From Rhodoferax sp. (GTDB lineage: Bacteria > Pseudomonadota > Gammaproteobacteria > Burkholderiales > Burkholderiaceae_C), in contig VMTC01000012.1 in assembly GCA_013791765.1 (NCBI GenBank), positions 45,106 to 109,105 on the forward strand: 64,000 nucleotides of DNA, written 5' to 3'. The notes beneath the pieces are model-generated. The model ran no database searches. It was not told the origin of the DNA and worked only from the letters and a program-made list of their open reading frames with translations. Both the position numbers and the translations under genes were made by a program. Below are positions 1 to 64,000 of this stretch, in pieces; position 1 is the stretch's first letter; the number at the start of each line of letters is the position of its first letter.

Positions 1-1
1 C

Positions 2-109
2 AAATCCACCATCTTCAAAGCCAGTCTGCAGATTGCCGACATCGACCACGCCTATTACGCGGATCATTTGCTCACGCTGGCGCGGCACCCTAGCGATTTT
101 CTCGACTGA
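2..109 (+). pseudogene. yaeQ: Host yaeQ, 5' part, cut by the island
   Basis: The frame from base 2 gives a typical YaeQ N-terminus (TIFKASLQIADIDHAYYADH, then LLTLARHPS) that matches the intact island copy at 20325. YaeQ is a small PD-(D/E)XK-fold protein first described as an RfaH-related suppressor; its biochemical role is unclear. The start codon lies just outside the window. After Arg-His-Pro-Ser (base 94) homology stops, and four foreign codons (Asp-Phe-Leu-Asp) lead to a TGA at 107-109. The missing remainder resumes at 33672 with Glu-Thr-Asp-Glu-Arg. The host gene is therefore split by a 33.6 kb insertion and the left piece can make only a truncated peptide. Confidence 0.93.
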
Positions 110-130
110 CGTTTTTGAATGTCAATTGAT
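94..130 (+). repeat. Left terminal inverted repeat of the island
   Basis: CGATTTTCTCGAC (94-106) is followed 12 bp later by ATGTCAATTGAT (119-130). The right end read inward on the minus strand gives CGATTTTTCTCGAC, a 9 bp spacer and ATGTCAAATGAT. The shared order and sequence of two boxes at both ends is what recombinase-binding terminal sites look like. Which protein binds is inference. Confidence 0.8.
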
Positions 131-464
131 CGCTTCACCCGGGGTGCGATTCAAACTAATGTGATGAATTTTCCAATTACACTGGATTCCAGTGTCGGGA
201 CGATTTTTTAGTTAATTTAAGCTGTCACCGTGTTTATGCCCAACTGAACAGCGTTGCCCCTGTTTTCTGTCTTGGAATTCGGTAGCTTGGAATTCAATTT
301 CAAATGGCTGTTTGGCAAGCGAAGCGCGTCAGGCCGAAGGCAAGGCCCTTGTGGATAAGTACGGGTGAGAGGTGTGGGGATGTGGGCAAGCCGGGCGTTT
401 TGCGGGCTTGTCCACATATCCTCACCGACCCCCTACTTATCCATCAAGTAGTGTGCTGTAGCCC
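110..464. other. Left-end noncoding region of the island
   Basis: I see no convincing gene between the truncated yaeQ and the 3' end of the helicase gene. The stretch holds the inner part of the left terminal repeat, a copy of GGGTGCGATTCAAA at 142-155, two copies of TTGGAATTC near 270-297, and the large imperfect inverted repeat at 352-443. Confidence 0.6.
352..443. repeat. Long imperfect inverted repeat with a DnaA-box-like motif
   Basis: The left arm (352-392) begins TGGATAAGTA and ends near GGGCAAGCC. The right arm (404-443), reverse-complemented, gives TGGATAAGTA at one end and GTGGACAAGCC at the other, with scattered mismatches between. TGTGGATAA at 350-358 matches the DnaA box consensus. 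It lies just past the stop of the helicase gene, so it may act as a transcription terminator for the defence operon, or as a structural element of the island end. The function is not shown. Confidence 0.6.
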
Positions 465-3260
465 TTACCACCCCTTCGAGAGCATCTCTCTCATGCTCAG
501 CCCATTCAGCACCGAAGCGCAGGTTTCCCAGTCCGCATCCTCCACCTTGCTGTATTTCGCATCAAACGGGTTGCGCGTCGCCGTGCTGCGGTCGATGAGT
601 TGATTGGCGGCGGCCTCGTCATTCAGCGCCACTTGCACCCACACATCCTCCAGCGTGTCGGGGATCTGTCCGAACAGGCCGTGAATCGCTTCCAGTCGGT
701 CGGCCAGCACTTGGTGAACTCGGTCCTCTACCGAATCGCGGTAGCGCAGGTTGGCAATCCAAATTTCATTGCGGGCTTGGCCAATGCGCTGGATACGTCC
801 CTTGCGTTGCTCCAGCCGGGTCGGGTTCCAAGGCAAGTCAATATTGATGAGTGTGCCCAAGCGTTGCAGGTTTAAGCCTTCCGATGCGGCATCTGTGCCC
901 AACATCAGCTTGAGGTCTCCCGCACGCACACGGCCTTTGAGCACATTGCGGTCGCAGCGCTGAAACCGGCCATCACGCCAAAAGCCTGAGCGGTTGCTGC
1001 CCGCGTAGAGTCCGATGTCCATGCCTGCAAACTCTGTGCGCTTGGCCATTTCGTCGCCAATCCAGCGCACCGTGTCGTAATACTGCGAGAACAGGATGCA
1101 GCCCCGTTCCAGCCAGCTCCCAGATACCCCTGGATGGGTTCCGCGCAAATAGCCAATCAGCGCCTCCAGCTTGGGGTCGTTGTTGCCACCTTGCTTGAGC
1201 AGGCTCAGGCATCGTCGTAACGAATCAATTTCCTTGTCCGTGAAGTTCTTGAAATCACTGGCCCCCTGCGGTGGCCGCCCCACCTGAATCGGCACCTCTT
1301 CTTCGACATCATCTTCGTCTTCATCGTCTGGGGCATCTGGCTCCTCGCCCAGAAGCTTGGCAACGGTGCGTCGCCCGGCTTCCATCGAGCTACCCATGCG
1401 CCGCAACAACAAAGTCTTGAAAAAACCAGCACCTTTAACCCGTTGCTGGAGCAACTGCGAAAACTCCTCTGCCTCCGCATAGGCATCACGCAGGTAACTA
1501 CCCAAAACCAGCGCGCCCTCGTTGTCTTCACCAAACAACTTCACTGTCACCTTGGGCAGAAAATAGCCGCCGGTAGCCGGGTTGATGGTCGCCTCCAAGT
1601 AGGCGCGGGTACGGCGCACGATGCAGCGCAGCAGCGGGTTGAAGTTGGCACCGTACTCGGGCAGCAGCCCGTTTTGCAGTTGCACACGCCGAATCGCCGG
1701 AGACAGTTGATCCAAACTCTCGGGGGTAAATTGCCAGCGCGTATCGCTGGCATCCAGGCTGCGGCGTATCCGGTCAAAAGCCGGGTTTTCAAATTTGGAT
1801 GGCAAGGGGTCGCGCACGTACTCCCAACCACTGCGCACATCCGCAGTCGGCACCTCAGCGTCGCCAGTCGCAATATCCAGGCAACGGCTGGCCTGAAACC
1901 ACTGGCTGGAATGCGTCCAACCACCCAGCACACCATCATTGCCCTGAGACAAGATGTGGAGTAGATCCCACGCCTCTACCGGGTGCAGTTGCACTGGGGT
2001 GGCGGTGGCCAGCAACATGCTTTTGGTCTTGGGACCGATCTCGCGCAAAAAGGCCATCAGCTTGTTGGGTTCGGCACGCTCGTTGACTTCATCAGCATCC
2101 GCATCCACCTTGGGCACCTTACGGCGGCGGGCGCGATGCGCTTCATCCACGATGACGCAGGTGTAGCGACGGCTCAGCAACTGGTTCACCGCCTCTGACA
2201 GACCGCGCACCACCAACCCCTGCGATACCAGTCCAATGCGGCGCGGGCACTTGCCCAGCGACTTGGCTCCATCGGACGGGTATTCCAAGTCGTTCTCGTC
2301 TACCCATGCTTTACCATTCCAGCGGGCAGAGGGCAACGACAGCAACTCCATCAACTCGTCTTGCCACTGTTGCAGCAGTGGCTTGGGTGCCAGCACCAAA
2401 ATCGGCCCGCCATCGGGGTCATCCAGCGCCATCAGCATGGCCGCCATCGCCAGTTGCACCGTCTTGCCCAAGCCAACTTGGTCGGCCAGAACCAGGCGCG
2501 CACCGCCCAGACGGTGACGCTCCAGCGCCAGCCTGGCAAAGTATTTTTGGTGCGGCCACAAGCCCTGATCACGCCGGTACACAGGTGTCTCGACCGCTGC
2601 CGCAGCCGCCACAAGGGTCGGGTCGGCAATCGTTGTCAATTCAGTTGGCTCAATGACAGTGCGGGAAAGAATGCGCTGCACGTCCTGCACAATGAAGGGA
2701 CAAACGCTTAAATCCACAGCACGCGGGTCGTTCCACAGTGCATCAAACTCCGCCTGCACCCAGGCTATGGTGTCGGGATCGTTGTCTTCCCACAGTAGCT
2801 CGTAGTTCAGCTTCCAGGCCGACAGGCTCTCATTCACACTGCCCATGAACGAGGTTGCAGTGCCGTCGGCATACCTCAGAACCCCCGCTTTGCCGTGGAT
2901 CAGGCCAAACGCCGAATCGGGCAGCACCCGCACCTCCAGCTTTTTGCTGGTCAGCGCCTCGTACAACTTCCGGTAGCGCGGCAGCGCGGCGGGTGGGGCG
3001 TCCTCCGGCTTGCCCGCGCACCAAGAGCGGCGCAGTGCGGCCTGCGCTGCCGCAGCAGTCACCAGGTCTTGCGGGTCCAGGTCTGAATTGCAGATGATGC
3101 GCACCGGCCCGGCCACGCCGGTAAGCGCCTCGCCCGCGACCTCAAACAGGCTGGACCGAAAGTACCCGGCAATGCGGTCATAGCTGACTGCACCGTTCAG
3201 GCGCTGGGTCAGCACCGACCGGTCAAGGCGATTGAGCCGACTGGAGTGGCGTTGGAGCAT
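465..3260 (-). CDS. Anti-phage phospholipase D / SNF2-type helicase fusion
   Basis: This 931 aa protein has two parts. Residues about 1-180 are a PLD-like nuclease module with His122-x-Lys124 and a GSxN motif (Gly140-Ser-Val-Asn143). From about 235 onward lies an SNF2/RapA-type helicase: Walker A DQVGLGKT (260-267), DEAH (372-375), a TATP motif III, and C-terminal motifs around TDAASEGLNLQ and GRIQRIGQ. Only one PLD half-site is visible, so activity may need a dimer. It is the last gene of the minus-strand operon, 12 bp after the DUF1156 methyltransferase. A PLD plus SNF2-like protein beside a methylase suggests the restricting or translocating arm of a modification-dependent defence system. 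PLD and helicase functions also occur in DISARM, but there as separate genes. Confidence 0.88.
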   Translation of the reverse strand: MLQRHSSRLNRLDRSVLTQRLNGAVSYDRIAGYFRSSLFEVAGEALTGVAGPVRIICNSDLDPQDLVTAAAAQAALRRSWCAGKPEDAPPAALPRYRKLYEALTSKKLEVRVLPDSAFGLIHGKAGVLRYADGTATSFMGSVNESLSAWKLNYELLWEDNDPDTIAWVQAEFDALWNDPRAVDLSVCPFIVQDVQRILSRTVIEPTELTTIADPTLVAAAAAVETPVYRRDQGLWPHQKYFARLALERHRLGGARLVLADQVGLGKTVQLAMAAMLMALDDPDGGPILVLAPKPLLQQWQDELMELLSLPSARWNGKAWVDENDLEYPSDGAKSLGKCPRRIGLVSQGLVVRGLSEAVNQLLSRRYTCVIVDEAHRARRRKVPKVDADADEVNERAEPNKLMAFLREIGPKTKSMLLATATPVQLHPVEAWDLLHILSQGNDGVLGGWTHSSQWFQASRCLDIATGDAEVPTADVRSGWEYVRDPLPSKFENPAFDRIRRSLDASDTRWQFTPESLDQLSPAIRRVQLQNGLLPEYGANFNPLLRCIVRRTRAYLEATINPATGGYFLPKVTVKLFGEDNEGALVLGSYLRDAYAEAEEFSQLLQQRVKGAGFFKTLLLRRMGSSMEAGRRTVAKLLGEEPDAPDDEDEDDVEEEVPIQVGRPPQGASDFKNFTDKEIDSLRRCLSLLKQGGNNDPKLEALIGYLRGTHPGVSGSWLERGCILFSQYYDTVRWIGDEMAKRTEFAGMDIGLYAGSNRSGFWRDGRFQRCDRNVLKGRVRAGDLKLMLGTDAASEGLNLQRLGTLINIDLPWNPTRLEQRKGRIQRIGQARNEIWIANLRYRDSVEDRVHQVLADRLEAIHGLFGQIPDTLEDVWVQVALNDEAAANQLIDRSTATRNPFDAKYSKVEDADWETCASVLNGLSMREMLSKGW

Positions 3261-3272
3261 GTGGTGCTTGTA

Positions 3273-6158
3273 TTAGGCGTGGTCGTTACGCAACCGCCCA
3301 GCCAGAATGCGCGCCGCCTCAGAGTCTTCCGCCCACTCCTGCATGCCTTCGGCATTGCCCAGCGCGGCCAGCCATTCCAGCAGGCCGACAAAGCCTTCGC
3401 GCTTGCCCCAGTAACCCTGGCCAAAGGTGTCACGCAGGTATTGGCGGCCTGGCTCGGGGCTGTTGTCGGCAGCGGCGGTTTCGCGCACGGCGAACATCAG
3501 GTGGCGCAGCGGCGACGTGGCAAACGGGTGCGGGCCGCTGGCGGACGCCCGGCCCCTGGCGCTGGCTGTGTTTTGTGTACCTAATTGGCCTGTAGCCCCC
3601 GTATCACCTGCGCTGACAGCTATCAAAATAGAAGCAGCTAGGCCGCTGGGTGTGAACATGCGGGCACCGTTGGCCTTGTCGCTTTTGAGCAGGGGCTTGA
3701 TGTCGGTCACGCCAAAGCCCCGCGCCAGCTCTTCGTACATGCCCTTGCGGCGCTCGCCCCGGCTCTCGATGTCCAGCGAGCGCAAGTAGTAGCGCTCCAC
3801 CAGGCTCAGGTCGCGCCACGAAGCGTCCAGCCCACGGGGAATCAGCGTGTCGCAGGCGATGCCCAGCGCTCGTTCGATCACGGTCTGGAAGTCGCTCTTT
3901 TCGCCCTTGCCGCGCACGGCAAACACTTCGTGCTCTACGTCTTTGCCGTCCAGCGTGCCGTAGTGCGTCAGCACTTTCAGCGCAGCAGCGTATGCGGCCA
4001 ACTGGTAGTCGGCATCGTTGAAGTTGGGCTCGCCGCCTTCGTCCAGTACCTGCATGCTGGCAATCTGGCGCTTCACTTCGTCTTCCACCAGCGGGTACAC
4101 CTCGTCCAAAAAGCCTGGTTCGTTGGCGGCGCGTTTGCGCAGCACCAGGCAGACGGTGCCTTGGACGTAGTTGCCTTTTTTAATTCCCACCGCATCGGTT
4201 TCAGTGCTGATGGTCCAGGCAGCCGTGGCTTTGAGCCCTGCCGCCCACAGAATCATGCCCAGGTCGGCCCAAACTGCCGGGTCTTGGTGGGTGAACATGA
4301 CCATCTGCAGACCGTTGTCTGGCATGTGATGGGCCAGGTTTTTGTAAATCTCCACCATTGATCGACGGAAGTCTTCGCCATCACCACGCACCGCCAGCTC
4401 TGCGCGAGCGTCGGGTGTCCATTCTGGAAATGCGTTGGCGAGTTGTTTGTCGTACCAGGCAAGAAAAAAGTCACCGAGCTCGTGGTAATTAACTGCGTCG
4501 GCATAGGGGGGGTCAGTTACCCACAAATCACACTGATCACGTAGATCGCGAGCATCAGCAACTTTTACGCTACTACTCGTTGGCAACCAAACGAGCGGAG
4601 CACCGTCAAGTAAATCAAACGTGGGCGCGATCTTTGTAAATGCACGCCCCGAATAACTTACCAGTGTGTTCAGTGCTTGGTTGTTAAAGGCTTGATCGCC
4701 CTTCTCATTACTTCCATGCCACATCCAGGCACTTCCCCGCGAATCCCAATTGGCAACTCGCCCCAACCCCAACAAACACCCAACCCGCGCCGCCTTCGAT
4801 GTCGCTAACGCTCCTGAGCGCTCTGCGAGCAACCCATGCGTCAGCAACTGCCTCGGCGTAAACAGATGGTGCCAATGCGTCCAGCCACGCTCACGGATGG
4901 GTTGATCGGTGTTGTAGCCACTGACAATTGCCTTGGACGGAATAAACCCCTCGCGCTGCCATTCTGCAAAGCGTTCCCGCAGCAAGGCGAGCACCTTGGC
5001 TTCACGGGCCAAGTCAGCCGCATCGGGCGCGGCATAACGGCGAATTTCTTTGGGCTTGCCGTTCTTAATGATCGTCTTGACCCAGCGGACGCAATACAGC
5101 CGCTCCTGAAACACGTCGCCCGAACGCGGCACAACATCATCATTGGTCCAGCGGCGCAAGCCGTCGGTGCCGCGCAGGGCTTCCACGGACCAGGTGCGGT
5201 TGGCATCAAAAGGGTCCACCACGCGGCTGTTTGCCACCGTTGCGCCTTTTTTCTCTTTGTAGAGCTTCAGCTCGGCAGCTGACACCACGGCAATCTCGGG
5301 CTGTAATTGGTCTGAGCCCGCCACCTGCTTCCAGCGCGCCACCACCTTGGATTTCTCGCCAATCAACCAGCTCGGTGCCAGCGGAATGAAGTAGTCGCAG
5401 CCTTCGGGCTTCACTTCCACACAGTACAGGTATGCGTCGGCGCGTTCACCTTGCTCGTTGTGTTCAATGCCCCATTCGGTCACTTGCTGGTTAGCGGCAG
5501 CCAGTGCAGCGGCCTGCACGCGCATCACTTCTTCTTGCACGGCTTGTCCACCGCCCAGCAGATTCAGGCTGGCCCAGGTGAGCAGCCCGGCCACGGGGTT
5601 CAGGTCCGAACCAAAGGCCTCGCAGCCGATACGCGCAGCCTCAAACGGGATAGAGCCACCGCCACAAAAGCTGTCGCCCACACGCGGCGTACGGCCAAAG
5701 GTGCGCTGGCCCAGTTGCTCGATCAGTTCGGACAACTTGGACGCGGACGTGCCCAGGTGGGCATTGATGTCGGCCCACGCTGCCTCGCTGGGGCCTTCCA
5801 CGTTTTCGGGTCGGTCGCAGTAAGCGATGCGCTCCGCGTAGGTCATGGCGTCAAACATGGAGCGGCTGGGGCCATCCACCGTACGCCACGGCACGGATGA
5901 AGAAAAGTCTTTGCAGCGCTCCCAAGCGCCCTGGTCATCCATCGTGAGAATTTTGAGAAAAACCTCACGGTCTTTTTTAGCATCGCTGCTCGCGGGCATG
6001 AGCATGCCCAGAATGCTGGCACGCACCAAAATCAAAGGCTTGCGACCCCACCACTTACCCAGGCGGGTGAGCGTTTGCCCGTTGTTGGCCTTGCGCTCTT
6101 TGTAGGCCTCAGCCGACAGGCGGGCGATGGGAAACTGGGTTTCTATGAAGGTGGGCAT
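3273..6158 (-). CDS. DUF1156 DNA methyltransferase (anti-phage associated)
   Basis: This 961 aa protein starts with the DUF1156 signature (LGKWWGRKPL at residues 33-42). It has SAM motif I (DSFCGGGSIPFEAA, from residue 162) and the catalytic DPPY (549-552) in LWVTDPPYADAV, the pattern of amino-group (N6-adenine or N4-cytosine) DNA methyltransferases. It lies between DUF3780 and the PLD/helicase gene in one operon. In such systems the methylase marks host DNA so that the effector genes ignore it (inference from family context). Residues about 831-870 (LIAVSAGDTGATGQL and following) are encoded by a copy of the dispersed Comamonadaceae repeat and look like an in-frame insertion. The 69 bp gap before this gene holds another copy. 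Confidence 0.9.
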   Translation of the reverse strand: MPTFIETQFPIARLSAEAYKERKANNGQTLTRLGKWWGRKPLILVRASILGMLMPASSDAKKDREVFLKILTMDDQGAWERCKDFSSSVPWRTVDGPSRSMFDAMTYAERIAYCDRPENVEGPSEAAWADINAHLGTSASKLSELIEQLGQRTFGRTPRVGDSFCGGGSIPFEAARIGCEAFGSDLNPVAGLLTWASLNLLGGGQAVQEEVMRVQAAALAAANQQVTEWGIEHNEQGERADAYLYCVEVKPEGCDYFIPLAPSWLIGEKSKVVARWKQVAGSDQLQPEIAVVSAAELKLYKEKKGATVANSRVVDPFDANRTWSVEALRGTDGLRRWTNDDVVPRSGDVFQERLYCVRWVKTIIKNGKPKEIRRYAAPDAADLAREAKVLALLRERFAEWQREGFIPSKAIVSGYNTDQPIRERGWTHWHHLFTPRQLLTHGLLAERSGALATSKAARVGCLLGLGRVANWDSRGSAWMWHGSNEKGDQAFNNQALNTLVSYSGRAFTKIAPTFDLLDGAPLVWLPTSSSVKVADARDLRDQCDLWVTDPPYADAVNYHELGDFFLAWYDKQLANAFPEWTPDARAELAVRGDGEDFRRSMVEIYKNLAHHMPDNGLQMVMFTHQDPAVWADLGMILWAAGLKATAAWTISTETDAVGIKKGNYVQGTVCLVLRKRAANEPGFLDEVYPLVEDEVKRQIASMQVLDEGGEPNFNDADYQLAAYAAALKVLTHYGTLDGKDVEHEVFAVRGKGEKSDFQTVIERALGIACDTLIPRGLDASWRDLSLVERYYLRSLDIESRGERRKGMYEELARGFGVTDIKPLLKSDKANGARMFTPSGLAASILIAVSAGDTGATGQLGTQNTASARGRASASGPHPFATSPLRHLMFAVRETAAADNSPEPGRQYLRDTFGQGYWGKREGFVGLLEWLAALGNAEGMQEWAEDSEAARILAGRLRNDHA
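3573..3640 (-). repeat. Dispersed Comamonadaceae repeat inside the methyltransferase gene
   Basis: Read on the minus strand the copy begins TTTTGATAGCT, continues with GCGC and ends with ACGGGGGCTACAGGCC. This follows the order of the copies at 6166, 58481 and 62926. It is translated in frame as part of the methyltransferase C-terminus without creating a stop. Confidence 0.72.
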
Positions 6159-6165
6159 GGACGTT

Positions 6166-6226
6166 ATTCAAAAATGATAGCTACTAGCGCAATATCCACG
6201 AGGGCTAGCTCCGCATTTGGCATAAA
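6166..6226 (+). repeat. Dispersed Comamonadaceae repeat
   Basis: This is a near-consensus copy: ATGATAGCTACTAGCGC, then AATATCCACGAGGGCTAG, then an AT-rich tail. It fills the intergenic gap between the DUF3780 stop and the DUF1156 start. Its presence inside the island implies that the operon has lived in related genomes for some time. Confidence 0.8.
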
Positions 6227-6227
6227 T

Positions 6228-6866
6228 TCAGAGTGAAAGCGAAAGCTGCGAATGCCCCAGCAGCTCGCGCCGCGCCTTGGGTGACAAGCCATCGCCTTTG
6301 ACAAAGGGGTTGTCCGCCAGCGCCGCACGCAGCGCCTTGCGCCAGCCAATACCTTTTTGCATGGCCTGGCCGGTGGTGGCCACCGTCATGGTGAAAAGCC
6401 ACCAGCGCTCTTCGGGGGCCAGGGCCTCCCAGTTGTGCAGGGCGTTGGGAATGTCGTCGGGCGAGGCGTCTTCTACCGCCCAGCACAAGATGCACAGCTC
6501 TTTGCCCAGCGACGGGTGCACCGGCACCGGTTTGGCCGGGTTCTTTTGGAACTTGGCGACGGGCAGGCCATTGGCACGCAGCCGGCGGTTGGCTTCGTCC
6601 CAAAAGGCGGGAGCCAGAGCCAGCCAGCGGTTGCGGTCGATGACCACACGCAGGCTTGGGGCATTGGGCTGGGGCGCTTCGACGGCGCGGGCACCCAAGT
6701 GGTCCAGGTCGTTGCCCCGGTGCTCGGTGATGCAAATCATCTCGCTGGCCGCGCTGCCCTTGGGCACGTCAATCAAAAAACCGTGGCGGGCTTCTTCGGG
6801 TAGAAAGCCTAAGCCCACGACCTTGCGGGTGGACGAGGTAGATGAAGATTTACGTGCTATGGCCAT
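6228..6866 (-). CDS. DUF3780 anti-phage-associated protein
   Basis: This 212 aa protein resembles the DUF3780 family, which is found almost only beside DUF499 and DUF1156 genes. No catalytic motif is evident. The N-terminus is a Ser/Thr/Lys-rich tail, followed by a compact Trp-rich alpha/beta region. The start is 2 bp after the DUF499 stop, so the two are translationally coupled. It is probably an accessory subunit of the methylase or ATPase complex; that role is inferred only from conserved neighbourhood. Confidence 0.8.
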   Translation of the reverse strand: MAIARKSSSTSSTRKVVGLGFLPEEARHGFLIDVPKGSAASEMICITEHRGNDLDHLGARAVEAPQPNAPSLRVVIDRNRWLALAPAFWDEANRRLRANGLPVAKFQKNPAKPVPVHPSLGKELCILCWAVEDASPDDIPNALHNWEALAPEERWWLFTMTVATTGQAMQKGIGWRKALRAALADNPFVKGDGLSPKARRELLGHSQLSLSL

Positions 6867-6868
6867 GC

Positions 6869-9800
6869 TTATTGGCCCGCCGATTGCTGAACTTTGGCAG
6901 TGTTAAAAGGCTGGTTGTTGGCCTTCAGCCAGTCCAGCAGCATTTGCCCGGTGGGAAAGGCCAAACTGCCAATGGCCATGCGCAAGCCCCCGCCGCTGAC
7001 AATGTCTTGCAGCTTTTGAGCAATGACCTTCACAGCCACAGCGTCGTAGCCGCTGTCCAGCGCGCCGGAATACTCCACGTTTTGCTGGCCGTCAGGGCTC
7101 TCGGCGGTGAGGCTGATGTCGTGGGCCATGACTGCACCGGCCTGCTCCAGCCGCGTAATGGTGTCCCACACCGCGCTGGCGTCGTCCAGCTTGGTTTGTT
7201 GGGTCCAGCGGGCTGGTGTGGCCAGGTCTATGGGTGGGCGCTCGGCCCCGCCTTTTTGCGGGATGGTGATGCGGATGGCCTCAGAACTGAGGCCGTATTC
7301 GGTGGAAACCGCCATGGCACAGACCACACGGCAATTGGCGGGCACGCGGAATGGCCCGTCATAGGTGGCGGTGCCCACGCTGGTGGGGGATGAGCCGTCA
7401 GTGGTGTAGCGAATGGTGATGCTGTTGGCCTTGGGCAGCGCAAGCAGTTCTACTTCAAAGTGGTCGCCCCGGTTATGCAACTGGTATTTGAGGCGCAGCT
7501 TAGCTGTCCACTCCTTTACCGCGCTGTCTCGCACCATGTCAGCGGGGTCAAAAGCCAGAAAACGGTAACGCAGTGCAGTCGCCTCAAAGCGCGTGGGCGT
7601 GGGCACGGGGGTGGATGCCCTGGTGGGCTCCGCATCGCCCGTTTCAAACACGACCACTGGGGCGTGCAGGGGTTCAATTTTCAAATAGGTGGTGCCGTCG
7701 CCGTCTTCTTGCACGGAGAGTTCTCGCACCACGACTTCGGGCACGGGCGGGGGAAACGGCCCACGGCGAATGTGGTTGCCCTCTTCGCGCCACAGGCCAC
7801 GGCGCAGGCAGTCGGCCTTCAGGTCGTCCAAAGCCGAAAGCTTGTGCAGCGGCCAGTTGGTGTTGACCGCAGCTGCTCGCTTGAAGTCCGACCAGAGCAC
7901 CACTTTTGTATCCGCCGAGCCAAACAAGCGGGCCTCGGCACGGGTGCGAAAACTGTCGTCGTCGATCTTGGTAGTGAACTTTTGCGCGCCTTCCAGGGTG
8001 TGACGCAAGGTGGCTTCACCACTCTGGTTGCCCGCAAAGGCCAGATCGGTGCCGGTTGCGCGCAGCGCGACATTGATGGACGGGTAAACGATCTGGTCGA
8101 AAGCCTCTTTCAGCGCAGCGGTGAACTGCAGACCCACGCGGTCACGCAGGGCATCCAGGGCACGCCACTGGGGGTCGTCAGAGGGGGTGTTTTCAGACTT
8201 GAGTTCGTCTTCAATGCTTTGCAGGGCGCGGGTCTGGCGGGCGGAGTCGAGCACCTTCTGGAAGGTGTCGCGCGAGCCCGTGAGAAACAGCACGCGGTTT
8301 TTGTACTGCTGCTGCGCCCACCAGGCTTGCCAGTCGGCGGAGATGGGCAGTTGGTTGGCTTGCCCGCCGGGACGGACGATGACCAAGGTTGTTTTTTCTT
8401 GTTCTACTTGCACTTCGTCAGGGGGTGGTAGCACTTTGATGACTTGGTAGCAATCGCGCAGCGAGGCAGAAAAGTACGACTCCAGATGCTCGCGCAGCAT
8501 GCGGTCCACCGTCTCGGTATGCAGCGAGAGCGCCATGGAGCGCAGCTTGGCGGCCAGGTTCTGCTGGTTCTTGAAGTACAGGCGGCCATCGGTGGAGTTG
8601 TGCAGATACCAGGCGCGGGTGGCCAGCTTGTCGAGCACATTGGCCTTGAAGGTGGACAGGTCGCGCCCCGGGCGTTGCAAGCAGTCCACCAACTGGTATT
8701 CACGCAGGCCGTGGATGGCACCCGGCGTGGTGGATAGCGAAGCCACCAGGATAAGGCGCGCGGCATCTGACGCATCGGAATTGCCGTTCACCAAGTCGAT
8801 CTGCTCTACCTCGGCATCACCAGCGTGAGCGATGTCGTGGGCAATGGCTTCGCTGAGAGACGGATTGATAGTACGAACCTCAGACGCGATTTCGTCCAGA
8901 TTCAGGTCAAGGTCGTAGGGGTGAATCAGGTCAATGGTGGCGGCCTTGCCGGAATTCCACAGGTTGGAGACCACCATTTGCATGAGCCGAATCACGCCAC
9001 GGGTTTGCTGGAAGCCTTCGTTTTCCTTGAACTTGCCGACGAGTTCGCGCAGGTCTGGGTGAAACGGGTATGCATCCATCACGCGGTTAAACAGTGCCTC
9101 GGGCGACGTGGTGGTCAAGCCCATTTGCACGGCCTCGCGCAGCGCCTCGCGGTAGGCCTCGGCCACCTTTTTGATCTCGGCCTCGGGTGCCACTTGCGCG
9201 AACAGGCGTTTGCGCAGAATGTGATACAGCTCGTCACCGTTGGGATTGACTGGCGTGATGGGCACGGCAATACGGCGGGACTCTGACGTGATGCCCTGCA
9301 CGGCGCGGTTAAAGGCATCTTGCAACTTGGATTGACCGATGCTGAAGTTAGACCCGGCCAAATCAGACAACACCAGGCAGACGTTGTCCATATCAGCCAC
9401 GGCAACGAACAGATTGGCCAGTGCAGCGGTGGTGACAACGCCCAAGTCTGCATTGCCGACTGGCACCGCCACTGCGTATTCCAGGTAAGGAGGAAGTTCA
9501 TCGAGAAACAGCACCAGCGGCTCGCCGCCCAGCAGTTGCTTCCAGGCTTCGGGGCCAGGGGCACTGAGCAAGGGTGACACGTAGCGGGCAAACTGATCTG
9601 CTTTGCCAAGTTGTTCGGCGATCGAGCCCCAGATACCACCCGCAGCATCGGTGCTTCTGCCATTGAAACCTGCCACACGGCAAGTGCCAAGGCTGGGCGC
9701 GGGATTCTGGTCGCCCCTAAGTACCTTGTTGCGAAGTGCCGGGTCTCGCGCCAATAAACCCAGCGCAATCATGCTGTGCGTCTTACCGCCCCCCATTGCT

Positions 9801-10018
9801 TGCGAAAGCAAAAACACCGAAGACCCAGCACCCGAACCACCCAAATGTCGAAACGCCCTGTCCACTAGCGTAAGCATGCCGTGGGTAAAGTAGTTCTCCT
9901 CAAAGAACTCAGGGCCGCTTACCTGCCCTTTGAGGAAGGTATCCAGATTGAGAACAGTTGCGCGGCGGTCAGCGGCATGGACAGACGGACGGGGTTTGCA
10001 AAGGGTGTGGATGCTCAT
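6869..10018 (-). CDS. DUF499 AAA+-like ATPase (anti-phage associated)
   Basis: This 1049 aa P-loop ATPase has Walker A GGGKTHS (76-82) and Walker B LVLFLDELPP (168-177), typical of the DUF499 family. Near residues 890-930 the sequence ITIRYTTDGSSPT with a following aromatic/Gly pattern looks like a chitobiase/beta-hexosaminidase C-terminal-type beta-sandwich (CHB_HEX), an unusual appendage for a cytoplasmic ATPase. It is the first gene of the operon DUF499-DUF3780-DUF1156-PLD/helicase. DUF499 proteins are thought to act as large NTP-driven scaffolds or remodelers in modification-based defence; the exact role is unknown. The gene upstream on the same strand (OLD-like) ends 150 bp away. Confidence 0.88.
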   Translation of the reverse strand: MSIHTLCKPRPSVHAADRRATVLNLDTFLKGQVSGPEFFEENYFTHGMLTLVDRAFRHLGGSGAGSSVFLLSQAMGGGKTHSMIALGLLARDPALRNKVLRGDQNPAPSLGTCRVAGFNGRSTDAAGGIWGSIAEQLGKADQFARYVSPLLSAPGPEAWKQLLGGEPLVLFLDELPPYLEYAVAVPVGNADLGVVTTAALANLFVAVADMDNVCLVLSDLAGSNFSIGQSKLQDAFNRAVQGITSESRRIAVPITPVNPNGDELYHILRKRLFAQVAPEAEIKKVAEAYREALREAVQMGLTTTSPEALFNRVMDAYPFHPDLRELVGKFKENEGFQQTRGVIRLMQMVVSNLWNSGKAATIDLIHPYDLDLNLDEIASEVRTINPSLSEAIAHDIAHAGDAEVEQIDLVNGNSDASDAARLILVASLSTTPGAIHGLREYQLVDCLQRPGRDLSTFKANVLDKLATRAWYLHNSTDGRLYFKNQQNLAAKLRSMALSLHTETVDRMLREHLESYFSASLRDCYQVIKVLPPPDEVQVEQEKTTLVIVRPGGQANQLPISADWQAWWAQQQYKNRVLFLTGSRDTFQKVLDSARQTRALQSIEDELKSENTPSDDPQWRALDALRDRVGLQFTAALKEAFDQIVYPSINVALRATGTDLAFAGNQSGEATLRHTLEGAQKFTTKIDDDSFRTRAEARLFGSADTKVVLWSDFKRAAAVNTNWPLHKLSALDDLKADCLRRGLWREEGNHIRRGPFPPPVPEVVVRELSVQEDGDGTTYLKIEPLHAPVVVFETGDAEPTRASTPVPTPTRFEATALRYRFLAFDPADMVRDSAVKEWTAKLRLKYQLHNRGDHFEVELLALPKANSITIRYTTDGSSPTSVGTATYDGPFRVPANCRVVCAMAVSTEYGLSSEAIRITIPQKGGAERPPIDLATPARWTQQTKLDDASAVWDTITRLEQAGAVMAHDISLTAESPDGQQNVEYSGALDSGYDAVAVKVIAQKLQDIVSGGGLRMAIGSLAFPTGQMLLDWLKANNQPFNTAKVQQSAGQ

Positions 10019-10168
10019 TTTGGGTTCAGTGTTAGCTCCGTGATTGAGGTATGTTTCAGCGCTTGCATGACTTTACCAACGTCGTCTCTGGTAACGCCTG
10101 CTTATCTTGAATGGGCCGTGAAATATGGAAATAGAGTTCTTCCAAATTTGAATATCAATCAACCAACG

Positions 10169-12151
10169 TCAGTAAATAGCATTGATGGCTGCAAAGAGCG
10201 CCTTGAATCGAGCTATGGTCGCTGCATCAAGTGACTTTGGTGGCGACGAAGCGAACCGCGTGGCGACTGCGTAATGGTTGAATCCGCCGGATGGACGAAG
10301 TGTCAGGCCGTTCTCCTTTATGAACTTTTCGAGCCGAACCACAATCCTGTCGCCAGGCGGAAGATCAGCTTCAGTAATAACTACTCCAGCGAGTTGAGTT
10401 TTGAAAGTTGAATTGAAGTAGCTGAGATACATTTCCACCGAAAACAGGTCTTCAATATCACTTGGTTTGCCGCTGCTCTGACTTGCATTCTCTGGATCGC
10501 GGAACTGAGACACGTTGAATAATGCCTTGGCTGAAAGCAATTTGTCTCGGACAAGTCCCGTCATCTTCTGCTCGGGAACGCCGCGATAGTCATGCAAAAC
10601 GCCAAGTTTGAGACCACTGGCTCCGAGTAACGAGACAAATGTCGCAAGGTTGTCCAAACCGCCCGTGGGAACGATAGTGACATCGTCACGCATACCACCG
10701 CTTCCTTCGGCGTCAATAAATCCTGAAGCAATCTGCAAGTAGATTAGTTCTGAGGGGCCTTCAACCAACAAATTGCGCTCAGAAATGAACAAGTTCTGCG
10801 CGATGTTCCATCCAAGCGCGGCTTGTAATGGAAAGATTGTCCGTGGATCTGAGCCCACCAAATTCTCAGATATGACTGTTCCAACCTTGATTTGGTCCTC
10901 AACCAGTCGCACTTGGTGTAATCGGTCCGAATGAACCATGAACGGTGAATGCGTGGTGTAGAGGACTTGATGGTCATTTGCCAAACGGTCGATATAGCGA
11001 AGGAAATCCGCTTGCGCCAAGGCGTGCAGGGCCAAGCCGGGCTCGTCTAATAAAAGTATTAGCTTCTTGCCAACATTTTTGCCCGACGGGTCGATCTGAT
11101 GCTGAACGCTGTCGAACCAAACAAGGAAGCTGAAAAACCAGATGAAGCCACGACTACGCTGATCGAAAGGGGTGCTAACGCCCCGGTGGCGCCGATTCTT
11201 GATTCGCAGATATAAGTTCGGACCATTATTGAAAGGCACCTCATCAGTTGTATCGCTTTTAATATCGACCTCGACCTCAAGGTCTTCGTTCTGTTTCCAA
11301 AACTCCATCACCTGATCGCTTAGGGTGATTGAAACCCCCTCTATTTTCGCTTTTAGTTCTTCGTATCCGCCGGGCGCGGCAAGATCAGCAAAAGTGACGT
11401 CGGCCATGCGAAGCAATGCCAAGACTGAGCGATGAATAGGTTTCAGTTGCCTCGAATCGGCCTTGGCCTGTTCAACCCGTGTCGCTAGGTCGGCAAGATT
11501 CATCTTGCCTGGCAACAGGTCGTAATCGCTGAAATACAAGAACTTTGGAACATCGGCCGCAATCAATGACCATGCCTCCCACTGGGAAACTTGGTTCCAT
11601 TTGCTCGCTGCGATGCGAACGTTTAGGTCTTGCAGAAATACTTGATCGGCATCAGTAAGGCTTGTGCCGGTCAGGAGGTCGGGGATTGACCGCAGCGATT
11701 TGCAATCCGTCAGGGTGGCGGCAGCGTCGGTGCTCAAGGTAGCAGCGAAAGCCTCAATGAGCGGCAACTCGTCAACTGTCAGGCCAATGATTTCTGTGTT
11801 GTCATACTTGTGGGATAGCACCAATTGATGGCCTGACTCCAGGCTGGTGCCAAGTTTTTCGTTGACTCTGCCTATCTCATCATCACTAAGCGCATAAGTG
11901 AGCGAAATTGCAACCTCAGCCTGCGTCTTATGGTTCTTAAGGTATGCAGACAAATCCTTTCGTGGGTAATCTTCAACCGGTCCGAAGGATTCTTCGCCCA
12001 ATGCGTCGGCGGACTTTTGAAGTGCCTTTAGCAAGACGGTCTTGCCTGCCTCATTCATGCCTACAAAAACGGTGACGGCACAATCTACCGCAACGGTCTG
12101 AACAGAATTTATTGACCGAAACGGTCCAACTTTTGCAGAAACAAGTATCAT
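10169..12151 (-). CDS. OLD-like AAA ATPase with TOPRIM nuclease domain
   Basis: This 660 aa protein has an N-terminal ABC/SMC-type ATPase, with Walker A GMNEAGKTVL (31-40) and a Walker B region LLLDEPGLALHA (approximately 360-375). Its C-terminal TOPRIM domain carries LLVEGPSE at about residue 465. This is the architecture of OLD-family nucleases. GajA of Gabija is related, but there is no UvrD-like GajB neighbour, so Gabija is unlikely. The gene lies upstream of and co-oriented with the methyltransferase operon, separated by 150 bp, so it could be a co-transcribed effector or an independent defence gene. Its lower GC compared with the operon hints at a separate origin. Confidence 0.85.
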   Translation of the reverse strand: MILVSAKVGPFRSINSVQTVAVDCAVTVFVGMNEAGKTVLLKALQKSADALGEESFGPVEDYPRKDLSAYLKNHKTQAEVAISLTYALSDDEIGRVNEKLGTSLESGHQLVLSHKYDNTEIIGLTVDELPLIEAFAATLSTDAAATLTDCKSLRSIPDLLTGTSLTDADQVFLQDLNVRIAASKWNQVSQWEAWSLIAADVPKFLYFSDYDLLPGKMNLADLATRVEQAKADSRQLKPIHRSVLALLRMADVTFADLAAPGGYEELKAKIEGVSITLSDQVMEFWKQNEDLEVEVDIKSDTTDEVPFNNGPNLYLRIKNRRHRGVSTPFDQRSRGFIWFFSFLVWFDSVQHQIDPSGKNVGKKLILLLDEPGLALHALAQADFLRYIDRLANDHQVLYTTHSPFMVHSDRLHQVRLVEDQIKVGTVISENLVGSDPRTIFPLQAALGWNIAQNLFISERNLLVEGPSELIYLQIASGFIDAEGSGGMRDDVTIVPTGGLDNLATFVSLLGASGLKLGVLHDYRGVPEQKMTGLVRDKLLSAKALFNVSQFRDPENASQSSGKPSDIEDLFSVEMYLSYFNSTFKTQLAGVVITEADLPPGDRIVVRLEKFIKENGLTLRPSGGFNHYAVATRFASSPPKSLDAATIARFKALFAAINAIY

Positions 12152-12366
12152 TGACAGCTCCCATTGATGTTATGCCGCGCGAATCAAAATGGATAGAAAC
12201 AACCTGTCTAAAAAAAATAGGGGCCGCCACTACCATCGGTCAATATCGACCACCATCTTTCACACGCGATTCGGCATTGTCGCCGTTAAGCTGGACATGA
12301 TCTCATTTGGATCGCGTCAAATAGTCGACTTGTACCCCTGATGACTACCCAAATTTTCCCCGCTCA

Positions 12367-12795
12367 TTGTCAACAAGCAGTGAATTGGGTCGCCATAGAT
12401 ACCAGACTGAGTACACCCACTTTCGGGCCACCTGGCGCATGCGCACTGAGTGGAAAACTTATGAAGCATTTGGCCGCAACGGACGCCCGCTGCCAATCGA
12501 CCAGGTTCTGAATTCATTCGATCTCGAAGGACACCTCGCCTGGCGCAAAAAGTAGAGTGGCATCGCGCACGGCGATCATGGGCATGGCCCGGTCCCGGGC
12601 ATTTCCAAGATGCGTGGGGACTTCGATTGTTCCGGCGCATACAGACGACCCAGTAAATCAGACTCACTCAATGCATTGGTTCTGGCGGATGAGAGTGAAA
12701 TTCCAGTGCGTGCAGCACGCAATCCAAAAAACCTGCCCAATGCGTTGGAGGATCTTTTCCACGACCCCCCAGCGCAGTTGGAAGGGGCAGCATAA
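12367..12795 (+). pseudogene. Decayed paralogue of the gene at 16502-17149
   Basis: Residues around RMRTEWKTYEAFG, RPLPIDQVLNSFDLEGHLAW and VRAARNPKNL match the intact minus-strand gene at 16502-17149. This copy lacks the first third. It has a TAG after the LAWRKK segment (about 12555) and then needs frame changes: the shared stretch LFRRIQT appears in another frame. The two copies face each other as a diverged inverted duplication about 4 kb apart. No function is known for the family. Confidence 0.8.
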
Positions 12796-12841
12796 GGGAT
12801 GCAGACGTGGCCGAGGTATGCATCCTGATGGTGATTGATCA

Positions 12842-13138
12842 TCATGCCTGGTCAATATCTGACAAATCTTTCATTACGCGCTCCCACAGTGAGCTTGCCG
12901 AACAACCCTTTGATTTCTTCAGGTACGACAGTGTTAACAGTGCAAGCGGGTGAACACCCAAGACCTCTGCCAATTCGTCTACCTTGTTGAGTGTGGGGGA
13001 GTAAATGCCTCGCTCCAGTGAACTTACATAGGTTCGGCTGGAGGCAAGACTAAATTCCTCCTGGCTTAATTGTTTTGCCAGACGTAATTTCTTCAGGGCA
13101 TGGGCAAAGTCATTTGGATGAAAGTTTGGACGCGTCAT
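12842..13138 (-). CDS. XRE-family transcriptional regulator
   Basis: This 98 aa protein has a clear helix-turn-helix of the Cro/C1 type: LRLAKQLSQEEFSLASSRTY and then SSLERGIYSPTLNKVDELAEVLG, residues about 18-62. It is transcribed divergently from the unknown gene at 13203, with the TATACAG repeats between them. It probably represses its own promoter and perhaps that of the divergent gene. The small size and lack of a ligand domain fit an autoregulator in an island module. Confidence 0.85.
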   Translation of the reverse strand: MTRPNFHPNDFAHALKKLRLAKQLSQEEFSLASSRTYVSSLERGIYSPTLNKVDELAEVLGVHPLALLTLSYLKKSKGCSASSLWERVMKDLSDIDQA

Positions 13139-13165
13139 GCGTCGTGATTAACTGCTGTTGAACGC

Positions 13166-13187
13166 TATACAGCTACAATGTATACAG
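13166..13187. promoter_or_regulatory. Candidate operator between divergent regulator and unknown gene
   Basis: Two direct copies of TATACAG lie at 13166-13172 and 13181-13187, 15 bp apart start to start. The second overlaps the palindrome TGTATACA (13179-13186). TACAAT between them could be a -10 box for the rightward gene. Its position 28-50 bp upstream of the XRE gene start suits an autoregulatory operator. Binding is inferred. Confidence 0.5.
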
Positions 13188-13202
13188 TTCATTAGCACTA
13201 AC

Positions 13203-13655
13203 ATGTTCATCACCCATCTTCCCCATAAATCGCCCATGTCAGGTCTTTTTGGCGATTCGTCCAAGTCATATTGGCTCGCCGTAGAGTTGGCATTGCAACT
13301 CCCATGGTTCCTGGTTTCATTTCGGGAATTCGAATCCAATTCAGCCGACGCGCCTTCTGTCGGAAGAACCATGATGATCCACACTGTGGAAGCGTTGGAA
13401 CAACTGGTCCTGGAAAGCGATGGTGGATTGTTCAAATTTGATTCGGTGTACATCATCACTCCCGGTCACGTGAATGGCACAGATCAATGGCAAATGGACC
13501 TGCTCGATTGCATACGGACGGCGGACGAACCTGAAGCGCCAGGGCAGGTTGTCGACGTCTTTGAAACCAGAGGTGGCGCCAGGTATGCTTGTTCACTACT
13601 TGGAACATCCATTGAAGACCTGCGCATAGGCGCCGTGCGCTTTCAGTCCCCCTAG
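13203..13655 (+). CDS. Unknown protein
   Basis: I do not recognise this protein of about 150 aa (about 139 aa if the Met at 13236, MSGLFGDSSK, is used). It is acidic, with a hydrophobic-aromatic stretch (YWLAVELALQLPWFLVSF) near the N-terminus and no catalytic motif that I can name. No strong ribosome binding site is seen before either ATG, so the start is uncertain. It is followed 33 bp later by the HAD gene, and both are read away from the XRE regulator, which suggests one regulated unit. Confidence 0.55.
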   Translation: MFITHLPHKSPMSGLFGDSSKSYWLAVELALQLPWFLVSFREFESNSADAPSVGRTMMIHTVEALEQLVLESDGGLFKFDSVYIITPGHVNGTDQWQMDLLDCIRTADEPEAPGQVVDVFETRGGARYACSLLGTSIEDLRIGAVRFQSP

Positions 13656-13688
13656 TCGTGTTCAGCAATGCCAGGGGAATGTCACATC

Positions 13689-14294
13689 ATGCGTACCAAA
13701 CCCTTGATCGCTCTGGACGCCGACGGCGTGTTACTAGACTACAACCTGGCCTACGCCACAGTTTGGGGACGCTTTGCCGGTGCCGATCCGGCCGAGCGTG
13801 ATGCGAATGCATATTGGCACATCGATCGATGGGATGTTGAACGGCTTACAGGCGAGCGTCTGGCCCAGTTTCGGGTGCTCTTTGATGCCGAATTCTGGAC
13901 CAGCATTCCGCCGATCGCTGGTGCCATTGAGGCCTGCCAGCGGTTGCATGAGCATGACCACGAGCTGGTTTGCGTATCGGCGCTCGATGATGTATTCGCC
14001 GAAGCTCGCCTGAAAAATCTTCGCAACCTTGGGTTTCCGATAGAGCGGGTATTTGCGACCGGCAATCTTCCAGGAGAGCGAAGTCCCAAGGCTCAAATCA
14101 TTGACGAAATCAAGCCGGTGGCATTTGTCGATGATTACTTGCCGTACATGTCGGGGATCCGGGATGAAACGCACACTGCCCTGATTTTGCGCGGACCCAA
14201 CGGCAGTCCAAATGTTGGGCCCGAGCTCACGGCGGTGGGATCCACGCATGCTGATCTCGCGGCGTTTGGCGAGTGGTGGTTGGCACGAACCTAA
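13689..14294 (+). CDS. HAD-superfamily hydrolase
   Basis: This 201 aa protein has HAD motif I LIALDADGVLLDYN (Asp nucleophile in DxDG), a candidate motif II (Ser in VCVSALDD), a conserved Lys in SPKAQII, and motif IV VAFVDDYLPY. The closest general class is the small phosphatase/5'-nucleotidase-like HADs; the substrate cannot be assigned. The ATG at 13689 is preferred over 13668 because motif I then begins within 10 residues, as in most of the family. It lies in the cluster of unknown genes downstream of the XRE regulator. Confidence 0.8.
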   Translation: MRTKPLIALDADGVLLDYNLAYATVWGRFAGADPAERDANAYWHIDRWDVERLTGERLAQFRVLFDAEFWTSIPPIAGAIEACQRLHEHDHELVCVSALDDVFAEARLKNLRNLGFPIERVFATGNLPGERSPKAQIIDEIKPVAFVDDYLPYMSGIRDETHTALILRGPNGSPNVGPELTAVGSTHADLAAFGEWWLART

Positions 14295-14371
14295 TCCAAA
14301 CTTTTTATCACATAAAGGGAGCGTCCTTTGCCAAATTATTCATTGATCTTCTGAAATCGTCTGCTACATAA

Positions 14372-14583
14372 ATGATGGACATTCTAGCCATAGTCGTGAT
14401 CACAATCGTCATCGCGCTCGGCGGCTTCTGGATGGTCTCACGCCCCACGAGGCCCCAGCAAAAAAGACTCAACACGCGGAAAACCTGGCCAGCGCGAACA
14501 GCAAAAATGACGCACCGGCCACGCAGAGCCAGGGCGCGGCGTTCACGGTCCTTGGGACACGTCCAGGACAAATCCGCTCATGA
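14372..14583 (+). pseudogene. Possible small membrane-anchored protein, apparently frameshifted
   Basis: Codons from 14372 encode one hydrophobic helix (ILAIVVITIVIALGGFWMV) followed by a basic cytoplasmic edge. In that frame the rest becomes Arg-rich and unlikely. A shift near 14455 gives a more natural hydrophilic tail (AENLASANSKNDAPATQSQ, then FTVLGTRPGQ) ending at TGA 14581. I infer a broken gene or a sequencing shift. Function unknown. Confidence 0.35.
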
Positions 14584-14721
14584 CCTGAGGGGGATGTTCA
14601 AGCCGCCCGAGGGGAGGCACGTTTTAGTTGAGGAGATGAATCCCTGGAGGTGACAGGCCGACATCAAAAACATTTGCTGAAAAACGATTGGAACCTGCCT
14701 CTACCTGGCAGAAAGGGACGT

Positions 14722-15081
14722 ATGGGCACTCGATCCAACAAGCAACGGATTTACCGGCTGTTCCATGGCCGCTTCCACGGAAAATTTTATTGGCGTTCCG
14801 CTGAAGATCAGGCCTGGCTTGACCTGGCGCCAGTGGGCCGGGAATTTGGCAGTCCGGACTATGAGAGACTTGAACAACTGGACGGCTACGCCTTTGACGT
14901 TTTTGGGGACATGGTGCTGGTCCACGAGTGGCTTTTCCATCCGCATCCATCGCTCGACGACATGACGCCTGATGCCTGCGCCCGCACTGAGGCGGGTCTG
15001 CAAAAAGCGCTGGACCTTCTGGCTGGGCTCAAACGGGGTGCCTGCACCGCGGTTGCGAACAAGTCATCAAATCAGGAGTAA
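14722..15081 (+). CDS. Unknown protein
   Basis: This 119 aa protein starts at the ATG preceded by AGAAAGGGACGT. It is rich in aromatic residues and histidines (FHGRFHGKFYW, HEWLFHPHPS) and has no motif I recognise. The stop is 3 bp before the GTG start of the next gene, so the two form a coupled pair. The pair is bounded by the HAD region on the left and an XRE regulator on the right. Confidence 0.6.
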   Translation: MGTRSNKQRIYRLFHGRFHGKFYWRSAEDQAWLDLAPVGREFGSPDYERLEQLDGYAFDVFGDMVLVHEWLFHPHPSLDDMTPDACARTEAGLQKALDLLAGLKRGACTAVANKSSNQE

Positions 15082-15084
15082 GCG

Positions 15085-15807
15085 GTGCCCATACGCTACA
15101 CAACACGCACGCCGTTTCAGTTGCGCTCCCGCGGCAATAGGAAAATAGCTTTCAACCGGGTGCGAAACCGCATAAAAAGGGCGGCGCCCGTGCTGGGCGG
15201 AAAATTCACGACCAACAGCTTTATCGATGGCCACAATGGCTGGATCGATGCCCACTTCCTTGGCACCAGGCCGCCCGTTTCTTACAGTCTTGCCCTGCAA
15301 ACGACCATTTACGAATACAAGGAATTGGTCCGAAGTCGTGCGTGGGAGCAGTCGTACGATCTGGCCCCGGAACGGGAACTCCCCTTGTTTGACGGCGCGG
15401 TAAAGGATTCAAGAACCGGACAGATCGTCGGACTTCGCAGTGAACCGCTTCAATACCCTGAGCTTGAGAACATGACGCGGCTGCAGTGGGCAAAGGCACA
15501 GCACCAGAAAATTGCGGACAGCGGCGATATCGAGGTATTTGAGAGTTGGACCTTGCATCATGGCTACCACCGCGGTATCGGCCTGCACGCCACCCTTGAT
15601 GTCCCATTCCTTACCATTGAAGCCATCAATGCGTTCATCGACCGGTTTTTGATGACCGAGGCGAATTTCTTTGACCCAACGCCGCACACGTACCGGTACG
15701 AACAGGTTTCGCACTGGGGTCTGGAATCCAACGCCGTGATTGAGCCATGGGAGTGGGATGGAGCCCTCAAGCGCCAGGCCTCTCAGGACGACCCCTCCAC
15801 GCTTTGA
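15085..15807 (+). CDS. Unknown protein
   Basis: This 240 aa protein starts with GTG at 15085 behind CAGGAG. It opens with a basic stretch (RSRGNRKIAFNRVRNRIKRA) that could bind nucleic acid, followed by an acidic alpha/beta body with HHGYHRGIGLH at about residue 155. No family was recognised. It is probably co-translated with the 119 aa gene just upstream. Confidence 0.6.
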   Translation: MPIRYTTRTPFQLRSRGNRKIAFNRVRNRIKRAAPVLGGKFTTNSFIDGHNGWIDAHFLGTRPPVSYSLALQTTIYEYKELVRSRAWEQSYDLAPERELPLFDGAVKDSRTGQIVGLRSEPLQYPELENMTRLQWAKAQHQKIADSGDIEVFESWTLHHGYHRGIGLHATLDVPFLTIEAINAFIDRFLMTEANFFDPTPHTYRYEQVSHWGLESNAVIEPWEWDGALKRQASQDDPSTL

Positions 15808-16002
15808 CATCAGCACTTTTTAGCAGGCTCTTTCCTTGCAACCCCAATGCCGCTAAGAATTTGGAACCCGTGGTCTGGGTCAGCGCAATCTCGCCCTGGG
15901 CACCAGGACCGCGTGTCGACCGGAAAGGGCTGGCTGACCAATATGCGTTTGGCGTCATATTCGATGAAAATTCATAAAAATTATGTCAGCAGCCGCATAT
16001 AG

Positions 16003-16281
16003 ATGAAGACTCTGCCCGACCTTGGCGCCGAATTCCAGGCCCTCCGCAGGGAAGCTGGCAAGACGCAGCAAGAAGTCGCCACGGCCGCTGGAATGCGGCA
16101 TGAGGCGTTGTCGCGGTTTGAACGCGGCCGCGGCAGCGATTTCTCGCTGGGCAAGATGCTGCGCCTGGCGCACGTCCTCGGGAAAGACCTGAATTTTGTT
16201 TCATGCCGTCAGCGCCCTACCCTCGAAGACGTTTTGCTTGAACGCCAGGCGCAATCCAACACCGGCCCCGCGTCGCGATGA
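16003..16281 (+). CDS. XRE/HipB-like transcriptional regulator
   Basis: This 92 aa protein has a Cro/C1-type helix-turn-helix (REAGKTQQEVATAAGMRHEA, then LSRFERGRGSDFSLGKMLRL). Spacing and length resemble HipB-like antitoxins, but no HipA kinase or other toxin follows. It is either an orphan antitoxin or an island regulator. It is transcribed toward the unknown gene at 16502-17149, which faces it. Confidence 0.75.
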   Translation: MKTLPDLGAEFQALRREAGKTQQEVATAAGMRHEALSRFERGRGSDFSLGKMLRLAHVLGKDLNFVSCRQRPTLEDVLLERQAQSNTGPASR

Positions 16282-16501
16282 ATCCTTGGCATTTTGCTCA
16301 GGTCAAACGGGTTCCCGCTGCTGGGCAGCGCAAATGGCATTGAACACGACCCGCACAAAATGCGGTCCGCACCCTGCGGGAAGCCTGCATCAAAGGCGGC
16401 CGGCCATGCGTATTGATGCGGGAACAATGCAGCAGCCTGCCATGTTGACTGGTCAGACTAAAGGTGTCGAACCGGGCCTGTGACTCAGTGCATTCTTCGC
16501 A

Positions 16502-17149
16502 CTACCTCGCCCACTGCCGGCGACCTTTGCGCTGCGCCTTCCAGCTGCGCTGGGGGTCACGGAAAAAATCATCCCACGCAGTGGCCAGGTTTTTTGGGTT
16601 GCGCGCTGCGCGCACTGCAATTTCGCCGTCGTCGGGCAGAGCCAGTGCATTGAGTCTGATTTCCTGAATCGTCTGTATGCGCCGGAACAATCCAAATCCC
16701 CCGCGCATCTTGGAAATGCCCGGGACCGGGCCATGCCCGCGGTCCCCGTGCGCAATGCGACGCTTCCTTTTGCGCCAGGCGAGGTGTCCTTCGAGATCGA
16801 ATGAATTCAGGACCTGGTCGATCGGGAGCGTCCGGCCGCTGGGTCCAAAAGCCTCGTAGGTTTTCCACTCGGTGCGCATGCGCCAGATGGCGCCAAAGTG
16901 GGTGTGCTCTGCCTGGTAGGGTGTTTCACGCATCCAGGTCAGGCAAAGGCCGTCTGCGTCAACCCCGGTGAAGGGCGTCCTGGGGCCCCTGTTGGAGCCA
17001 TCCAAACGGTGAGTGGCGTTATACAGGCGCAGCGCAAGTTCGCGAGCCAGGACCGAGAAGGCTGCAAACCAGTGCCACTCTTCGCGACCCGGGGACACGA
17101 TGCGAAGACCAAACGCACGGCTGCTGCGCGTGGTTTTTGATTTCGACAT
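16502..17149 (-). CDS. Unknown protein with decayed paralogue in the island
   Basis: This 215 aa, strongly basic protein has its body rich in Trp and Arg (HWFAAFSVLARELALRLYN; RMRTEWKTYEAFG; FDLEGHLAWRKRKRR). No known domain was recognised. The N-terminal Arg/Ser tail and the basic C-terminus suggest nucleic-acid binding, but that is inference. A damaged copy lies at 12367-12795 in the opposite orientation, so the gene has been duplicated within the element or acquired twice. Confidence 0.65.
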   Translation of the reverse strand: MSKSKTTRSSRAFGLRIVSPGREEWHWFAAFSVLARELALRLYNATHRLDGSNRGPRTPFTGVDADGLCLTWMRETPYQAEHTHFGAIWRMRTEWKTYEAFGPSGRTLPIDQVLNSFDLEGHLAWRKRKRRIAHGDRGHGPVPGISKMRGGFGLFRRIQTIQEIRLNALALPDDGEIAVRAARNPKNLATAWDDFFRDPQRSWKAQRKGRRQWAR

Positions 17150-17406
17150 GAGAACTCCTAGTTGATGTAACTAGAAGTCCGTCGCGCCTCCCTGAAATGC
17201 AGTTGTGCTGAACATGATCAAATTCTAGGCGCAATCACACAGGCAGTCGCTTTAGCCACAAGGTCTTCCTCACGAGTTGAGAGACCTGGTGCTGGTTTTT
17301 TCATCCCGTTTGAATTTCGACTGGAAAATCTCGGGCTTCTGTCATGCAAAGGAGATTGCTGAAAAGTGCCAGGGAAACTGACGGCGTCTGTGAGCCCATT
17401 CGCGCG

Positions 17407-17775
17407 TCAGCGGTTTGGTCCAAAGTCGCTTTTCAAGTACATATCAATGTGCACGGACGAAAAGGGGCAGATCACGCCACCGCCCTCTGTGCGTTCCAGC
17501 ATGCCAATCCCCGCCAAAATAGCCACGTCATCATGCAAGCGCTTAACATCGCGCCCAACTGCAAGGGCTAGTTCTTGCACCGACATCTCACCTTTGCCTT
17601 GTGCGGCACGCACGATTTCCCAGCGCTTCTCAGAAAGTTGCCCAAAGAATTGACCAAGGCTCTCGAAGTTAAGCACCTCACCCTGGTATTCATCCGCCTT
17701 GGCCGCTGGCCCCACGGCAAGCAATGCGCCCTTCCAGTCAGGCTGCAGGGTGATGGTGAGACAACGTTCGGTCAT
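17407..17775 (-). CDS. HVO_A0114-type winged-helix DNA-binding protein (putative antitoxin)
   Basis: This 122 aa protein starts at the internal ATG (MTERCLTITLQPDW). The order DWKGALLAVG, GEVLNFESLGQFF, LSEKRWEIVRAAQGKGEMS, VGRDVKRLHDDV, LERTEGGGVICPF matches the HVO_A0114 family of wHTH regulators. These are usually the antitoxin-like partner of a small gene just upstream. The expected upstream partner is not convincing here: only a frame of about 48 codons (17826-17970, minus) precedes it. It may therefore be the orphan survivor of a toxin-antitoxin locus. Confidence 0.75.
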   Translation of the reverse strand: MTERCLTITLQPDWKGALLAVGPAAKADEYQGEVLNFESLGQFFGQLSEKRWEIVRAAQGKGEMSVQELALAVGRDVKRLHDDVAILAGIGMLERTEGGGVICPFSSVHIDMYLKSDFGPNR

Positions 17776-18081
17776 GGTGAATGTGATTTTGCGCCAAATC
17801 CTGGTGGCGCCGACACGGCTTTGACTATGGTGCCGATTTCGAACTGACAAGGATGACCTCTCGAAAAACCCGTGCATTCTTAAAGCGCACCAGCTGCGCC
17901 ACATGGTCGATATCAATCCGGTAACAACAGCCCGCTCCTCCAACTCTCGCCCCAATGTCAACGACCGTCAAAGTCTGAAAGAACCTCGAATGTAGACTCT
18001 ATGATCAGGTGCTCTGACTAAATTATTCGCGAGTGGCAATCACTCAATAATCAGTCCAAGCATTTTGTTTTGGAGCGTCTC

Positions 18082-18990
18082 ATGTATCTCGGTATCGATA
18101 ACCAATCCGGCCTGATCTATGAAGGTCTAGGCGGTCCCGAGCTTCCGGTGGTTCCGACTCCCAATGTGACCCAAGCCAAACTGATTGAAAGCGATCAAGA
18201 CTGGAGCAGTTTGCCGAACGGGATTTTCCAATCGCCGATGGCATGGGTCTTTCGCGAAGACTTGTTTGACGCAGTCACGCGGACGCGCCGTGGACGGCTG
18301 TATTTTTCACCAGATGGACAAGCCCAACCAAGTACCCAGCGGGTGAACGCGCAGCCGTATGATGACCTCATGAGGCGCGCGATCGGCCAGGATGGCAGAA
18401 TCGTCAAGTCTCTTTTTTGCTACATGGCATGCACGCCTTTGCTTTCCAAAGCAAATCAAGGCTTGGGAGCGACACTCTCGCTGGGATCACCACGGGCCGC
18501 ATCAGCTTGGCGCATCATTCAAACAGAGGTGCTTGTCAATGGTTGCGTAATGGTGACTTTGAAGGCTTTGACTGCGTTTGGCATCCTGCCCGAGATCGAT
18601 ACGACCAAGATCGATCACGAATTTAAGCAGTCGGTCTCGCAGGCCATGAACAGGGTTCTCGATTCGGCATTTAGGGAAACGCCAATCTCGGTCATCGACC
18701 ACTGCCGCAACGCCATGACGGTTCTACTCTCGCGCTGGCTGGTTCAGCAAGGCCATGACCGCTCAATGCTTGCCGACGATCTTGGAAAAATTGCGAACGT
18801 CGTGGCGAAAGAGCCCTATGCCATATCCTGCGCAAGCTGGCTTGCCCAAGTCGTCGCAAGGCTCCACGTCCGAGGTAAAGGCAATGAACAACATGCGCGA
18901 AGCCTGCGTATTCCGGTGGAAGAAGATGCGGAACTTGCCATTCAAGCTCTTGGCTTCGTCATTCGCGACATCGACTGGGCGTTGGTCTGA
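18082..18990 (+). CDS. Unknown protein
   Basis: This 302 aa protein starts at the ATG at 18082, which has GGAG 7 bp upstream (the TTG at 18070 is less likely). It is alpha/beta-rich with no transmembrane segment. A conserved-looking patch (AWVFREDLFDAVTRTRRGRL) sits at about residues 55-75, with a helical C-terminal half. I recognise no family. The gene stands alone between the orphan regulator and the IS3 remnant. Confidence 0.6.
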   Translation: MYLGIDNQSGLIYEGLGGPELPVVPTPNVTQAKLIESDQDWSSLPNGIFQSPMAWVFREDLFDAVTRTRRGRLYFSPDGQAQPSTQRVNAQPYDDLMRRAIGQDGRIVKSLFCYMACTPLLSKANQGLGATLSLGSPRAASAWRIIQTEVLVNGCVMVTLKALTAFGILPEIDTTKIDHEFKQSVSQAMNRVLDSAFRETPISVIDHCRNAMTVLLSRWLVQQGHDRSMLADDLGKIANVVAKEPYAISCASWLAQVVARLHVRGKGNEQHARSLRIPVEEDAELAIQALGFVIRDIDWALV

Positions 18991-19047
18991 CCCAAAATTT
19001 TTCACATCGGAACGGCGTCATGACAATGACCACTATCATGGGGGACC

Positions 19048-19788
19048 ATGGCAATCGATCTGCGATCTCTGGGCTCTACCAAACGCAGCAAACCGCGTGC
19101 GCTGGTCGCCACAGCGCCCAGGCAGTTGTTCAGCTGGGACATCACGTACTTGCCCACCCTGGTGGTGGGGAGCTTCTTTTACCTGTACCTGTTCCTAGAC
19201 ATTTTTAGTCGCAAGATCGTGGGATGGCAGGTCTACGACTGCGAAAGCAGCGAGCTTGCCGGCGAGGTGATGCGTGATATTTGCATGCGTGAAAACATCG
19301 CGCCCAACCAAGTGGTTCTGCATTCCGATAACGGGAGCCCGATGAAGGGCGCCACAATGCTGGCCACCTTACAGGATCTGGGCGTGGTGCCAACGTTCAG
19401 TCGGCCCTCGGTGAGCAATGACAACCCGTTCTCGGAATCACTTTTTAAGACCCTGAAATACCGCCCAGAATACCCTGCACGGGCGTTTGAGAGCCTTCTG
19501 GCTGCACGCGAATGGGTGGGCCAGTTCGTGCACTGGTACAACCAGGAACACCGCCACAGCGCCATCCGCTTTGTAACGCCACACGAGCGTCACGAAGGTC
19601 TGGAGGATGGCCTGCTACAGCGCCGAGATGACGTTTACGAAGCGGCCAAAGCCGCCAATCCACAGCGCTGGAGCGGGCCCACCAGGAACTGGCAGCCAGT
19701 GCGTGTTGTCCACCTGAATCCCGATCAGTCGAGCGTCGAGAAAATTCGTCGAAAGGAAGAGCGTTCAGAACAAAAAAAAGCCGCATAA
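19048..19788 (+). mobile_element. IS3-family transposase OrfB fragment
   Basis: The frame encodes the rve/DDE core: first Asp in LFSWDITYLP, second in LHSDNG, and Glu in NPFSESLFKTLKY, followed by the usual HWYNQEHRHS. About 100 residues of the normal N-terminus and all of OrfA are missing, so the element cannot move on its own. No clear terminal repeats flank it. Confidence 0.9.
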
Positions 19789-20324
19789 ACTTACTCTTGG
19801 GCGACAACTAGCTTGACATCCTCCGACACTGAATCACCGCTGACTGAAGAACTAAACGGGCCATAGGTGGAGCAGTTTGGGTGGCCATAAGTGGGGCAGT
19901 TAGGGGTGGCCATCGGGGTCTAACTGCTCAACGTGGATATCAATGCTCTGCATTGCTGCCCGTTAACTTAGGCGTTGAGCATCCGCTTTTTACTTTGACG
20001 TATGACCGCTTTAAGCACATAAGAACCAACGACGACGGACCGATTTGCGGCACCTGAAATCTTCGACTTGCCAAGTCCAGGCCCTACAAGCCTCAATCGT
20101 TGTGCTCAATGGTGTAAAGTTGTTTACGACTTCAAAGCGACATGTTGTCAATTCGCCACGCCGCCAACCCGCATGAATGTTAAGTGCCTGTTTACGACTT
20201 CATTTGCGCAGAAGAACCGTCAGTTTGTCCAGCAATCTGGCAAATACAATCACACGAAAGTCACTTGCGGTAGCAAAGGCAGACTGCCCGTCGCCATACG
20301 CACCTATGAGTTATAGGAAACACC
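19789..20324. other. Intergenic region between IS3 remnant and island yaeQ
   Basis: I see no convincing gene here. The left part holds three copies of GGCCAT with a 24-25 bp period (19858-19915), like the subterminal repeats of an IS21-type element. The remainder is AT-richer sequence that should contain the yaeQ promoter, with AGGAAA just before the ATG at 20325. Confidence 0.5.
19858..19915 (+). repeat. IS21-like subterminal repeats (remnant)
   Basis: Units GGCCATAGGTGGAGCAGTTT, GGCCATAAGTGGGGCAGTTA and a partial GGCCATCGGGG follow at a 24-25 bp spacing. Such repeats sit at IS21-family ends; no istA or istB is present. I infer a deletion scar. Confidence 0.45.
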
Positions 20325-20873
20325 ATGGCAATCAAAGCAACTGTTTTTAAAGCTAATCTGCAAATTGCAGATATCGAGCGGCATTACTATCAGGATCACA
20401 CGTTAACTTTGGCCAGGCATCCGTCTGAAACTGATGAACGCCTTATGGTGCGCTTGCTGGCCTTTGCTCTGCACGCACATGAAAATCTGGAGTTTGGCCA
20501 AGGCATGACTGCCGATGATGAGGCGGACGTGTGGCTGAAAGATTTAACTGGGTTGATTGAGTTATGGATCGATGTTGGAATCCCAGATGAAAAGCTTGTT
20601 CGAAAAGCCTGCGGTCGCTCCAATCAAGTAGTGGTGTATTGCTATGGAGGACGTGTGGCCGACATGTGGTTTTCGCAAAACAAGGCACAGTTCGCGCGAC
20701 AAAATAACCTTATCATCTTCAGCTTGTCCGTGGCGGATACACAAGCGTTGGCCCAATTGGCACAACGCAACATGAATTTGCAATGCACTATTCAGGATGG
20801 TCAAGTGTGGTTAAGCGATGGTGCTGTTAGTGTGCAAGTGAATCGGGTGATATTGAAAGCGGCAGCGAAGTAA
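20325..20873 (+). CDS. yaeQ: YaeQ family protein, complete island copy
   Basis: This 182 aa, full-length YaeQ runs from ATVFKANLQIADIE to the C-terminal VSVQVNRVIL, with the conserved LARHPSETDERLMVRLL near residues 30-46. A good ribosome binding site (AGGAAA) precedes the ATG. It aligns over its whole length to the two host halves but is clearly diverged (for example VYCYGGRVADMWF against LYCFNHAAEVWW). It is not a recent duplicate of the interrupted gene and is less GC-rich. Since the island destroys yaeQ on insertion, this copy can restore the function. YaeQ has a nuclease-like fold; its cellular role is unclear. Confidence 0.93.
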   Translation: MAIKATVFKANLQIADIERHYYQDHTLTLARHPSETDERLMVRLLAFALHAHENLEFGQGMTADDEADVWLKDLTGLIELWIDVGIPDEKLVRKACGRSNQVVVYCYGGRVADMWFSQNKAQFARQNNLIIFSLSVADTQALAQLAQRNMNLQCTIQDGQVWLSDGAVSVQVNRVILKAAAK

Positions 20874-21250
20874 TTCCAACTCATTGGTAACAATCGGTCA
20901 ATTTGTGTCGCGTCTGAAGTAGGCCCAGAAACACGTTGTCGAGTGTGCATCAAAGCGCAAAAGAGCCAAATCATAATGAGCGTCTACCGAGCACAGCTTG
21001 CAGGTAACTGAAATTTTCAAGATCATCATGTTCACTTCAACTCAGGTGAATACATGCACTCTAAAATCAGAAATTCAAATGCAGACGACTTGTTGTGAAT
21101 GGCTGCCCAGAAACGCATTTTTCTGGCTTTTGAGCGCCGTTTGATTCTGCTTCGACGATCAACCACTTGATCCCATCCTGGTGGCCCGAGGGCCACCAGG
21201 ATGGGCGCGCGGAATTTGTCAATGACTTTGAGACACCGTGGGACATTAAT
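20874..21250. other. Noncoding stretch between yaeQ and IS66 remnant
   Basis: No convincing gene was seen. It contains the perfect 16 bp inverted repeat at 21172-21205. Two similar phrases, GCCCAGAAAC at about 20924 and again at about 21108, suggest a small local duplication. Confidence 0.5.
21172..21205. repeat. Perfect 16 bp inverted repeat with 2 nt loop
   Basis: CCCATCCTGGTGGCCC is followed by GA and then the exact reverse complement. No T-run follows on either side, so a standard intrinsic terminator is doubtful. It lies 45 bp outside the end of the IS66 remnant. Confidence 0.7.
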
Positions 21251-21645
21251 TGTAAGCGGGTGGCCAACGCACTTTGACAGCGCTGCTGCCTTGATGGCAC
21301 GAAGTCGGCGTTAAGGTTTTGTCGGCTGCCAGCGATGCGGCAGCAATTCTTCGATCTGGCTGTTCTTCTGCGTCGGCAGGCGAGCCAGCACATCTTTCAG
21401 GTAGGCATACGGATCATGCCCATTGAGCTTGGCGCTCTGAATCAGGCTCATCACCGCAGCGGCGCGCTGGCCCGCACGCAGGGAGCCTGCGAACAACCAG
21501 TTGCTGCGACCATTGGCGATCGGGCGAATCTGATTCTCGATCCAATTGTTATCGATCGGCAATTGAGGGTCATCCAGAAACAGCGTGAGCGCACCCCAGC
21601 GCTTGAGACTGTAATCGAGCGCTTTGGCGGTATCCGAGGCTCTTT
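21251..21645 (-). mobile_element. IS66-family 3' remnant (TnpC C-terminus plus inverted repeat)
   Basis: The minus strand encodes the end of the IS66 TnpC transposase (LKRWGALTLFLDDPQLPIDN, WIENQIRPIANGRSNWLFAG, LNGHDPYAYLKDVLARLPT), stopping at 21311. GTAAGCGGGTGGCCAACGCA at 21251 has the GTAAGCG start typical of IS66 terminal repeats. The sequence upstream of about 21645 is lost, so it is inactive. Confidence 0.88.
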
Positions 21646-21918
21646 ATGCAGAGATGTGCATAAAGGCCAAAGCGGAAATCCACATGGCTCAACTGGCCAC
21701 CACAAAACTGTAATTCAAAACTCAAGGATGATTTCGGAGAATGACAGCAAAGTCGCGGTGTGATTCGAGTGGTGGATTTCGACAACAAGATCAATTGCTG
21801 TCTTTGATAATTGACCGCTTTGGGATCGAAATTTCGATTTGTTACATTAGACTGAAGTCCATCAGGCTTGCTGGGAGGCGAGCCTAATGAAGAGAGGTGA
21901 TCATGACAAGGACAACAA

Positions 21919-22965
21919 ATGCTGATCAGGGAAGCAACTATCCACCAGTTGATCAAGACCACACAGACAAGCGGAGACGACAGCGTCGGGCAACACGTGC
22001 GACAGGAAGTTCTTCCTGTCGACGAAGTGTTGCGGAATTTATGTGTTGAGTTGCTTTCGCTCTACGCCACGTCGGTGAACAGCAACGGCACTCTGGGGCA
22101 AAATCCGGTGATCCACACTTTCCCCGTGGCGTTGGCCAACTACACGACTGGCCAGAACGTTTTCCAGGCATTCACGGTTGCGACCCTGAGCTTGATCAAG
22201 GAGGAAATGAAAGCGGCAATCTTCGCCAACGGTGGATATGCTCTGTTTCTGCGCTATGAGCACGACAACATCGACTTCCTGCTCATTGCCATGCTCAAAC
22301 TCAAGGCGGGCGCTGGTATTGACGAAGAGACATTGAGTCTGCAGCCGACGCTGAACATCGACTTGAAGCTGTTGCATGAAGCCGCACGGATCAACTTGAC
22401 CCGACTCGCGAACCAAGAACATCCCTATCTGACCTTCATCAAGGGCAAGGCAAAAAAGGGCGACATCACCGGTTACTTCCGCAAGGCTTTAGCTTGTGTC
22501 ACCTTCACCGATTCCAAACACCATACCGACCAGTTGATCAAGGCCGCCCAGGCCTTTGTCGAGGCACGCGAGGATTTAGTCACCCCTGAGCAGAAGCGCG
22601 AAGAGCGCTCGCTCATGCGCAAGCGCCTGGTGGAGTGCTTGGAAGCCAATCCGCTGCAGGTAGTGCTCGCTACGGCCGCGGCAGCCATCATGCCCAGCGC
22701 GCCAGATGATTTTCTTGAGTTCTTGCAAACTGGGTCCACTGCCGGCCAGTACCATATTGACGACTCCTTCCAACCACACAAGGCCACTTACCGGCCGTTG
22801 CGCCGGATCAGCGCGAAAATTGGGCACTCCATCTCCGTTGCTTTCGATGTCGAAGATGTTCTGGCTCATCGTGTGACTTATGACACTGAACGTGATGCCA
22901 TAATCTTGCAGAGTCCCCCTGACTCACTCAAGCAAGCCATCATCGAAAATGACATTGCAGATTGA
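21919..22965 (+). CDS. NdpA/YejK-like nucleoid-associated protein
   Basis: This 348 aa protein aligns by eye with the nucleoid-associated NdpA family: IHQLIKTTQTSGDDSV at the start, LPVDEVLRNLCVELLSLY, ANGGYALFLRYEHDN, LLIAMLKLKAGAGIDEETL, LHEAARINLTRLANQEHPYL, FIKGKAKKGDITGYFRKALA, and TYRPLRRISAKIG near the end. NdpA binds DNA or the nucleoid in E. coli; its role is poorly defined. AAGGACAACAA precedes the ATG. The 3' end overlaps the next gene by 17 bp, which indicates coupled expression. The pairing with a membrane protein inside a defence-rich island suggests a dedicated function rather than a housekeeping copy. Confidence 0.85.
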   Translation: MLIREATIHQLIKTTQTSGDDSVGQHVRQEVLPVDEVLRNLCVELLSLYATSVNSNGTLGQNPVIHTFPVALANYTTGQNVFQAFTVATLSLIKEEMKAAIFANGGYALFLRYEHDNIDFLLIAMLKLKAGAGIDEETLSLQPTLNIDLKLLHEAARINLTRLANQEHPYLTFIKGKAKKGDITGYFRKALACVTFTDSKHHTDQLIKAAQAFVEAREDLVTPEQKREERSLMRKRLVECLEANPLQVVLATAAAAIMPSAPDDFLEFLQTGSTAGQYHIDDSFQPHKATYRPLRRISAKIGHSISVAFDVEDVLAHRVTYDTERDAIILQSPPDSLKQAIIENDIAD

Positions 22966-24271
22966 CAATCAGCACGGCTGGGCTCTCTGGCTCCTAGACA
23001 ACCTGGAGGATCAGCGGTTGCTTGGTGCTGGACACTGGGAAGGTGTGTTACCGGCCGCAGTTGATTTTACGGAAGTCTTGATGGCGCTGAGCGCCTATCC
23101 TATATTGATTGGGATGTCGGATGGGACGAGCCGGACGCTGGAGTTCTATCCGGGCGCGGCCAAGGTGTACGACTCGATGCAGGAGATGTTCGCCCACCCG
23201 ACGAACTTGCGAGTGGTGCCCCCGCGCTTCACTTTACGGGATATCGGATACACACACAACTCGTTGGTCCAGGCATCGGGTGCGCAGGCGTCCGTCCCGC
23301 CGTCCGTAGCCAACTATTTTGCGGCTTCTCAGCTCTGCCATTTGCTTCCCTTGCTGGCCGACATGACGGCGAACAGCGGTCAATCACTGCACTTCATTAA
23401 AAGTCCAGAATCTCGGATTGAGATCAGGCTGGAGTACCAAGTCGGTGATTTGGTTCCGCTCGTGTCTCTGCCCTTGTTCGAGTCCGAATATGCGGCGACC
23501 ACCCACCACAAGGATCAGAAACGGAGCATCGTGCGAGCGGTGCTGCTCGATGCGTTCAAGGGCAAAAAGTCCATCACTATCGGCGATCTGCTTCCACGGT
23601 TCGAATCGATCATCGAGGACGTGCGGAGCAACTACGCCATGTATGCGGCGGAGTTCTCCTTCGAAAAGATAAAGGCCGAGGTTGAGAAAGACAATCTGGA
23701 CTCCACGTTGAAGCTCAACAAGACGCTATCTGAAATTCAGAACCAGTTGTTGGCCATGCCGGTTGCACTTGTGCTCGTTGGCGGACAAATGACTTCTGAC
23801 ACGGGCCTCAGCATTAAAAACTGCGTAATTTGGCTCGGCGCTTTTGTTTTTGGCATCCTCATGATGCTGCTTATTCGCAACCAATTGCATGCCATTGACG
23901 CAATCTCTGAGGAAGTGCGCCTGCGGAAAATCAAGGTCGACGCGCAGCCGGAGGGTATGGCTGGCAAATTCATATCTGGATTTAACGACCTGGAGAAACG
24001 CGCCAAAACCCAGACCGGGACGCTGCGAGGCCTTCGACTTGGTGTCGCCGTATCTGTAATTCTGGCAACAGGACTGCTGATCTGGTTCTCGGTTCCCGAG
24101 TGGCATAAGAGCCTCCCGCAGGCGACCACACAACAAGTTGCTATCAATCCGGCCGTCCAGGCAGCTGCGACGTCAGCAGTAGCTGCTGCTTCGGCAGCCG
24201 CGCCTTCCCCACTATCGGGAACTATTCGAGCCATGCATGCTAGTTCTGCACCTTCTGCCTCGGCGAAATAG
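22949..24271 (+). CDS. Two-helix membrane protein coupled to the NdpA-like gene
   Basis: This 440 aa protein has residues about 1-270 soluble with a helical, charged stretch (FSFEKIKAEVEKDNLDSTLK, then KTLSEIQNQLL) leading to a first membrane helix (WLGAFVFGILMMLLI, about 290-310). A charged linker and a second helix (VAVSVILATGLLIWFSV, about 370-390) follow. The tail is low-complexity Ala/Ser/Pro. I recognise no family for the N-terminal part. The gene starts 17 bp before the NdpA-like stop. A DNA-binding sensor with a membrane partner is a recurrent design in abortive-infection systems. That reading is inference. Confidence 0.7.
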   Translation: MTLQIDNQHGWALWLLDNLEDQRLLGAGHWEGVLPAAVDFTEVLMALSAYPILIGMSDGTSRTLEFYPGAAKVYDSMQEMFAHPTNLRVVPPRFTLRDIGYTHNSLVQASGAQASVPPSVANYFAASQLCHLLPLLADMTANSGQSLHFIKSPESRIEIRLEYQVGDLVPLVSLPLFESEYAATTHHKDQKRSIVRAVLLDAFKGKKSITIGDLLPRFESIIEDVRSNYAMYAAEFSFEKIKAEVEKDNLDSTLKLNKTLSEIQNQLLAMPVALVLVGGQMTSDTGLSIKNCVIWLGAFVFGILMMLLIRNQLHAIDAISEEVRLRKIKVDAQPEGMAGKFISGFNDLEKRAKTQTGTLRGLRLGVAVSVILATGLLIWFSVPEWHKSLPQATTQQVAINPAVQAAATSAVAAASAAAPSPLSGTIRAMHASSAPSASAK

Positions 24272-24959
24272 AGCAAGCCCTGATTTCAATGAGACGCTCA
24301 ACTTTTTTGGCATTCTCTTAGAGCTAACCCAACGATGGGGCAATGGTTCGATCAAGGTCGTAAGCGGTAAGGCCGGAAAGACTCCATGGAATGGACCGAT
24401 GTATTTCGAGATGGTCGCTGGTTCTGGACGACCCAATGCGGTCGTTCGCATGGCCCATGCCGACGTCTGCTCCGCAGCGTAAAGAGTCGTTGATGACAGA
24501 CAGCTTTCCGGTCGCCCAGTTCGACTCCTGTCAGAAGCCGTTCGTGGCATACGGCAACGTGCCCACTGGCGACTTACGCGTCGCCTTGTGACGGGCCGGA
24601 CTGGTACCGTTCCGGAAAAGGGAACAGGAACACAGTCTTGATTCAGCTTTTTAGCCCGCGACCGCCAGGCTAAAGACTATTTGCATAGTGACGACCGGAT
24701 TAGTACGGTGAGCCTGATTTAGACAGAGTTGGGAACAGGCAACGTCGCTTACACTACTTTACAACTCAGGGGTCTGTGCAATGTAGCGCACCACAAGTGC
24801 AATATCGATTTAATTCTGGCTGGAAGTGGCTCGACATCTGGCAATTACGAACGATTATTAATTATAAAAAATGGAATTTCAATGAAATCGTTTACCTTAT
24901 TTATTAATAAACTATTTCGAAATACTTAACGATTATTTTTTGCCTTGAAAGGGCGCTTC
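24272..24959. other. Noncoding region in the island
   Basis: I see no gene I would defend in these 690 bp. Short frames at 24237-24482 and 24729-24929 have no recognisable content. The right part is markedly AT-rich (24840-24950) and probably carries the promoter of the small exported protein that follows. Confidence 0.45.
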
Positions 24960-25289
24960 GTGAAATCCCTAGCAAAATATATCTTGATAACGGCCATCCT
25001 TTCTCTTGTCGCGTTTAGTGCTCACGCAGTGCAAATTAGAGCTGCTATGTCGTGTAGTAACTGGCAGGCCGGAAAAACAGACAGTAAACTGGATGTTGGT
25101 GGCAAAGCGTGGGTCCTCGGATTTTTAAGTGGAGTTTCCTTTAATTCGAATAAGGATATTCTTCTTGGAATTCCAAGTGCGACGATATTTAGATTGGTTG
25201 ATAACTATTGTCAATCAAACCCACAGAGCACAACGAATGCGGCTGCGGAAGATATTTATTATCAAATAATCAAGATGAAGGGACTTTAA
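24960..25289 (+). CDS. Small exported protein, Rap1a/Tai-like
   Basis: This 109 aa protein starts with GTG at 24960 behind GAAAGGG. It has a signal peptide (KYILITAILSLVAFSAHA) and then a mature part with two Cys (SCSNW and NYCQSNP) and the pattern WVLGFLSGVSFNS. This cysteine/Trp/Gly pattern resembles Rap1a/Tai-type periplasmic immunity proteins, but the match is loose. It probably acts in the periplasm. It is low-GC compared with the host and followed by the large hairpin at 25330. Confidence 0.55.
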   Translation: MKSLAKYILITAILSLVAFSAHAVQIRAAMSCSNWQAGKTDSKLDVGGKAWVLGFLSGVSFNSNKDILLGIPSATIFRLVDNYCQSNPQSTTNAAAEDIYYQIIKMKGL

Positions 25290-25329
25290 AAAAGTGAAGT
25301 GTTCTTTTTGCTGTGATGTTGTTTTCTTC

Positions 25330-25387
25330 CATCAGATTGCACGTGGGTCTTCGACCTGAAGACCGGAAACCCACGTGCAATCTGATG
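25330..25387. repeat. Perfect 19 bp inverted repeat with structured 20 nt loop
   Basis: CATCAGATTGCACGTGGGT and its exact reverse complement enclose a loop that itself contains TCTTC-GACCT-GAAGA. The whole forms a long double hairpin. It lies 41 bp after the small exported gene. No poly-T tract follows, so it could be an unusual terminator or the footprint of a small mobile repeat. Confidence 0.75.
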
Positions 25388-25519
25388 AATATAAGTAACT
25401 AGGCTCACCAGCACTACATGCGCCATGTATAGTCAAAGAGGTATCAGTCCGGCTGCGAATATTTTGATTCATGACCGCCCAATTCACGAAAAGTTCTAAA
25501 AATAATATCAAAGACGAAA

Positions 25520-27007
25520 ATGATTTGTAATTTTGCGAAATATTCAGCGTTCATTGCCGCGTCGGCGATTCTTGTTGCCTGTGGCGGCGGCGGTGCAGAT
25601 GTGGGTGGCGGCGTCATTGGCAGTGGTGGTTCAACAGACATTCCAGTCATCGGTAGTGGTAATACACCAGACAATCTAGTTATCAGCGGAACAGCAGCGA
25701 CCGGCCTTGCTATTGCTGACGCCCCCATCTCAGCGAAATGTCAGACCGGTATTGGAACTGCGACCAGCAACTCAGAAGGTACGTACCAGCTCACCGTGCC
25801 GATTGGCAAATTGCCGTGCATCCTACAGGTGACAAATCCCGTTGACAGTGCCAAATATCACTCCTTGGCGACTGGCGTTGGAAGAACTTCACTGTCCAAC
25901 ATTACCCCACTCACCGAACTGGTCGCGGCGAGGCTACTGGGTAGCGACCCGAAAACTGTTTTTGCCAACTTTAACGGCAGTGCAGTCCATAGTTTGATCA
26001 CCGACCTGTCCTTGCAGAACGCCGTGGCTGATGTGCGCGTCGTGTTGGGGGGGATCGTCAATACCGGGGCGTTGGGAAATTTTGTCACAACACCACTGAA
26101 GGCCGCGACGGCAACCAATCCGAATGGGGGTGACGCGCAAGACAAGCTTTTGGATGGGATCAAACAAACAATTGGACGTGACAACCTGACTCGTTTGGTG
26201 ACGCAACTTGCCAGTAGTGCAAAAACGTCGGAAATTAAAGTGACTGTGGATGTGACTATTGAAACCGCGACTGGTCCGAAAACACTGAACGTTCCATTGT
26301 TACCTGCGAGTTCGATTATCAATGGATGGCCGGATACGTTACCCACGGCGATCCAGAATGACGGCGCACTATCGTTTTGGCCGATGGTGACCGATGCCAG
26401 TTCTTATTCTTACGGATGGGACCGTGTATACGCTCCCCTCAGAGCGGATTCATTCCCACCTGGTATTTGGCCGGTCCATTTTAAATATTCTCAATTGTCC
26501 AGGCTAGACCTCTATGGATTTCGCAGCAACGTCAATACATCATGGGGTTGTTCGCTGAATTTGGTTGGAAGTTCGCTTGTAGCAACCGTTGGTGGTCGAA
26601 CATTTACCATGCCTCTCGACGGTGTGCCAGAAGCACGCTTTGCGCCTGATGGTTCGCCGATTGCCGGAGATGTTTTTGCATCAGGTGCGTCACAGCGAAC
26701 CATCGGGGCAGTATCAACAGTTCGGTCCCTCGATGTTTACGCTGAAGCCGAGAATATTTTGATCCATCCGCAGTATGGGCCAGTAAACGGTGGACCCACG
26801 CTTCATTTCTGGGTGACTTATGACCCGAATGCTTTCTATGCGGCGATGTTCGAAACCGTGTTGCAGATTTCAATTCAGGAAATGAATACTGATCCGCTTA
26901 CCAAAATTGGGCTTCCAATTGTCAGTACCTCCTATCGGTGCACGGATACAAATTCCTTTCCAGCTCCAAACTCCGGTAATTTACCCGCAGACTCGGTCGA
27001 GTTCTGA
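25520..27007 (+). CDS. Putative outer-membrane lipoprotein
   Basis: This 495 aa protein has a lipoprotein signal (FIAASAILVAC, lipobox LVAC, Cys21), a Gly-rich linker (GGGGADVGGGVIGSGG), then a carboxypeptidase-regulatory-like beta domain (ISGTAATGLAIADAPISAKC, at about 55-75). The C-terminal half (WPMVTDASSYSYGWDRVYAP onward) is a beta-rich region of unknown fold. Similar lipoproteins are common in Comamonadaceae. It lies between the hairpin at 25330 and the recombinase operon, which converges on it. Function unknown. Confidence 0.7.
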   Translation: MICNFAKYSAFIAASAILVACGGGGADVGGGVIGSGGSTDIPVIGSGNTPDNLVISGTAATGLAIADAPISAKCQTGIGTATSNSEGTYQLTVPIGKLPCILQVTNPVDSAKYHSLATGVGRTSLSNITPLTELVAARLLGSDPKTVFANFNGSAVHSLITDLSLQNAVADVRVVLGGIVNTGALGNFVTTPLKAATATNPNGGDAQDKLLDGIKQTIGRDNLTRLVTQLASSAKTSEIKVTVDVTIETATGPKTLNVPLLPASSIINGWPDTLPTAIQNDGALSFWPMVTDASSYSYGWDRVYAPLRADSFPPGIWPVHFKYSQLSRLDLYGFRSNVNTSWGCSLNLVGSSLVATVGGRTFTMPLDGVPEARFAPDGSPIAGDVFASGASQRTIGAVSTVRSLDVYAEAENILIHPQYGPVNGGPTLHFWVTYDPNAFYAAMFETVLQISIQEMNTDPLTKIGLPIVSTSYRCTDTNSFPAPNSGNLPADSVEF

Positions 27008-27051
27008 ACCCGCATTCAGACCGCCGTTAACACTTGTCACCGTAGTAAAGA

Positions 27052-28554
27052 TCAGAAGTGCCTTCCATGCAGTTCGTCAATCTCTATGTCCTGTTTGGCA
27101 ATCGCTATGATCTCCCCGAGTCGGTCAGTTATCTGTTTAAGATCGATCTTGCTGTTCCCTTGTCGGTTACCTAAAGCTTCTGTCTCGTGCTGGAGGGACA
27201 AGAGGTCAGCAAATAATTGGTCTGACGCATGTAGTCGCGCAATGGCCCTGTCAATAGATCCCCAGACGCCCAATTCTTCCCAAGCGAGGTCGATGTAGTA
27301 CCAAAGGCTTTGAACGGAGCCGTGACCTGTTTTTGTTGCTACCCGTTTGAGAATTGACTCGTAGTCTATGTCGGTCATAATCTGACGTGACTTTCCGGAT
27401 TTTTCGATAAATTCCTTTAGGTGTGCAGTCACCTCGTAGGTAATAAACCTGTGCCGGAACATGCTAAGACAGACTTGAACGTCTTTGTATCCCGCTTCTT
27501 CGGCAAGACGTTCAAAATCCTTCTCGAGAGATGACTTCTTGATCGATTTACCATTCATAGTGAGGAAGAAGGAATCTCCTGGGGTAGGCTCTAGGCCAGC
27601 ACCATGAAGAGTTTCGGAATATGCCGTTCTGGCGATCAGATAACGATGTACAACTGTAGCGGCATTAAGCAGGATCGGAAAACTGCGGATGGGCGCTTTG
27701 ATCTTCCTTCTTTTTTTTGTGGGAATCTTTAAGGTGCGTGTCGTGAGGATGTTGAAATGCTCTCTCACGTTCATTTCCACCAACTCGCTTGGCCGCAGTC
27801 CAGTATGCATCATCATCCAGACCATGAAAAGACGTCTGGCCCTCATGTATTCAAGCTGCGCCGCAAGCAAAGCGGGGCTGTTGCGGTATCTCTGAACGAA
27901 TTTCGCGCTACGTTCGCCCAACACGCTCTGTCGATAGATGACTCTCTGTATGTCCTCAATCACAGGAAGCGCGATCGGACGCTTTGGCTCCCGGCTTTCA
28001 GAGGTTGGCATTGCCGAGTGGGTGTAGTAATACTCTATCTGGCGGTTCCCAGTCTTTCTCTTATCGTTTTTTATTCGATTGATGGTTATTTGAGGTGACA
28101 CGCTCTGCTCGCCAATCAGCGGTGTGCGCAACATCAGCATGATGTCCTTCTGGTACCACAGAAGAAACCGGATCGCACGACTCAATATGGCGCGGACGGT
28201 GTTTTTGTTACGTGCGCGCTCAAGAGGATTTCGCCGTGATTTCTCATCTTGCAGCTGCTGTGATAATTCATGAATGTCAGCATTCGTCAGGCTCTCAATA
28301 CTGACGGACTTATTGCCGCAGTACCTGACCAGATGACTCAGTTCGGCGGCGTAAGACCTTAACGAATCACCTGTAACCTCGTGTGCAATTTCAAGCAAAT
28401 ACATGTTGACCGGCTCGCAGGGCTTGCCGCTCGTCCAGTACATGAACGGGAAAGCTGGGATGATCTGCGTGCTAACGTGAATGCCATCTTTATGCTTCAC
28501 TCCGCTATAAGGCAGAGACATTGCCGGCAGCACATGAAACAGCTGTGAACTCAT
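27052..28554 (-). CDS. Tyrosine recombinase (site-specific integrase)
   Basis: This 500 aa protein has the tyrosine-recombinase residues in order: Arg254 in TGLRPSELV, Arg367-His368 in MFRHRFIT, His411 in TGHGSV, and Tyr419/420. The N-terminal 150 residues look like a SAM-like core-binding domain (SLRSYAAELSHLVRYCG). The C-terminal 60 residues are an extra helical tail. It is the last gene of a four-gene operon, starting 4 bp inside the end of the 203 aa gene. Multi-recombinase operons occur in Tn554-type, RIT and gamma-mobile-trio elements; the identity with any of these is untested. Confidence 0.88.
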   Translation of the reverse strand: MSSQLFHVLPAMSLPYSGVKHKDGIHVSTQIIPAFPFMYWTSGKPCEPVNMYLLEIAHEVTGDSLRSYAAELSHLVRYCGNKSVSIESLTNADIHELSQQLQDEKSRRNPLERARNKNTVRAILSRAIRFLLWYQKDIMLMLRTPLIGEQSVSPQITINRIKNDKRKTGNRQIEYYYTHSAMPTSESREPKRPIALPVIEDIQRVIYRQSVLGERSAKFVQRYRNSPALLAAQLEYMRARRLFMVWMMMHTGLRPSELVEMNVREHFNILTTRTLKIPTKKRRKIKAPIRSFPILLNAATVVHRYLIARTAYSETLHGAGLEPTPGDSFFLTMNGKSIKKSSLEKDFERLAEEAGYKDVQVCLSMFRHRFITYEVTAHLKEFIEKSGKSRQIMTDIDYESILKRVATKTGHGSVQSLWYYIDLAWEELGVWGSIDRAIARLHASDQLFADLLSLQHETEALGNRQGNSKIDLKQITDRLGEIIAIAKQDIEIDELHGRHF

Positions 28555-29162
28555 TTCGGCTGTTTCTTTTCGGGCAACTTGGTTACTGCGCCCTCATTGG
28601 TGATGGCACTACCGATGTTAGGTTCAAACAGATTCTCGAATGCTGCCTGATGATTTTCAAGAACTCTATATAGCCTCTCCTGGGCTTCTGGCTGTAGACC
28701 ACCGTTCTTGATTAGTCCATTTACCGCAGAATAGAGACTCAGGTACGCTTTTTGTCGCTTGATGCTCTGCGCTTCGGTGGCAGTAAGCCGTTCCATCAAT
28801 ATGCAAGTCTTGTCCTCCACGCGCTCTGCTTTTGCTTCAACAGTGCGCTTAGCCGTCGACTTCGAAAGGGACAATCCCAACTTGACGCGAAGCGAATCAA
28901 AGTAGGCAAAGCCAGTTGCCCCGATTCCGTTCGGCTCGATAAAAATTTGGTTGGCCAAGCTCTTGAGGGTATTGAGGGCAATGGGCGTGATTTTGAGCTT
29001 GGGCAGGTCGAGTGCAGCAAAGGCACGCTGGCCTACAAGGCTTGCATGCACGGTCTTGTCGATGCTGGTAGGTGCCTTTATCCCCGCAATAAGGAGGTCA
29101 TGCCGAGCGCGAACATTCACGATATTCTGGGCTTTTCTCTGGTACGCACCTCGTCCGGCCAT
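28551..29162 (-). CDS. Small recombinase-operon partner protein
   Basis: This 203 aa, basic N-terminus and mostly helical protein has a coiled-coil-like middle (STAKRTVEAKAERVEDKTC, then ERLTATEAQSIKRQ). I recognise no domain. It overlaps its upstream neighbour by one base (TGATG) and its downstream neighbour by 4 bp (ATGA), so it must be made together with the recombinases. The position is like that of TnpC in Tn554 or the small member of other multi-recombinase modules: an accessory DNA-binding or orientation factor (inference). Confidence 0.7.
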   Translation of the reverse strand: MAGRGAYQRKAQNIVNVRARHDLLIAGIKAPTSIDKTVHASLVGQRAFAALDLPKLKITPIALNTLKSLANQIFIEPNGIGATGFAYFDSLRVKLGLSLSKSTAKRTVEAKAERVEDKTCILMERLTATEAQSIKRQKAYLSLYSAVNGLIKNGGLQPEAQERLYRVLENHQAAFENLFEPNIGSAITNEGAVTKLPEKKQPK

Positions 29163-31357
29163 CAGATCACCTGCCGCATAACAAAGGAGATGTTGATACC
29201 CACAACATTACGACCGTCTTCCCCAAAAATGGAATGCGGTTCCAGCCGAAACTTCTCGTCTTTTCGCAGCGACTGAACATAGCTGGTCCATTCTGGCTCG
29301 GGAACCATGGTCAGGGATTCCACGTTAAAGTGCCTTAGGACCGCCTCGTACAACTCATCAACGCCATCGTCGTTACCAGCATCACCCTTGGCACGCCTCC
29401 TTTCCTGATCACGCCGATACACTCGGTCAATAGAATATTCTGCTTCAATTTGTGGTAATTCCTCTCCTGGAAACTCTTTTTCGATATACGCGTAGATGTG
29501 CTTTGCATCGGTATGTCCAGCAATCCATCGCGCTGCGTCAAGAACATCGAACCGGCCTGACCAGAAGAGCAGAAGCAAAAACCACTTCCGCATTTCATGG
29601 ACACGGACGTACCAGCGCCGACCCTCCATGTCGGGTGGCAATCCGACAAAGTCGCAGAAAATGTCGAGGTGTTTGTTGAGAAGATCCGCATGAGCGATCA
29701 ACGCCTCCATCCCTACAACCCTGGGCAGGTAGAACAGGTTGTCGCTAATTTTTCGCTCATCCGCAAAAAGCGTTGAAAGACTGCTACCCAAAAGCTGAAG
29801 CAAATGGATAGCCTTGGCCGAAATAACCGGAATTGGCCGGTCCTCGTCCTGCCAAACTTCACCGGCATTGCTTTTACCTCGTTCATAATTGAACCAATAT
29901 CCGTCAGCATCTTCACGCATGCAGTTGCGCTTTAGATGAGTCAATTCTTCTTCCCGCGATGGCTTCAAGAGAGCCATGCAAACAATACAGGAACCGATGA
30001 GCACGCGTAGAGCCTGGTCGAGCGTCGGATTCGACCGCAAGCGATCAAAATTCGTTTTCGTGTCTTTGCGCCGGAACTCCGTGATGTTCAAAACGGCTGC
30101 TATAGGTTCACCAGACGCGATTCGCCAATCGTTCAAACGTCGGTTCAGCGACCTATTCGTGCTGGGATTTGGCGTCGTTGGATTAAAGTCCGCTATCACC
30201 GCAAGGTAGAAGCCGACGATTGCTTCGCCATATACGTGGACAAACCGCATAGCCGTATTGAGAAATGCGAGCCCCGTATTGATCGGTATGAACAAGGTGT
30301 GCGACGAGGTACTCGTGACACGTTTGGCAATATTAGTCGCACGGCGAAGTGAGATGTGAGCCGGCTCAGGTAGAAGATCTGGAACATGACGATGCGCATC
30401 CAGGACCGTTCCAATTGCCTTTTCCAGGGCAACAATCGCTTCTTCGCTGGCGCCACCATCACGTACATCTTGGATAGATATAACCTTTTGGGAGGGAAAC
30501 TCGGTGCCCTGTCTCAATTGAACGAGCAGCGATTCATTGCCGAAATCCGGCTCAAACTGGCGAAGAAAACCTGAAACGTTAGGTGTTGTGAAGGATGAAG
30601 GGCTTTCGCCGATCAGCCTGGCAATCGGATTCCGTTTGAGGTGTCGTTTGCCCATGTGTGCGCCATCTTTCGCGTGGCAGTAAAGTCCTTGACATTCCAT
30701 CCATTGAACTAATGGCTCGATTTCTTTGATTGGAATCGTGAAGGGACTATTGAGCAAGGATTGCGGACACGAGATGCCATGAGCTCCTTGATACAAGACG
30801 GCCAAAATCCGCTGGGGAATCTGAAGAGCATGAAACCAGCCGCCTTCGGCGACCAGGCAGAATAGCCACTCGAGTGAGGGCTGGTCAATCAATCGAAGGC
30901 CGTATAACTCGGGCATGAATTTTTCTTCATGTAGCACAGTCCATCGTATGAGAGCGATCAGCTTGCCCATGCCATTCCTCCATGCAGCCGGAGTGGAGTT
31001 GCCAGCCACCAGCCCACTTCGCATAAGAAAAGCAATCTTCTTTAGTAGCATCAAAAGATGCTCATAGCGCACATCCGTCAACAGAGCTCCATTGGAAAGC
31101 GGAACGCGCCAATCGAAACGAATGGTGTTCTGCCACTGGCCATCAACCATTTCCTCGCGACCACGGTTAGTCGTATCCCACACCTCGTCTGGAAAAGGGG
31201 AAAGCAGCCAAGGCGCTTCAAATTTTCCATCGTAGGGGGCAATCTGCTGCTTGGCCGATGCCAGTGCCAGCCGCACCATCCGCCGGTCCTGTTCGCTGAA
31301 ATCATCAGGAAACTGTGGAGGCGGCAGCAGATCAAGTCGGGCTGCAAGTCTCGTCAT
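29162..31357 (-). CDS. Large tyrosine-recombinase-like protein
   Basis: This 731 aa protein has a C-terminal catalytic-like core with Arg468 (PSREEELTHL), HEMRKW (His587, Arg590), GHTDAKHIYAYI (His615, Tyr622/624). It has a long N-terminal region of about 400 residues with no known motif. All classical residues appear present, so it may be active. It overlaps the 730 aa gene by 4 bp upstream and touches the 203 aa gene downstream. It resembles in size and order the large recombinases of multi-integrase islands (a comparison with GmtZ/VPA1269-type proteins would be informative). Confidence 0.82.
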   Translation of the reverse strand: MTRLAARLDLLPPPQFPDDFSEQDRRMVRLALASAKQQIAPYDGKFEAPWLLSPFPDEVWDTTNRGREEMVDGQWQNTIRFDWRVPLSNGALLTDVRYEHLLMLLKKIAFLMRSGLVAGNSTPAAWRNGMGKLIALIRWTVLHEEKFMPELYGLRLIDQPSLEWLFCLVAEGGWFHALQIPQRILAVLYQGAHGISCPQSLLNSPFTIPIKEIEPLVQWMECQGLYCHAKDGAHMGKRHLKRNPIARLIGESPSSFTTPNVSGFLRQFEPDFGNESLLVQLRQGTEFPSQKVISIQDVRDGGASEEAIVALEKAIGTVLDAHRHVPDLLPEPAHISLRRATNIAKRVTSTSSHTLFIPINTGLAFLNTAMRFVHVYGEAIVGFYLAVIADFNPTTPNPSTNRSLNRRLNDWRIASGEPIAAVLNITEFRRKDTKTNFDRLRSNPTLDQALRVLIGSCIVCMALLKPSREEELTHLKRNCMREDADGYWFNYERGKSNAGEVWQDEDRPIPVISAKAIHLLQLLGSSLSTLFADERKISDNLFYLPRVVGMEALIAHADLLNKHLDIFCDFVGLPPDMEGRRWYVRVHEMRKWFLLLLFWSGRFDVLDAARWIAGHTDAKHIYAYIEKEFPGEELPQIEAEYSIDRVYRRDQERRRAKGDAGNDDGVDELYEAVLRHFNVESLTMVPEPEWTSYVQSLRKDEKFRLEPHSIFGEDGRNVVGINISFVMRQVI

Positions 31358-33489
31358 AGATTTTCCGCCCAGTGGTGCTTGATCGCCAACCGCGAAAACT
31401 GCGCATCGAGGCCAGCTTGCATCGCCAGTGCCCCCCCGTGAACCTGTTTTAGGAGTGGAACGTCAAGCGACTCACTCAGCGATGCATGAATCTTGTTGCT
31501 TTCGGCTGCATGTTTTAGCAGAGTTGCCAAATCGATGAATTGCCGTGGTGCCAAGCCGCTGATAACGTCGATTTTGTCAATGTCGCTCTCTGTAAGCATC
31601 CTCTTCGAAAGGTCGCTGTAGGAGTATAGGAAGGCAAGACTTTTGGGCGATAGGCGAACATTGAGGAGGCCGGGAACCAATGCCGACGACCCTGCTTCAA
31701 GGTGCTGTGCGGTACCTATCCGTCTTTGAAGTTCTTCTGCAAGCGGGCTTGTCTTAGTGGGATAGTCAACGATGAGCTGGGCTATAAAGTGTTGAAGATC
31801 CGCCATGGTGGAGAAATCTGTTACTTCCAACAGGTACGGCTCGTCGTAAGCCGCTAGCACGATCAAGGTGTTCTGAAATCGGCGGATGATTCGGGTGTTC
31901 CAAGCGTGCAGCAATGCGGGCGGCAGGTAATGCTCAAGGGCCACCTTGCGGGTGTTGCCAAGTCGGCGGCTCATCTCCAAGATGGAGCCCGTTTCAAACC
32001 AGCGAATCACCCCCAGTGTATTTCGCAAGCGACGGTAGTCGAAGCTTCCTTTGTCTAGGCCGTTTCGTGACAACGCGGGGTGCAACGTTGCAAGTCCAAT
32101 TGTGTCCTGACCGCCGTGTAGATATATGGGTCTCCCCTCAATAACTCCAAGGGCTCCGTTTATTCCACCGCGTTGCTTTACCCCAAGAAACAAGTAGCGC
32201 CAAGTCTTGTCGCCTGCACGCCTCAAAACGTCCCGGACCGGCGCAGTCCATTGCAGGATGTCCTTAACCAACTGTTGAGAACGAGAGCTCAATACGACGG
32301 ATTTACGCTTGCCAGCACGCGGCTTATCGACGCTGAGAATTGAGTGATAGTGGCTGTCCGTAAGAAGCAAATATGGCTTGCCATGGACATTCAAAAGTTT
32401 AGCGTCTTGCAGGCTTTCCGACGTGAACTCGGGGTGCTCAATTGTCAACAAGCAACATGCTGCTGCGGCATCAATATTGGAAAGAAGTCCGGCGAACCGA
32501 TAGAACTGCGATGGAATCTGCACTGCTTGCCGTTGTTCCCGTGTCAATGCAGTTAAGTCGCTTAGGGCAGAAAATCGATCTATTTCATGACCGAAGACGT
32601 CATTTCTAAAAAATGGTGAAGCCCTGAGTGTTCGGATTGATACACAATCTATCTTTGATCCAGTTGCTATCTTGTGGCGAGTGACAGCGAGCGCCCAGTT
32701 GTGACCTTGCGGTTGGGCCGCACTGGCGAACAGGCACAGACGATGACTTTTTCCAGAGTAGGTGCCAAATCGTTTTGCCGCCGTCTCCTCTTCAATTTTC
32801 GCATCCGTCACAATTTCGGCCAGCGTTCGTCCGGTTGCACCGTCTTTCATCAGTCCTTCCCAGTGCTCCTGACAAGTGTCCCTGATGACGTCAATCAAGT
32901 GCCTACATTTTTTTTCCACCGCATTGAGATAATTCGCATCGGTCATTCCAACGCTGATGTCAACAAGCAATTTCTTGGGTTGTGTCGTTAAATCGACGAG
33001 CTTCTTTCGAGGTTGACCAAGAAGAGGCTGATCTTTGGCAATACTCTTGATTCTTTTCTGATCAATTTTTGGGATCACGATATCATGTGGAATGACTTCT
33101 TCCTCTTTGAGGAACTCCAGCAGGCCACCGAACCTTGTCTGCCATTCCCGCATCCGAAAAGCTGTTAGAGCTTGGCTCCAATTTGAGTTGGTCAAAAAGA
33201 ACTGGAAAAAACTATATATCGTGATTTGCCAGTCGGAGGAAGTCGTCGGCCACGAAATTTTATTCGCTTTAAAGTAGGCGAACAAGGGACGTAAAAAATG
33301 GGTAGTGGCATTTTGCTGAGTACCCAGTGTCGCTCCACGAAATTTCTTCACCAAGCAGTCCGCGAGAACGACGACCTGTTTCTCAGTTAAGCCAGTCCCA
33401 GCAAAGGATTGGTTTGCAGTCGTGTCTTCCGTGCGCTTGGGATTGTCCAGATAGAACGTCACTACCTCGTTTTCTATTTTGTAACGCAT
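31354..33489 (-). CDS. Large tyrosine-recombinase-like protein, first gene of the operon
   Basis: I choose the ATG at 33489 (711 aa), which has GAGGG 10-14 bp upstream, over a GTG at 33546. In the longer numbering, the C-terminal core shows YRRLRNTLG (Arg506/508), LGNTRKVALEHYLPP (Asn531 where His is usual, Tyr540). The His-to-Asn change and weak first Arg box suggest a divergent or partner role. The start lies about 180 bp inside the right end of the island, so the operon promoter and the right terminal site are close together and may cross-regulate. Confidence 0.78.
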   Translation of the reverse strand: MRYKIENEVVTFYLDNPKRTEDTTANQSFAGTGLTEKQVVVLADCLVKKFRGATLGTQQNATTHFLRPLFAYFKANKISWPTTSSDWQITIYSFFQFFLTNSNWSQALTAFRMREWQTRFGGLLEFLKEEEVIPHDIVIPKIDQKRIKSIAKDQPLLGQPRKKLVDLTTQPKKLLVDISVGMTDANYLNAVEKKCRHLIDVIRDTCQEHWEGLMKDGATGRTLAEIVTDAKIEEETAAKRFGTYSGKSHRLCLFASAAQPQGHNWALAVTRHKIATGSKIDCVSIRTLRASPFFRNDVFGHEIDRFSALSDLTALTREQRQAVQIPSQFYRFAGLLSNIDAAAACCLLTIEHPEFTSESLQDAKLLNVHGKPYLLLTDSHYHSILSVDKPRAGKRKSVVLSSRSQQLVKDILQWTAPVRDVLRRAGDKTWRYLFLGVKQRGGINGALGVIEGRPIYLHGGQDTIGLATLHPALSRNGLDKGSFDYRRLRNTLGVIRWFETGSILEMSRRLGNTRKVALEHYLPPALLHAWNTRIIRRFQNTLIVLAAYDEPYLLEVTDFSTMADLQHFIAQLIVDYPTKTSPLAEELQRRIGTAQHLEAGSSALVPGLLNVRLSPKSLAFLYSYSDLSKRMLTESDIDKIDVISGLAPRQFIDLATLLKHAAESNKIHASLSESLDVPLLKQVHGGALAMQAGLDAQFSRLAIKHHWAENL

Positions 33490-33636
33490 GTGGTTATTGC
33501 CCTCACGACATTTGAATAGTGCTTCTTGCTGAAACAACAAACTCACTGTAAATGATCAGATGAAGAGTGTCAACTGAAGCAGTTCAGTGAAGCAAAAAAT
33601 CAACATATTTAGTTGCAGACTCAAGGTTTTTTTGGA

Positions 33637-33671
33637 ATCATTTGACATTGTTATCATGTCGAGAAAAATCG
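33637..33671 (-). repeat. Right terminal inverted repeat of the island
   Basis: Read inward from 33671 on the minus strand it gives CGATTTTTCTCGAC, a 9 bp spacer and ATGTCAAATGAT. This mirrors the left end (94-130), with one extra T in the first box and a shorter spacer. Host yaeQ resumes at 33672. Confidence 0.8.
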
Positions 33672-34130
33672 GAGACCGACGAGCGCATGATGGTGCGGCT
33701 GTGCGCGTTGGCGCTGCAGGCGCATCAGCTGCAGACCGTGTGCGGCGGCGACGGCACGCTGGCGTTCGGCGCGGGCCTGTCGGACCCGAACGAGCCCGAC
33801 GCCTGGCTGCGCGACTACACCGGCCTGACCCGGCTCTGGATCGAGGTCGGCCAGCCCGAAGACAAGCCGCTGCTCAAGGCCTGCAACAAGGCCGACGCGG
33901 TGCTGCTGTACTGCTTCAACCACGCCGCCGAGGTCTGGTGGCGCAGCATGGAGGCCAAGCTGGCGCGGCCGCAAAACCTGAGCGTCTGGCGCATCCCGAC
34001 CGTGGCGGCGCAAGCGCTGATTCCGATGGCGCAGCGCAACATGCAGCTGCAGGCCACGATTCAGGAGGGCGTCTTGATGCTGGGCGACGGCACGCTCAAT
34101 GTTGACATTGAGCCGATTCGCTGGAAATAA
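33672..34130 (+). pseudogene. yaeQ: Host yaeQ, 3' part, cut by the island
   Basis: From GAG at 33672 the frame encodes the rest of YaeQ (ETDERMMVRLCALALQAHQ through LNVDIEPIRWK) with no defect. It joins exactly to Arg-His-Pro-Ser at 94. The frame stays open upstream into the island to a TTG at 33642, and an in-frame ATG lies at 33687, so a truncated C-terminal product could be made, but it lacks the first beta strands of the fold. High GC matches the host chromosome. Confidence 0.93.
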
Positions 34131-34182
34131 ATAACAAATCGGGTCTTAGCCCGCTCGCATAGGGCTTGAGCTGCTATTGAAT
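34126..34182 (-). repeat. Dispersed Comamonadaceae repeat
   Basis: On the minus strand it reads CAATAGCAGCTCAAGCCC, then ATGCGAGCGGGCTAAGACCC and an AT tail, a diverged copy of the family. It starts at the stop codon of host yaeQ and may form the 3' hairpin of its transcript. Confidence 0.65.
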
Positions 34183-34184
34183 TA

Positions 34185-34211
34185 ACTGATAGATTGACTG
34201 ATAGATTGACT
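34185..34211 (+). repeat. Short tandem repeat upstream of the reductase gene
   Basis: ACTGATAGATTG occurs twice in tandem plus ACT. It lies 70-100 bp before the SDR gene start, in a position where it could change promoter spacing. No known regulator site matches. Confidence 0.6.
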
Positions 34212-34282
34212 TTAGTCATGCCTCGATTCGGTCCGGGCGCCTAAGATGTTGGGCTTCACAAGCCAACTTCTCTACACCCACC

Positions 34283-35032
34283 ATGACCACTGCCCGCTTG
34301 CTCGACAAAGTCTCCCTCATCACTGGCGCCGCGCAAGGCATCGGCCTGGCCACTGCGCTCAAGTTTGCACAGGAGGGTGCCATCGTCATCGTCTGCGACA
34401 TCAAGCAGGCAGGTGTGGACGAGGCCGTGGCCCAATGCCGCGCGCTGGGCGCCACGGCCGAGGGTTTCGTGGCGGACGTGACCCAGCGCGCCACCATTGA
34501 CGCCCTGGTGGCGAGTGTGAAAGCGCAGTTTGGCCGCATCGACGTACTGGTCAACAACGCCGGCATCACGCAGGACGCGCGGCTGCAAAAAATGACGCTG
34601 GAACAGTTTGACCGCGTGATTGACGTCAACCTGCGCGGTGTTTTTCACTGCGCGCAGGCGGTGGCCGACCTCATGGTGGCGCAGGGCAGCGGCGTGATTC
34701 TGAACGCCAGTTCGGTGGTCGGAATTTATGGCAATTTTGGCCAGACCAACTACGCCGCCACCAAGTTCGGCGTGATCGGCTTCACCAAGACCTGGAGCCG
34801 CGAACTCGGCCCCAAGGGCATCCGCGTCAACGCGGTCGCACCGGGCTTCGTCACCACCCCGATGGTGGCGGCCATGCCCGAGAAGGTTTTGCAGGACCTG
34901 CAGGCCAAAGTGCCGCTCAAACGCCTGGGCAAGCCCGAAGAAATTGCCAACGTCTATGCCTTTTTGGCCAGCGACGAAGCCAGCTATATCAATGGCGCGG
35001 TGATTGAGGTGTCGGGCGGCATGGCGCTCTAA
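34283..35032 (+). CDS. Short-chain dehydrogenase, FabG-like 3-oxoacyl-ACP reductase
   Basis: This 249 aa protein is a classical SDR: cofactor loop TGAAQGIG (residues 14-21), Asp38 after the second strand, NNAG (about 90), the catalytic Ser in NASSVVG, YAATK (Tyr-x-x-x-Lys, about 153-157), and the C-terminal [14 protein letters not shown] of FabG/PhaB-like enzymes. It probably reduces 3-oxoacyl thioesters with NAD(P)H. It is not in a fatty-acid gene cluster, so it is likely a FabG paralogue rather than the essential one. Its stop overlaps the convergent DUF3717/DUF1289 gene by 4 bp. Confidence 0.9.
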
Positions 35033-35442
35033 TCGCTCTGGGCTTTGGCGCGCTCGGCATAGCGGTTAAAGCGCCAGGCGCTACCCAGTAGCGTGATGCG
35101 GCGCCAGACCTGGCGCTTTTCGACCGGTCGCAACGCGGTCCAGTACTGCACCTCGGCGAAGGTGCGGCCGCAGCCCTTGCACACCTCATCGCCCTGGCTG
35201 GTTGAGCAGATGGCGATGCAGGGCGTGTCGGGCGTGCTGTCGTACCAGGCCAGCCAGGCCTGCAGCGCGGCCTGCGGCAGGGTGAACTCGTCGATTTCTG
35301 TCAAGTGCTGGAACACCATGTGCGCATAGATCTCGGCCAGCGCGCGCGTGGGCGCAGCCAGTGCACCCTCAAAGCTGGCGGGCGCAAGGGCGCGCCAGTA
35401 GTTGATGGCGGCTTCGATGTCGCTGATGTGGATGCTGGCCAT
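35029..35442 (-). CDS. DUF3717/DUF1289 fusion protein
   Basis: In this 137 aa protein the first 60 residues have the DUF3717 look ([14 protein letters not shown]). Residues about 72-100 are a DUF1289 zinc-ribbon-like motif ([20 protein letters not shown], four Cys). It probably binds a metal ion, but no function is known. The fusion is common in Burkholderiales (recalled, not searched). Confidence 0.82.
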
Positions 35443-35490
35443 GGGGTGCGGATCATAGCGGGGCGGCGCCCGGCGGCTAAAATCGGGCCC

Positions 35491-35979
35491 GTGACTGACC
35501 TACTCCCCGACCCCGACCCCGACAGCAAAATCGAACAACCCCGTTTGTGGCGCGGCAACGGCTGGACCGCTCGCGTGATCAAGAACGAAGACGATGACGG
35601 CTGGGCCGTGGCGATGATCCGGGACGGTGAACCCGAGCCGGCCCTGATTGGCCCCTGGACCATGGGGCGCGACAAGAAAAACCCGAAACCACTGGACGTC
35701 AACGCCTTCAACACCTTGGTTAAGACCGCTGCAGAATTTGTGCGCCGCCAGGAGCAACAGCTGCACGCCACGCTGCACCAGAGCATCACCGTGAGCGCCA
35801 AAGGCGAGCGCGTGACGGTGTCGCTTGACATCGTGCCCGATGACGACAATCCATCGGCGACCTTGAGCGCGCACGATGAGGGTGGGGATGAGTTGGCGCA
35901 ACAGCGCGTGTCTCCGGGCTTCAAACTGAGCCGCGCCAGCGCTACGGACTGGGCTGACGGCGGATTCCAAAAGCCGTGA
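35491..35979 (+). CDS. Conserved hypothetical protein
   Basis: This 162 aa protein starts at the GTG at 35491 because the coding-like sequence (TDLLPDPDPDSKIEQPRLWR) begins there and no ATG is available. It is acidic, cytosolic, with central ARVIKNEDDDGWAVAMIRDG and GPWTMGRDKKNPKP. No domain was recognised. Its last bases overlap the start of the methyltransferase gene (GTGA), so the two are coupled. Confidence 0.65.
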   Translation: MTDLLPDPDPDSKIEQPRLWRGNGWTARVIKNEDDDGWAVAMIRDGEPEPALIGPWTMGRDKKNPKPLDVNAFNTLVKTAAEFVRRQEQQLHATLHQSITVSAKGERVTVSLDIVPDDDNPSATLSAHDEGGDELAQQRVSPGFKLSRASATDWADGGFQKP

Positions 35980-36602
35980 GCAGTTCCTGGTACGAGCGTC
36001 ATATCCTGCCGCGTGCGCTCGACTACGCGTGCGGCCTGCCGATGGTGGGGCGCCAGCGCCAGCTGCTGGTGCCACGGGCTACTGGGCGCGTCCTGGAGGT
36101 GGGCGTGGGCACGGGCCTCAACATGCGTTATTACGACAAGAGCCTTGTGTCCAGCATTACCGCGCTGGACCCGGCGCTGGAGCTGCACCCGTTGGCCCGC
36201 GAGCGCATCGCACAGGCCGGGCTGGAGGTGGAACTGCTGGGCCTTTCGGCTGAAAAAATTGCCTTGCCCGACGCCAGCTTTGACACGGTGCTGATCACCT
36301 ACACCCTGTGCACCATACCCGACCCGCTGGCCGCCCTGCATGAAATGCGCCGTGTGCTCGCGCCCGGCGGGCAACTGCTGTACTGCGAGCATGGCCGCGC
36401 GCCCGATGCCTCGGTGCGACGCTGGCAGCAGTGGCTGCAACCGGTGTGGGGCCAGTTTTCCGGCGGCTGCCATTTGGGGCGCGACATTCCCGCGCTGTTA
36501 CAGGCGGCGGGCTTTGCCTTGCCCGATTTAAAGACCCGCTACCTGCCCGGTCCCCGGCCCATGACGTTCCACTATTGGGGCGCGGCCCGCCTCAAGCCCT
36601 GA
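35976..36602 (+). CDS. Class I SAM-dependent methyltransferase
   Basis: This 208 aa protein has motif I VLEVGVGTGLN (residues 39-49), an acidic residue after strand 2 (ALDPALEL) and motif post-I/IV in FDTVLITYTLCTIPDP, the UbiE/Methyltransf_11 type. The N-terminus lacks a signal peptide. The substrate is unknown. It is similar in size to small phospholipid or quinone-type methyltransferases. It starts with GTG overlapping the stop of the preceding gene. Confidence 0.85.
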   Translation: MSSSWYERHILPRALDYACGLPMVGRQRQLLVPRATGRVLEVGVGTGLNMRYYDKSLVSSITALDPALELHPLARERIAQAGLEVELLGLSAEKIALPDASFDTVLITYTLCTIPDPLAALHEMRRVLAPGGQLLYCEHGRAPDASVRRWQQWLQPVWGQFSGGCHLGRDIPALLQAAGFALPDLKTRYLPGPRPMTFHYWGAARLKP

Positions 36603-36648
36603 GGGCTGCTGCACGCGGTTTTTGAGCGTGCAGCAGTCACCTTGCCGC

Positions 36649-37668
36649 CTATTTCTTGGCGGCGCTCAAGGCTTGCGCGATCCAGCTGTCAAAAGTCTTC
36701 TGGTGGCCCTTGATCCAGCCGTCGGTGTGGCGCGCAATGTCTTGTTGCGTGTTTTCACCGTTCTTCATGCGCTGGTTTTGTGCATTGATGTCAGCCACAG
36801 GCAATTGCATCACTTCAAACAGTTTGCCGGCGGCCGGGTTTTGCTCGGTGAAGGCTTTGTTGGCCACGATGCGCTGGGTGTTGATCGTGAAACCGTAGTT
36901 CTTGCCGTTGGGCAGCTTCGTATCGAGCTTGGCCTGTTCGCCCGGCAGTGACGAGAACGGCACTTCGAGCCAGACCACTTCATGGCCCGGGCGCAGCACG
37001 CCGCTGACCCAGTACGGGGTCCAGGTGTAGTACAGGATGGGCTGGCCCGCCTTGAAGCGGGTGATGGTGTCTGCCATCAGGGCTGCGTAGGCGCCCTGCG
37101 AGTGGGTGACGGTGTCGCGCAGCTTGAAGGTGGTGAGTTGATGCTCGATCACGCCTTCACAGCCCCAGCCCGGATTGCAACCGGTCAGATCGGCCTTGCC
37201 GTCGCCGGTGGCGTCAAACAGCTTGGCGAGCTTGGGGTCAGTCAACTGGCCGAGGTTGGTGATTTTGTACTTGTCGGCCGTTTTCTTGTCGATCAGGTAG
37301 CCCTGCGCCGCATTGCCTGAATAGGTGCCCTTGCGAAAGAGCTTGGCATCGCCACCGCCGTTTTTGTAGAAGTCGGCATGCAGCGGGTCCCAATGGTCGG
37401 CCAGAAAGGTGGCGTCGCCGTTGGAAATGGCAATATGGCCGGTCGCAGGCTCAATTTCCTTGATCGGCTGCACATCAAAGCCCAGCTTTTCCAGGCCCCG
37501 GCTGACCAGCAGGGTCTGGAAGGTTTCCTCGGCTATGGCGCTCTGGATGGGTTGCACCTTGATGCCCTTGCCGGGCAATTCGGCGGCTGCGCTGGCGTGG
37601 GTCGCCAGGCCCAGTGTGAGCAAAGCGGTGGCGAGCAGACTGCGGGTGAAGTTTCTTGTGGTCATCAT
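36649..37668 (-). CDS. proX: Glycine betaine/proline ABC transporter, substrate-binding protein
   Basis: This 339 aa protein has a signal peptide ([20 protein letters not shown]) and the OpuAC/ProX fold: [20 protein letters not shown] near 75, [16 protein letters not shown] near 180, [11 protein letters not shown] near 235 and aromatic residues that form the betaine box. It captures quaternary amines in the periplasm for ProVW. It is third in the minus-strand order proV-proW-proX. The 190 bp gap before it contains a vestigial second start of the same protein. Confidence 0.92.
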
Positions 37669-37718
37669 GGGTTTTGATCCTTTATCGGTGATGGTTAAGG
37701 GGAAGGGTGCGCCTGTTG

Positions 37719-37805
37719 CTACGCCTTGAGGGCGGCCAGGCCGAAGGCCAGCATGGTGGTGGCGAGCAGGTCTCGGACAATTTGTCGTGTGGTCGTTGCG
37801 GTCAT
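37719..37805 (-). pseudogene. Vestigial second proX signal-peptide sequence
   Basis: A 28-codon frame in the proW-proX gap ([20 protein letters not shown]) ends at TAG and closely resembles the ProX start ([20 protein letters not shown]). I infer that a second binding-protein gene was once here, or that the 5' end of proX was duplicated. It could also act as a short leader translated before proX. Confidence 0.6.
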
Positions 37806-37856
37806 GAGCTCAAGTCCTTTGGTTTAGAGTAAAAAATGAAAGAGGGAGGCCTTGCT

Positions 37857-39131
37857 TTAGCGCGCCGCCGGTGCCAGGATGGCTGGCGGCGCCGGTTCGG
37901 GGCTGGTCGATGGTTTCTCGCTGCCGCGCAGCAGGCGCCACACCAGGCCAGCCGGACCGGTGTACCACCAGTGGCGCACGCCACGGGTCGGTTGGCCCAT
38001 GGCCTGGGTAATGCGGTCCAGCGAAATGGCCAGCAGCACAATCCCTAAGCCGCCCACGGTGGCCAAGCCCATGTCCAGGCGGCCGATGCCGCGCAGCACC
38101 ATCTGGCCCAGACCGCCCACGGCGATCATGGAGGCGATCACGACCATGGACAGCGACAGCATCAGCGACTGGTTGACGCCGGCCATGATGGACGGCAAGG
38201 CCAGGGGTAACTGCACCTTGGTCAGCATCTGCCAGGGCGAGGCGCCGTAGGCGCGGGCCGCTTCGATCAAGTCGGGGCGCACCTGGCGGATGCCCAAGTT
38301 GGTCAGGCGCACCAGCGGCGCCAGCGCAAAGATGATGGTGACAATCACGCCCGGCACGTTGCCAATGCCAAAGAGCATCACCACCGGCACCAGGTAAACA
38401 AAGGCCGGTGTGGTTTGCATCGCGTCCAGAATCGGGCGCATCAGGCGTTCGGCGCGCTCACTGCTGGCCAGTAAAATGCCCAGCGGCAGGCCCAACACCA
38501 GACAAAACACCAGAGAAGTCAACACCAGCGACAGCGTCACCATGGCCTCGGGCCAGATGCCCAGCATGACCACCACCAGCAATGAAACTGCCGTTCCGAG
38601 TGCCACCATGCGCCCGGCAAACTGCCACGCCAGCAGGCCGAAGATCGCGACCATGGCCAGTGTAGGCACGCTGAGCAGCAGGGCTTCAACCCAGGTCAGG
38701 GTGCTGTCGATGGGCGCGCGCACGCTTTGGAAGAAGGGGCGAAAGTTCATCACGATCCATTCCAGCGCCTCGTTGATCCATGCTTGCACGGGCAGCGAGC
38801 CGTCCCACAGCTGCTGAATCTGCCAGCCACTGTCAATCGGCACAGCAGCAGCCGGCGCATTAAGCCAGTCGCTGGTGCCTGCAGTCGTGTTCAGCGCGGA
38901 ACCGCTGGTGGGCTCGCTCGCCATGAGCCAGGGGTCGGCGCTGGCGGGAACTGACTCAAGGCTCGCTTGTCCTGCCAGGTCCCAGGCGGATGGTTCTGCG
39001 GCGGGTGCCGTTGCTGCCTCGGCGGGTTGTCCTGCCACGTCCCAGGGGGACGGGCTGGCGCTGGCCTGCGCGATGACCGCGGTGTCTTGGGGGCCTGTGG
39101 GTAGCGCCCCGGCTAGATTGGTGTTTGGCAT
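37857..39131 (-). CDS. proW: Glycine betaine/proline ABC transporter, permease
   Basis: This 424 aa protein has a long N-terminal extension, then five or more membrane helices and the inner-membrane permease EAA loop (LIEAARAYGASPWQMLTKVQLP), ending with a Pro/Ala-rich tail. The extension (1-110) has imperfect repeats around Trp: PSPWDVAGQPAE, PSAWDLAGQAS, DPWLMASEPT, SDWLNAPA. ProW normally has a shorter N-terminal domain. It starts 12 bp after proV. Confidence 0.9.
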   Translation of the reverse strand: MPNTNLAGALPTGPQDTAVIAQASASPSPWDVAGQPAEAATAPAAEPSAWDLAGQASLESVPASADPWLMASEPTSGSALNTTAGTSDWLNAPAAAVPIDSGWQIQQLWDGSLPVQAWINEALEWIVMNFRPFFQSVRAPIDSTLTWVEALLLSVPTLAMVAIFGLLAWQFAGRMVALGTAVSLLVVVMLGIWPEAMVTLSLVLTSLVFCLVLGLPLGILLASSERAERLMRPILDAMQTTPAFVYLVPVVMLFGIGNVPGVIVTIIFALAPLVRLTNLGIRQVRPDLIEAARAYGASPWQMLTKVQLPLALPSIMAGVNQSLMLSLSMVVIASMIAVGGLGQMVLRGIGRLDMGLATVGGLGIVLLAISLDRITQAMGQPTRGVRHWWYTGPAGLVWRLLRGSEKPSTSPEPAPPAILAPAAR

Positions 39132-39143
39132 GGGGAAGTCCTC

Positions 39144-40364
39144 TCAGGCTAAATGGGCGGGCGCCGCTGGGGTGTCGCGGTCCAGGAATTTCAACAAGGT
39201 GGTCTTGCTGATGGCGCCGCAATAGCGTCCGTCCTGCGCCACCACAGGGATGGCGTAGGGCGCATGCGCGACTTGGCCGTACAAATTGTTCACGTAGGCA
39301 TCGCCCGTGATCGGCTCCACACCGGGCAGAAAAGCCTGCGCCAGGCCCAGCGGGCCCACATGTTGGTGCAGTGCCTTGCGCAGCGACTCGACCGAGACCA
39401 TGCCGAGGTACTGCTCCGTGGGGCTGACCACGTAAGCGTAGTCGCGGTCGCGGTCCTCCAGCATCTTGAGCGCGGCGCGCGAGCCCCGGCTGGCGTGCTC
39501 GGACACCACGACCTGGCTCTTGCGCGCAATGTCGGCGGCCTTGAAGACGGCAGCGGCATCCACGCCGTGGGTGAAGCTGCGCACATAGTCATCCGCTGGG
39601 TTGCGCAGAATTTCGTCGGGGGTGCCGACCTGCACCACCTGGCCGTCCTTCATGATGGCGATGCGGTCGCCAATGCGCATGGCTTCGTCCAGATCGTGGG
39701 AGATGAAGACGATGGTGCGGCGTTTGACCTGCTGCAGGCGCAGCAGCTCTGACTGCATTTCAGCGCGGATGATCGGGTCGAGCGCCGAAAACGCCTCATC
39801 CATCAACAAGATGGACGGGTCCGAGGCCAGCGCCCGCGCCAGGCCCACGCGCTGCTGCATCCCGCCCGAGAGCTCATCCGGGTAGCTCGCGCCCCAGCCA
39901 CTCAAGCCCACCTGGTCCAGCGCCTGGCTGGCCTGCGCATGGCGCTCGGCGCGGCCCACGCCCGCGAGTTCCAGACCGAGCGCCGTGTTGTCCAGCACCG
40001 TCATGTGCGGCATCAGCGCGAAGGACTGAAACACCATGCTGATGTCCTTGCGCCGCAGGGCGCGCAGCTTGGCGTCGGACAGCGCATTGATGTCGGTGCC
40101 GTCAATCAGAATGCGGCCCGCAGTCGGCTCAATCAGCAGGTTAAGCATGCGCACCAACGTCGATTTACCCGAGCCCGACAGGCCCATGACCACGAATATT
40201 TCGCCGGGTTCAATGGTGAGGCTGACGTCGAACACGCCAATGGTGCAGCCGGTTTGCGCCAGGATGTCGGCCTTGGTCGTTCCCTGGTGCACGAGTTGCA
40301 GCGCGGCTTGCGGCTCGTCGCCGAATACCTTGAACACCGCGTCGATGATGATTTGTTTGGCCAT
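39144..40364 (-). CDS. proV: Glycine betaine/proline ABC transporter, ATPase
   Basis: This 406 aa protein has Walker [11 protein letters not shown]-loop, signature [15 protein letters not shown], Walker [13 protein letters not shown] and a C-terminal CBS pair ([30 protein letters not shown]) typical of ProV/OpuAA. The CBS part senses ionic strength in relatives. It is the first gene of proVWX; the hairpin at 40599 lies 235 bp upstream. Confidence 0.93.
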
Positions 40365-41209
40365 GCGGCGTGCCTCCTGGGTTGATAGCTAAAAGAAAGC
40401 GCTGGACAGCACGAGACGGGCGTCGCTTTGCAGCGCAGATGCGTGGCAGCAAAAGAGATCCGTTTGCAGGCCTCTTGAACAGCGCAGGCGCCCGGCAATG
40501 GCAGGACGCTGAAAAAAAGTGGCCGAAGATTCAGCCAATGGGATCGGCCACAAGGGCCGATCCTCGCAATTTGCCCCCCGTTGGGAAGCGAATTACCCCT
40601 GCTTTAGGTTTTAAAGCAGAACTTCATTATAGCTTTGAGCTATTTAAATGTCAATAGAATATTTGTGCAAATATACACGCAAGGGGCAGGCGCTGCTTAG
40701 GCTGGGTCGGGCGGGGGTGCGATTCAAAATGATGTGGGCTTCAGATGAATGGTTCTTTTCCGAAGCACTCAGGTGCGTCTATTGGATCGGGGCTGATATC
40801 GCGGTGGTGGGTGAATCAGCCGGGCGATGCGCTTTGCTACGTGTCCCGGCGCCCGCTTCGCGAGCTCCTCCTATATTCTGTCGCAAAGCGCATCATCCGA
40901 CTGATTCTGCGAGCGTCTTGGTACGCTGGCAGGGGGAAATTCAAAAGGTGCCTGCGGTGGGGTGGCGCGAATTGATGTGCGCCGCTTGCTGCAGAAATTT
41001 TGACTTCGAGGGCGTCAGGCACGGTGATTGGGCTATGCGACCGGGCTACTGCGTGAAAGGCGCGCGCCCACAAGCGCTGGCGTACCCCAGCTTCAATTTC
41101 GCGTGTGTTTTCACCCCAAAACCGCATGCGCATGGCCCAGTCGCCGGGCCGGGTTGAATACGCAAAGCCGGATTTGACGTGAGGCCTTGATTTATTCAGG
41201 GGGGCCGCA
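40365..41209. other. Noncoding region between proV and the oxidoreductase gene
   Basis: I do not accept a gene here. A frame of 169 codons at 40648-41157 has irregular composition and no recognisable motif. The region holds the proV promoter side, a small hairpin (40599-40619) and a segment bounded by inverted copies of GGGTGCGATTCAAA (40715 and 41227). Confidence 0.5.
40599..40619. promoter_or_regulatory. Small inverted repeat upstream of proV
   Basis: CTGCTTTA, a short loop and TAAAGCAG form an 8 bp stem in the AT-rich upstream region of the osmoprotectant operon, which could be an operator. No regulator can be assigned. Confidence 0.4.
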
Positions 41210-41227
41210 TCACTTTGAATCGCACCC
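40715..41227. repeat. Segment bounded by 23 bp inverted repeats
   Basis: The left repeat 40715-40737 (GGGTGCGATTCAAAATGATG and three more bases) and the reverse complement of 41205-41227 agree at 21 of 23 bases. The right copy runs into the last codons of the oxidoreductase gene (Gly-Cys-Asp-Ser-Lys-stop). A third copy (GGGTGCGATTCAAACTAATG) lies at 142 near the island left end. I infer the ends of a small non-autonomous transposable element or a decayed IS. Confidence 0.6.
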
Positions 41228-42352
41228 GTCGGGCGGCGGCGGGATCAGGACGAATTTGCCGACATGGGTCTTGTCAAGGAACGCGCGTTGCGCCTGCGCG
41301 ATTTGGTCGAGTGCAAAGCTTTGCGCCACCAGTGGCCGCAACTCGCCGCGCTCGATGTAGCCCACCAGGTTGGCAAACACGGGCTCGGCCCAGGCGGTGC
41401 AGCCCAGCAGTGTGAGGTTCTTCAGGTACAGCGTGCGCATGTCCAGGGTCACCAACGGGCCGGCAATCGCGCCTGAGGAGACATAGCGACCGCCCGGTTT
41501 GAGCAGCTTGAGCAGGGTGCCAAAAGCCGGCCCCGCCACGTTGTCCACCACCAGGTCCACCGTGTTCTCGCCCAGACTCGCCACCCAGTCATCTTCCCGC
41601 GCCAGCACAAGGTCCGCACCCAGGGCTTTGATTTGCGCCATCTTGGAGCGCCCCACGATAGCGGTCACAAAGGCCCCGCGCCGCTTGGCCAGTTGCACCA
41701 CCGCGGAGCCGACGCCGCCGGACGCGCCTGTCACCACGACCTGCTCGCCCTGGCCCAGCTGCGCCCGCTGCAACATGTTTTCGGCGGTGCCGTAAGCGCA
41801 GGGAATGGTCGCCAGTTCGGCATCGCTCCAGTCGCAGTTCACCGCGAACACCTCGTCGGCGGGCACCTTAACGAAATGCGCGAAGGCGCCGTCAAAGTCA
41901 GACCCCATCCAGATGTTGTCTTGCGAATCGAAGCCCGAGGGGCGCATGCTGGGGCGCACCAGCACGCGCAGGCCCAGCAATTGCTCACGCACGCCCGGCG
42001 CAACCGCAACGACGCGGCCGCAGCAATCGGTACCCTGAATGAAAGGAAAAGGCGTGGCTTGGTTCCAGCCGCCGTCCGGCGTGGCTGGCGCGCTTTGGTT
42101 CTCATGCGCCAGTGCCGCGTCTTGCGTGGCGGTGGTGACGGCGGCGCCATACCAGCCCAGCCGGGTGTTGATGTCGGTGTTGTTGACGCCGGCCGCCAGC
42201 ACCTGCAGCAGCACCTCGCCTGGCGCCAGCGTAGGCACCGGCACGTCCCGGTAGACAAGCTGCTCGTAGCCGCCATGGCCGGTGGTCACCACGGCTTTCA
42301 TCGTGCGCTGGCCACCGCCCAGGTCAAATCGGTGGGGGTTTTGCTGAGTCAT
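41210..42352 (-). CDS. Zinc-type MDR alcohol dehydrogenase / quinone oxidoreductase-like
   Basis: This 380 aa medium-chain dehydrogenase/reductase has the GroES-like N-terminus (VVTTGHGGYEQLVYRDVPVP) and Rossmann motif VVVTGASGGVGSAVVQLAKR (about 210). Catalytic zinc ligands are not obvious, so a quinone-oxidoreductase-type NADPH enzyme is likelier than a zinc alcohol dehydrogenase. The final codons lie inside a repeat shared with 40715. It starts 14 bp from the divergent gene at 42367, an extremely short shared promoter region, so the true start of one of them may be further in. Confidence 0.85.
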   Translation of the reverse strand: MTQQNPHRFDLGGGQRTMKAVVTTGHGGYEQLVYRDVPVPTLAPGEVLLQVLAAGVNNTDINTRLGWYGAAVTTATQDAALAHENQSAPATPDGGWNQATPFPFIQGTDCCGRVVAVAPGVREQLLGLRVLVRPSMRPSGFDSQDNIWMGSDFDGAFAHFVKVPADEVFAVNCDWSDAELATIPCAYGTAENMLQRAQLGQGEQVVVTGASGGVGSAVVQLAKRRGAFVTAIVGRSKMAQIKALGADLVLAREDDWVASLGENTVDLVVDNVAGPAFGTLLKLLKPGGRYVSSGAIAGPLVTLDMRTLYLKNLTLLGCTAWAEPVFANLVGYIERGELRPLVAQSFALDQIAQAQRAFLDKTHVGKFVLIPPPPDGCDSK

Positions 42353-42366
42353 GGCGGCGCTCCGGT

Positions 42367-43770
42367 GTGCTGAGGATCAAAAACCCGATTGTCGCGCGCG
42401 ACCAAGCACCCGGCGGCGCAGCACCCAATTTGACCCGGCCAGGGCGCCGCTACCTGATTCACGGCATCATCACCCGCTTGAATACACCAGAAAACGACCC
42501 TGTCATCCGCGTGCTGGACTCGCCGTTGCAGGTTGACGCCGGCGTCTGGAACGCGTTGCTGGCGGCGCAGAACCTGAACGAAGAGCCCAACCCCTTCATG
42601 CGCCATGAGTACCTGGCTGCGCTGTTGGCGAGCGCCAGTGCTACGGCGGCCACAGGCTGGACCGCGCGTTTTGTCACGCTTTGGCAGCAAGGCCAACTGG
42701 TCGGCGCCTGCGCGCTGTACCTCAAAGACCACTCTTATGGTGAATATGTGTTCGACCACGCCTGGGCCAACGCCTACCACCAGCATGGCCTGGCCTACTA
42801 CCCCAAAGCGGTGGTCGCTCCGCCCTTCACGCCGGTGCCGGGCGCACGCCTGCTCGCGCGTGACGCTGCCACCCGTTTGCGGCTACTCAAGGCCGTGGTG
42901 GCCTGGTGTGCACAAGAGGGTCTGTCGTCGCTGCACCTGCTGTTTGTCAGCGACGACGATGTTGCAGCCTGTGAAGCCGCTGGCCTGATGCTGCGCCGCA
43001 ACGTGCAGTTTCACTGGACCAATCGCGCCCCTGGCTACCGCGACTTCGACGATTTTCTGGACTCCCTGAGCCGTGACAAGCGCAAAAAGATTCGCCAGGA
43101 GCGGCGCAAGGTGGAGGCTGCGGGCGTGCGCTTTCGCTGCGCGCAGGGCACGGCGATCTTGCGCGCCGACTGGGACTTTTTCTACCGCTGTTACGCGCAC
43201 ACCTACGCGGAACATGGCGACGCGCCCTATCTCAGCCGCGACTTCTTTGAGCGCATGCAAGGCACCATGGCACAGAACTGGCTGCTCTTTGTGGCCGAGC
43301 GCGGCGGCCTGCCGGTTGCAGCAAGTTTGATAGCACTAAGTGCATATGATGCGCTGGCTAGCGGCGAGTTTGATCAAAAAAACAAGGCAAAAATCGCATA
43401 CGGCCGATACTGGGGCGCGCTCGAGCACATTGATTGCCTGCACTTTGAAGCCTGCTACTACCAGCCGCTGGCCTGGTGCATCGCGCACGGCTACCAGCGC
43501 TTTGAAGGCGGTGCCCAGGGCGAGCACAAAATGGCGCGCGCCCTGATGCCGGTGAAAACCAGCAGCGCGCACTGGCTGGCGCATCCGGCCTTTGCTGACG
43601 CAGTCGAGCGCTTTTTGGCGCGTGAAGACGAAGGCGTGCAGGGCTACCTGGAGGACCTGGCGCGGCGCACGCCGTTCAGGCCGTTCAGGCCGTCTGGGCC
43701 GCAATCTGGCGCAGCGCCTGCTCAAACACCTCAACCGGCTGGCCTCCCGAGATCAGGTGACGGTCGTTGA
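42367..43770 (+). CDS. FemAB-like GNAT acyltransferase (DUF482 family)
   Basis: The 467 aa frame starts at GTG 42367. The family homology begins about 45 codons later (VIRVLDSPLQVDAGVWNALL), so the start may be near 42510. Characteristic parts are NPFMRHEYLAAL, LYLKDHSYGEYVFDHAWANA, SRDKRKKIRQERRKV, and YYQPLAWCIAHGYQRFEGGAQGEHKMARAL, which match the DUF482/peptidogalycan acyltransferase-like family. A stretch of about 22 residues (SLIALSAYDALASGEFDQKN) between PVAA and YGRYWG is encoded by an inserted dispersed repeat. The 3' end overlaps the convergent FrnE gene by 86 bp. Confidence 0.82.
   Translation: MLRIKNPIVARDQAPGGAAPNLTRPGRRYLIHGIITRLNTPENDPVIRVLDSPLQVDAGVWNALLAAQNLNEEPNPFMRHEYLAALLASASATAATGWTARFVTLWQQGQLVGACALYLKDHSYGEYVFDHAWANAYHQHGLAYYPKAVVAPPFTPVPGARLLARDAATRLRLLKAVVAWCAQEGLSSLHLLFVSDDDVAACEAAGLMLRRNVQFHWTNRAPGYRDFDDFLDSLSRDKRKKIRQERRKVEAAGVRFRCAQGTAILRADWDFFYRCYAHTYAEHGDAPYLSRDFFERMQGTMAQNWLLFVAERGGLPVAASLIALSAYDALASGEFDQKNKAKIAYGRYWGALEHIDCLHFEACYYQPLAWCIAHGYQRFEGGAQGEHKMARALMPVKTSSAHWLAHPAFADAVERFLAREDEGVQGYLEDLARRTPFRPFRPSGPQSGAAPAQTPQPAGLPRSGDGR
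43321..43385 (+). repeat. Dispersed Comamonadaceae repeat inside a coding sequence
   Basis: AGTTTGATAGCACTAAGTGC, then GATGCGCTGGCTAGCGGC and a T/A-rich tail follow the family order. It adds codons in frame in a loop of the acyltransferase. Confidence 0.7.
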
Positions 43771-44341
43771 TGATGACGGCCGGCACCGACCCAATGCCCT
43801 GGCCGGTGTAGAAGGCCTCGCGCTCGCGCACCTGCACGGCGAACTCGTCGCTGTTCAGAATGGCGCGGGCCCGCGCCACGTCCAGCCCCGCCTGTGCCAC
43901 CGTTGCTAGCAAGACCTCAATCGACTCCATGTCCTGGCCCTGGCTGTGGCAGGCCACCAGCAGCGCTTTTTTAAGCGCGCCCTGCTGGCCGGGCGCCTCC
44001 AGAGCAGCCCAGTGCAACAGGCGGTGCGCGTCAAAAGTGTTGTAGATGCGCCCGCGCCCGGCCGGGTTGAAGCTAAAACCGAGCTCTGCCCCGCGCTGCG
44101 CAATGGTGGCGCGGATCTGCGCCTGCTGCTCGGTTGTGGAGCCGTATTTCTGCGCCAGATGCTCGCCGATGTCCTGGCCACCGGCGGGCATTTGAGGATT
44201 GAGCTCGAACGGCTGGAAATGCAATTCGGCGCTCACCTCGCCCTGCAGCCGGTCCAAGGCCTGCTCCAGGGCGGCCAGGCCAATGGCGCACCACGGGCAG
44301 GAAATATCAGAGACGAAATCAATTTTGAGGGTGGAGGGCAT
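43685..44341 (-). CDS. DsbA-family oxidoreductase, FrnE-like
   Basis: This 218 aa protein starts at the ATG at 44341 (MPSTLKIDFVSDISCPWCAI); the upstream frame is not coding-like. It has the CPWC active site at residues 15-18, cis-Pro in GSVPAVIIND (about 185) and the helical insert of FrnE/2-hydroxychromene isomerase-like thioredoxins. There is no signal peptide, so it is cytoplasmic, unlike periplasmic DsbA. The last 86 bp overlap the oppositely oriented acyltransferase gene. Confidence 0.9.
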   Translation of the reverse strand: MPSTLKIDFVSDISCPWCAIGLAALEQALDRLQGEVSAELHFQPFELNPQMPAGGQDIGEHLAQKYGSTTEQQAQIRATIAQRGAELGFSFNPAGRGRIYNTFDAHRLLHWAALEAPGQQGALKKALLVACHSQGQDMESIEVLLATVAQAGLDVARARAILNSDEFAVQVREREAFYTGQGIGSVPAVIINDRHLISGGQPVEVFEQALRQIAAQTA

Positions 44342-44526
44342 GGTGGGATGTGGGTTGTGGCTGGCACTGCGCCATTGAAGTCTGATTGTCCCGTCAAAGC
44401 GAAAATCATGCCGCGCGGCGCCAAATGGGACGGCAAAGGCAGTGGCCAAGTTAGGGGCTTGTGCATGAACCAGCCCAAGGGCCCGCGCGCTTGTGACCTA
44501 ATCGCAGCAAACCTGTCATTGGCTTA

Positions 44527-45990
44527 GTGCGGCGATGTCCCGCTAAGCGATCACCAAAAGCACCCATCTTGTCTACTTCATCCTTACCCGCAAGTTCATC
44601 CGTCCCCAGCAGCCGCCTGTCGCGCCTGGCCCGCCTAGGCAGCCTGGCGACCGGCGTTGCCGGCAACATGCTGATGGAAGGGGCGCGCCAACTGGCCCAG
44701 GGCAAGCGCCCGCGCCTGGGCGACTTGCTGCTCACCCCGGAGAACGCCCGCAAGATCACGCACCAACTCGCCCAGATGCGCGGGGCCGCGATGAAAGTAG
44801 GGCAATTGATTTCAATGGACGCGGGCGACCTGCTGCCCCCCGAGATGGCCGCCATTCTGGCGCGCTTGCGCTCGGACGCCCAACCGATGCCGCAGCGCCA
44901 GGTGCAAGCGGTGCTCACAGCCGCCTGGGGCGCCAAGTGGCAGCAGCGCTTTGAGCCTTTTTCATTCACGCCGATCGCCGCCGCCTCGATTGGCCAGGTG
45001 CACCGCGCCAAGACCCTGGACGGGCGTGATCTGGCGATCAAGATCCAGTATCCGGGCGTGCGCAAAAGCATTGCCAGTGATGTCAACAACGTGGCCGGCC
45101 TGCTGCGGTTGTCGGGCTTGCTGCCCAAGACGCTGGACATTGCGCCGCTCTTGCAGGAAGCCAAGAACCAGCTGCGCGAAGAAGCCGACTACCAGGCCGA
45201 GGGCGAGCACCTGCAGCGCTTTGCCGAGTTATTGGCGGATTCGACCGCGTTTATAGTGCCCCGGTTGCACGCCGACCTGACGACCAAAAACGTGCTGGCG
45301 ATGTCCTATGTGGGCGGCGTCCCGGTCGAGTCCATGCTGCATGCACCGCAGGCCGAACGCGACCGCATCATCAGCCTGCTGGTGGGCCTGCTGTTTCGCG
45401 AGCTGTTTGAATTCGGCTTGATGCAGACCGACCCCAACTTTGCCAATTACCGCTATGAGCCAAGGACCCAGCAGCTGATCCTGCTCGACTTTGGCGCCAC
45501 GCGTCGCCTGGCGCCGGCCTTTGCCCAGGGCTACCGCCAGGTGGTGGCCGCTGCCATCGGCAACGACCGTGCCGCCATGACGCAGGCGGCGCTGGCGATC
45601 GGCTATTTCGATGCCCGCACCCAGCCGAGGCACCAAGCCGCCGTGCTGGACATGTTCGAGATGGCGCTGACGCCGCTGCGCGCGGACGGCGACTTTGATT
45701 TTGGCGCCACTGACATGGTGCAGCGCCTGCGCAAGGCTGGCATGGCGCTGGGCTTGGAGCGCGAGTTCTGGCATATTCCCCCGGTCGACACCTTGTTCCT
45801 TCACCGCAAGCTCGGCGGCCTGTATCTGCTGGCGGCGCGCTTGCAGGCACGCGTGAATGTGCAGCAACTGGTGCTGCCATTCCTGCAGCAACCGGGCAAC
45901 GCCATACCCGCCAAATTTGCCGCCAAATTTGCCGCCACAATACAGGATCGCGAAAGTACATTGGTCCCGAATCTGGCCGGTAAATTTTGA
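44527..45990 (+). CDS. ABC1/UbiB-type atypical kinase
   Basis: This 487 aa protein has the ABC1 hallmarks: KxGQ motif in MKVGQLIS (near 90), AAASIGQVHRA (Ala-rich loop, near 150), ion-pair Lys in DLAIKIQYPG, Gln-Thr-Asp-Pro-Asn in MQTDPNFANY (catalytic loop) and the metal-binding LLDFGATR. These kinases support ubiquinone biosynthesis or lipid handling (COQ8/UbiB). There is no UbiE or UbiJ neighbour, and C-terminal membrane helices typical of UbiB are not evident, so it is an AarF-family member rather than ubiB itself. The start is uncertain (GTG 44527 or a TTG about 14 codons later). The 3' end has a tandem GCCAAATTTGCC repeat. Confidence 0.88.
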   Translation: MRRCPAKRSPKAPILSTSSLPASSSVPSSRLSRLARLGSLATGVAGNMLMEGARQLAQGKRPRLGDLLLTPENARKITHQLAQMRGAAMKVGQLISMDAGDLLPPEMAAILARLRSDAQPMPQRQVQAVLTAAWGAKWQQRFEPFSFTPIAAASIGQVHRAKTLDGRDLAIKIQYPGVRKSIASDVNNVAGLLRLSGLLPKTLDIAPLLQEAKNQLREEADYQAEGEHLQRFAELLADSTAFIVPRLHADLTTKNVLAMSYVGGVPVESMLHAPQAERDRIISLLVGLLFRELFEFGLMQTDPNFANYRYEPRTQQLILLDFGATRRLAPAFAQGYRQVVAAAIGNDRAAMTQAALAIGYFDARTQPRHQAAVLDMFEMALTPLRADGDFDFGATDMVQRLRKAGMALGLEREFWHIPPVDTLFLHRKLGGLYLLAARLQARVNVQQLVLPFLQQPGNAIPAKFAAKFAATIQDRESTLVPNLAGKF

Positions 45991-46001
45991 AAGAAGCCCT
46001 C

Positions 46002-46280
46002 ATGAAAGCAAGCTGGAACAACACTGTGATTGCCGAAAGTGATGACACCGTGCTGGTGGAAGGCAACCACTACTTCCCAGAGAGTTCGCTGAAAAGGGAA
46101 TTCATCAGCTTCAGCAACCATAAAACGTCGTGCGCCTGGAAAGGCCAGGCCAGCTACTACACGCTGATCGTCAACGGCGACACCAACCCGGATGCAGTCT
46201 GGTACTACCCCGACCCCAAGCCGGAGGCCGAGATGGTGCGCGGTCGCGTCGCGTTCTGGAAGGGTGTGACCGTCGCTTGA
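46002..46280 (+). CDS. DUF427 domain protein
   Basis: This 92 aa protein starts at the ATG at 46002 (a TTG at 45987 lies in the preceding stop region). It is a single DUF427 domain: SWNNTVIAESDDTVLVEGNHYFP and then TSCAWKGQASYYTLIVNG, with the conserved Cys-Trp-Lys-Gly. It is cytosolic, of unknown function. It follows the ABC1 kinase by about 11 bp. Confidence 0.9.
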   Translation: MKASWNNTVIAESDDTVLVEGNHYFPESSLKREFISFSNHKTSCAWKGQASYYTLIVNGDTNPDAVWYYPDPKPEAEMVRGRVAFWKGVTVA

Positions 46281-46282
46281 GC

Positions 46283-47401
46283 ATGGCGCGACCTGTGCCG
46301 ATGGACTGCAGCACGCCGATTGACATCGTCTACCTCTGGGTCGACGGCACCGACCCGCGCTGGCGCCAGAAACGTCGGCAGGCGCTCGCCAAGCTTGGCC
46401 TCGGGCAGCACGGCGCGATGGCGCTGTACGGCAACGTCGAGGGCCGCTTTCGGGACAATGACGAGCTTCGCTACAGCCTGCGCGCGCTGGAGCGCTTTTT
46501 TCCGCAGCACGGCCATGTCTACCTCGTGACCGATGGTCAAACACCGGCCTGGCTTGGCGCGCACGCCAGGCTCAGCGTCATTGATCACCGCGAGCTGATC
46601 CCGGCTGGCGCGCTGCCCACCTTTGATTCGGGCCACATCGAGTCGTACATCCACCACATTGCCGGCTTGTCGGAGCGCTACTTTTATTGCAATGACGACG
46701 TGTTCTTTGGCGCGCCCGTGAATCTTGAGGACTGGTTCTGGACCGGTGGCATTTATGTCGGCTGGTCCGATGACGCCGGCGTGAGCGACGAAGCGCTGCG
46801 CAAGGATGCCACCGCATTGGACAATGCCTGCCGACTGTCGCACCAATGGCTGCGGGCCAGCACGCCGACCGCACCGCACTACCAGCCCACCTTTCGCACT
46901 TTTGCGCACGCGCCGCGGCCGATGCGCAAATCGGTGCTGTTTGAATTGGAGCAACGGGCACCGGAGCTGTTTGCAGCAGTGCGCTCGACCGTTTTTCGCG
47001 CCTGGGACAAGCCCACCATCGTTTCTGATTTTGTGCTGCGCTGGTCGCTTGCCACCGGCCTGGCCCGGGTCCGTGATTACGCGCATCTGCATGTGTCAAG
47101 CGGCGATGTGCAGGGCCACGGGGGGCTTGAGCAGCTGATGGCGCAATTGGGGGAGCTGGCTTTCTTTTGCATCAACGACACCACCGACGACGCCCACGCC
47201 AGCGACCCTCGTCTGGCTCAGGTGCGTGAGGCACTGCAAACCATGTTTCCCACGCCCTCAAGCTTTGAGCAACCAGCCCCGACGCAGGCCCACAACCTGG
47301 CCGGCGCCATCCGGCACCTCAAAGGTAAGGCGAGAGCAGCCAGACCAGCCGGTCACGCAGGCGGGCCCACATTGGCTGGCGCGCCAGCGCCTCCCGCGTG
47401 A
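46283..47401 (+). CDS. Stealth-family sugar-phosphate transferase
   Basis: This protein of about 372 aa starts at the ATG at 46283 right after the DUF427 gene. It has Stealth conserved region 1 (IDIVYLWVDGTDPRW), region 2 (RFRDNDELRYSLRALERFFP), region 3 (PTFDSGHIESYIHHI, then SERYFYCNDDVFFG) and a C-terminal region 4-like part. Stealth proteins transfer hexose-1-phosphate to build phosphodiester-linked capsule-type polymers. It suggests a surface glycan, but no capsule cluster is nearby. Its end overlaps the convergent cls gene by 83 bp. Confidence 0.85.
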   Translation: MARPVPMDCSTPIDIVYLWVDGTDPRWRQKRRQALAKLGLGQHGAMALYGNVEGRFRDNDELRYSLRALERFFPQHGHVYLVTDGQTPAWLGAHARLSVIDHRELIPAGALPTFDSGHIESYIHHIAGLSERYFYCNDDVFFGAPVNLEDWFWTGGIYVGWSDDAGVSDEALRKDATALDNACRLSHQWLRASTPTAPHYQPTFRTFAHAPRPMRKSVLFELEQRAPELFAAVRSTVFRAWDKPTIVSDFVLRWSLATGLARVRDYAHLHVSSGDVQGHGGLEQLMAQLGELAFFCINDTTDDAHASDPRLAQVREALQTMFPTPSSFEQPAPTQAHNLAGAIRHLKGKARAARPAGHAGGPTLAGAPAPPA

Positions 47402-48779
47402 GGGTTTGCGCACGCGCGATGCGCTCATCGACCAGGGCATCGAGCTGGCGCACCAGATCGGCATCATGGCATTCCAGGTTGTACTCAAAGTTCAGGCGCA
47501 GGCTGCGCGCATCCCAGTTGGTGGAGCCGATCAGGCACCAGGCCTCATCGACCAGAAACAGCTTGGTGTGGTCAAAGGGCTGGCTCGTCAGGTGCACGCG
47601 GCAGCCGCTGGCCACCAGCCAGCCGAACTGCGGGCGCATCGCCCAGTCCAGCAGCGGCAGGTTGCTGTGCCCGGGCAGCACGATGTCCACCGCCACGCCG
47701 CGCAAGGCCGTCACCCGCAACGTGGTGAGTAGCACCTCGTCGGGCAAAAAATAGGGCGTGACAATGCGCACCCGGTGGCGCGCGGTGGCCAGGGCGCCCA
47801 GGATCACCAGGCGCATGTGGTCGATGTCGGCATCCGGGCCGTCGGGCACGCCACGCGCCAGCACCGGGCCGCAGGCGGCGTTGTCGGCAAACCAGGGTTT
47901 GCCGTGCAAGGCTTCGCCGGTGGTGAAAGCCCAGTCGATGGCAAAGGTGCGCTGCAGATCCGTGACCACCGGGCCGCGCACGGCGAAATGCAGGCACTGG
48001 ATCGGCTGCTTGGGCTGGGTCGACAGCCAGTGGCCGGCGCTGATGTTCATGCCGCCGGTGAAGCCCAGTTCACCGTCAACCACCATGATCTTGCGGTGGT
48101 TGCGCAAGTTGGCCTGGGCCAGCAGCCGGCTCAGGCGCGGCGGCAGAAACGCCGCCGCGGGCACCCCGGCCTGGCGCAGTCGCCCGACCATGCTGACGCG
48201 GCTGTAGCGCGCCCCCACGGCATCAATCAGCACCCGCACCTGCACCCCGCGCACCTGCGCCCGCGCCAGAGCGTCCACAAAGGCGCGCCCAACCGCGTCG
48301 TCATTGAAAATGTAGCTCAGCAGCGTCACCGAGTGGCGCGCCGCGTTGATCGCGCCGAGCATGGCGGGGTAGGCGGCATCGCCCTCGATCAGCGGCGTCA
48401 GCGCATTACCGGCGAGCAAGGCGCGCCCCGTGATCGCACGCGTGAGCCGGTTGATGCCCGCTAGCTCGGGCCGGCACGGTGCATCGGCTTCATGGGCCGC
48501 ATTTGCGCTGCGCCCCTCGGCGTGCCAGGTGTTGTTCAACCCCAAGGCCACCCCGGCGCGCTGGATGCGGTTGACCCCCAGCATCAGGTACAACAGTGGG
48601 CCCACCAGCGGCGCGAGCCAGGCCAGCGCGATCCAGCCGATGGTCGTCTGCACCTGGCGCTTGTTCAGCAGCGCATGCAGCGTCACCGCCAGCGCGCAGC
48701 CCAGGTGCAGCAGCGACAGCAGCAGCGGCGCCAGGCTCTGTGCCATTTGTAGGGCCGAGGTCATCCAGGAGGAACTCAT
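47319..48779 (-). CDS. cls: Cardiolipin synthase
   Basis: This 486 aa protein has two N-terminal membrane helices and two PLD HKD motifs: HRKIMVVDGELGFTGGMN (first) and HTKLFLVDEAWCLIGSTNWD (second). It makes cardiolipin from two phosphatidylglycerols in the inner membrane. The order and length match ClsA-type bacterial enzymes. The 3' end overlaps the Stealth gene. Confidence 0.92.
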   Translation of the reverse strand: MSSSWMTSALQMAQSLAPLLLSLLHLGCALAVTLHALLNKRQVQTTIGWIALAWLAPLVGPLLYLMLGVNRIQRAGVALGLNNTWHAEGRSANAAHEADAPCRPELAGINRLTRAITGRALLAGNALTPLIEGDAAYPAMLGAINAARHSVTLLSYIFNDDAVGRAFVDALARAQVRGVQVRVLIDAVGARYSRVSMVGRLRQAGVPAAAFLPPRLSRLLAQANLRNHRKIMVVDGELGFTGGMNISAGHWLSTQPKQPIQCLHFAVRGPVVTDLQRTFAIDWAFTTGEALHGKPWFADNAACGPVLARGVPDGPDADIDHMRLVILGALATARHRVRIVTPYFLPDEVLLTTLRVTALRGVAVDIVLPGHSNLPLLDWAMRPQFGWLVASGCRVHLTSQPFDHTKLFLVDEAWCLIGSTNWDARSLRLNFEYNLECHDADLVRQLDALVDERIARAQTLTREALARQPMWARLRDRLVWLLSPYL

Positions 48780-48926
48780 GGCCGCATGTTAGCCGCGCGG
48801 CCAGGGGCCTCCCCCGGGGAGCTCCAGCGCTGACAATGCCAGCACCTCGGTCATCTGCAAAGGCTTGCCCACGGTAGCGCCCATCGCGAGCTTGGACGGG
48901 TTGGCCGATGACGCAAAATCAGGCCC

Positions 48927-49367
48927 ATGAATCACCTGCGTTTGCACCCCAAAACCCGAAGCCGCCGCCTGACACGAGGGGCCGCGTTCGCCTTGGCGGG
49001 TCTTGGGCTGACGTTCACCTCAAGCGCCGCCCCGCTGCTGCGCTGCGAGGTGGCTTATGCCGGCAGCACCCAGGTCATCGAGGCCAGGACGGTGGCTGAC
49101 CCGTACCGGGTCGCGTCCGTCGATATCGGCGGGCGCTTTCGTTTCAAGGCGGTCATGGTGGGCGACGCAAGCCAGGTGGCGTACATCAAGCTCTACGCTT
49201 ACCTCGATGCCAAGCGCCAACCGATCCTGCTGCAGCAGGCCACTTACCTGCCGCCCTTCAAAGCCGCCGCAAGCCCCTACCCGCTGACCGGCGAGCAGCA
49301 CCTGTACGGCGGCGCGGTCGAGCGCGAGCTGATGTACAGCTGCACGTTGCAAGGAATTGCACCATGA
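48927..49367 (+). CDS. Exported hypothetical protein
   Basis: This 146 aa protein has a twin-arginine-like or Sec signal (RSRRLTRGAAFALAGLGLTF) and then a small beta-rich domain with two Cys (LLRCEVAY and LMYSCTLQG) that may form a disulphide. No family was recognised. It is coupled by a 4 bp overlap to the CapA-like gene. Confidence 0.7.
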   Translation: MNHLRLHPKTRSRRLTRGAAFALAGLGLTFTSSAAPLLRCEVAYAGSTQVIEARTVADPYRVASVDIGGRFRFKAVMVGDASQVAYIKLYAYLDAKRQPILLQQATYLPPFKAAASPYPLTGEQHLYGGAVERELMYSCTLQGIAP

Positions 49368-50350
49368 GCGCCTGCCTGCGCCGTGGCTGGTGCGCCTTGT
49401 GGCTGGCAGCGTGCATGAGCGCGTCCGCCGGCCAAGCCACTGGCCCGGTCAGCCTGGTGTTTGCCGGCGACATCGTGCTCGATGACGCCGCCGGCGAGAT
49501 GATCGAGCGCGGTGGGGACCCGTTTGCCGACTTTGCGGGCTTTTTTCGCAGCGCCGATGTCCGCGTCGTCAACCTGGAGTGCGTCATTGCCACCACCGGG
49601 TCGGCGGGTGAAAAGAATTACACCTTTCGCGCGCACCCCCGCGTGTTGCCGGTGCTCAAGCGTCACTTTGATGTGCTGGCCCTGGCCAACAACCACTCGG
49701 GTGACTTCGGCCGCGAAGCCTTTGCCGAAATGCTGGGACTAATCGAACGGGCGGGGCTGGCTCAAGTGGGCGGCGGGCTCAATCTGGCACAGGCGCACAC
49801 GCCCCTCATCATCGAGCGCAAGGGCGTTCGCATCGCGCTGCTGGCCTACAGCGAATTCATGCCGCGCAGTTTCGAGGCCGATTACAACGCGCCCGGTGTG
49901 GCCTGGAGCGAAGACGAACAGGTGGTGGCCGACATCCAGCAAGCACGCAGCATTCACCACGCCGACCTGGTGATACCGCTCATGCACTGGGGTTGGGAAA
50001 ATGAGCTGATCGCCACTGCGCGCCAGCGCCAGCTGGCGCGCACCATGATCGACGCCGGGGCCGATGCGGTCATTGGCGGGCACCCGCATGTCACCCAAGA
50101 CATCGAGCAGTACCGGGGCAAGCCGATCGTCTACAGCGTGGGCAACTTTGTGATGAAAGAAACCGACAACGACAACCAGCGCCGCGGCTGGCTGCTGCGG
50201 CTCAAACTCGACAAACTGGGTGTGATTGGCTTTGATACGCGCCTCGCACGCATCGACCTCGATGGCATTCCACTGGCGGACCGCGCCAGTGCCAGCCCGT
50301 GCTGGAGTCGCGGGGAGAACGAGCTGCGTCAGTGCAGCAATCCGGACTGA
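49364..50350 (+). CDS. CapA-family metallophosphoesterase-like protein
   Basis: This 328 aa protein has a signal peptide (ALWLAACMSASAGQA) and the PGA_cap/CapA fold: VFAGDIVLDD, RVVNLECVIATTG, LALANNHSGDFG, and VIGGHPHVTQDIEQYRGKP, with the conserved metal-site His/Asp/Asn. CapA proteins take part in poly-gamma-glutamate or related polymer handling; standalone members like this one have no proven substrate. It sits with the small exported protein in a two-gene unit. Confidence 0.85.
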   Translation: MSACLRRGWCALWLAACMSASAGQATGPVSLVFAGDIVLDDAAGEMIERGGDPFADFAGFFRSADVRVVNLECVIATTGSAGEKNYTFRAHPRVLPVLKRHFDVLALANNHSGDFGREAFAEMLGLIERAGLAQVGGGLNLAQAHTPLIIERKGVRIALLAYSEFMPRSFEADYNAPGVAWSEDEQVVADIQQARSIHHADLVIPLMHWGWENELIATARQRQLARTMIDAGADAVIGGHPHVTQDIEQYRGKPIVYSVGNFVMKETDNDNQRRGWLLRLKLDKLGVIGFDTRLARIDLDGIPLADRASASPCWSRGENELRQCSNPD

Positions 50351-50366
50351 GGCGACTCTTTAGCCC

Positions 50367-50420
50367 CAATGCTGTTCAGATAAAGCCCCATCACCGTTCG
50401 GGCTTAAGTGATCAGCATTG
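50367..50420. terminator. Nested inverted repeat between convergent genes
   Basis: CAATGCTG/CAGCATTG enclose a second stem AAGCCC/GGGCTT. It lies between the ends of the CapA-like (+) and DUF3185 (-) genes, so a bidirectional terminator is likely, though without a long T-run. Confidence 0.5.
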
Positions 50421-50430
50421 TCTTTAGCCC

Positions 50431-50646
50431 TTATTTCTTGCCAACTACCAGCAGGAAAACGCCCAAAATAATACCGCCGGCGCTGATGATCAGCGGCACG
50501 TTGACGGTCTGCTTTTCTTGCACCTTGAGCTCCAGCGGCCCCACCTTCATGCCGGTGGTCTCCTTGGTGTAGCTGAAGCCGCCAAAGGCCAGGCCGAGGC
50601 CGCCGGCAACGATCAAGAGGATGCCTATCATTTTGGTGGGATTCAT
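50431..50646 (-). CDS. DUF3185 small membrane protein
   Basis: This 71 aa protein has two membrane helices (ILLIVAGGLGLAFGGF; VPLIISAGGIILGVFLLVVG) joined by a polar loop with YTKETTGMKVGPLELKVQE, as in the DUF3185 family. It is an inner-membrane protein of unknown role, often near stress genes. It is transcribed away from the BON-domain gene. Confidence 0.85.
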   Translation of the reverse strand: MNPTKMIGILLIVAGGLGLAFGGFSYTKETTGMKVGPLELKVQEKQTVNVPLIISAGGIILGVFLLVVGKK

Positions 50647-50875
50647 GGGGTTCTAACTCCTAAAAATGTGAAAGTGTGAAAATTGCATTGCGCCGCGGTG
50701 CATGGTAGCCCAGGGCAACAGCACAAGTTTCAAGAAGCGAGTGCAGGCTAATCAAAATAATTAGGGCCGTATGTGCGCCGACGCACGGACCGAAACGCCC
50801 GAAGCCGCAACAATTCACAGAACTTGAGGTTATGAGCCCACAGCGGCCAGACCCTATTTACGGAGATTTATCCCC

Positions 50876-51442
50876 ATGCGCACCCGAATCGAATTATTGG
50901 CATTGAGCACCGCGTTGATGGCAGCCTTGGTGGGTTGTGACCAGCCGGCCGCCGTGGCCCCCGCTGCAGCGCCGAGCACGACGGTCGGCACCGTGATTGA
51001 CGACAGCATCGTGTCGGCCAGCGTGCGGGCGGCGCTCCTGGCTGACCCCGACATCAAGGGTTTTGACTTCAAGGTTGACACTCGCAAGGGCGAAGTCCAG
51101 CTCAGCGGCTTTGTTGACACTCAGACACAAATCGATCTCGCGCTCACGGTGGCGGGCACGGTCACTGGCGTCAAGAGCATCCAGAATAACGTGAGCCTGC
51201 AAAGCAAGGCACCGACTCTGGGTGGCAAAGTCGATGACACGGTGATCACCGCCAAGGCCAAGGCCGCTTTGCTGGCCGACGAGAGCATCAAGAGCCTGGA
51301 CATTGGCGTTATCACGCGACAAGGCGAGGTGCAGCTCAGCGGCTTTGTCAGCAATCAGGGCCAGATTGACAGCGCAATCGCCGTGGTCAGTCGTATCGCC
51401 GGCGTGACTCAGGTCAGCAATGAAATGAGTATCAAGAAGTAA
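50876..51442 (+). CDS. BON-domain lipoprotein
   Basis: This 188 aa protein has a lipoprotein signal with lipobox LVGC (Cys near 22) and two BON domains (residues about 40-105 and 115-185), each with VKSIQNNVS or VTQVSNEMS endings and the GEVQLSGFV strand pair. BON proteins bind membranes or lipids and protect the envelope under stress (OsmY/DolP type). It is first in a row of small envelope proteins through 52885. Confidence 0.88.
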   Translation: MRTRIELLALSTALMAALVGCDQPAAVAPAAAPSTTVGTVIDDSIVSASVRAALLADPDIKGFDFKVDTRKGEVQLSGFVDTQTQIDLALTVAGTVTGVKSIQNNVSLQSKAPTLGGKVDDTVITAKAKAALLADESIKSLDIGVITRQGEVQLSGFVSNQGQIDSAIAVVSRIAGVTQVSNEMSIKK

Positions 51443-51476
51443 AGCCATTTAACAGTCACTTTTTAAGGAAATCGCT

Positions 51477-51941
51477 ATGAAAACCATGCAAAAAACCGGA
51501 TCCGTTCTCGCCCTGACCGCGCTCTTGGCGCTGGCGGGGTGTGAAACCATGGCACCCGCCAACACCAGCGTCGGCACGGCCTACCCGCAGTCCAGTTACG
51601 GCGCCTACACCGGCTATGGCGTGGTGCAGTCGATCGAATTGGTGCAGCAAGGCTCAAGCGGTGTCGGCGCGGGCGCCGTAGTGGGGGGCATTGTGGGCGG
51701 CATTCTGGGTAACCAGGTCGGTGGCGGTCGGGGCAACACCGCCGCAACCGTGCTCGGCGCCGCTGGTGGTGCCTATGCCGGTCACGAGCTGGAAAAACGC
51801 AACCAACCGCAAGCCAACGCCTATAAATTCAACATCCGCATGCAAGACGGCTCCTACCAGTCGGTCATGCAGCCCACCATCGACGATATTCGCGTGGGTG
51901 ACCGGGTGCGCATCGACAACGGTGTCGCACGGCGCTATTGA
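51477..51941 (+). CDS. Glycine-zipper outer-membrane lipoprotein (SlyB/Pcp-like)
   Basis: This 154 aa protein has a lipoprotein signal (LALTALLALAGCETMAP) and a glycine-zipper segment (VGAGAVVGGIVGGILGNQVG, then GRGNTAATVLGAAGGAYAG), as in the Rickettsia 17 kDa/SlyB group. A small beta domain with YKFNIRMQDGSYQSV follows. It probably stabilises the outer membrane. Confidence 0.87.
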   Translation: MKTMQKTGSVLALTALLALAGCETMAPANTSVGTAYPQSSYGAYTGYGVVQSIELVQQGSSGVGAGAVVGGIVGGILGNQVGGGRGNTAATVLGAAGGAYAGHELEKRNQPQANAYKFNIRMQDGSYQSVMQPTIDDIRVGDRVRIDNGVARRY

Positions 51942-51961
51942 TAAAGCCAAAAAGGCAAGCC

Positions 51962-52609
51962 ATGATCAAACTGAGGGCGCACGCGCTGGCCTTGATGATC
52001 GGTCTGGTGTTCAGTGTGGGTGCCATGGCGCAAGCCATGACAAAACTCCAACACAAGAGCGCTCAGGCCGATATCAGCGCCGACTATAAAGTGGCCAAGG
52101 CGGCCTGTAGCTCGTTGGTTGGCAATGCCCAGGACGTGTGCCAGGCGCAGGCGCGTGGCAAACAGCAGGTTGCGACGGCGCAACTGAAGGCGGCCTACAC
52201 GCCCTCAGAAACCGCCAGCTACCAAGTGCGCCTGGCGCGCGCCGACGCCAATCTGGCCCTGGCCGTTGAGGAGTGCGATGACCTCGTCGGCAACGTCAAG
52301 GATGTCTGCGTTAAAGAGGCCAAAGCAAGGGCGATAACGGCCAAGGTCAATGCCAAGGTGCACATGAAAACCGCCATGGCGCACGACGCCGCCTATGAAA
52401 AAGCCAGCAAGGCCCAAGGCGTGGCCGATACAAAAGCCAGCCAGGCACTGGCCAAGGCTGACGAAATAAGCGCGGTGGCGCGCAATGACGCTGCTACCGA
52501 AATGCGCGTCGCTGCCTTGGCCGTCGCGAAGGAAAAATGTGATGCCTTGGCCGGTGATGCCAAGGGCAATTGCATTAAAGATGCGACGGCGCGCTTCAAC
52601 AAGCCCTGA
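51962..52609 (+). CDS. Exported Ala/Lys-rich protein
   Basis: This 215 aa protein starts at the ATG at 51962 with GGCAAGCC upstream. After a signal peptide (HALALMIGLVFSVGAMAQA) come three repeats of a Cys-containing helical unit (AKAACSSLVGNAQDVCQAQA; AVEECDDLVGNVKDVCVKEA; AKEKCDALAGDAKGNCIKDA). These cysteine pairs probably form disulphides. The gene is common in Burkholderiales as a hypothetical protein. Confidence 0.78.
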   Translation: MIKLRAHALALMIGLVFSVGAMAQAMTKLQHKSAQADISADYKVAKAACSSLVGNAQDVCQAQARGKQQVATAQLKAAYTPSETASYQVRLARADANLALAVEECDDLVGNVKDVCVKEAKARAITAKVNAKVHMKTAMAHDAAYEKASKAQGVADTKASQALAKADEISAVARNDAATEMRVAALAVAKEKCDALAGDAKGNCIKDATARFNKP

Positions 52610-52672
52610 CGTTCGCAACCCAACGGGTGCTGCTTCCCTTTAAACCAGTCTTTTCACTATCAAGGAATTAAC

Positions 52673-52885
52673 ATGACAACCATCCAACAAAATGCAGCCC
52701 GTGTGCTGGCAGTCGCATCGCTCGTGATCCTCGGCGGTTGCGCCGGCATGACACAACAGGAAAAGGGCACCGCCACCGGTGCTGTCATCGGCGGCGTGGC
52801 CGGTAACGTCGTTGGTGGCGGCTTGCTTGGCACCGCAGCCGGCGCGGCGGTGGGCGGCGTGATTGGTCACGAAGTGACCAAGTAA
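52673..52885 (+). CDS. OsmB-like glycine-zipper lipoprotein
   Basis: This 70 aa protein has a lipobox LGGC (Cys near 23), then a glycine zipper (GAVIGGVAGNVVGGGLLG and GTAAGAAVGGVIGHEV). It belongs to the OsmB/SlyB class of small stress lipoproteins and is followed by a strong terminator. Confidence 0.88.
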   Translation: MTTIQQNAARVLAVASLVILGGCAGMTQQEKGTATGAVIGGVAGNVVGGGLLGTAAGAAVGGVIGHEVTK

Positions 52886-52907
52886 CAGCGCCAGGCGCCA
52901 TGCCAGT

Positions 52908-52944
52908 CGGGGGCAGGTCACATGACCTGCCCCCGATTTTTTTT
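52908..52944 (+). terminator. Rho-independent terminator
   Basis: CGGGGGCAGGTCA and its perfect reverse complement are separated by CA and followed by A and eight T. It ends the envelope-protein run. Confidence 0.92.
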
Positions 52945-53010
52945 GGCTTGGCCAGTGCGTGAGCTAGGCCGTGACAGTGGGTGCGTGTGGCGACGTTAAG
53001 ATTCGCCCTG

Positions 53011-53041
53011 GCCACAACCGCACGCAGGTGCGGGTTGTGGC
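53011..53041 (+). promoter_or_regulatory. GC-rich hairpin in the leader of the permease gene
   Basis: GCCACAACCGCAC, a short loop and GTGCGGGTTGTGGC pair with one bulge, 39 bp before the ATG. It could be an attenuator or a terminator-like structure in the mRNA leader. Only GTTTTGG follows, so the termination strength is doubtful. Confidence 0.45.
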
Positions 53042-53079
53042 GTTTTGGCTTCTCCCACTTTTTGAATCGAAAAAATACC

Positions 53080-54366
53080 ATGTCACTATTGAACTGGACC
53101 GTCAAAAGCGCCAGCGTGTTGCAGCAGGGCGGCGTGATTGCCCCCGATGAGCGGCTACCGTGGCCGCAAACCACCGTCATGGGCATGCAGCACGTGATTG
53201 CCATGTTTGGCGCCACCGTGCTGGCACCGATCCTGATGGGCTTTGACCCCAATCTGGCGATTTTGATGAGCGGCATCGGCACGCTGATCTTCTTTGTCAT
53301 CACCGGCGGCAAGGTGCCGAGCTACCTGGGGTCGAGCTTCGCCTTCATTGGCGTGGTCATTGCCGCAACCGGCTATGCGGGCCAGGGACTCAACGCCAAT
53401 ATTGGCGTGGCCCTGGGTGGCATCATTGCCTGCGGCGCCGCCTACACCGCCATTGGCCTGCTGGTGCAGGTGGTGGGCACCGGCTGGATCGAGAAGCTGA
53501 TGCCGCCGGTGGTCACCGGTGCCGTGGTCGCCGTCATCGGCCTGAACCTGGCGAGCGTGCCGATCAAGAACATGGCGGCCAGCAACTTTGACAGCTGGAT
53601 GCAGGCCCTCACCTTTGTCTGCGTCGCTCTGGTGGCGGTGTTCACGCGCGGCATGGTGCAGCGTTTGCTGATTCTGGTCGGCCTGATCGTGGCCTCGCTG
53701 GTGTATGCGGTGCTGACCAACGGCCTGGGCCTGGGCAAGCCGCTCGACTTGAGCCGCCTGATCAACGCCGCCTGGCTGGGCGCACCGGCCTTTGCCGCTC
53801 CAGTGTTTGAGCCCAAAGCGATGCTGATGATCGTGCCGGTGGCGATCATTCTGGTGGCCGAAAACCTGGGCCACCTCAAGGCCGTGGCCGCCATGACCGG
53901 CAAGAACATGGACCCGTACATTGGGCGCGCCTTCATCGGCGACGGCATTGCCACCATGGTCAGTGGCGGCGCGGGCGGCACCGGCGTGACCACCTATGCA
54001 GAAAACATTGGCGTCATGGCCGCCACCAAGATCTACTCGACCGCGCTGTTCTTGGTAGCCGGTTTGCTGGCGCTGGTGCTGGGTTTCAGCCCCAAGTTCG
54101 GCGCCGTGATTGCCGCCATTCCCTTGCCGGTGATGGGTGGCGTGAGCATTGTGGTGTTTGGCTTGATTGCGGTGGCTGGCGCACGCATCTGGGTGCAAAA
54201 CAAGGTCGACTTTGCCGACAACAAAAACCTGCTGGTCGCTGCCATCACGCTGATCCTGGGCACCGGCGACTTCACGCTCAAGTTTGGTGACTTCGCCCTG
54301 GGCGGCATCGGTACCGCCACTTTTGGCGCGATTTTGCTGCACGCGCTGTTGAACCGAAAATCTTAG
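53080..54366 (+). CDS. NCS2 uracil/xanthine permease
   Basis: This 428 aa protein starts at the ATG at 53080. It has about 12 to 14 hydrophobic segments and NCS2 motifs (MQHVIAMFGATVLAPILMG; PSYLGSSFAFIGV; VAENLGHLKAVAAMTG; DGIATMVSGGAGGTGVTTYAENIGVMAATK). The latter, with the Glu in AENIG, is typical of UraA-type uracil permeases. It imports uracil or a related base with protons across the inner membrane. It stands alone in the region. Confidence 0.9.
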   Translation: MSLLNWTVKSASVLQQGGVIAPDERLPWPQTTVMGMQHVIAMFGATVLAPILMGFDPNLAILMSGIGTLIFFVITGGKVPSYLGSSFAFIGVVIAATGYAGQGLNANIGVALGGIIACGAAYTAIGLLVQVVGTGWIEKLMPPVVTGAVVAVIGLNLASVPIKNMAASNFDSWMQALTFVCVALVAVFTRGMVQRLLILVGLIVASLVYAVLTNGLGLGKPLDLSRLINAAWLGAPAFAAPVFEPKAMLMIVPVAIILVAENLGHLKAVAAMTGKNMDPYIGRAFIGDGIATMVSGGAGGTGVTTYAENIGVMAATKIYSTALFLVAGLLALVLGFSPKFGAVIAAIPLPVMGGVSIVVFGLIAVAGARIWVQNKVDFADNKNLLVAAITLILGTGDFTLKFGDFALGGIGTATFGAILLHALLNRKS

Positions 54367-54431
54367 AAAATTTATATTAAATCAGGCTCTAGCCCGCGTG
54401 GAATATGCCTGAGTAGCTATATATAAAATAG
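54366..54431 (-). repeat. Dispersed Comamonadaceae repeat
   Basis: Minus-strand reading: TATATATAGCTACTCAGGC, then ATTCCACGCGGGCTAGAGCC and an AT tail. It lies between convergent permease and chalcone-isomerase-like genes. Confidence 0.78.
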
Positions 54432-54491
54432 CGAATTCGAGGCTGGGTTGGCCTGCGCCAACCCAGCGTGATCGACCCGATTCCGCTCGGC

Positions 54492-55085
54492 TTACTTGGC
54501 GCCCAGCAAGGCCGGCTTGAGCGCATCGTCGACCGGATTTTCACCCAGCCAGATCCGAAGCAGCGCGTTGTAGAACGCTGCATCGGCCAATGGCTCGCCC
54601 AGTGGTTTACCGTTGTATTGACTCACGGTGCCGGTCCCGGGCACCCAGTCCAGCGTGATCACGTCGCCTTTTTTGGCCACGGGGATGCTGGTAAACGCTT
54701 TTTCAAACTTTTGGGTTTGATCGCTGATCTTGGCTTGTTCGGCTGCGCTTGAATTTTTGTTCAAGCCGGCAATGAAGGTCTTGGCCAATTCGTCGCTGGC
54801 GACCTCGCGCATCATGACAATCGTCACGCGCTTCGGGCCAGCCAAGGCCAGCACTTCGGCCGGTGTTGCCTTTTTGTCGCTCAGGTACAGCCCCATGGCG
54901 TAGACCTTGAAGATCACCTTGGTGCGAATACCCGCGCCGTTGAGCTGGAGCGGCTTGCCAGCCACCGTGGTCGCATCGTCAATCTTGATGCCACCGACTT
55001 CGACCGCATGGCTGGGTAGCGCACCGCAGGCCAGCGCCAGCAGTCCAATGGAGAACAATTTTTTGAGACTGGTTTGAGTTGTCAT
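54492..55085 (-). CDS. Chalcone isomerase-like periplasmic protein
   Basis: This 197 aa protein starts at the internal ATG at 55085 (MTTQTSLKKLFSIGLLALAC). It has a signal peptide and then the CHI-like domain: GGIKIDDATTVAGKPLQLNG, GIRTKVIFKVYAMGLYL, RVTIVMMREVASDELAKTF, and WLGENPVDDALKPALLG at the end. The conserved Arg/Tyr of fatty-acid-binding bacterial CHI-like proteins appear present. The role is unknown. Confidence 0.88.
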   Translation of the reverse strand: MTTQTSLKKLFSIGLLALACGALPSHAVEVGGIKIDDATTVAGKPLQLNGAGIRTKVIFKVYAMGLYLSDKKATPAEVLALAGPKRVTIVMMREVASDELAKTFIAGLNKNSSAAEQAKISDQTQKFEKAFTSIPVAKKGDVITLDWVPGTGTVSQYNGKPLGEPLADAAFYNALLRIWLGENPVDDALKPALLGAK

Positions 55086-55381
55086 GATTTCTTTTTCCGG
55101 AGTTGATGGCATTAAAAAATTACTTCTTTGACGGTTTTTGCAGTCATCTGCAATCGAGCTGCTCGTCAGCCTTGAGCGAAGCCCGAGTCCAGCCACGCCA
55201 AGCCACTGGACTCGGGCCGATTCTATCGACAGGGTTTGGATTTGAAGCCCTTGAACTGTCAATTTGCGGCAAGAAAAATAGTACATCCCTTCTCTTGGGT
55301 TGCCGAGAGGAAATACCCTGATTTTGGTGACAAAGGCTCTAATTGCGGCCCAACACAGTGGGCTGCCAGCGCCCGCTCACA

Positions 55382-55750
55382 TCAAGTCGGCCTGGAAGCG
55401 CGAATTCGGGCCACCAGCGCCGTCACCGACGCATCAGCCAGGGCGGGCGCGGCCGGGTTTTCGATCAGCGCGCGCAGCAGGCGCGCCAGCGTGTCGGCCT
55501 GCGGCGTGAGCGGTCCAAAGAAATACGGCCTGTCGTCCACGGCCAGTAACAGGGTCGGAAAGTCGTCCACGTCCAGTGGGTCCAGCAAGTCGGCCTCGTC
55601 CTCGACGTCAATCCAGACGAACTGCAGCGCCGGAAATTGCCCCTGCACCTGGGCAAAGCGCTGCCGGTAGTCGCGGCACACGCCGCACCATTCGGCGCAC
55701 AGGCACACGACAAGGACAGCGGAGGGCGGACAAGATGTGGCAGCAGGCAT
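55382..55750 (-). CDS. Thioredoxin-family protein
   Basis: This 122 aa protein has the active site CAEWCGVCRDY (Cys-Gly-Val-Cys), the FPTLLL cis-Pro loop and the usual beta-alpha pattern. A cytosolic thioredoxin-like reductant. The Gly-Val active site differs from Gly-Pro of classic thioredoxin and would shift the redox potential. Confidence 0.88.
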   Translation of the reverse strand: MPAATSCPPSAVLVVCLCAEWCGVCRDYRQRFAQVQGQFPALQFVWIDVEDEADLLDPLDVDDFPTLLLAVDDRPYFFGPLTPQADTLARLLRALIENPAAPALADASVTALVARIRASRPT

Positions 55751-55972
55751 GGCGCAATGATCGCAGAATTAAGCTCCTCTTTTGGCGAATTCGGAACCAT
55801 CGGCGGGGACAAGGCTCAGGCACATGTCTGGCCCAGTTCAACCGGAGCGATCTAGCCTGGACTCATGGCAAAGCCAACGAACAGACATTGAACTGGGTTA
55901 GCTGGCGAACAGACAGGGCCGGTTGCGACGCGTACATTTTGAAGCTTGATACATGCAACACGGAGAAAAGCC

Positions 55973-56707
55973 ATGCTGAAATCACGCGAAGGTCAAAAGG
56001 TTCCCAACGTCACATTCCCGATCCGGGTCGATGGTGAATGGCAAAAAATCAGCAGCGACGCCCTGTTCAAAGGCAAAACGGTGGTTCTGTTTGCGCTACC
56101 GGGCGCCTTCACACCGACCTGCTCCAGCACCCACCTGCCACGCTTCAACGAGCTGGCCAGCGTATTCAAGGCCAATGGCGTCGACAGCGTGATCTGTCTG
56201 TCAGTCAACGATCCCTTCGTGATGGAAACATGGAAGACAGAGCAGAACGCCGAAAACATTGACTTCCTGCCCGATGGCAACGGCGAATTTACCGAAGCCA
56301 TGGGCCTGCTGGTGGATAAGTCCGAGATCGGCTTGGGCAAGCGCAGCTGGCGCTACTCCATGCTGGTCAAAGATGGTTTGATTGAAAAAATGTTCATCGA
56401 GCCCGAAGAGCCGGGCGACCCGTTCAAGGTGTCAGACGCCGATACCATGCTGGCCTACATCAACCCCAAAGCCAGCCCCCCGCCACGCGTCACTTTTTTC
56501 AGCAAGCCCGGCTGCCCGCACTGCGCGCGCGCCCGCAAAATGCTCGTTGAGAAAGGGCTTTGTTTTGAAGAGATCGAACTGGGCCGCCACGGCGTCAGCG
56601 TCAGCTCGCTGCAGGCGGTCACCGGCCGCGGCGCCACACCGCAGGTTTACATTGATGGTCAACACATCGGCGGCGCCGACGAGCTGGCGATCTGGCTGGC
56701 CAAGTAA
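55973..56707 (+). CDS. Peroxiredoxin-glutaredoxin fusion
   Basis: This 244 aa protein starts at the ATG at 55973. The N-terminal Prx5-type domain has the peroxidatic Cys in PGAFTPTCSSTHLP (about 49). From residue 170 onward lies a glutaredoxin domain with active site SKPGCPHCARAR and the GATPQVYIDG loop. Hybrids such as the Haemophilus PGdx reduce peroxides using glutathione. The next gene begins at the base after the stop and encodes a flavoprotein disulphide reductase, suggesting a dedicated electron supply. Confidence 0.93.
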   Translation: MLKSREGQKVPNVTFPIRVDGEWQKISSDALFKGKTVVLFALPGAFTPTCSSTHLPRFNELASVFKANGVDSVICLSVNDPFVMETWKTEQNAENIDFLPDGNGEFTEAMGLLVDKSEIGLGKRSWRYSMLVKDGLIEKMFIEPEEPGDPFKVSDADTMLAYINPKASPPPRVTFFSKPGCPHCARARKMLVEKGLCFEEIELGRHGVSVSSLQAVTGRGATPQVYIDGQHIGGADELAIWLAK

Positions 56708-58177
56708 ATGAGCCCCTTAGAAAACCAAGCGCCAATGACGCCCCTTCACATCGATGTCGCCGTCATCGGTGCCGGTACAGCCGGCATGGGCGCCTACCGG
56801 GCCGCCCGTGCCCATACGGATTCTGTCTTGCTGATCGAAGGCGGCGCTTACGGGACGACCTGCGCGCGGGTGGGTTGCATGCCCAGCAAGTTGTTGATTG
56901 CCGCAGCAGAGGCCGCACACCAGGCCCGCCACGCCCATCCGTTCGGGATCAACGTGCAGGGCGTCACCGTTGACGGCGCTGCCGTGATGGCGCGCGTGCA
57001 GCGCGAGCGCGACCGTTTTGTCGGTTTCGTGCTGGAAACAATTGAGGCTATTGCGCCTGCCGACCGGTTGACGGCCACCGTGAAGTTTCAGGACGCCAAC
57101 ACCCTGGTGACGACGCAGGGCCAGTTGATTCACGCCAAGCGCATTGTCATCGCCACCGGCAGCACACCCATCCTGCCCCCCGTTTTAAAAGGACTAAAGG
57201 CGCGTTTGCTGACCAATGAAAACGTCTTCGATCTGCCCACCTTGCCGACCAGTCTGGCGGTGTTCGGCCCTGGCGTGGTGGGGATGGAGCTGGCCCAGGC
57301 CATGAGCCGCCTGGGCGTGCAGGTCAAGGTATTCGGCGTTGGCGGGGGCATCGTCGGCATTCAGGACCCGGCCATTCGGGACTACGCCAACACGCTCTTC
57401 AACGACGAGTTTTATCTGGACGCATCGGCCGATGTCAAGTCCGTCAAGGAGAGCGTCAACGGCGTCGACGTTAATTACCTGCATCGCGATGGGGCCTGGA
57501 AAACCGAGCGTTTTGACTATGTGCTGGCAGCGACCGGTCGTGCGCCCGATGTTGCCACACTGGCCTTGGAAAACACCGCCTTGGCGCTGAACGAGCGCGG
57601 CGTGCCGCTGTTTGACCGCAGCACGCTGCAGTGCGGCAACAGCACGATCTTCATTGCCGGCGACGCCAGCAACGACGCGCCCCTGCTGCACGAAGCGGCC
57701 GACCAGGGCCGCATTGCCGGCACGAATGCCGGACGCTATCCAGATGTCCAACCGGGTTTGCGCCGCACGCCGCTGGCGGTGGTCTTCACCGATCCCCAGG
57801 TGGCGTCGGTGGGCCTGAACCTGAAACAGCTGGAGCAGCATTTCACGGGCCGGTTCGCCGAGGGCGTCGTTTCCTTTGAAGACCAGGGGCGTAGCCGGGT
57901 GATGCTGCGCAACAAGGGGATTTTGAAAGTCTACGGCGAGCAAGGCAGCGGCTTGTTCCTGGGCGCGGAAATGTTCGGCCCCGCCGCCGAACACATCGGC
58001 CATCTGCTGGCCTGGGCGGCGCAACAGCGCATGACGGTCTCGGGCATGCTGGAGATGCCGTTCTACCACCCGGTGATTGAAGAAGGGCTGCGCAGCGCCT
58101 TACGCGATCTGAACCACAAGCTGCACATCGGCCCACCTGTGATCGAACGCTGTATGGATTGCGGGCCTGGTGCCTAG
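56708..58177 (+). CDS. Dihydrolipoamide dehydrogenase-like flavoprotein disulphide reductase
   Basis: This 489 aa protein has FAD motif GAGTAGMGAYRAA, redox-active pair CARVGC (about 53-58), second dinucleotide fold FGPGVVGMELAQAM and the C-terminal FYHPVIEEGL that supplies His/Glu. It ends with MDCGPGA. It is not in a 2-oxo-acid dehydrogenase operon; it directly follows the peroxiredoxin-glutaredoxin gene with no gap. It may therefore reduce glutathione, a mycothiol-like thiol or the peroxiredoxin itself (inference). The C-terminal Cys is unusual. Confidence 0.9.
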   Translation: MSPLENQAPMTPLHIDVAVIGAGTAGMGAYRAARAHTDSVLLIEGGAYGTTCARVGCMPSKLLIAAAEAAHQARHAHPFGINVQGVTVDGAAVMARVQRERDRFVGFVLETIEAIAPADRLTATVKFQDANTLVTTQGQLIHAKRIVIATGSTPILPPVLKGLKARLLTNENVFDLPTLPTSLAVFGPGVVGMELAQAMSRLGVQVKVFGVGGGIVGIQDPAIRDYANTLFNDEFYLDASADVKSVKESVNGVDVNYLHRDGAWKTERFDYVLAATGRAPDVATLALENTALALNERGVPLFDRSTLQCGNSTIFIAGDASNDAPLLHEAADQGRIAGTNAGRYPDVQPGLRRTPLAVVFTDPQVASVGLNLKQLEQHFTGRFAEGVVSFEDQGRSRVMLRNKGILKVYGEQGSGLFLGAEMFGPAAEHIGHLLAWAAQQRMTVSGMLEMPFYHPVIEEGLRSALRDLNHKLHIGPPVIERCMDCGPGA

Positions 58178-58200
58178 TCGTGCGTTGACCCGAGTCAAAT

Positions 58201-58389
58201 ATGAAAAAACGCAAGGAACCCTTTACGGATCCCGCCCAACTGGGCAAACTCAATGAAGAAGTCTGGAAGACGCTTGACGAAAGTCATGAGATCGCTGGAA
58301 AAGCGCCACCAGATGGCGACGACACGCAAGCGCCTGCCCCAAACGCAGTCGCTGGCGACGCGCCAGCCAACCCGCCGCCCAGGGCTTGA
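58201..58389 (+). CDS. Small hypothetical protein
   Basis: This 62 aa protein is very polar: MKKRKEPFTDPAQLGKLNEE, then Pro/Ala-rich tail. No motif. It is 23 bp after the flavoprotein gene and may be co-transcribed with it. Confidence 0.5.
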   Translation: MKKRKEPFTDPAQLGKLNEEVWKTLDESHEIAGKAPPDGDDTQAPAPNAVAGDAPANPPPRA

Positions 58390-58480
58390 TTCCTTGGGTC
58401 AGAACGAATGCGCTGATGCTTGTGCGGCTGACGCATGAGGTGATGAAACGCTTGGCTATCAAATAGACCGCGAAAAAACC

Positions 58481-58540
58481 TATTTATTTTGATAGCTACT
58501 TGCGCAATATCGACGCGGGCTAGAGCCTATTTTTCTTTAA
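58481..58540 (+). repeat. Dispersed Comamonadaceae repeat
   Basis: TTTTGATAGCTACTTGCGC, AATATCGACGCGGGCTAG, AGCC and then a T-rich tail: the clearest copy in the window. It overlaps the 3' end of the small feo-linked gene (58527 -). Confidence 0.85.
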
Positions 58541-58826
58541 ATTGTTTGCGCGGATGAAAAACCAGGGGCTGCGCTGTGCAAGCATCCGCTGCGCTACGTT
58601 GCTCGGTTTTCTTGATGTGCGCGGGCGCACGGTCACAGCCGCTGCAATTGCAGCCCGCTGGTGCCTGCGCCGCCTGCCGCAAGAACTTTGCCAGCGAAGG
58701 CGGCAAAGGGCAGCGCAGCAACGCCTGCGCCAATAAACGGCGCGCGGCTTGCGGCGACAAGGACCAGGCCGCATAGACAAAACTGCCAGCGACCAGCAGC
58801 CCCACGATGATGGATTGCAGTTCCAT
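58527..58826 (-). CDS. FeoB-linked small Cys-containing membrane protein
   Basis: This 99 aa protein has one membrane helix (IIVGLLVAGSFVYAAWSL) and a cytoplasmic tail with GCNCSGC. It is 3 bp after feoB. Such proteins probably help handle iron for FeoB, as do FeoC or FeoB-associated Cys-rich proteins, but it is not FeoC by sequence. The last codons are encoded by the dispersed repeat, so the C-terminus may be a recent replacement. Confidence 0.75.
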   Translation of the reverse strand: MELQSIIVGLLVAGSFVYAAWSLSPQAARRLLAQALLRCPLPPSLAKFLRQAAQAPAGCNCSGCDRAPAHIKKTEQRSAADACTAQPLVFHPRKQFKEK

Positions 58827-58829
58827 GGA

Positions 58830-60716
58830 CTAGCCTCCCAACCACAGCGTGACGCGATAGGTCACAAACGCTGCTGCATAGGCCAGCACAAGGAGGTACG
58901 CGGTCATGAACAGCGGGTAGCGCCAGGAGTTGGTCTCGCGCCGCACCACCGCCAGCGTGGATAGGCATTGCGGCGCAAACACAAACCAGGCCAGGAGCGC
59001 ATAGGCGGTGGCCAGCGACCAGCCTTGCGCGATCACCGGCGACAGGGCGTCGGCCACGGAGGCGTCTGCGCCCGACAAGGCGTAAACCGTGCCCAGCGCG
59101 CCCACCACCACTTCACGCGCGGCCATGCCGGGCACCAGCGCAATCGAAATCTGCCAATTGAAGCCAATCGGTGCGAACACATACTGCAGCGCATGGCCCA
59201 GCATACCGGCAAAGCTGTGCTGAATGGCCGGGCCCTGGGACGCGTCCCAGCCCACAGGCGGCGCCGGGTAGGTGGAGAGAAACCACAGCAGTACCATGAG
59301 GGTAAAGATGATGCCGCCCACGCGGCGCAAGAAAATGGTGGCGCGCTCCCACAAGCCCTGTGCCAGATTGCGCAGGCTGGGGCGCCGGTAAGGGGGCAGT
59401 TCAAGCATCAAAGGCTGGTAGGCGCTCTTCATCCAGACCCGCTTGAACACCCAGGCCACCGCCATCGCCGACACCACCCCCGCCACATAAAGCGTAAACA
59501 AGGTCAGGCCGCGCAAGCTGAGGCCACCCAGGTGACGCTCGGGCACAAAAGCGCCAATCAGCAAGGCATAGACCGGCAAGCGCGCCGAACAGGTCATGAG
59601 CGGCGCCACCATGATGGTGGCGAGGCGGTCCTTCCAGTTGGCAATGGTGCGCGTGGCCATGATGCCGGGCACGGCGCAGGCAAAGCTCGACAACAGTGGA
59701 ATGAAGGCGCGCCCGGACAAACCGACCTTGCCCATCAGGTTGTCCAGCAAGAAGGCCGCGCGCGGCAGGTAGCCCGAATCTTCGAGTAGCAGGATGAAGA
59801 AAAACAGGATCAAGATCTGCGGCATGAACACCAGCACGCCGCCCACGCCGGCCACCACGCCGTCAACCAGCAGGCTGCGCAAGGGCCCATCCGTCATGTT
59901 CGACAGAATCCAATCGCCAGCCAAGGCCATCACGCTCTTGATGGCGTCCATCGGCCAGTTGGCCCAGGTGAACACGGCCTGGAAGATCAGGAACAACACC
60001 GCCGCCAGGATCACCAACCCCCACACCGGGTGCATCACGACGGCATCGAGCCGGTATTGGAAGCGCCCCAGCGCCGGTGCCTGGGGCGCCACCAGCGCCA
60101 GGATGCGCCGCACTTCGCGTTGCAAGTCGGCCGAACTGGCCGGTGTTGTGTTGGCGGGCGCGCTGGGCCAGGGCCGCAGCAGGTGTTGCTCCAGTTGCGC
60201 CAGCAGTTGCGCGTGGCCGTTGTGCTGGATCGCCACCGTCTCCACCACCGGCAGCCCCAACTCGCTGGACAGGCGCGCCAGGTCGAGCTTGAGCCCCTGG
60301 GCGCGCGCCACGTCGGCCATGTTCACGGCCACCAGCAGCGGGCGCCCCAGGCGCTTGAGCTCTAACACCAGGCGCAGGTTCATGCGCAAATTGGTGGCGT
60401 CCACCACCGCCACAATCGCATCGGGCGTGTCTTCCCCGGCGCGCCGGCCTTCAATTACCTCCAGCGTCACCTGTTCGTCGGGCGTCGCGGCGCTCAGGCT
60501 GTAAGCGCCCGGCAAGTCCACCACCGACACGCTTTGGCCATTGCGCAAATGCGCCAGACCAATCTTGCGTTCAACCGTGACGCCAGCGTAATTGGCAACA
60601 TGCTGGCGCGCGCCAGTGAGCAGGTTAAACAGCGCTGTCTTGCCGCAGTTGGGGTTGCCCACCAGGGCGATACAGTGCATCGGGAGCGACCCATGGGCGT
60701 TAATGGATTGGGACAT
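58830..60716 (-). CDS. feoB: Ferrous iron transporter FeoB
   Basis: This 628 aa protein has the G domain with G1 VGNPNCGKTALFN, G3 VDLPGAYSL and G4 NMAD, then the membrane part with Gate-like core segments and GGVLVFMPQILILFFFILLLEDSGYL. It is shorter than E. coli FeoB (773) but within the range of other bacteria. It imports Fe2+ across the inner membrane. Order feoA-feoB-Cys-protein on the minus strand. Confidence 0.93.
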   Translation of the reverse strand: MSQSINAHGSLPMHCIALVGNPNCGKTALFNLLTGARQHVANYAGVTVERKIGLAHLRNGQSVSVVDLPGAYSLSAATPDEQVTLEVIEGRRAGEDTPDAIVAVVDATNLRMNLRLVLELKRLGRPLLVAVNMADVARAQGLKLDLARLSSELGLPVVETVAIQHNGHAQLLAQLEQHLLRPWPSAPANTTPASSADLQREVRRILALVAPQAPALGRFQYRLDAVVMHPVWGLVILAAVLFLIFQAVFTWANWPMDAIKSVMALAGDWILSNMTDGPLRSLLVDGVVAGVGGVLVFMPQILILFFFILLLEDSGYLPRAAFLLDNLMGKVGLSGRAFIPLLSSFACAVPGIMATRTIANWKDRLATIMVAPLMTCSARLPVYALLIGAFVPERHLGGLSLRGLTLFTLYVAGVVSAMAVAWVFKRVWMKSAYQPLMLELPPYRRPSLRNLAQGLWERATIFLRRVGGIIFTLMVLLWFLSTYPAPPVGWDASQGPAIQHSFAGMLGHALQYVFAPIGFNWQISIALVPGMAAREVVVGALGTVYALSGADASVADALSPVIAQGWSLATAYALLAWFVFAPQCLSTLAVVRRETNSWRYPLFMTAYLLVLAYAAAFVTYRVTLWLGG

Positions 60717-60723
60717 AAGTGCC

Positions 60724-60981
60724 TCAGATGATGCCGGCGCACGGCGCCTTCACTTCAATGCACTGGGCTTCAAGCAGGCGCAGGGCAAACAGCGTCTCTC
60801 CCACCTGCACCGCCAGTGGTTCGCGCCCGCCCGGCCCGCGGCGCAGCACCTGCACTGGTTCGCCAGGGATAAATCCGAGTTCGCCCAGTCGGCGCAGCGT
60901 GGACTCGCCGACTTCGGCGTTGGCCGGCACGAGCTGCTGAACTAAGGCGTGGGCACCGTTGGGGAGTTGAGACAAGAGCAT
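60724..60981 (-). CDS. feoA: Ferrous iron transport protein FeoA
   Basis: This 85 aa SH3-like protein starts at the ATG at 60981 (MLLSQLPNGAHALVQQLVPA), since the upstream TTG at 61017 extends it beyond the FeoA homology. It has RRLGELGFIPGEPVQVL and the C-terminal FALRLLEAQCIEV. It helps FeoB. The palindrome at 61027 lies just upstream. Confidence 0.92.
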   Translation of the reverse strand: MLLSQLPNGAHALVQQLVPANAEVGESTLRRLGELGFIPGEPVQVLRRGPGGREPLAVQVGETLFALRLLEAQCIEVKAPCAGII

Positions 60982-61026
60982 GGAAGGAACCTGTGGAAAA
61001 TGGAGACTTGGCGTCAAATGATGCCA

Positions 61027-61055
61027 ATCTAAATGAGAGTGTATCGCATTTAGAT
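61027..61055. promoter_or_regulatory. Fur-box-like palindrome upstream of feoA
   Basis: ATCTAAATGAGA and TCGCATTTAGAT form 12 bp arms with one mismatch around GTGTA. Its AT-rich 29 bp form and place before feoAB resemble a Fur operator, which would repress iron uptake when iron is ample. Confidence 0.75.
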
Positions 61056-61212
61056 TGACCCAATCCCAAGGAGGCCGGTGTCCATCTGCGTCAGAGTTGA
61101 CCTAGCGCAAGCTCTGCCCTGACAAGGTTCTGCCTTCTAATTCCCATAACCGCCGTCGCCCAGGCCAGCGGTATAGTTGCGAGTTACTTCTTTACCAACC
61201 CAAGGTGATCCC

Positions 61213-62916
61213 ATGCTACTGCTCAATCCACGTCAACTGGTTCGCAATTACCCCGATCAACGCTCGCGCGAGATCATGGAAAAAACCGTCGCCTTCTTCG
61301 AAAAATACGGGCTGACCAAACTCAAGGCGGACTTTCATGGCGGCGTCTGGTACGAAGACTTCCTCAACTTCTGCAAGGAAGAAGGTATTTTTGCCTCGAT
61401 GATGACGCCCGCCGAACACGGCAAGGACGGTGAAAACGCGGTGTGGGATACCTGGCGCGTTTGTGGCTTTGCCGAAATCCTCGGCTTTTACGGACTACCC
61501 TATTGGTACGCCTACCAAGTCTCGGTGCTGGGCATTGGCCCGATCTGGATGAGCAAGAACAAGGTCGCGCAGGCTAAGGCGAAGCGCCTGTTGGACGAAG
61601 GCAATATTTTTGCCTTTGGATTGTCAGAGAAAGAGCATGGTGCCGATATTTACTCGTCGGACATGATTGTCACCAAGCAAGCGGATGGCACTTACCTCGC
61701 TTCGGGCGGCAAATATTACATCGGCAACGCCAATAAGGCGCGTATGGTTTCGACCTTTGGCAAGATGGCCGACAGCGGCGAGTACATCTACTTTGTCGCC
61801 GATTCGCAGCATCCCAAGTATGAACTGGTCAAGAACACGGTCTACAGCCAGAACTATGTGGCCGAATACCAGTTGCACGAATACCCGCTGACCGAAGAAG
61901 ACGTCCTGCACCATGGCGACGACGCCTGGAACGCCGCGCTCAACACCGTCAACGTCGGCAAGTACAACCTGGGCTGGGCCTCGATCGGCATTTGCACGCA
62001 CGCGTTTTACGAAGCTTTTGACCACGCCGCCAACCGCCATCTGTACAACCTGACGGTGACGGACTTTCCGCATGTGCGCCAGTTCTTCACCGATGCCTAC
62101 GCGCGCCTGGTGGCGATGAAGTTATTTGGCCTGCGTTCGGCCGATTACATGAAGGCCGCGTCCAACGAAGACCGGCGCTACCTGCTGTTCAACCCGATCC
62201 AGAAAATGAAGGTCACGACCCAGGGCGAAGAGGTGATCAACCTGCTGTGGGACGTGATCGCCGCCAAGGGCTTCGAGAAGGACATGTACTTCTCGATGGC
62301 CGCGATTGACATCCGTGCTTTGCCCAAGCTCGAAGGCACGGTCCACGTCAACATGGCACTGATCATCAAATTCATGGCCAACTACTTCTTCTTCCCGGCG
62401 AAGTACCCCGAAGTACCTAAGGGCGACGATGGCAGCAACGACAGTTTCCTGTTTGAGCAGGGCCCGACCAAGGGCCTGGGCAAGATCAAGTTCCACGATT
62501 ACCACCTTGCCTACGACAGCTTTGATCTTCCCAACCTAAGCGTGTTCAAGGAGCAGATCGAGACCTTCAAACAAATGGCGATGCTGGCGCCGCCCACACC
62601 GGCCCAGGCCAAAGACATCGACTTCCTGCTGACCGTGGGTGAGATGTTCACGCTGGTGGTCTATGGCCAGCTGGTGCTGGAGAACGCGAAGATTTACGAA
62701 GTGGCGCCCGAGCTGCTGGACCAGATTTTCGACTTCATGGTGCGCGACTTCTCCAAGTTCGCACTGCAGATGTACTCCAAGCCCAGCAGCACCGAAGGGC
62801 AGATGGCGCAGTGCCTGAAGATGATCAAGAAGCCGGTGACTGATGACGTGCGCTACGCCAAGGTCTGGACTGATCACGTCAGCAAGATGCAGGGTCAGTA
62901 CAAGATGCCGGGCTAA
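61213..62916 (+). CDS. Acyl-CoA dehydrogenase
   Basis: This 567 aa protein starts at the ATG at 61213 behind AAGGTG. It has the acyl-CoA dehydrogenase elements (IFAFGLSEKEHGADIYSSDM as flavin/substrate motif and the middle beta domain). It is closer to the large bacterial ACADs than to short-chain ones. The nearby long-chain ligase points to fatty-acid degradation. The catalytic Glu cannot be fixed by eye. Confidence 0.85.
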   Translation: MLLLNPRQLVRNYPDQRSREIMEKTVAFFEKYGLTKLKADFHGGVWYEDFLNFCKEEGIFASMMTPAEHGKDGENAVWDTWRVCGFAEILGFYGLPYWYAYQVSVLGIGPIWMSKNKVAQAKAKRLLDEGNIFAFGLSEKEHGADIYSSDMIVTKQADGTYLASGGKYYIGNANKARMVSTFGKMADSGEYIYFVADSQHPKYELVKNTVYSQNYVAEYQLHEYPLTEEDVLHHGDDAWNAALNTVNVGKYNLGWASIGICTHAFYEAFDHAANRHLYNLTVTDFPHVRQFFTDAYARLVAMKLFGLRSADYMKAASNEDRRYLLFNPIQKMKVTTQGEEVINLLWDVIAAKGFEKDMYFSMAAIDIRALPKLEGTVHVNMALIIKFMANYFFFPAKYPEVPKGDDGSNDSFLFEQGPTKGLGKIKFHDYHLAYDSFDLPNLSVFKEQIETFKQMAMLAPPTPAQAKDIDFLLTVGEMFTLVVYGQLVLENAKIYEVAPELLDQIFDFMVRDFSKFALQMYSKPSSTEGQMAQCLKMIKKPVTDDVRYAKVWTDHVSKMQGQYKMPG

Positions 62917-62925
62917 GTCTTCACA

Positions 62926-62986
62926 GCAAAAAAGATAGCTGCTAACGCCCGTATGACGAGGGCTAGCGGCTGTTTTTCCATAAATA
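62926..62986 (+). repeat. Dispersed Comamonadaceae repeat
   Basis: AAAAGATAGCTGCTAACGCC, then GTATGACGAGGGCTAGCGGC and a T-rich tail, in the gap between the acyl-CoA dehydrogenase and ligase genes. Confidence 0.8.
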
Positions 62987-63055
62987 AGGGGGCATGAGCC
63001 CCCTTTGTTGCGATGCCGTTCTGTTACACGGACAGCGACCTCAAGCCGCGCGTCT

Positions 63056-64000
63056 TTAGACCCAGAGCACCTTGCCTTTGTTGGCGTACCAGGCCTGCAC
63101 CTTGGCTTCGATCGACGACTCGATGCGGTTGCGCCGGATCTTCATGGTGGGCGTGAGCAGGCCGTTTTCAATCGACCAGGGCTCGGGTGCGATCACGATC
63201 ATCTGCAAGCGTTCGTAGTCGGCCAGGCCGTCGTTGATGGTCTTGAGCAGCACGGTGAGTTCTTTTTCGATGCGCGTACGCACGGCCAGGTCGCCCACGG
63301 TGGGGCGCACCGTTTCGGCCAGCACCACCATGGCATAGGCTGCGACCTGACCCACGCCTGAGACCATCGTCATCTCGATCAGCGGGTTGGCATTGAATTT
63401 GTTTTCAATCGGCGCGGGCGCCACGTATTTGCCTTTGGCCGTTTTGAAGAGTTCTTTGACGCGTCCGGTCAGTTTCAGCACGCCATCCTTGCGGCGCTCA
63501 CCTTTGTCACCCGTGCGAAAGAAGCCATCCTCGGTGAACACCTCGGCATCCAGATCCGGGCGCTTGTAGTAACCTACCATCTGGCCGGGCGACTTGATCA
63601 GGATTTCTCCCTCCTCACTCAGGCGCACCTGCACGCCTTCCATGGGCGCGCCCACGCAGCCCGGGGCTGTCAGGGTTGGCGTCGAAGAATGCGAATAGGC
63701 AAAATCTTCGGTCATGCCATAGCCCTCCATCAGGTTCAGGCCGAGGCGGCGGTACCAGTCAATCAGCTCGGCCGGTATCGGCGCGGAACCGCTCGCGGCC
63801 AGGCGGGTTTCGTTCAGGCCCAGGCCTTTGAGCACCTTGCGCGCAACCAATTTGCCCAGCAGCGGGATGCTGAGCAAGCGGTCGAGCTTTTTGGGCGGCA
63901 TCTTGGCGAAAACGCCTTGCTGAAACTTGAGCCAAAGGCGCGGCACCGACACAAAACAGGTTGGGCGCGCCCGGTTCAGGTCGGCCACAAAGGTGTCCAG
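63056..64000 (-). CDS. Long-chain acyl-CoA ligase, partial
   Basis: The C-terminal 314 residues of an AMP-forming acyl-CoA synthetase: LAASGSAPIPAELIDWYRRLG, the A5 motif GYGMTEDFAYSH, and FFRTGDKGERRKDGVLKLTG with the catalytic Lys region (LTPTMKIRRNRIE). The frame continues unbroken to the window edge (Leu-Asp-Thr-Phe upstream of Val-Ala-Asp), so the 5' part lies outside. It activates fatty acids for beta-oxidation together with the convergent acyl-CoA dehydrogenase. Confidence 0.9.
   Translation of the reverse strand: MDTFVADLNRARPTCFVSVPRLWLKFQQGVFAKMPPKKLDRLLSIPLLGKLVARKVLKGLGLNETRLAASGSAPIPAELIDWYRRLGLNLMEGYGMTEDFAYSHSSTPTLTAPGCVGAPMEGVQVRLSEEGEILIKSPGQMVGYYKRPDLDAEVFTEDGFFRTGDKGERRKDGVLKLTGRVKELFKTAKGKYVAPAPIENKFNANPLIEMTMVSGVGQVAAYAMVVLAETVRPTVGDLAVRTRIEKELTVLLKTINDGLADYERLQMIVIAPEPWSIENGLLTPTMKIRRNRIESSIEAKVQAWYANKGKVLWV

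What the first reader, a model, noticed from the sequence alone, without database searches (positions are those of the whole stretch)
94..33671. Island that splits yaeQ at a fixed codon and carries its own yaeQ
The two host halves join without loss at Pro-Ser | Glu-Thr. Inside lies a complete but diverged yaeQ with a good ribosome binding site. An element that disrupts a conserved gene and supplies a substitute can insert without cost. It suggests yaeQ matters to the host and is a true integration site. The visible facts are the split, the ends and the second copy; the rescue idea is inference.
Basis: partly seen in the sequence, partly recalled or inferred. Interest (0 to 1): 0.92.

Follow-up and report, generated by a model that had tools for sequence, protein, structure and literature searches.

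The report
Mobile island carrying its target's spare
A stretch of mobile DNA has cut a conserved bacterial gene in two at an exact spot and brought along its own complete copy of that gene, and many of its relatives do the same with other conserved genes, as if repairing the damage they cause.

Summary
Confirmed and widened. A 33.6-kb element (97-33667) splits yaeQ at Pro-Ser|Glu. In same-genus genomes read, the two flanks are contiguous; the inner yaeQ (20325-20873) is the only whole copy in the assembly. An independent genome (G059) has the same split at the same codon, the same end sequence and its own inner yaeQ.

The element is a tyrosine-recombinase island. Its four-gene cassette (730-731-203-500 aa) matches no Pfam or NCBIfam family beyond "integrase"; it resembles SE, GInt and Tn554 elements but has another gene order. 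Relatives insert into other conserved genes: hrpB, pirin, topB, an aminotransferase, comM and more. Of 36 testable loci, 17 carry a homologue of the gene next to the cassette end; a control stretch further out gave 0 of 32. All 8 hrpB insertions with both halves found hold a complete inner hrpB; 5 of 5 such comM insertions hold none. Inner copies are open, and those compared show purifying selection. All 11 inner HrpB copies (10 distinct) are changed at the residues encoded at the insertion point.

Best reading: a family of "insert-and-substitute" elements. Rescue itself is inferred. One precedent (Tn552-II tgl) suggested rescue.

The parts
1..90 (+). host yaeQ, 5' half (gene starts 8 bases upstream of the window)
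   Evidence: LARHPS in frame
91..96 (+). 6-bp core at the cassette-distal end, TAGCGA; reads Pro-Ser(AGC)-Glu, host-like
   Evidence: 15 of 15 same-genus loci read have Ser = AGY at this codon
97..130 (.). left end of the element, imperfect inverted repeat TTTTCTCGAC...TGTCAATTGAT
   Evidence: same end in G059 and L065
465..10018 (-). anti-phage cargo: PLD/SNF2 helicase (465-3260), DUF1156 methyltransferase (3273-6158), DUF3780 (6228-6866), DUF499 ATPase (6869-10018)
10169..12151 (-). OLD/Gabija-like AAA ATPase with TOPRIM, putative defence cargo
12842..13138 (-). HTH regulator
19048..19788 (+). IS transposase (rve integrase core), secondary insertion inside the island
20325..20873 (+). complete, diverged yaeQ carried by the island (182 aa), the substitute gene
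   Evidence: groups with G059 inner yaeQ; dN/dS 0.065 between the two
21919..24271 (+). NA37 nucleoid-associated protein (21919-22965) and a 440-aa protein with weak DS1_2 anti-phage similarity below its cut-off (22949-24271)
27052..28554 (-). 500-aa XerC/D-like tyrosine recombinase, last gene of the cassette
28551..29162 (-). 203-aa small cassette protein without family match
29162..31357 (-). 731-aa large tyrosine recombinase-like protein with R468, K495, H587, R590, H615 and Y624 invariant in 5 of 5 aligned
31354..33546 (-). 730-aa protein, tyrosine-recombinase-like fold (weak match) with the first catalytic Arg apparently missing; first gene of the cassette
33637..33667 (.). right end of the element (inverted repeat of the left end)
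33668..33673 (+). 6-bp core at the cassette end, ATCGGA; reads Pro-Ser(TCG)-Glu, unlike the genus, so probably carried in from an earlier yaeQ
33674..34130 (+). host yaeQ, 3' half

Best explanation
The island is a mobile element moved by a four-protein tyrosine-recombinase machine. It recognises DNA that encodes a conserved protein motif (in yaeQ, LARHPS|ETDER), recombines across a 6-bp core and splits the gene. Because that would cost the host, the element carries a complete, diverged copy of the same gene that takes over. Shown by sequence: the split, the ends, the contiguous empty site, the intact copy, and the same arrangement with other target genes across the cassette family. Inferred: that the copy is expressed and restores function, that it evades the element's own recombinase, and that the core at 33668-33673 came from an earlier yaeQ.
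For: Empty site contiguous in the same-genus genomes read. The inner copy is the only whole yaeQ in the genome. G059 repeats the split at the same codon with its own yaeQ about 105 bp inside the end. Full tripartite pattern (host half, complete inner copy, other host half) for an aminotransferase in L064, hrpB in 8 loci, pirin in L067 and L068, topB in L104; target names checked by Pfam. Adjacent flank against cargo: 17 of 36 loci hit, control flank 0 of 32 (Fisher p 2e-6). comM insertions with both halves found: 0 of 5 carry a copy. Purifying selection between inner copies: dN/dS 0.065 (yaeQ, dS near saturation) and 0.146 (pirin). Inner HrpB copies have H-[L/I/S]-R-[N/T]-L where the host 3' halves have R-S-L at the insertion point: 11 of 11 inner (10 distinct, no internal stops) against 12 of 12 hosts.
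Against: No expression, excision or phenotype data. In G059 no relative of the 730-aa protein was found (the other cassette proteins were not searched there) and the contig ends 2 kb inside the element. L065, the nearest relative by recombinase, has a non-yaeQ target and no copy in its locus. 19 of 36 testable loci gave no copy; 6 of these are comM insertions and several are contigs that end early. In yaeQ, pirin and the aminotransferase the protein sequence at the site is more conserved than the rest, so a change at the site is clear only for HrpB. In the window the copy lies 20 kb from the end beside an IS, not next to the end as in G059.
Confidence: 0.8

Rival explanations
1. The inner gene is ordinary cargo captured from an earlier host next to the insertion site, kept by chance and not for rescue.
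For: The element sits inside the target gene, so capture of a neighbouring copy in an earlier host is plausible. L096 holds decayed hrpB fragments besides a whole copy, showing that copies come and go.
Against: 0 of 32 control flanks have a homologue in the cargo. Inner copies are open and under purifying selection. 8 of 10 inner HrpB copies form one supported group apart from their hosts, so they travel with the element. comM elements, of the same family, carry none.
Confidence: 0.12
2. The copy's main role is recombinational: a decoy or homology tract that steers integration or lets the island be exchanged by host recombination.
For: The Tn552-II authors suggested a joint role of target gene and tgl in transposition (passage read).
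Against: Inner HrpB copies are changed at the attachment residues, the opposite of a decoy. Protein identity to the host gene is only about 35-50% in the yaeQ, aminotransferase, PhoH and thyA cases, though 64-88% in topB, hrpB and pirin.
Confidence: 0.05
3. yaeQ was split long ago by an island without a copy, and the second yaeQ came in later with an unrelated insertion; the pairing is coincidence.
For: In the window the copy is 20 kb from the end and near an IS.
Against: G059 repeats the pairing with the copy about 105 bp inside the same end, and the two inner YaeQs group together (98% SH-aLRT). Pirin, hrpB, topB and aminotransferase cases repeat it.
Confidence: 0.03

Closest known systems
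SEs, strand-biased circularizing integrative elements (PMC10214605; abstract, part 1 of 2 of section 3, section 13 and passages read)
   Same: Several tyrosine-recombinase-type proteins, one lacking the full catalytic motif, plus a small protein; imperfect terminal inverted repeats; 6-bp core; few target sites.
   Different: SE order is intA-tfp-intB-srap; here Arg-less large, catalytic large, small, ordinary. The authors found SEs only in Gammaproteobacteria in the NCBI sense, whereas many relatives here are Betaproteobacteria by record title. No target-gene copy is described in the passages I saw.
GInts (PMC5385486; two of six parts of the text and passages read)
   Same: Four cassette genes, three recombinase-like and one small; cargo 2.5-70 kb; site-specific; 6-nt staggered cuts proposed; Beta- and Gammaproteobacteria among the hosts.
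   Different: Order ginA-ginB-ginC-ginD. [quoted passage not shown] here targets are cut inside conserved motifs.
Tn554 family, above all Tn552-II with its target-gene-like (tgl) gene (PMC12486829; abstract and passages read)
   Same: Splits a target gene, carries a homologue of it and brings the donor core along; the authors suggest tgl may rescue the disrupted target.
   Different: Three genes (tnpABC) in Staphylococcus, one case. Here four genes in Proteobacteria, five target genes in tripartite form, and copies changed at the site in HrpB.
Cleave-and-rescue gene drives (recalled, no call)
   Same: Disrupt a host gene and carry a recoded copy of it.
   Different: Those are synthetic eukaryotic designs using a nuclease; this is a natural bacterial recombinase island.

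Membership tests
SE | operon order intA-tfp-intB-srap at one end | tested here: not met
   order from the end is 730 (Arg-less), 731, 203, 500; the three large genes keep this order in 45 of 51 relatives, 6 lack one of them
SE | imperfect terminal inverted repeats flanking a 6-bp spacer | tested here: met
   by eye on the ends of the window element and by the empty-site arithmetic
SE | Tfp/Srap sequence homology | not tested
   no SE protein sequences were fetched
SE | strand-biased circularisation without empty site | not testable with these tools
   needs PCR or sequencing of a culture
GInt | four-gene operon: three recombinase-like proteins and one small protein | tested here: met
   (730-aa fold match weak, best E 0.0098); co-transcription not tested
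GInt | order ginA-ginB-ginC-ginD with the Arg-less GinC third | tested here: not met
   the Arg-less protein is first, the small protein third
GInt | insertion that leaves the target product little altered | tested here: not met
   yaeQ, hrpB, pirin, topB and comM are cut inside the coding region
GInt | GinA-D sequence homology | not tested
   no GInt protein sequences were fetched
Tn554 / Tn552-II | tnpA-tnpB-tnpC three-gene cassette | tested here: not met
   four genes, including an extra Arg-less protein
Tn554 / Tn552-II | carries a target-gene-like gene (Tn552-II) | tested here: met
   window yaeQ, and 17 of 36 testable relatives
Gamma-mobile-trio islands | NCBIfam model match of cassette proteins | tested here: not met
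   no gamma-mobile-trio model among the matches of the cassette proteins scanned; that such models exist in NCBIfam is recalled

The most novel reading that the evidence does not exclude
A natural 'insert-and-rescue' family. Each element breaks a conserved gene at the DNA of a catalytic or otherwise conserved motif and supplies a copy altered so that its own recombinase cannot cut it. Once in, the host depends on the island for that gene, so loss is punished: the island is both harmless on entry and hard to lose, a bacterial counterpart of cleave-and-rescue gene drives, in this window loaded with anti-phage cargo.
Probability: 0.45. Interest if true: 0.93.

Novelty: new variant of a known kind. 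Interest (0 to 1): 0.83.

Why it matters
It answers how an element can use highly conserved coding DNA as a target, and so have a site in many hosts, without killing the host. It predicts dependence on the island through an ordinary housekeeping gene instead of a toxin. It also gives a way to find islands: look for a split conserved gene plus a diverged second copy. The hrpB set, with 10 distinct inner copies changed at the attachment residues, makes the question testable at once.

Tried and rejected
Other partial yaeQs in the class search: G660, G591 and G661 are contig ends and G486 is a pseudogene; the remaining low-scoring partial hits were not read. G058's extra yaeQ pieces are repeated 3' ends beside small toxin-antitoxin-like genes, another matter. 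L081's hit is the two ends of one contig matching each other and was dropped from the count. A junction pattern search over 399 genomes of the order gave 3 matches: the window, G059, and one 2-mismatch chance-like site in G198. The Gamma-mobile-trio idea was dropped: no family match. That the inner copy is always changed at the site was rejected as a general rule: clear for HrpB only. In one search one of two yaeQ queries was read in a wrong frame and is void; the other (inner YaeQ) was sound. Literature: no paper held yaeQ with 'integration site' and 'genomic island'; searches for target-copy rescue gave no relevant paper except the Tn552-II one; a comM/radC hotspot search found nothing; hrpB is mentioned as an island site in P. 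aeruginosa (PMC8373256, passages). Subscription papers and preprints outside the library were not searched.
Full report
OBSERVATION. The window is G000:C101:45106-109105. YaeQ starts 8 bases before the window and is cut after ...LARHPS; the 3' half resumes near 33670 with SETDERMMVRL. The ends are imperfect inverted repeats, and aligning them by eye leaves a 6-bp core on each side: TAGCGA (91-96) and ATCGGA (33668-33673), so the element is 97-33667. Of 35 same-genus genomes, 31 have one full-length yaeQ and 4 have no match; 15 of the 31 were read as loci. The right flank aligns to all 15 and the left flank to 14. In 11 of these the left hit runs to its last base, and there the flanks meet with no bases gained or lost. 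The genome holds three yaeQ hits: the two halves and the complete inner gene.

A SECOND, INDEPENDENT CASE. G059, of another family in the order, has ...LARHPS followed by the same end sequence GATTTTCTCGACAGAC...GTCAATTGAT. About 105 bp further in starts a complete yaeQ, then JAB and ThiF-like genes. The 730-aa protein found no relative in G059; the other cassette proteins were not searched there, and the contig stops 2 kb inside the element. A junction pattern over 399 genomes of the order found the window and G059 with no mismatch, plus one 2-mismatch site. The two inner YaeQs group together (98% SH-aLRT) away from the window host's own YaeQ; the row named L007_host in that tree is the G059 inner gene read twice.

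THE CORE. At the codon before Glu, 15 of 15 same-genus loci read use AGC or AGT for Ser. The left core (AGC) fits the host. The right core (TCG) does not, yet it also reads Pro-Ser-Glu; a random hexamer does so with probability 0.006. I infer that the right core was carried in from an earlier insertion in a yaeQ. In SEs the carried core is said to lie at the end away from intA; here the foreign-looking core is at the cassette end, so the polarity may differ or my assignment may be wrong.

THE MACHINE. Four genes run inward from the right end: 730, 731, 203 and 500 aa. Only the 500-aa protein has family matches (Phage_integrase, XerC/D). The 731-aa protein has R, K, H, R, H and Y invariant in 5 of 5 aligned relatives. 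The 730-aa protein has K, R and Y invariant in 15 of 15, while the first catalytic Arg position appears, by eye, to be an invariant Thr (T375). Its model (mean pLDDT 69.8) has tyrosine recombinases as its 11 top PDB hits, but weakly (best E 0.0098). The 731-aa profile found 51 loci in the 84,980-genome collection. In 45 of them the three large genes are all present in the same order; 6 (L079, L090, L097, L109, L111, L114) lack one. The small gene was compared in 9. In the plasmid records seen, relatives are annotated only as hypothetical protein, integrase or recombinase.

OTHER TARGETS AND COPIES. I took the 2 kb outside the cassette end and searched it against everything fetched beyond the cassette. 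37 loci had enough sequence; 18 hit. L081 is a contig-end artefact and was dropped, leaving 17 of 36. A control stretch 3-5 kb outside gave 0 of 32 (Fisher p 2e-6). Loci are not independent; 10 of the 17 are hrpB in Pseudomonas and Stutzerimonas. Targets were checked with Pfam: HrpB, topoisomerase, PhoH/PIN, thymidylate synthase, pirin, aminotransferase, and comM-type Mg-chelatase and RadC-like N-terminus without a copy. Both host halves with a complete copy between them: aminotransferase L064, hrpB L073, L074, L080, L084, L085, L087, L094, L098, pirin L067 and L068, topB L104, and the window. One half plus a copy: hrpB L096 and L102, PhoH L110 and L113, thyA L095. For comM both halves were found in L071, L072, L075, L076 and L078, with no copy by either test. 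The tripartite count is biased, because full-gene queries were built from copies, except for comM. The fairer contrast is hrpB: of 12 testable loci with a host half next to the cassette, 10 have a copy and 2 contigs end early (L083, L088). L089 has an inner hrpB but no host half on its contig; L090 and L097 show hrpB halves but lack part of the cassette. That comM is dispensable outside natural transformation is recalled, not tested.

CASES WITHOUT A COPY. 19 of 36: L065, L069, L070, L071, L072, L075, L076, L077, L078, L082, L083, L088, L089, L100, L105, L106, L107, L108, L112. Six of these are comM insertions (L071, L072, L075-L078). L069 is a pirin half on a short contig. L065 (76% in the 731-aa protein, same end sequence) ends in a DUF7673 gene, with no copy and the other half not found. 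L070 (phospholipase-like gene) shows none, and its cassette reading frames are broken. For L100 (RadC-like), L082 (HATPase), L108 (ABC) and the unidentified rest the distal half was not located.

THE COPIES. dN/dS between inner copies is 0.065 (yaeQ, dS near saturation) and 0.146 (pirin). For hrpB it is 0.062 in one pair; three other hrpB pairs and one PhoH pair have saturated dS with pN/pS 0.14-0.24; a near-identical pair (L096, L089) is uninformative. All 8 host N halves of hrpB stop at DEFH followed by GTTTTG. 12 of 12 host C halves have RSLDAD; 11 of 11 inner copies have H-[L/I/S]-R-[N/T]-L instead. L089 is nearly identical to L096, so 10 are distinct. On the tree 8 inner copies form one group (98%) and the other two stand apart, which suggests the same residues changed more than once. 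In yaeQ, pirin and the aminotransferase the site is well conserved in protein, so this rule is not general.

KNOWN KINDS. SEs and GInts are the closest machines but differ in gene order and, for GInts, in damage to the target. Tn552-II carries a target-gene-like gene, and its authors write that it may rescue the target. I therefore call this a new variant of a known kind; the family-wide pattern and the HrpB changes were not found in the papers searched.

CARGO. The left third holds a four-gene anti-phage set (PLD helicase, DUF1156 methyltransferase, DUF3780, DUF499; the last scores below its NCBIfam cut-off) and an OLD-like ATPase. The island has 54% GC against 59-62% in the flanks; the inner yaeQ has 47%.

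Noticed in passing
L035 9907-12586 (G058): yaeQ is followed by two further copies of its 3' end, each behind a small toxin-antitoxin-like gene pair, as if such pairs insert at the end of yaeQ.
   Followed up: no
L096 14308-14989: Broken fragments of an older hrpB lie beside a complete inner hrpB, as if the substitute had been replaced once.
   Followed up: partly
L064 7593-7610 and, in the extended sequence, 61294: In the aminotransferase insertion the two 6-bp cores are reverse complements (TCCGTG and CACGGA), which could mean the earlier insertion was in the other orientation.
   Followed up: no
L100 6978-7247: A relative of the cassette sits next to the N-terminal part of a RadC-like gene, the recalled target gene of Tn554.
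   Followed up: no
L152 4825-15751 (Providencia plasmid): The four-gene cassette lies directly before umuD and near umuC on a plasmid that also has a class A beta-lactamase gene; possibly another target gene.
   Followed up: no
L095 6460-6807 and 13189-14049: A cassette cuts a thymidylate synthase gene and carries a complete, only 35% identical thymidylate synthase right behind the cassette; the contig ends before the other half.
   Followed up: partly
window 25520-27007: A 495-aa protein inside the island has no Pfam, NCBIfam or PADLOC match.
   Followed up: no
window 19859-19913: Short tandem repeat (2.2 copies of 24-25 bp) upstream of the inner yaeQ and just after the IS gene.
   Followed up: no
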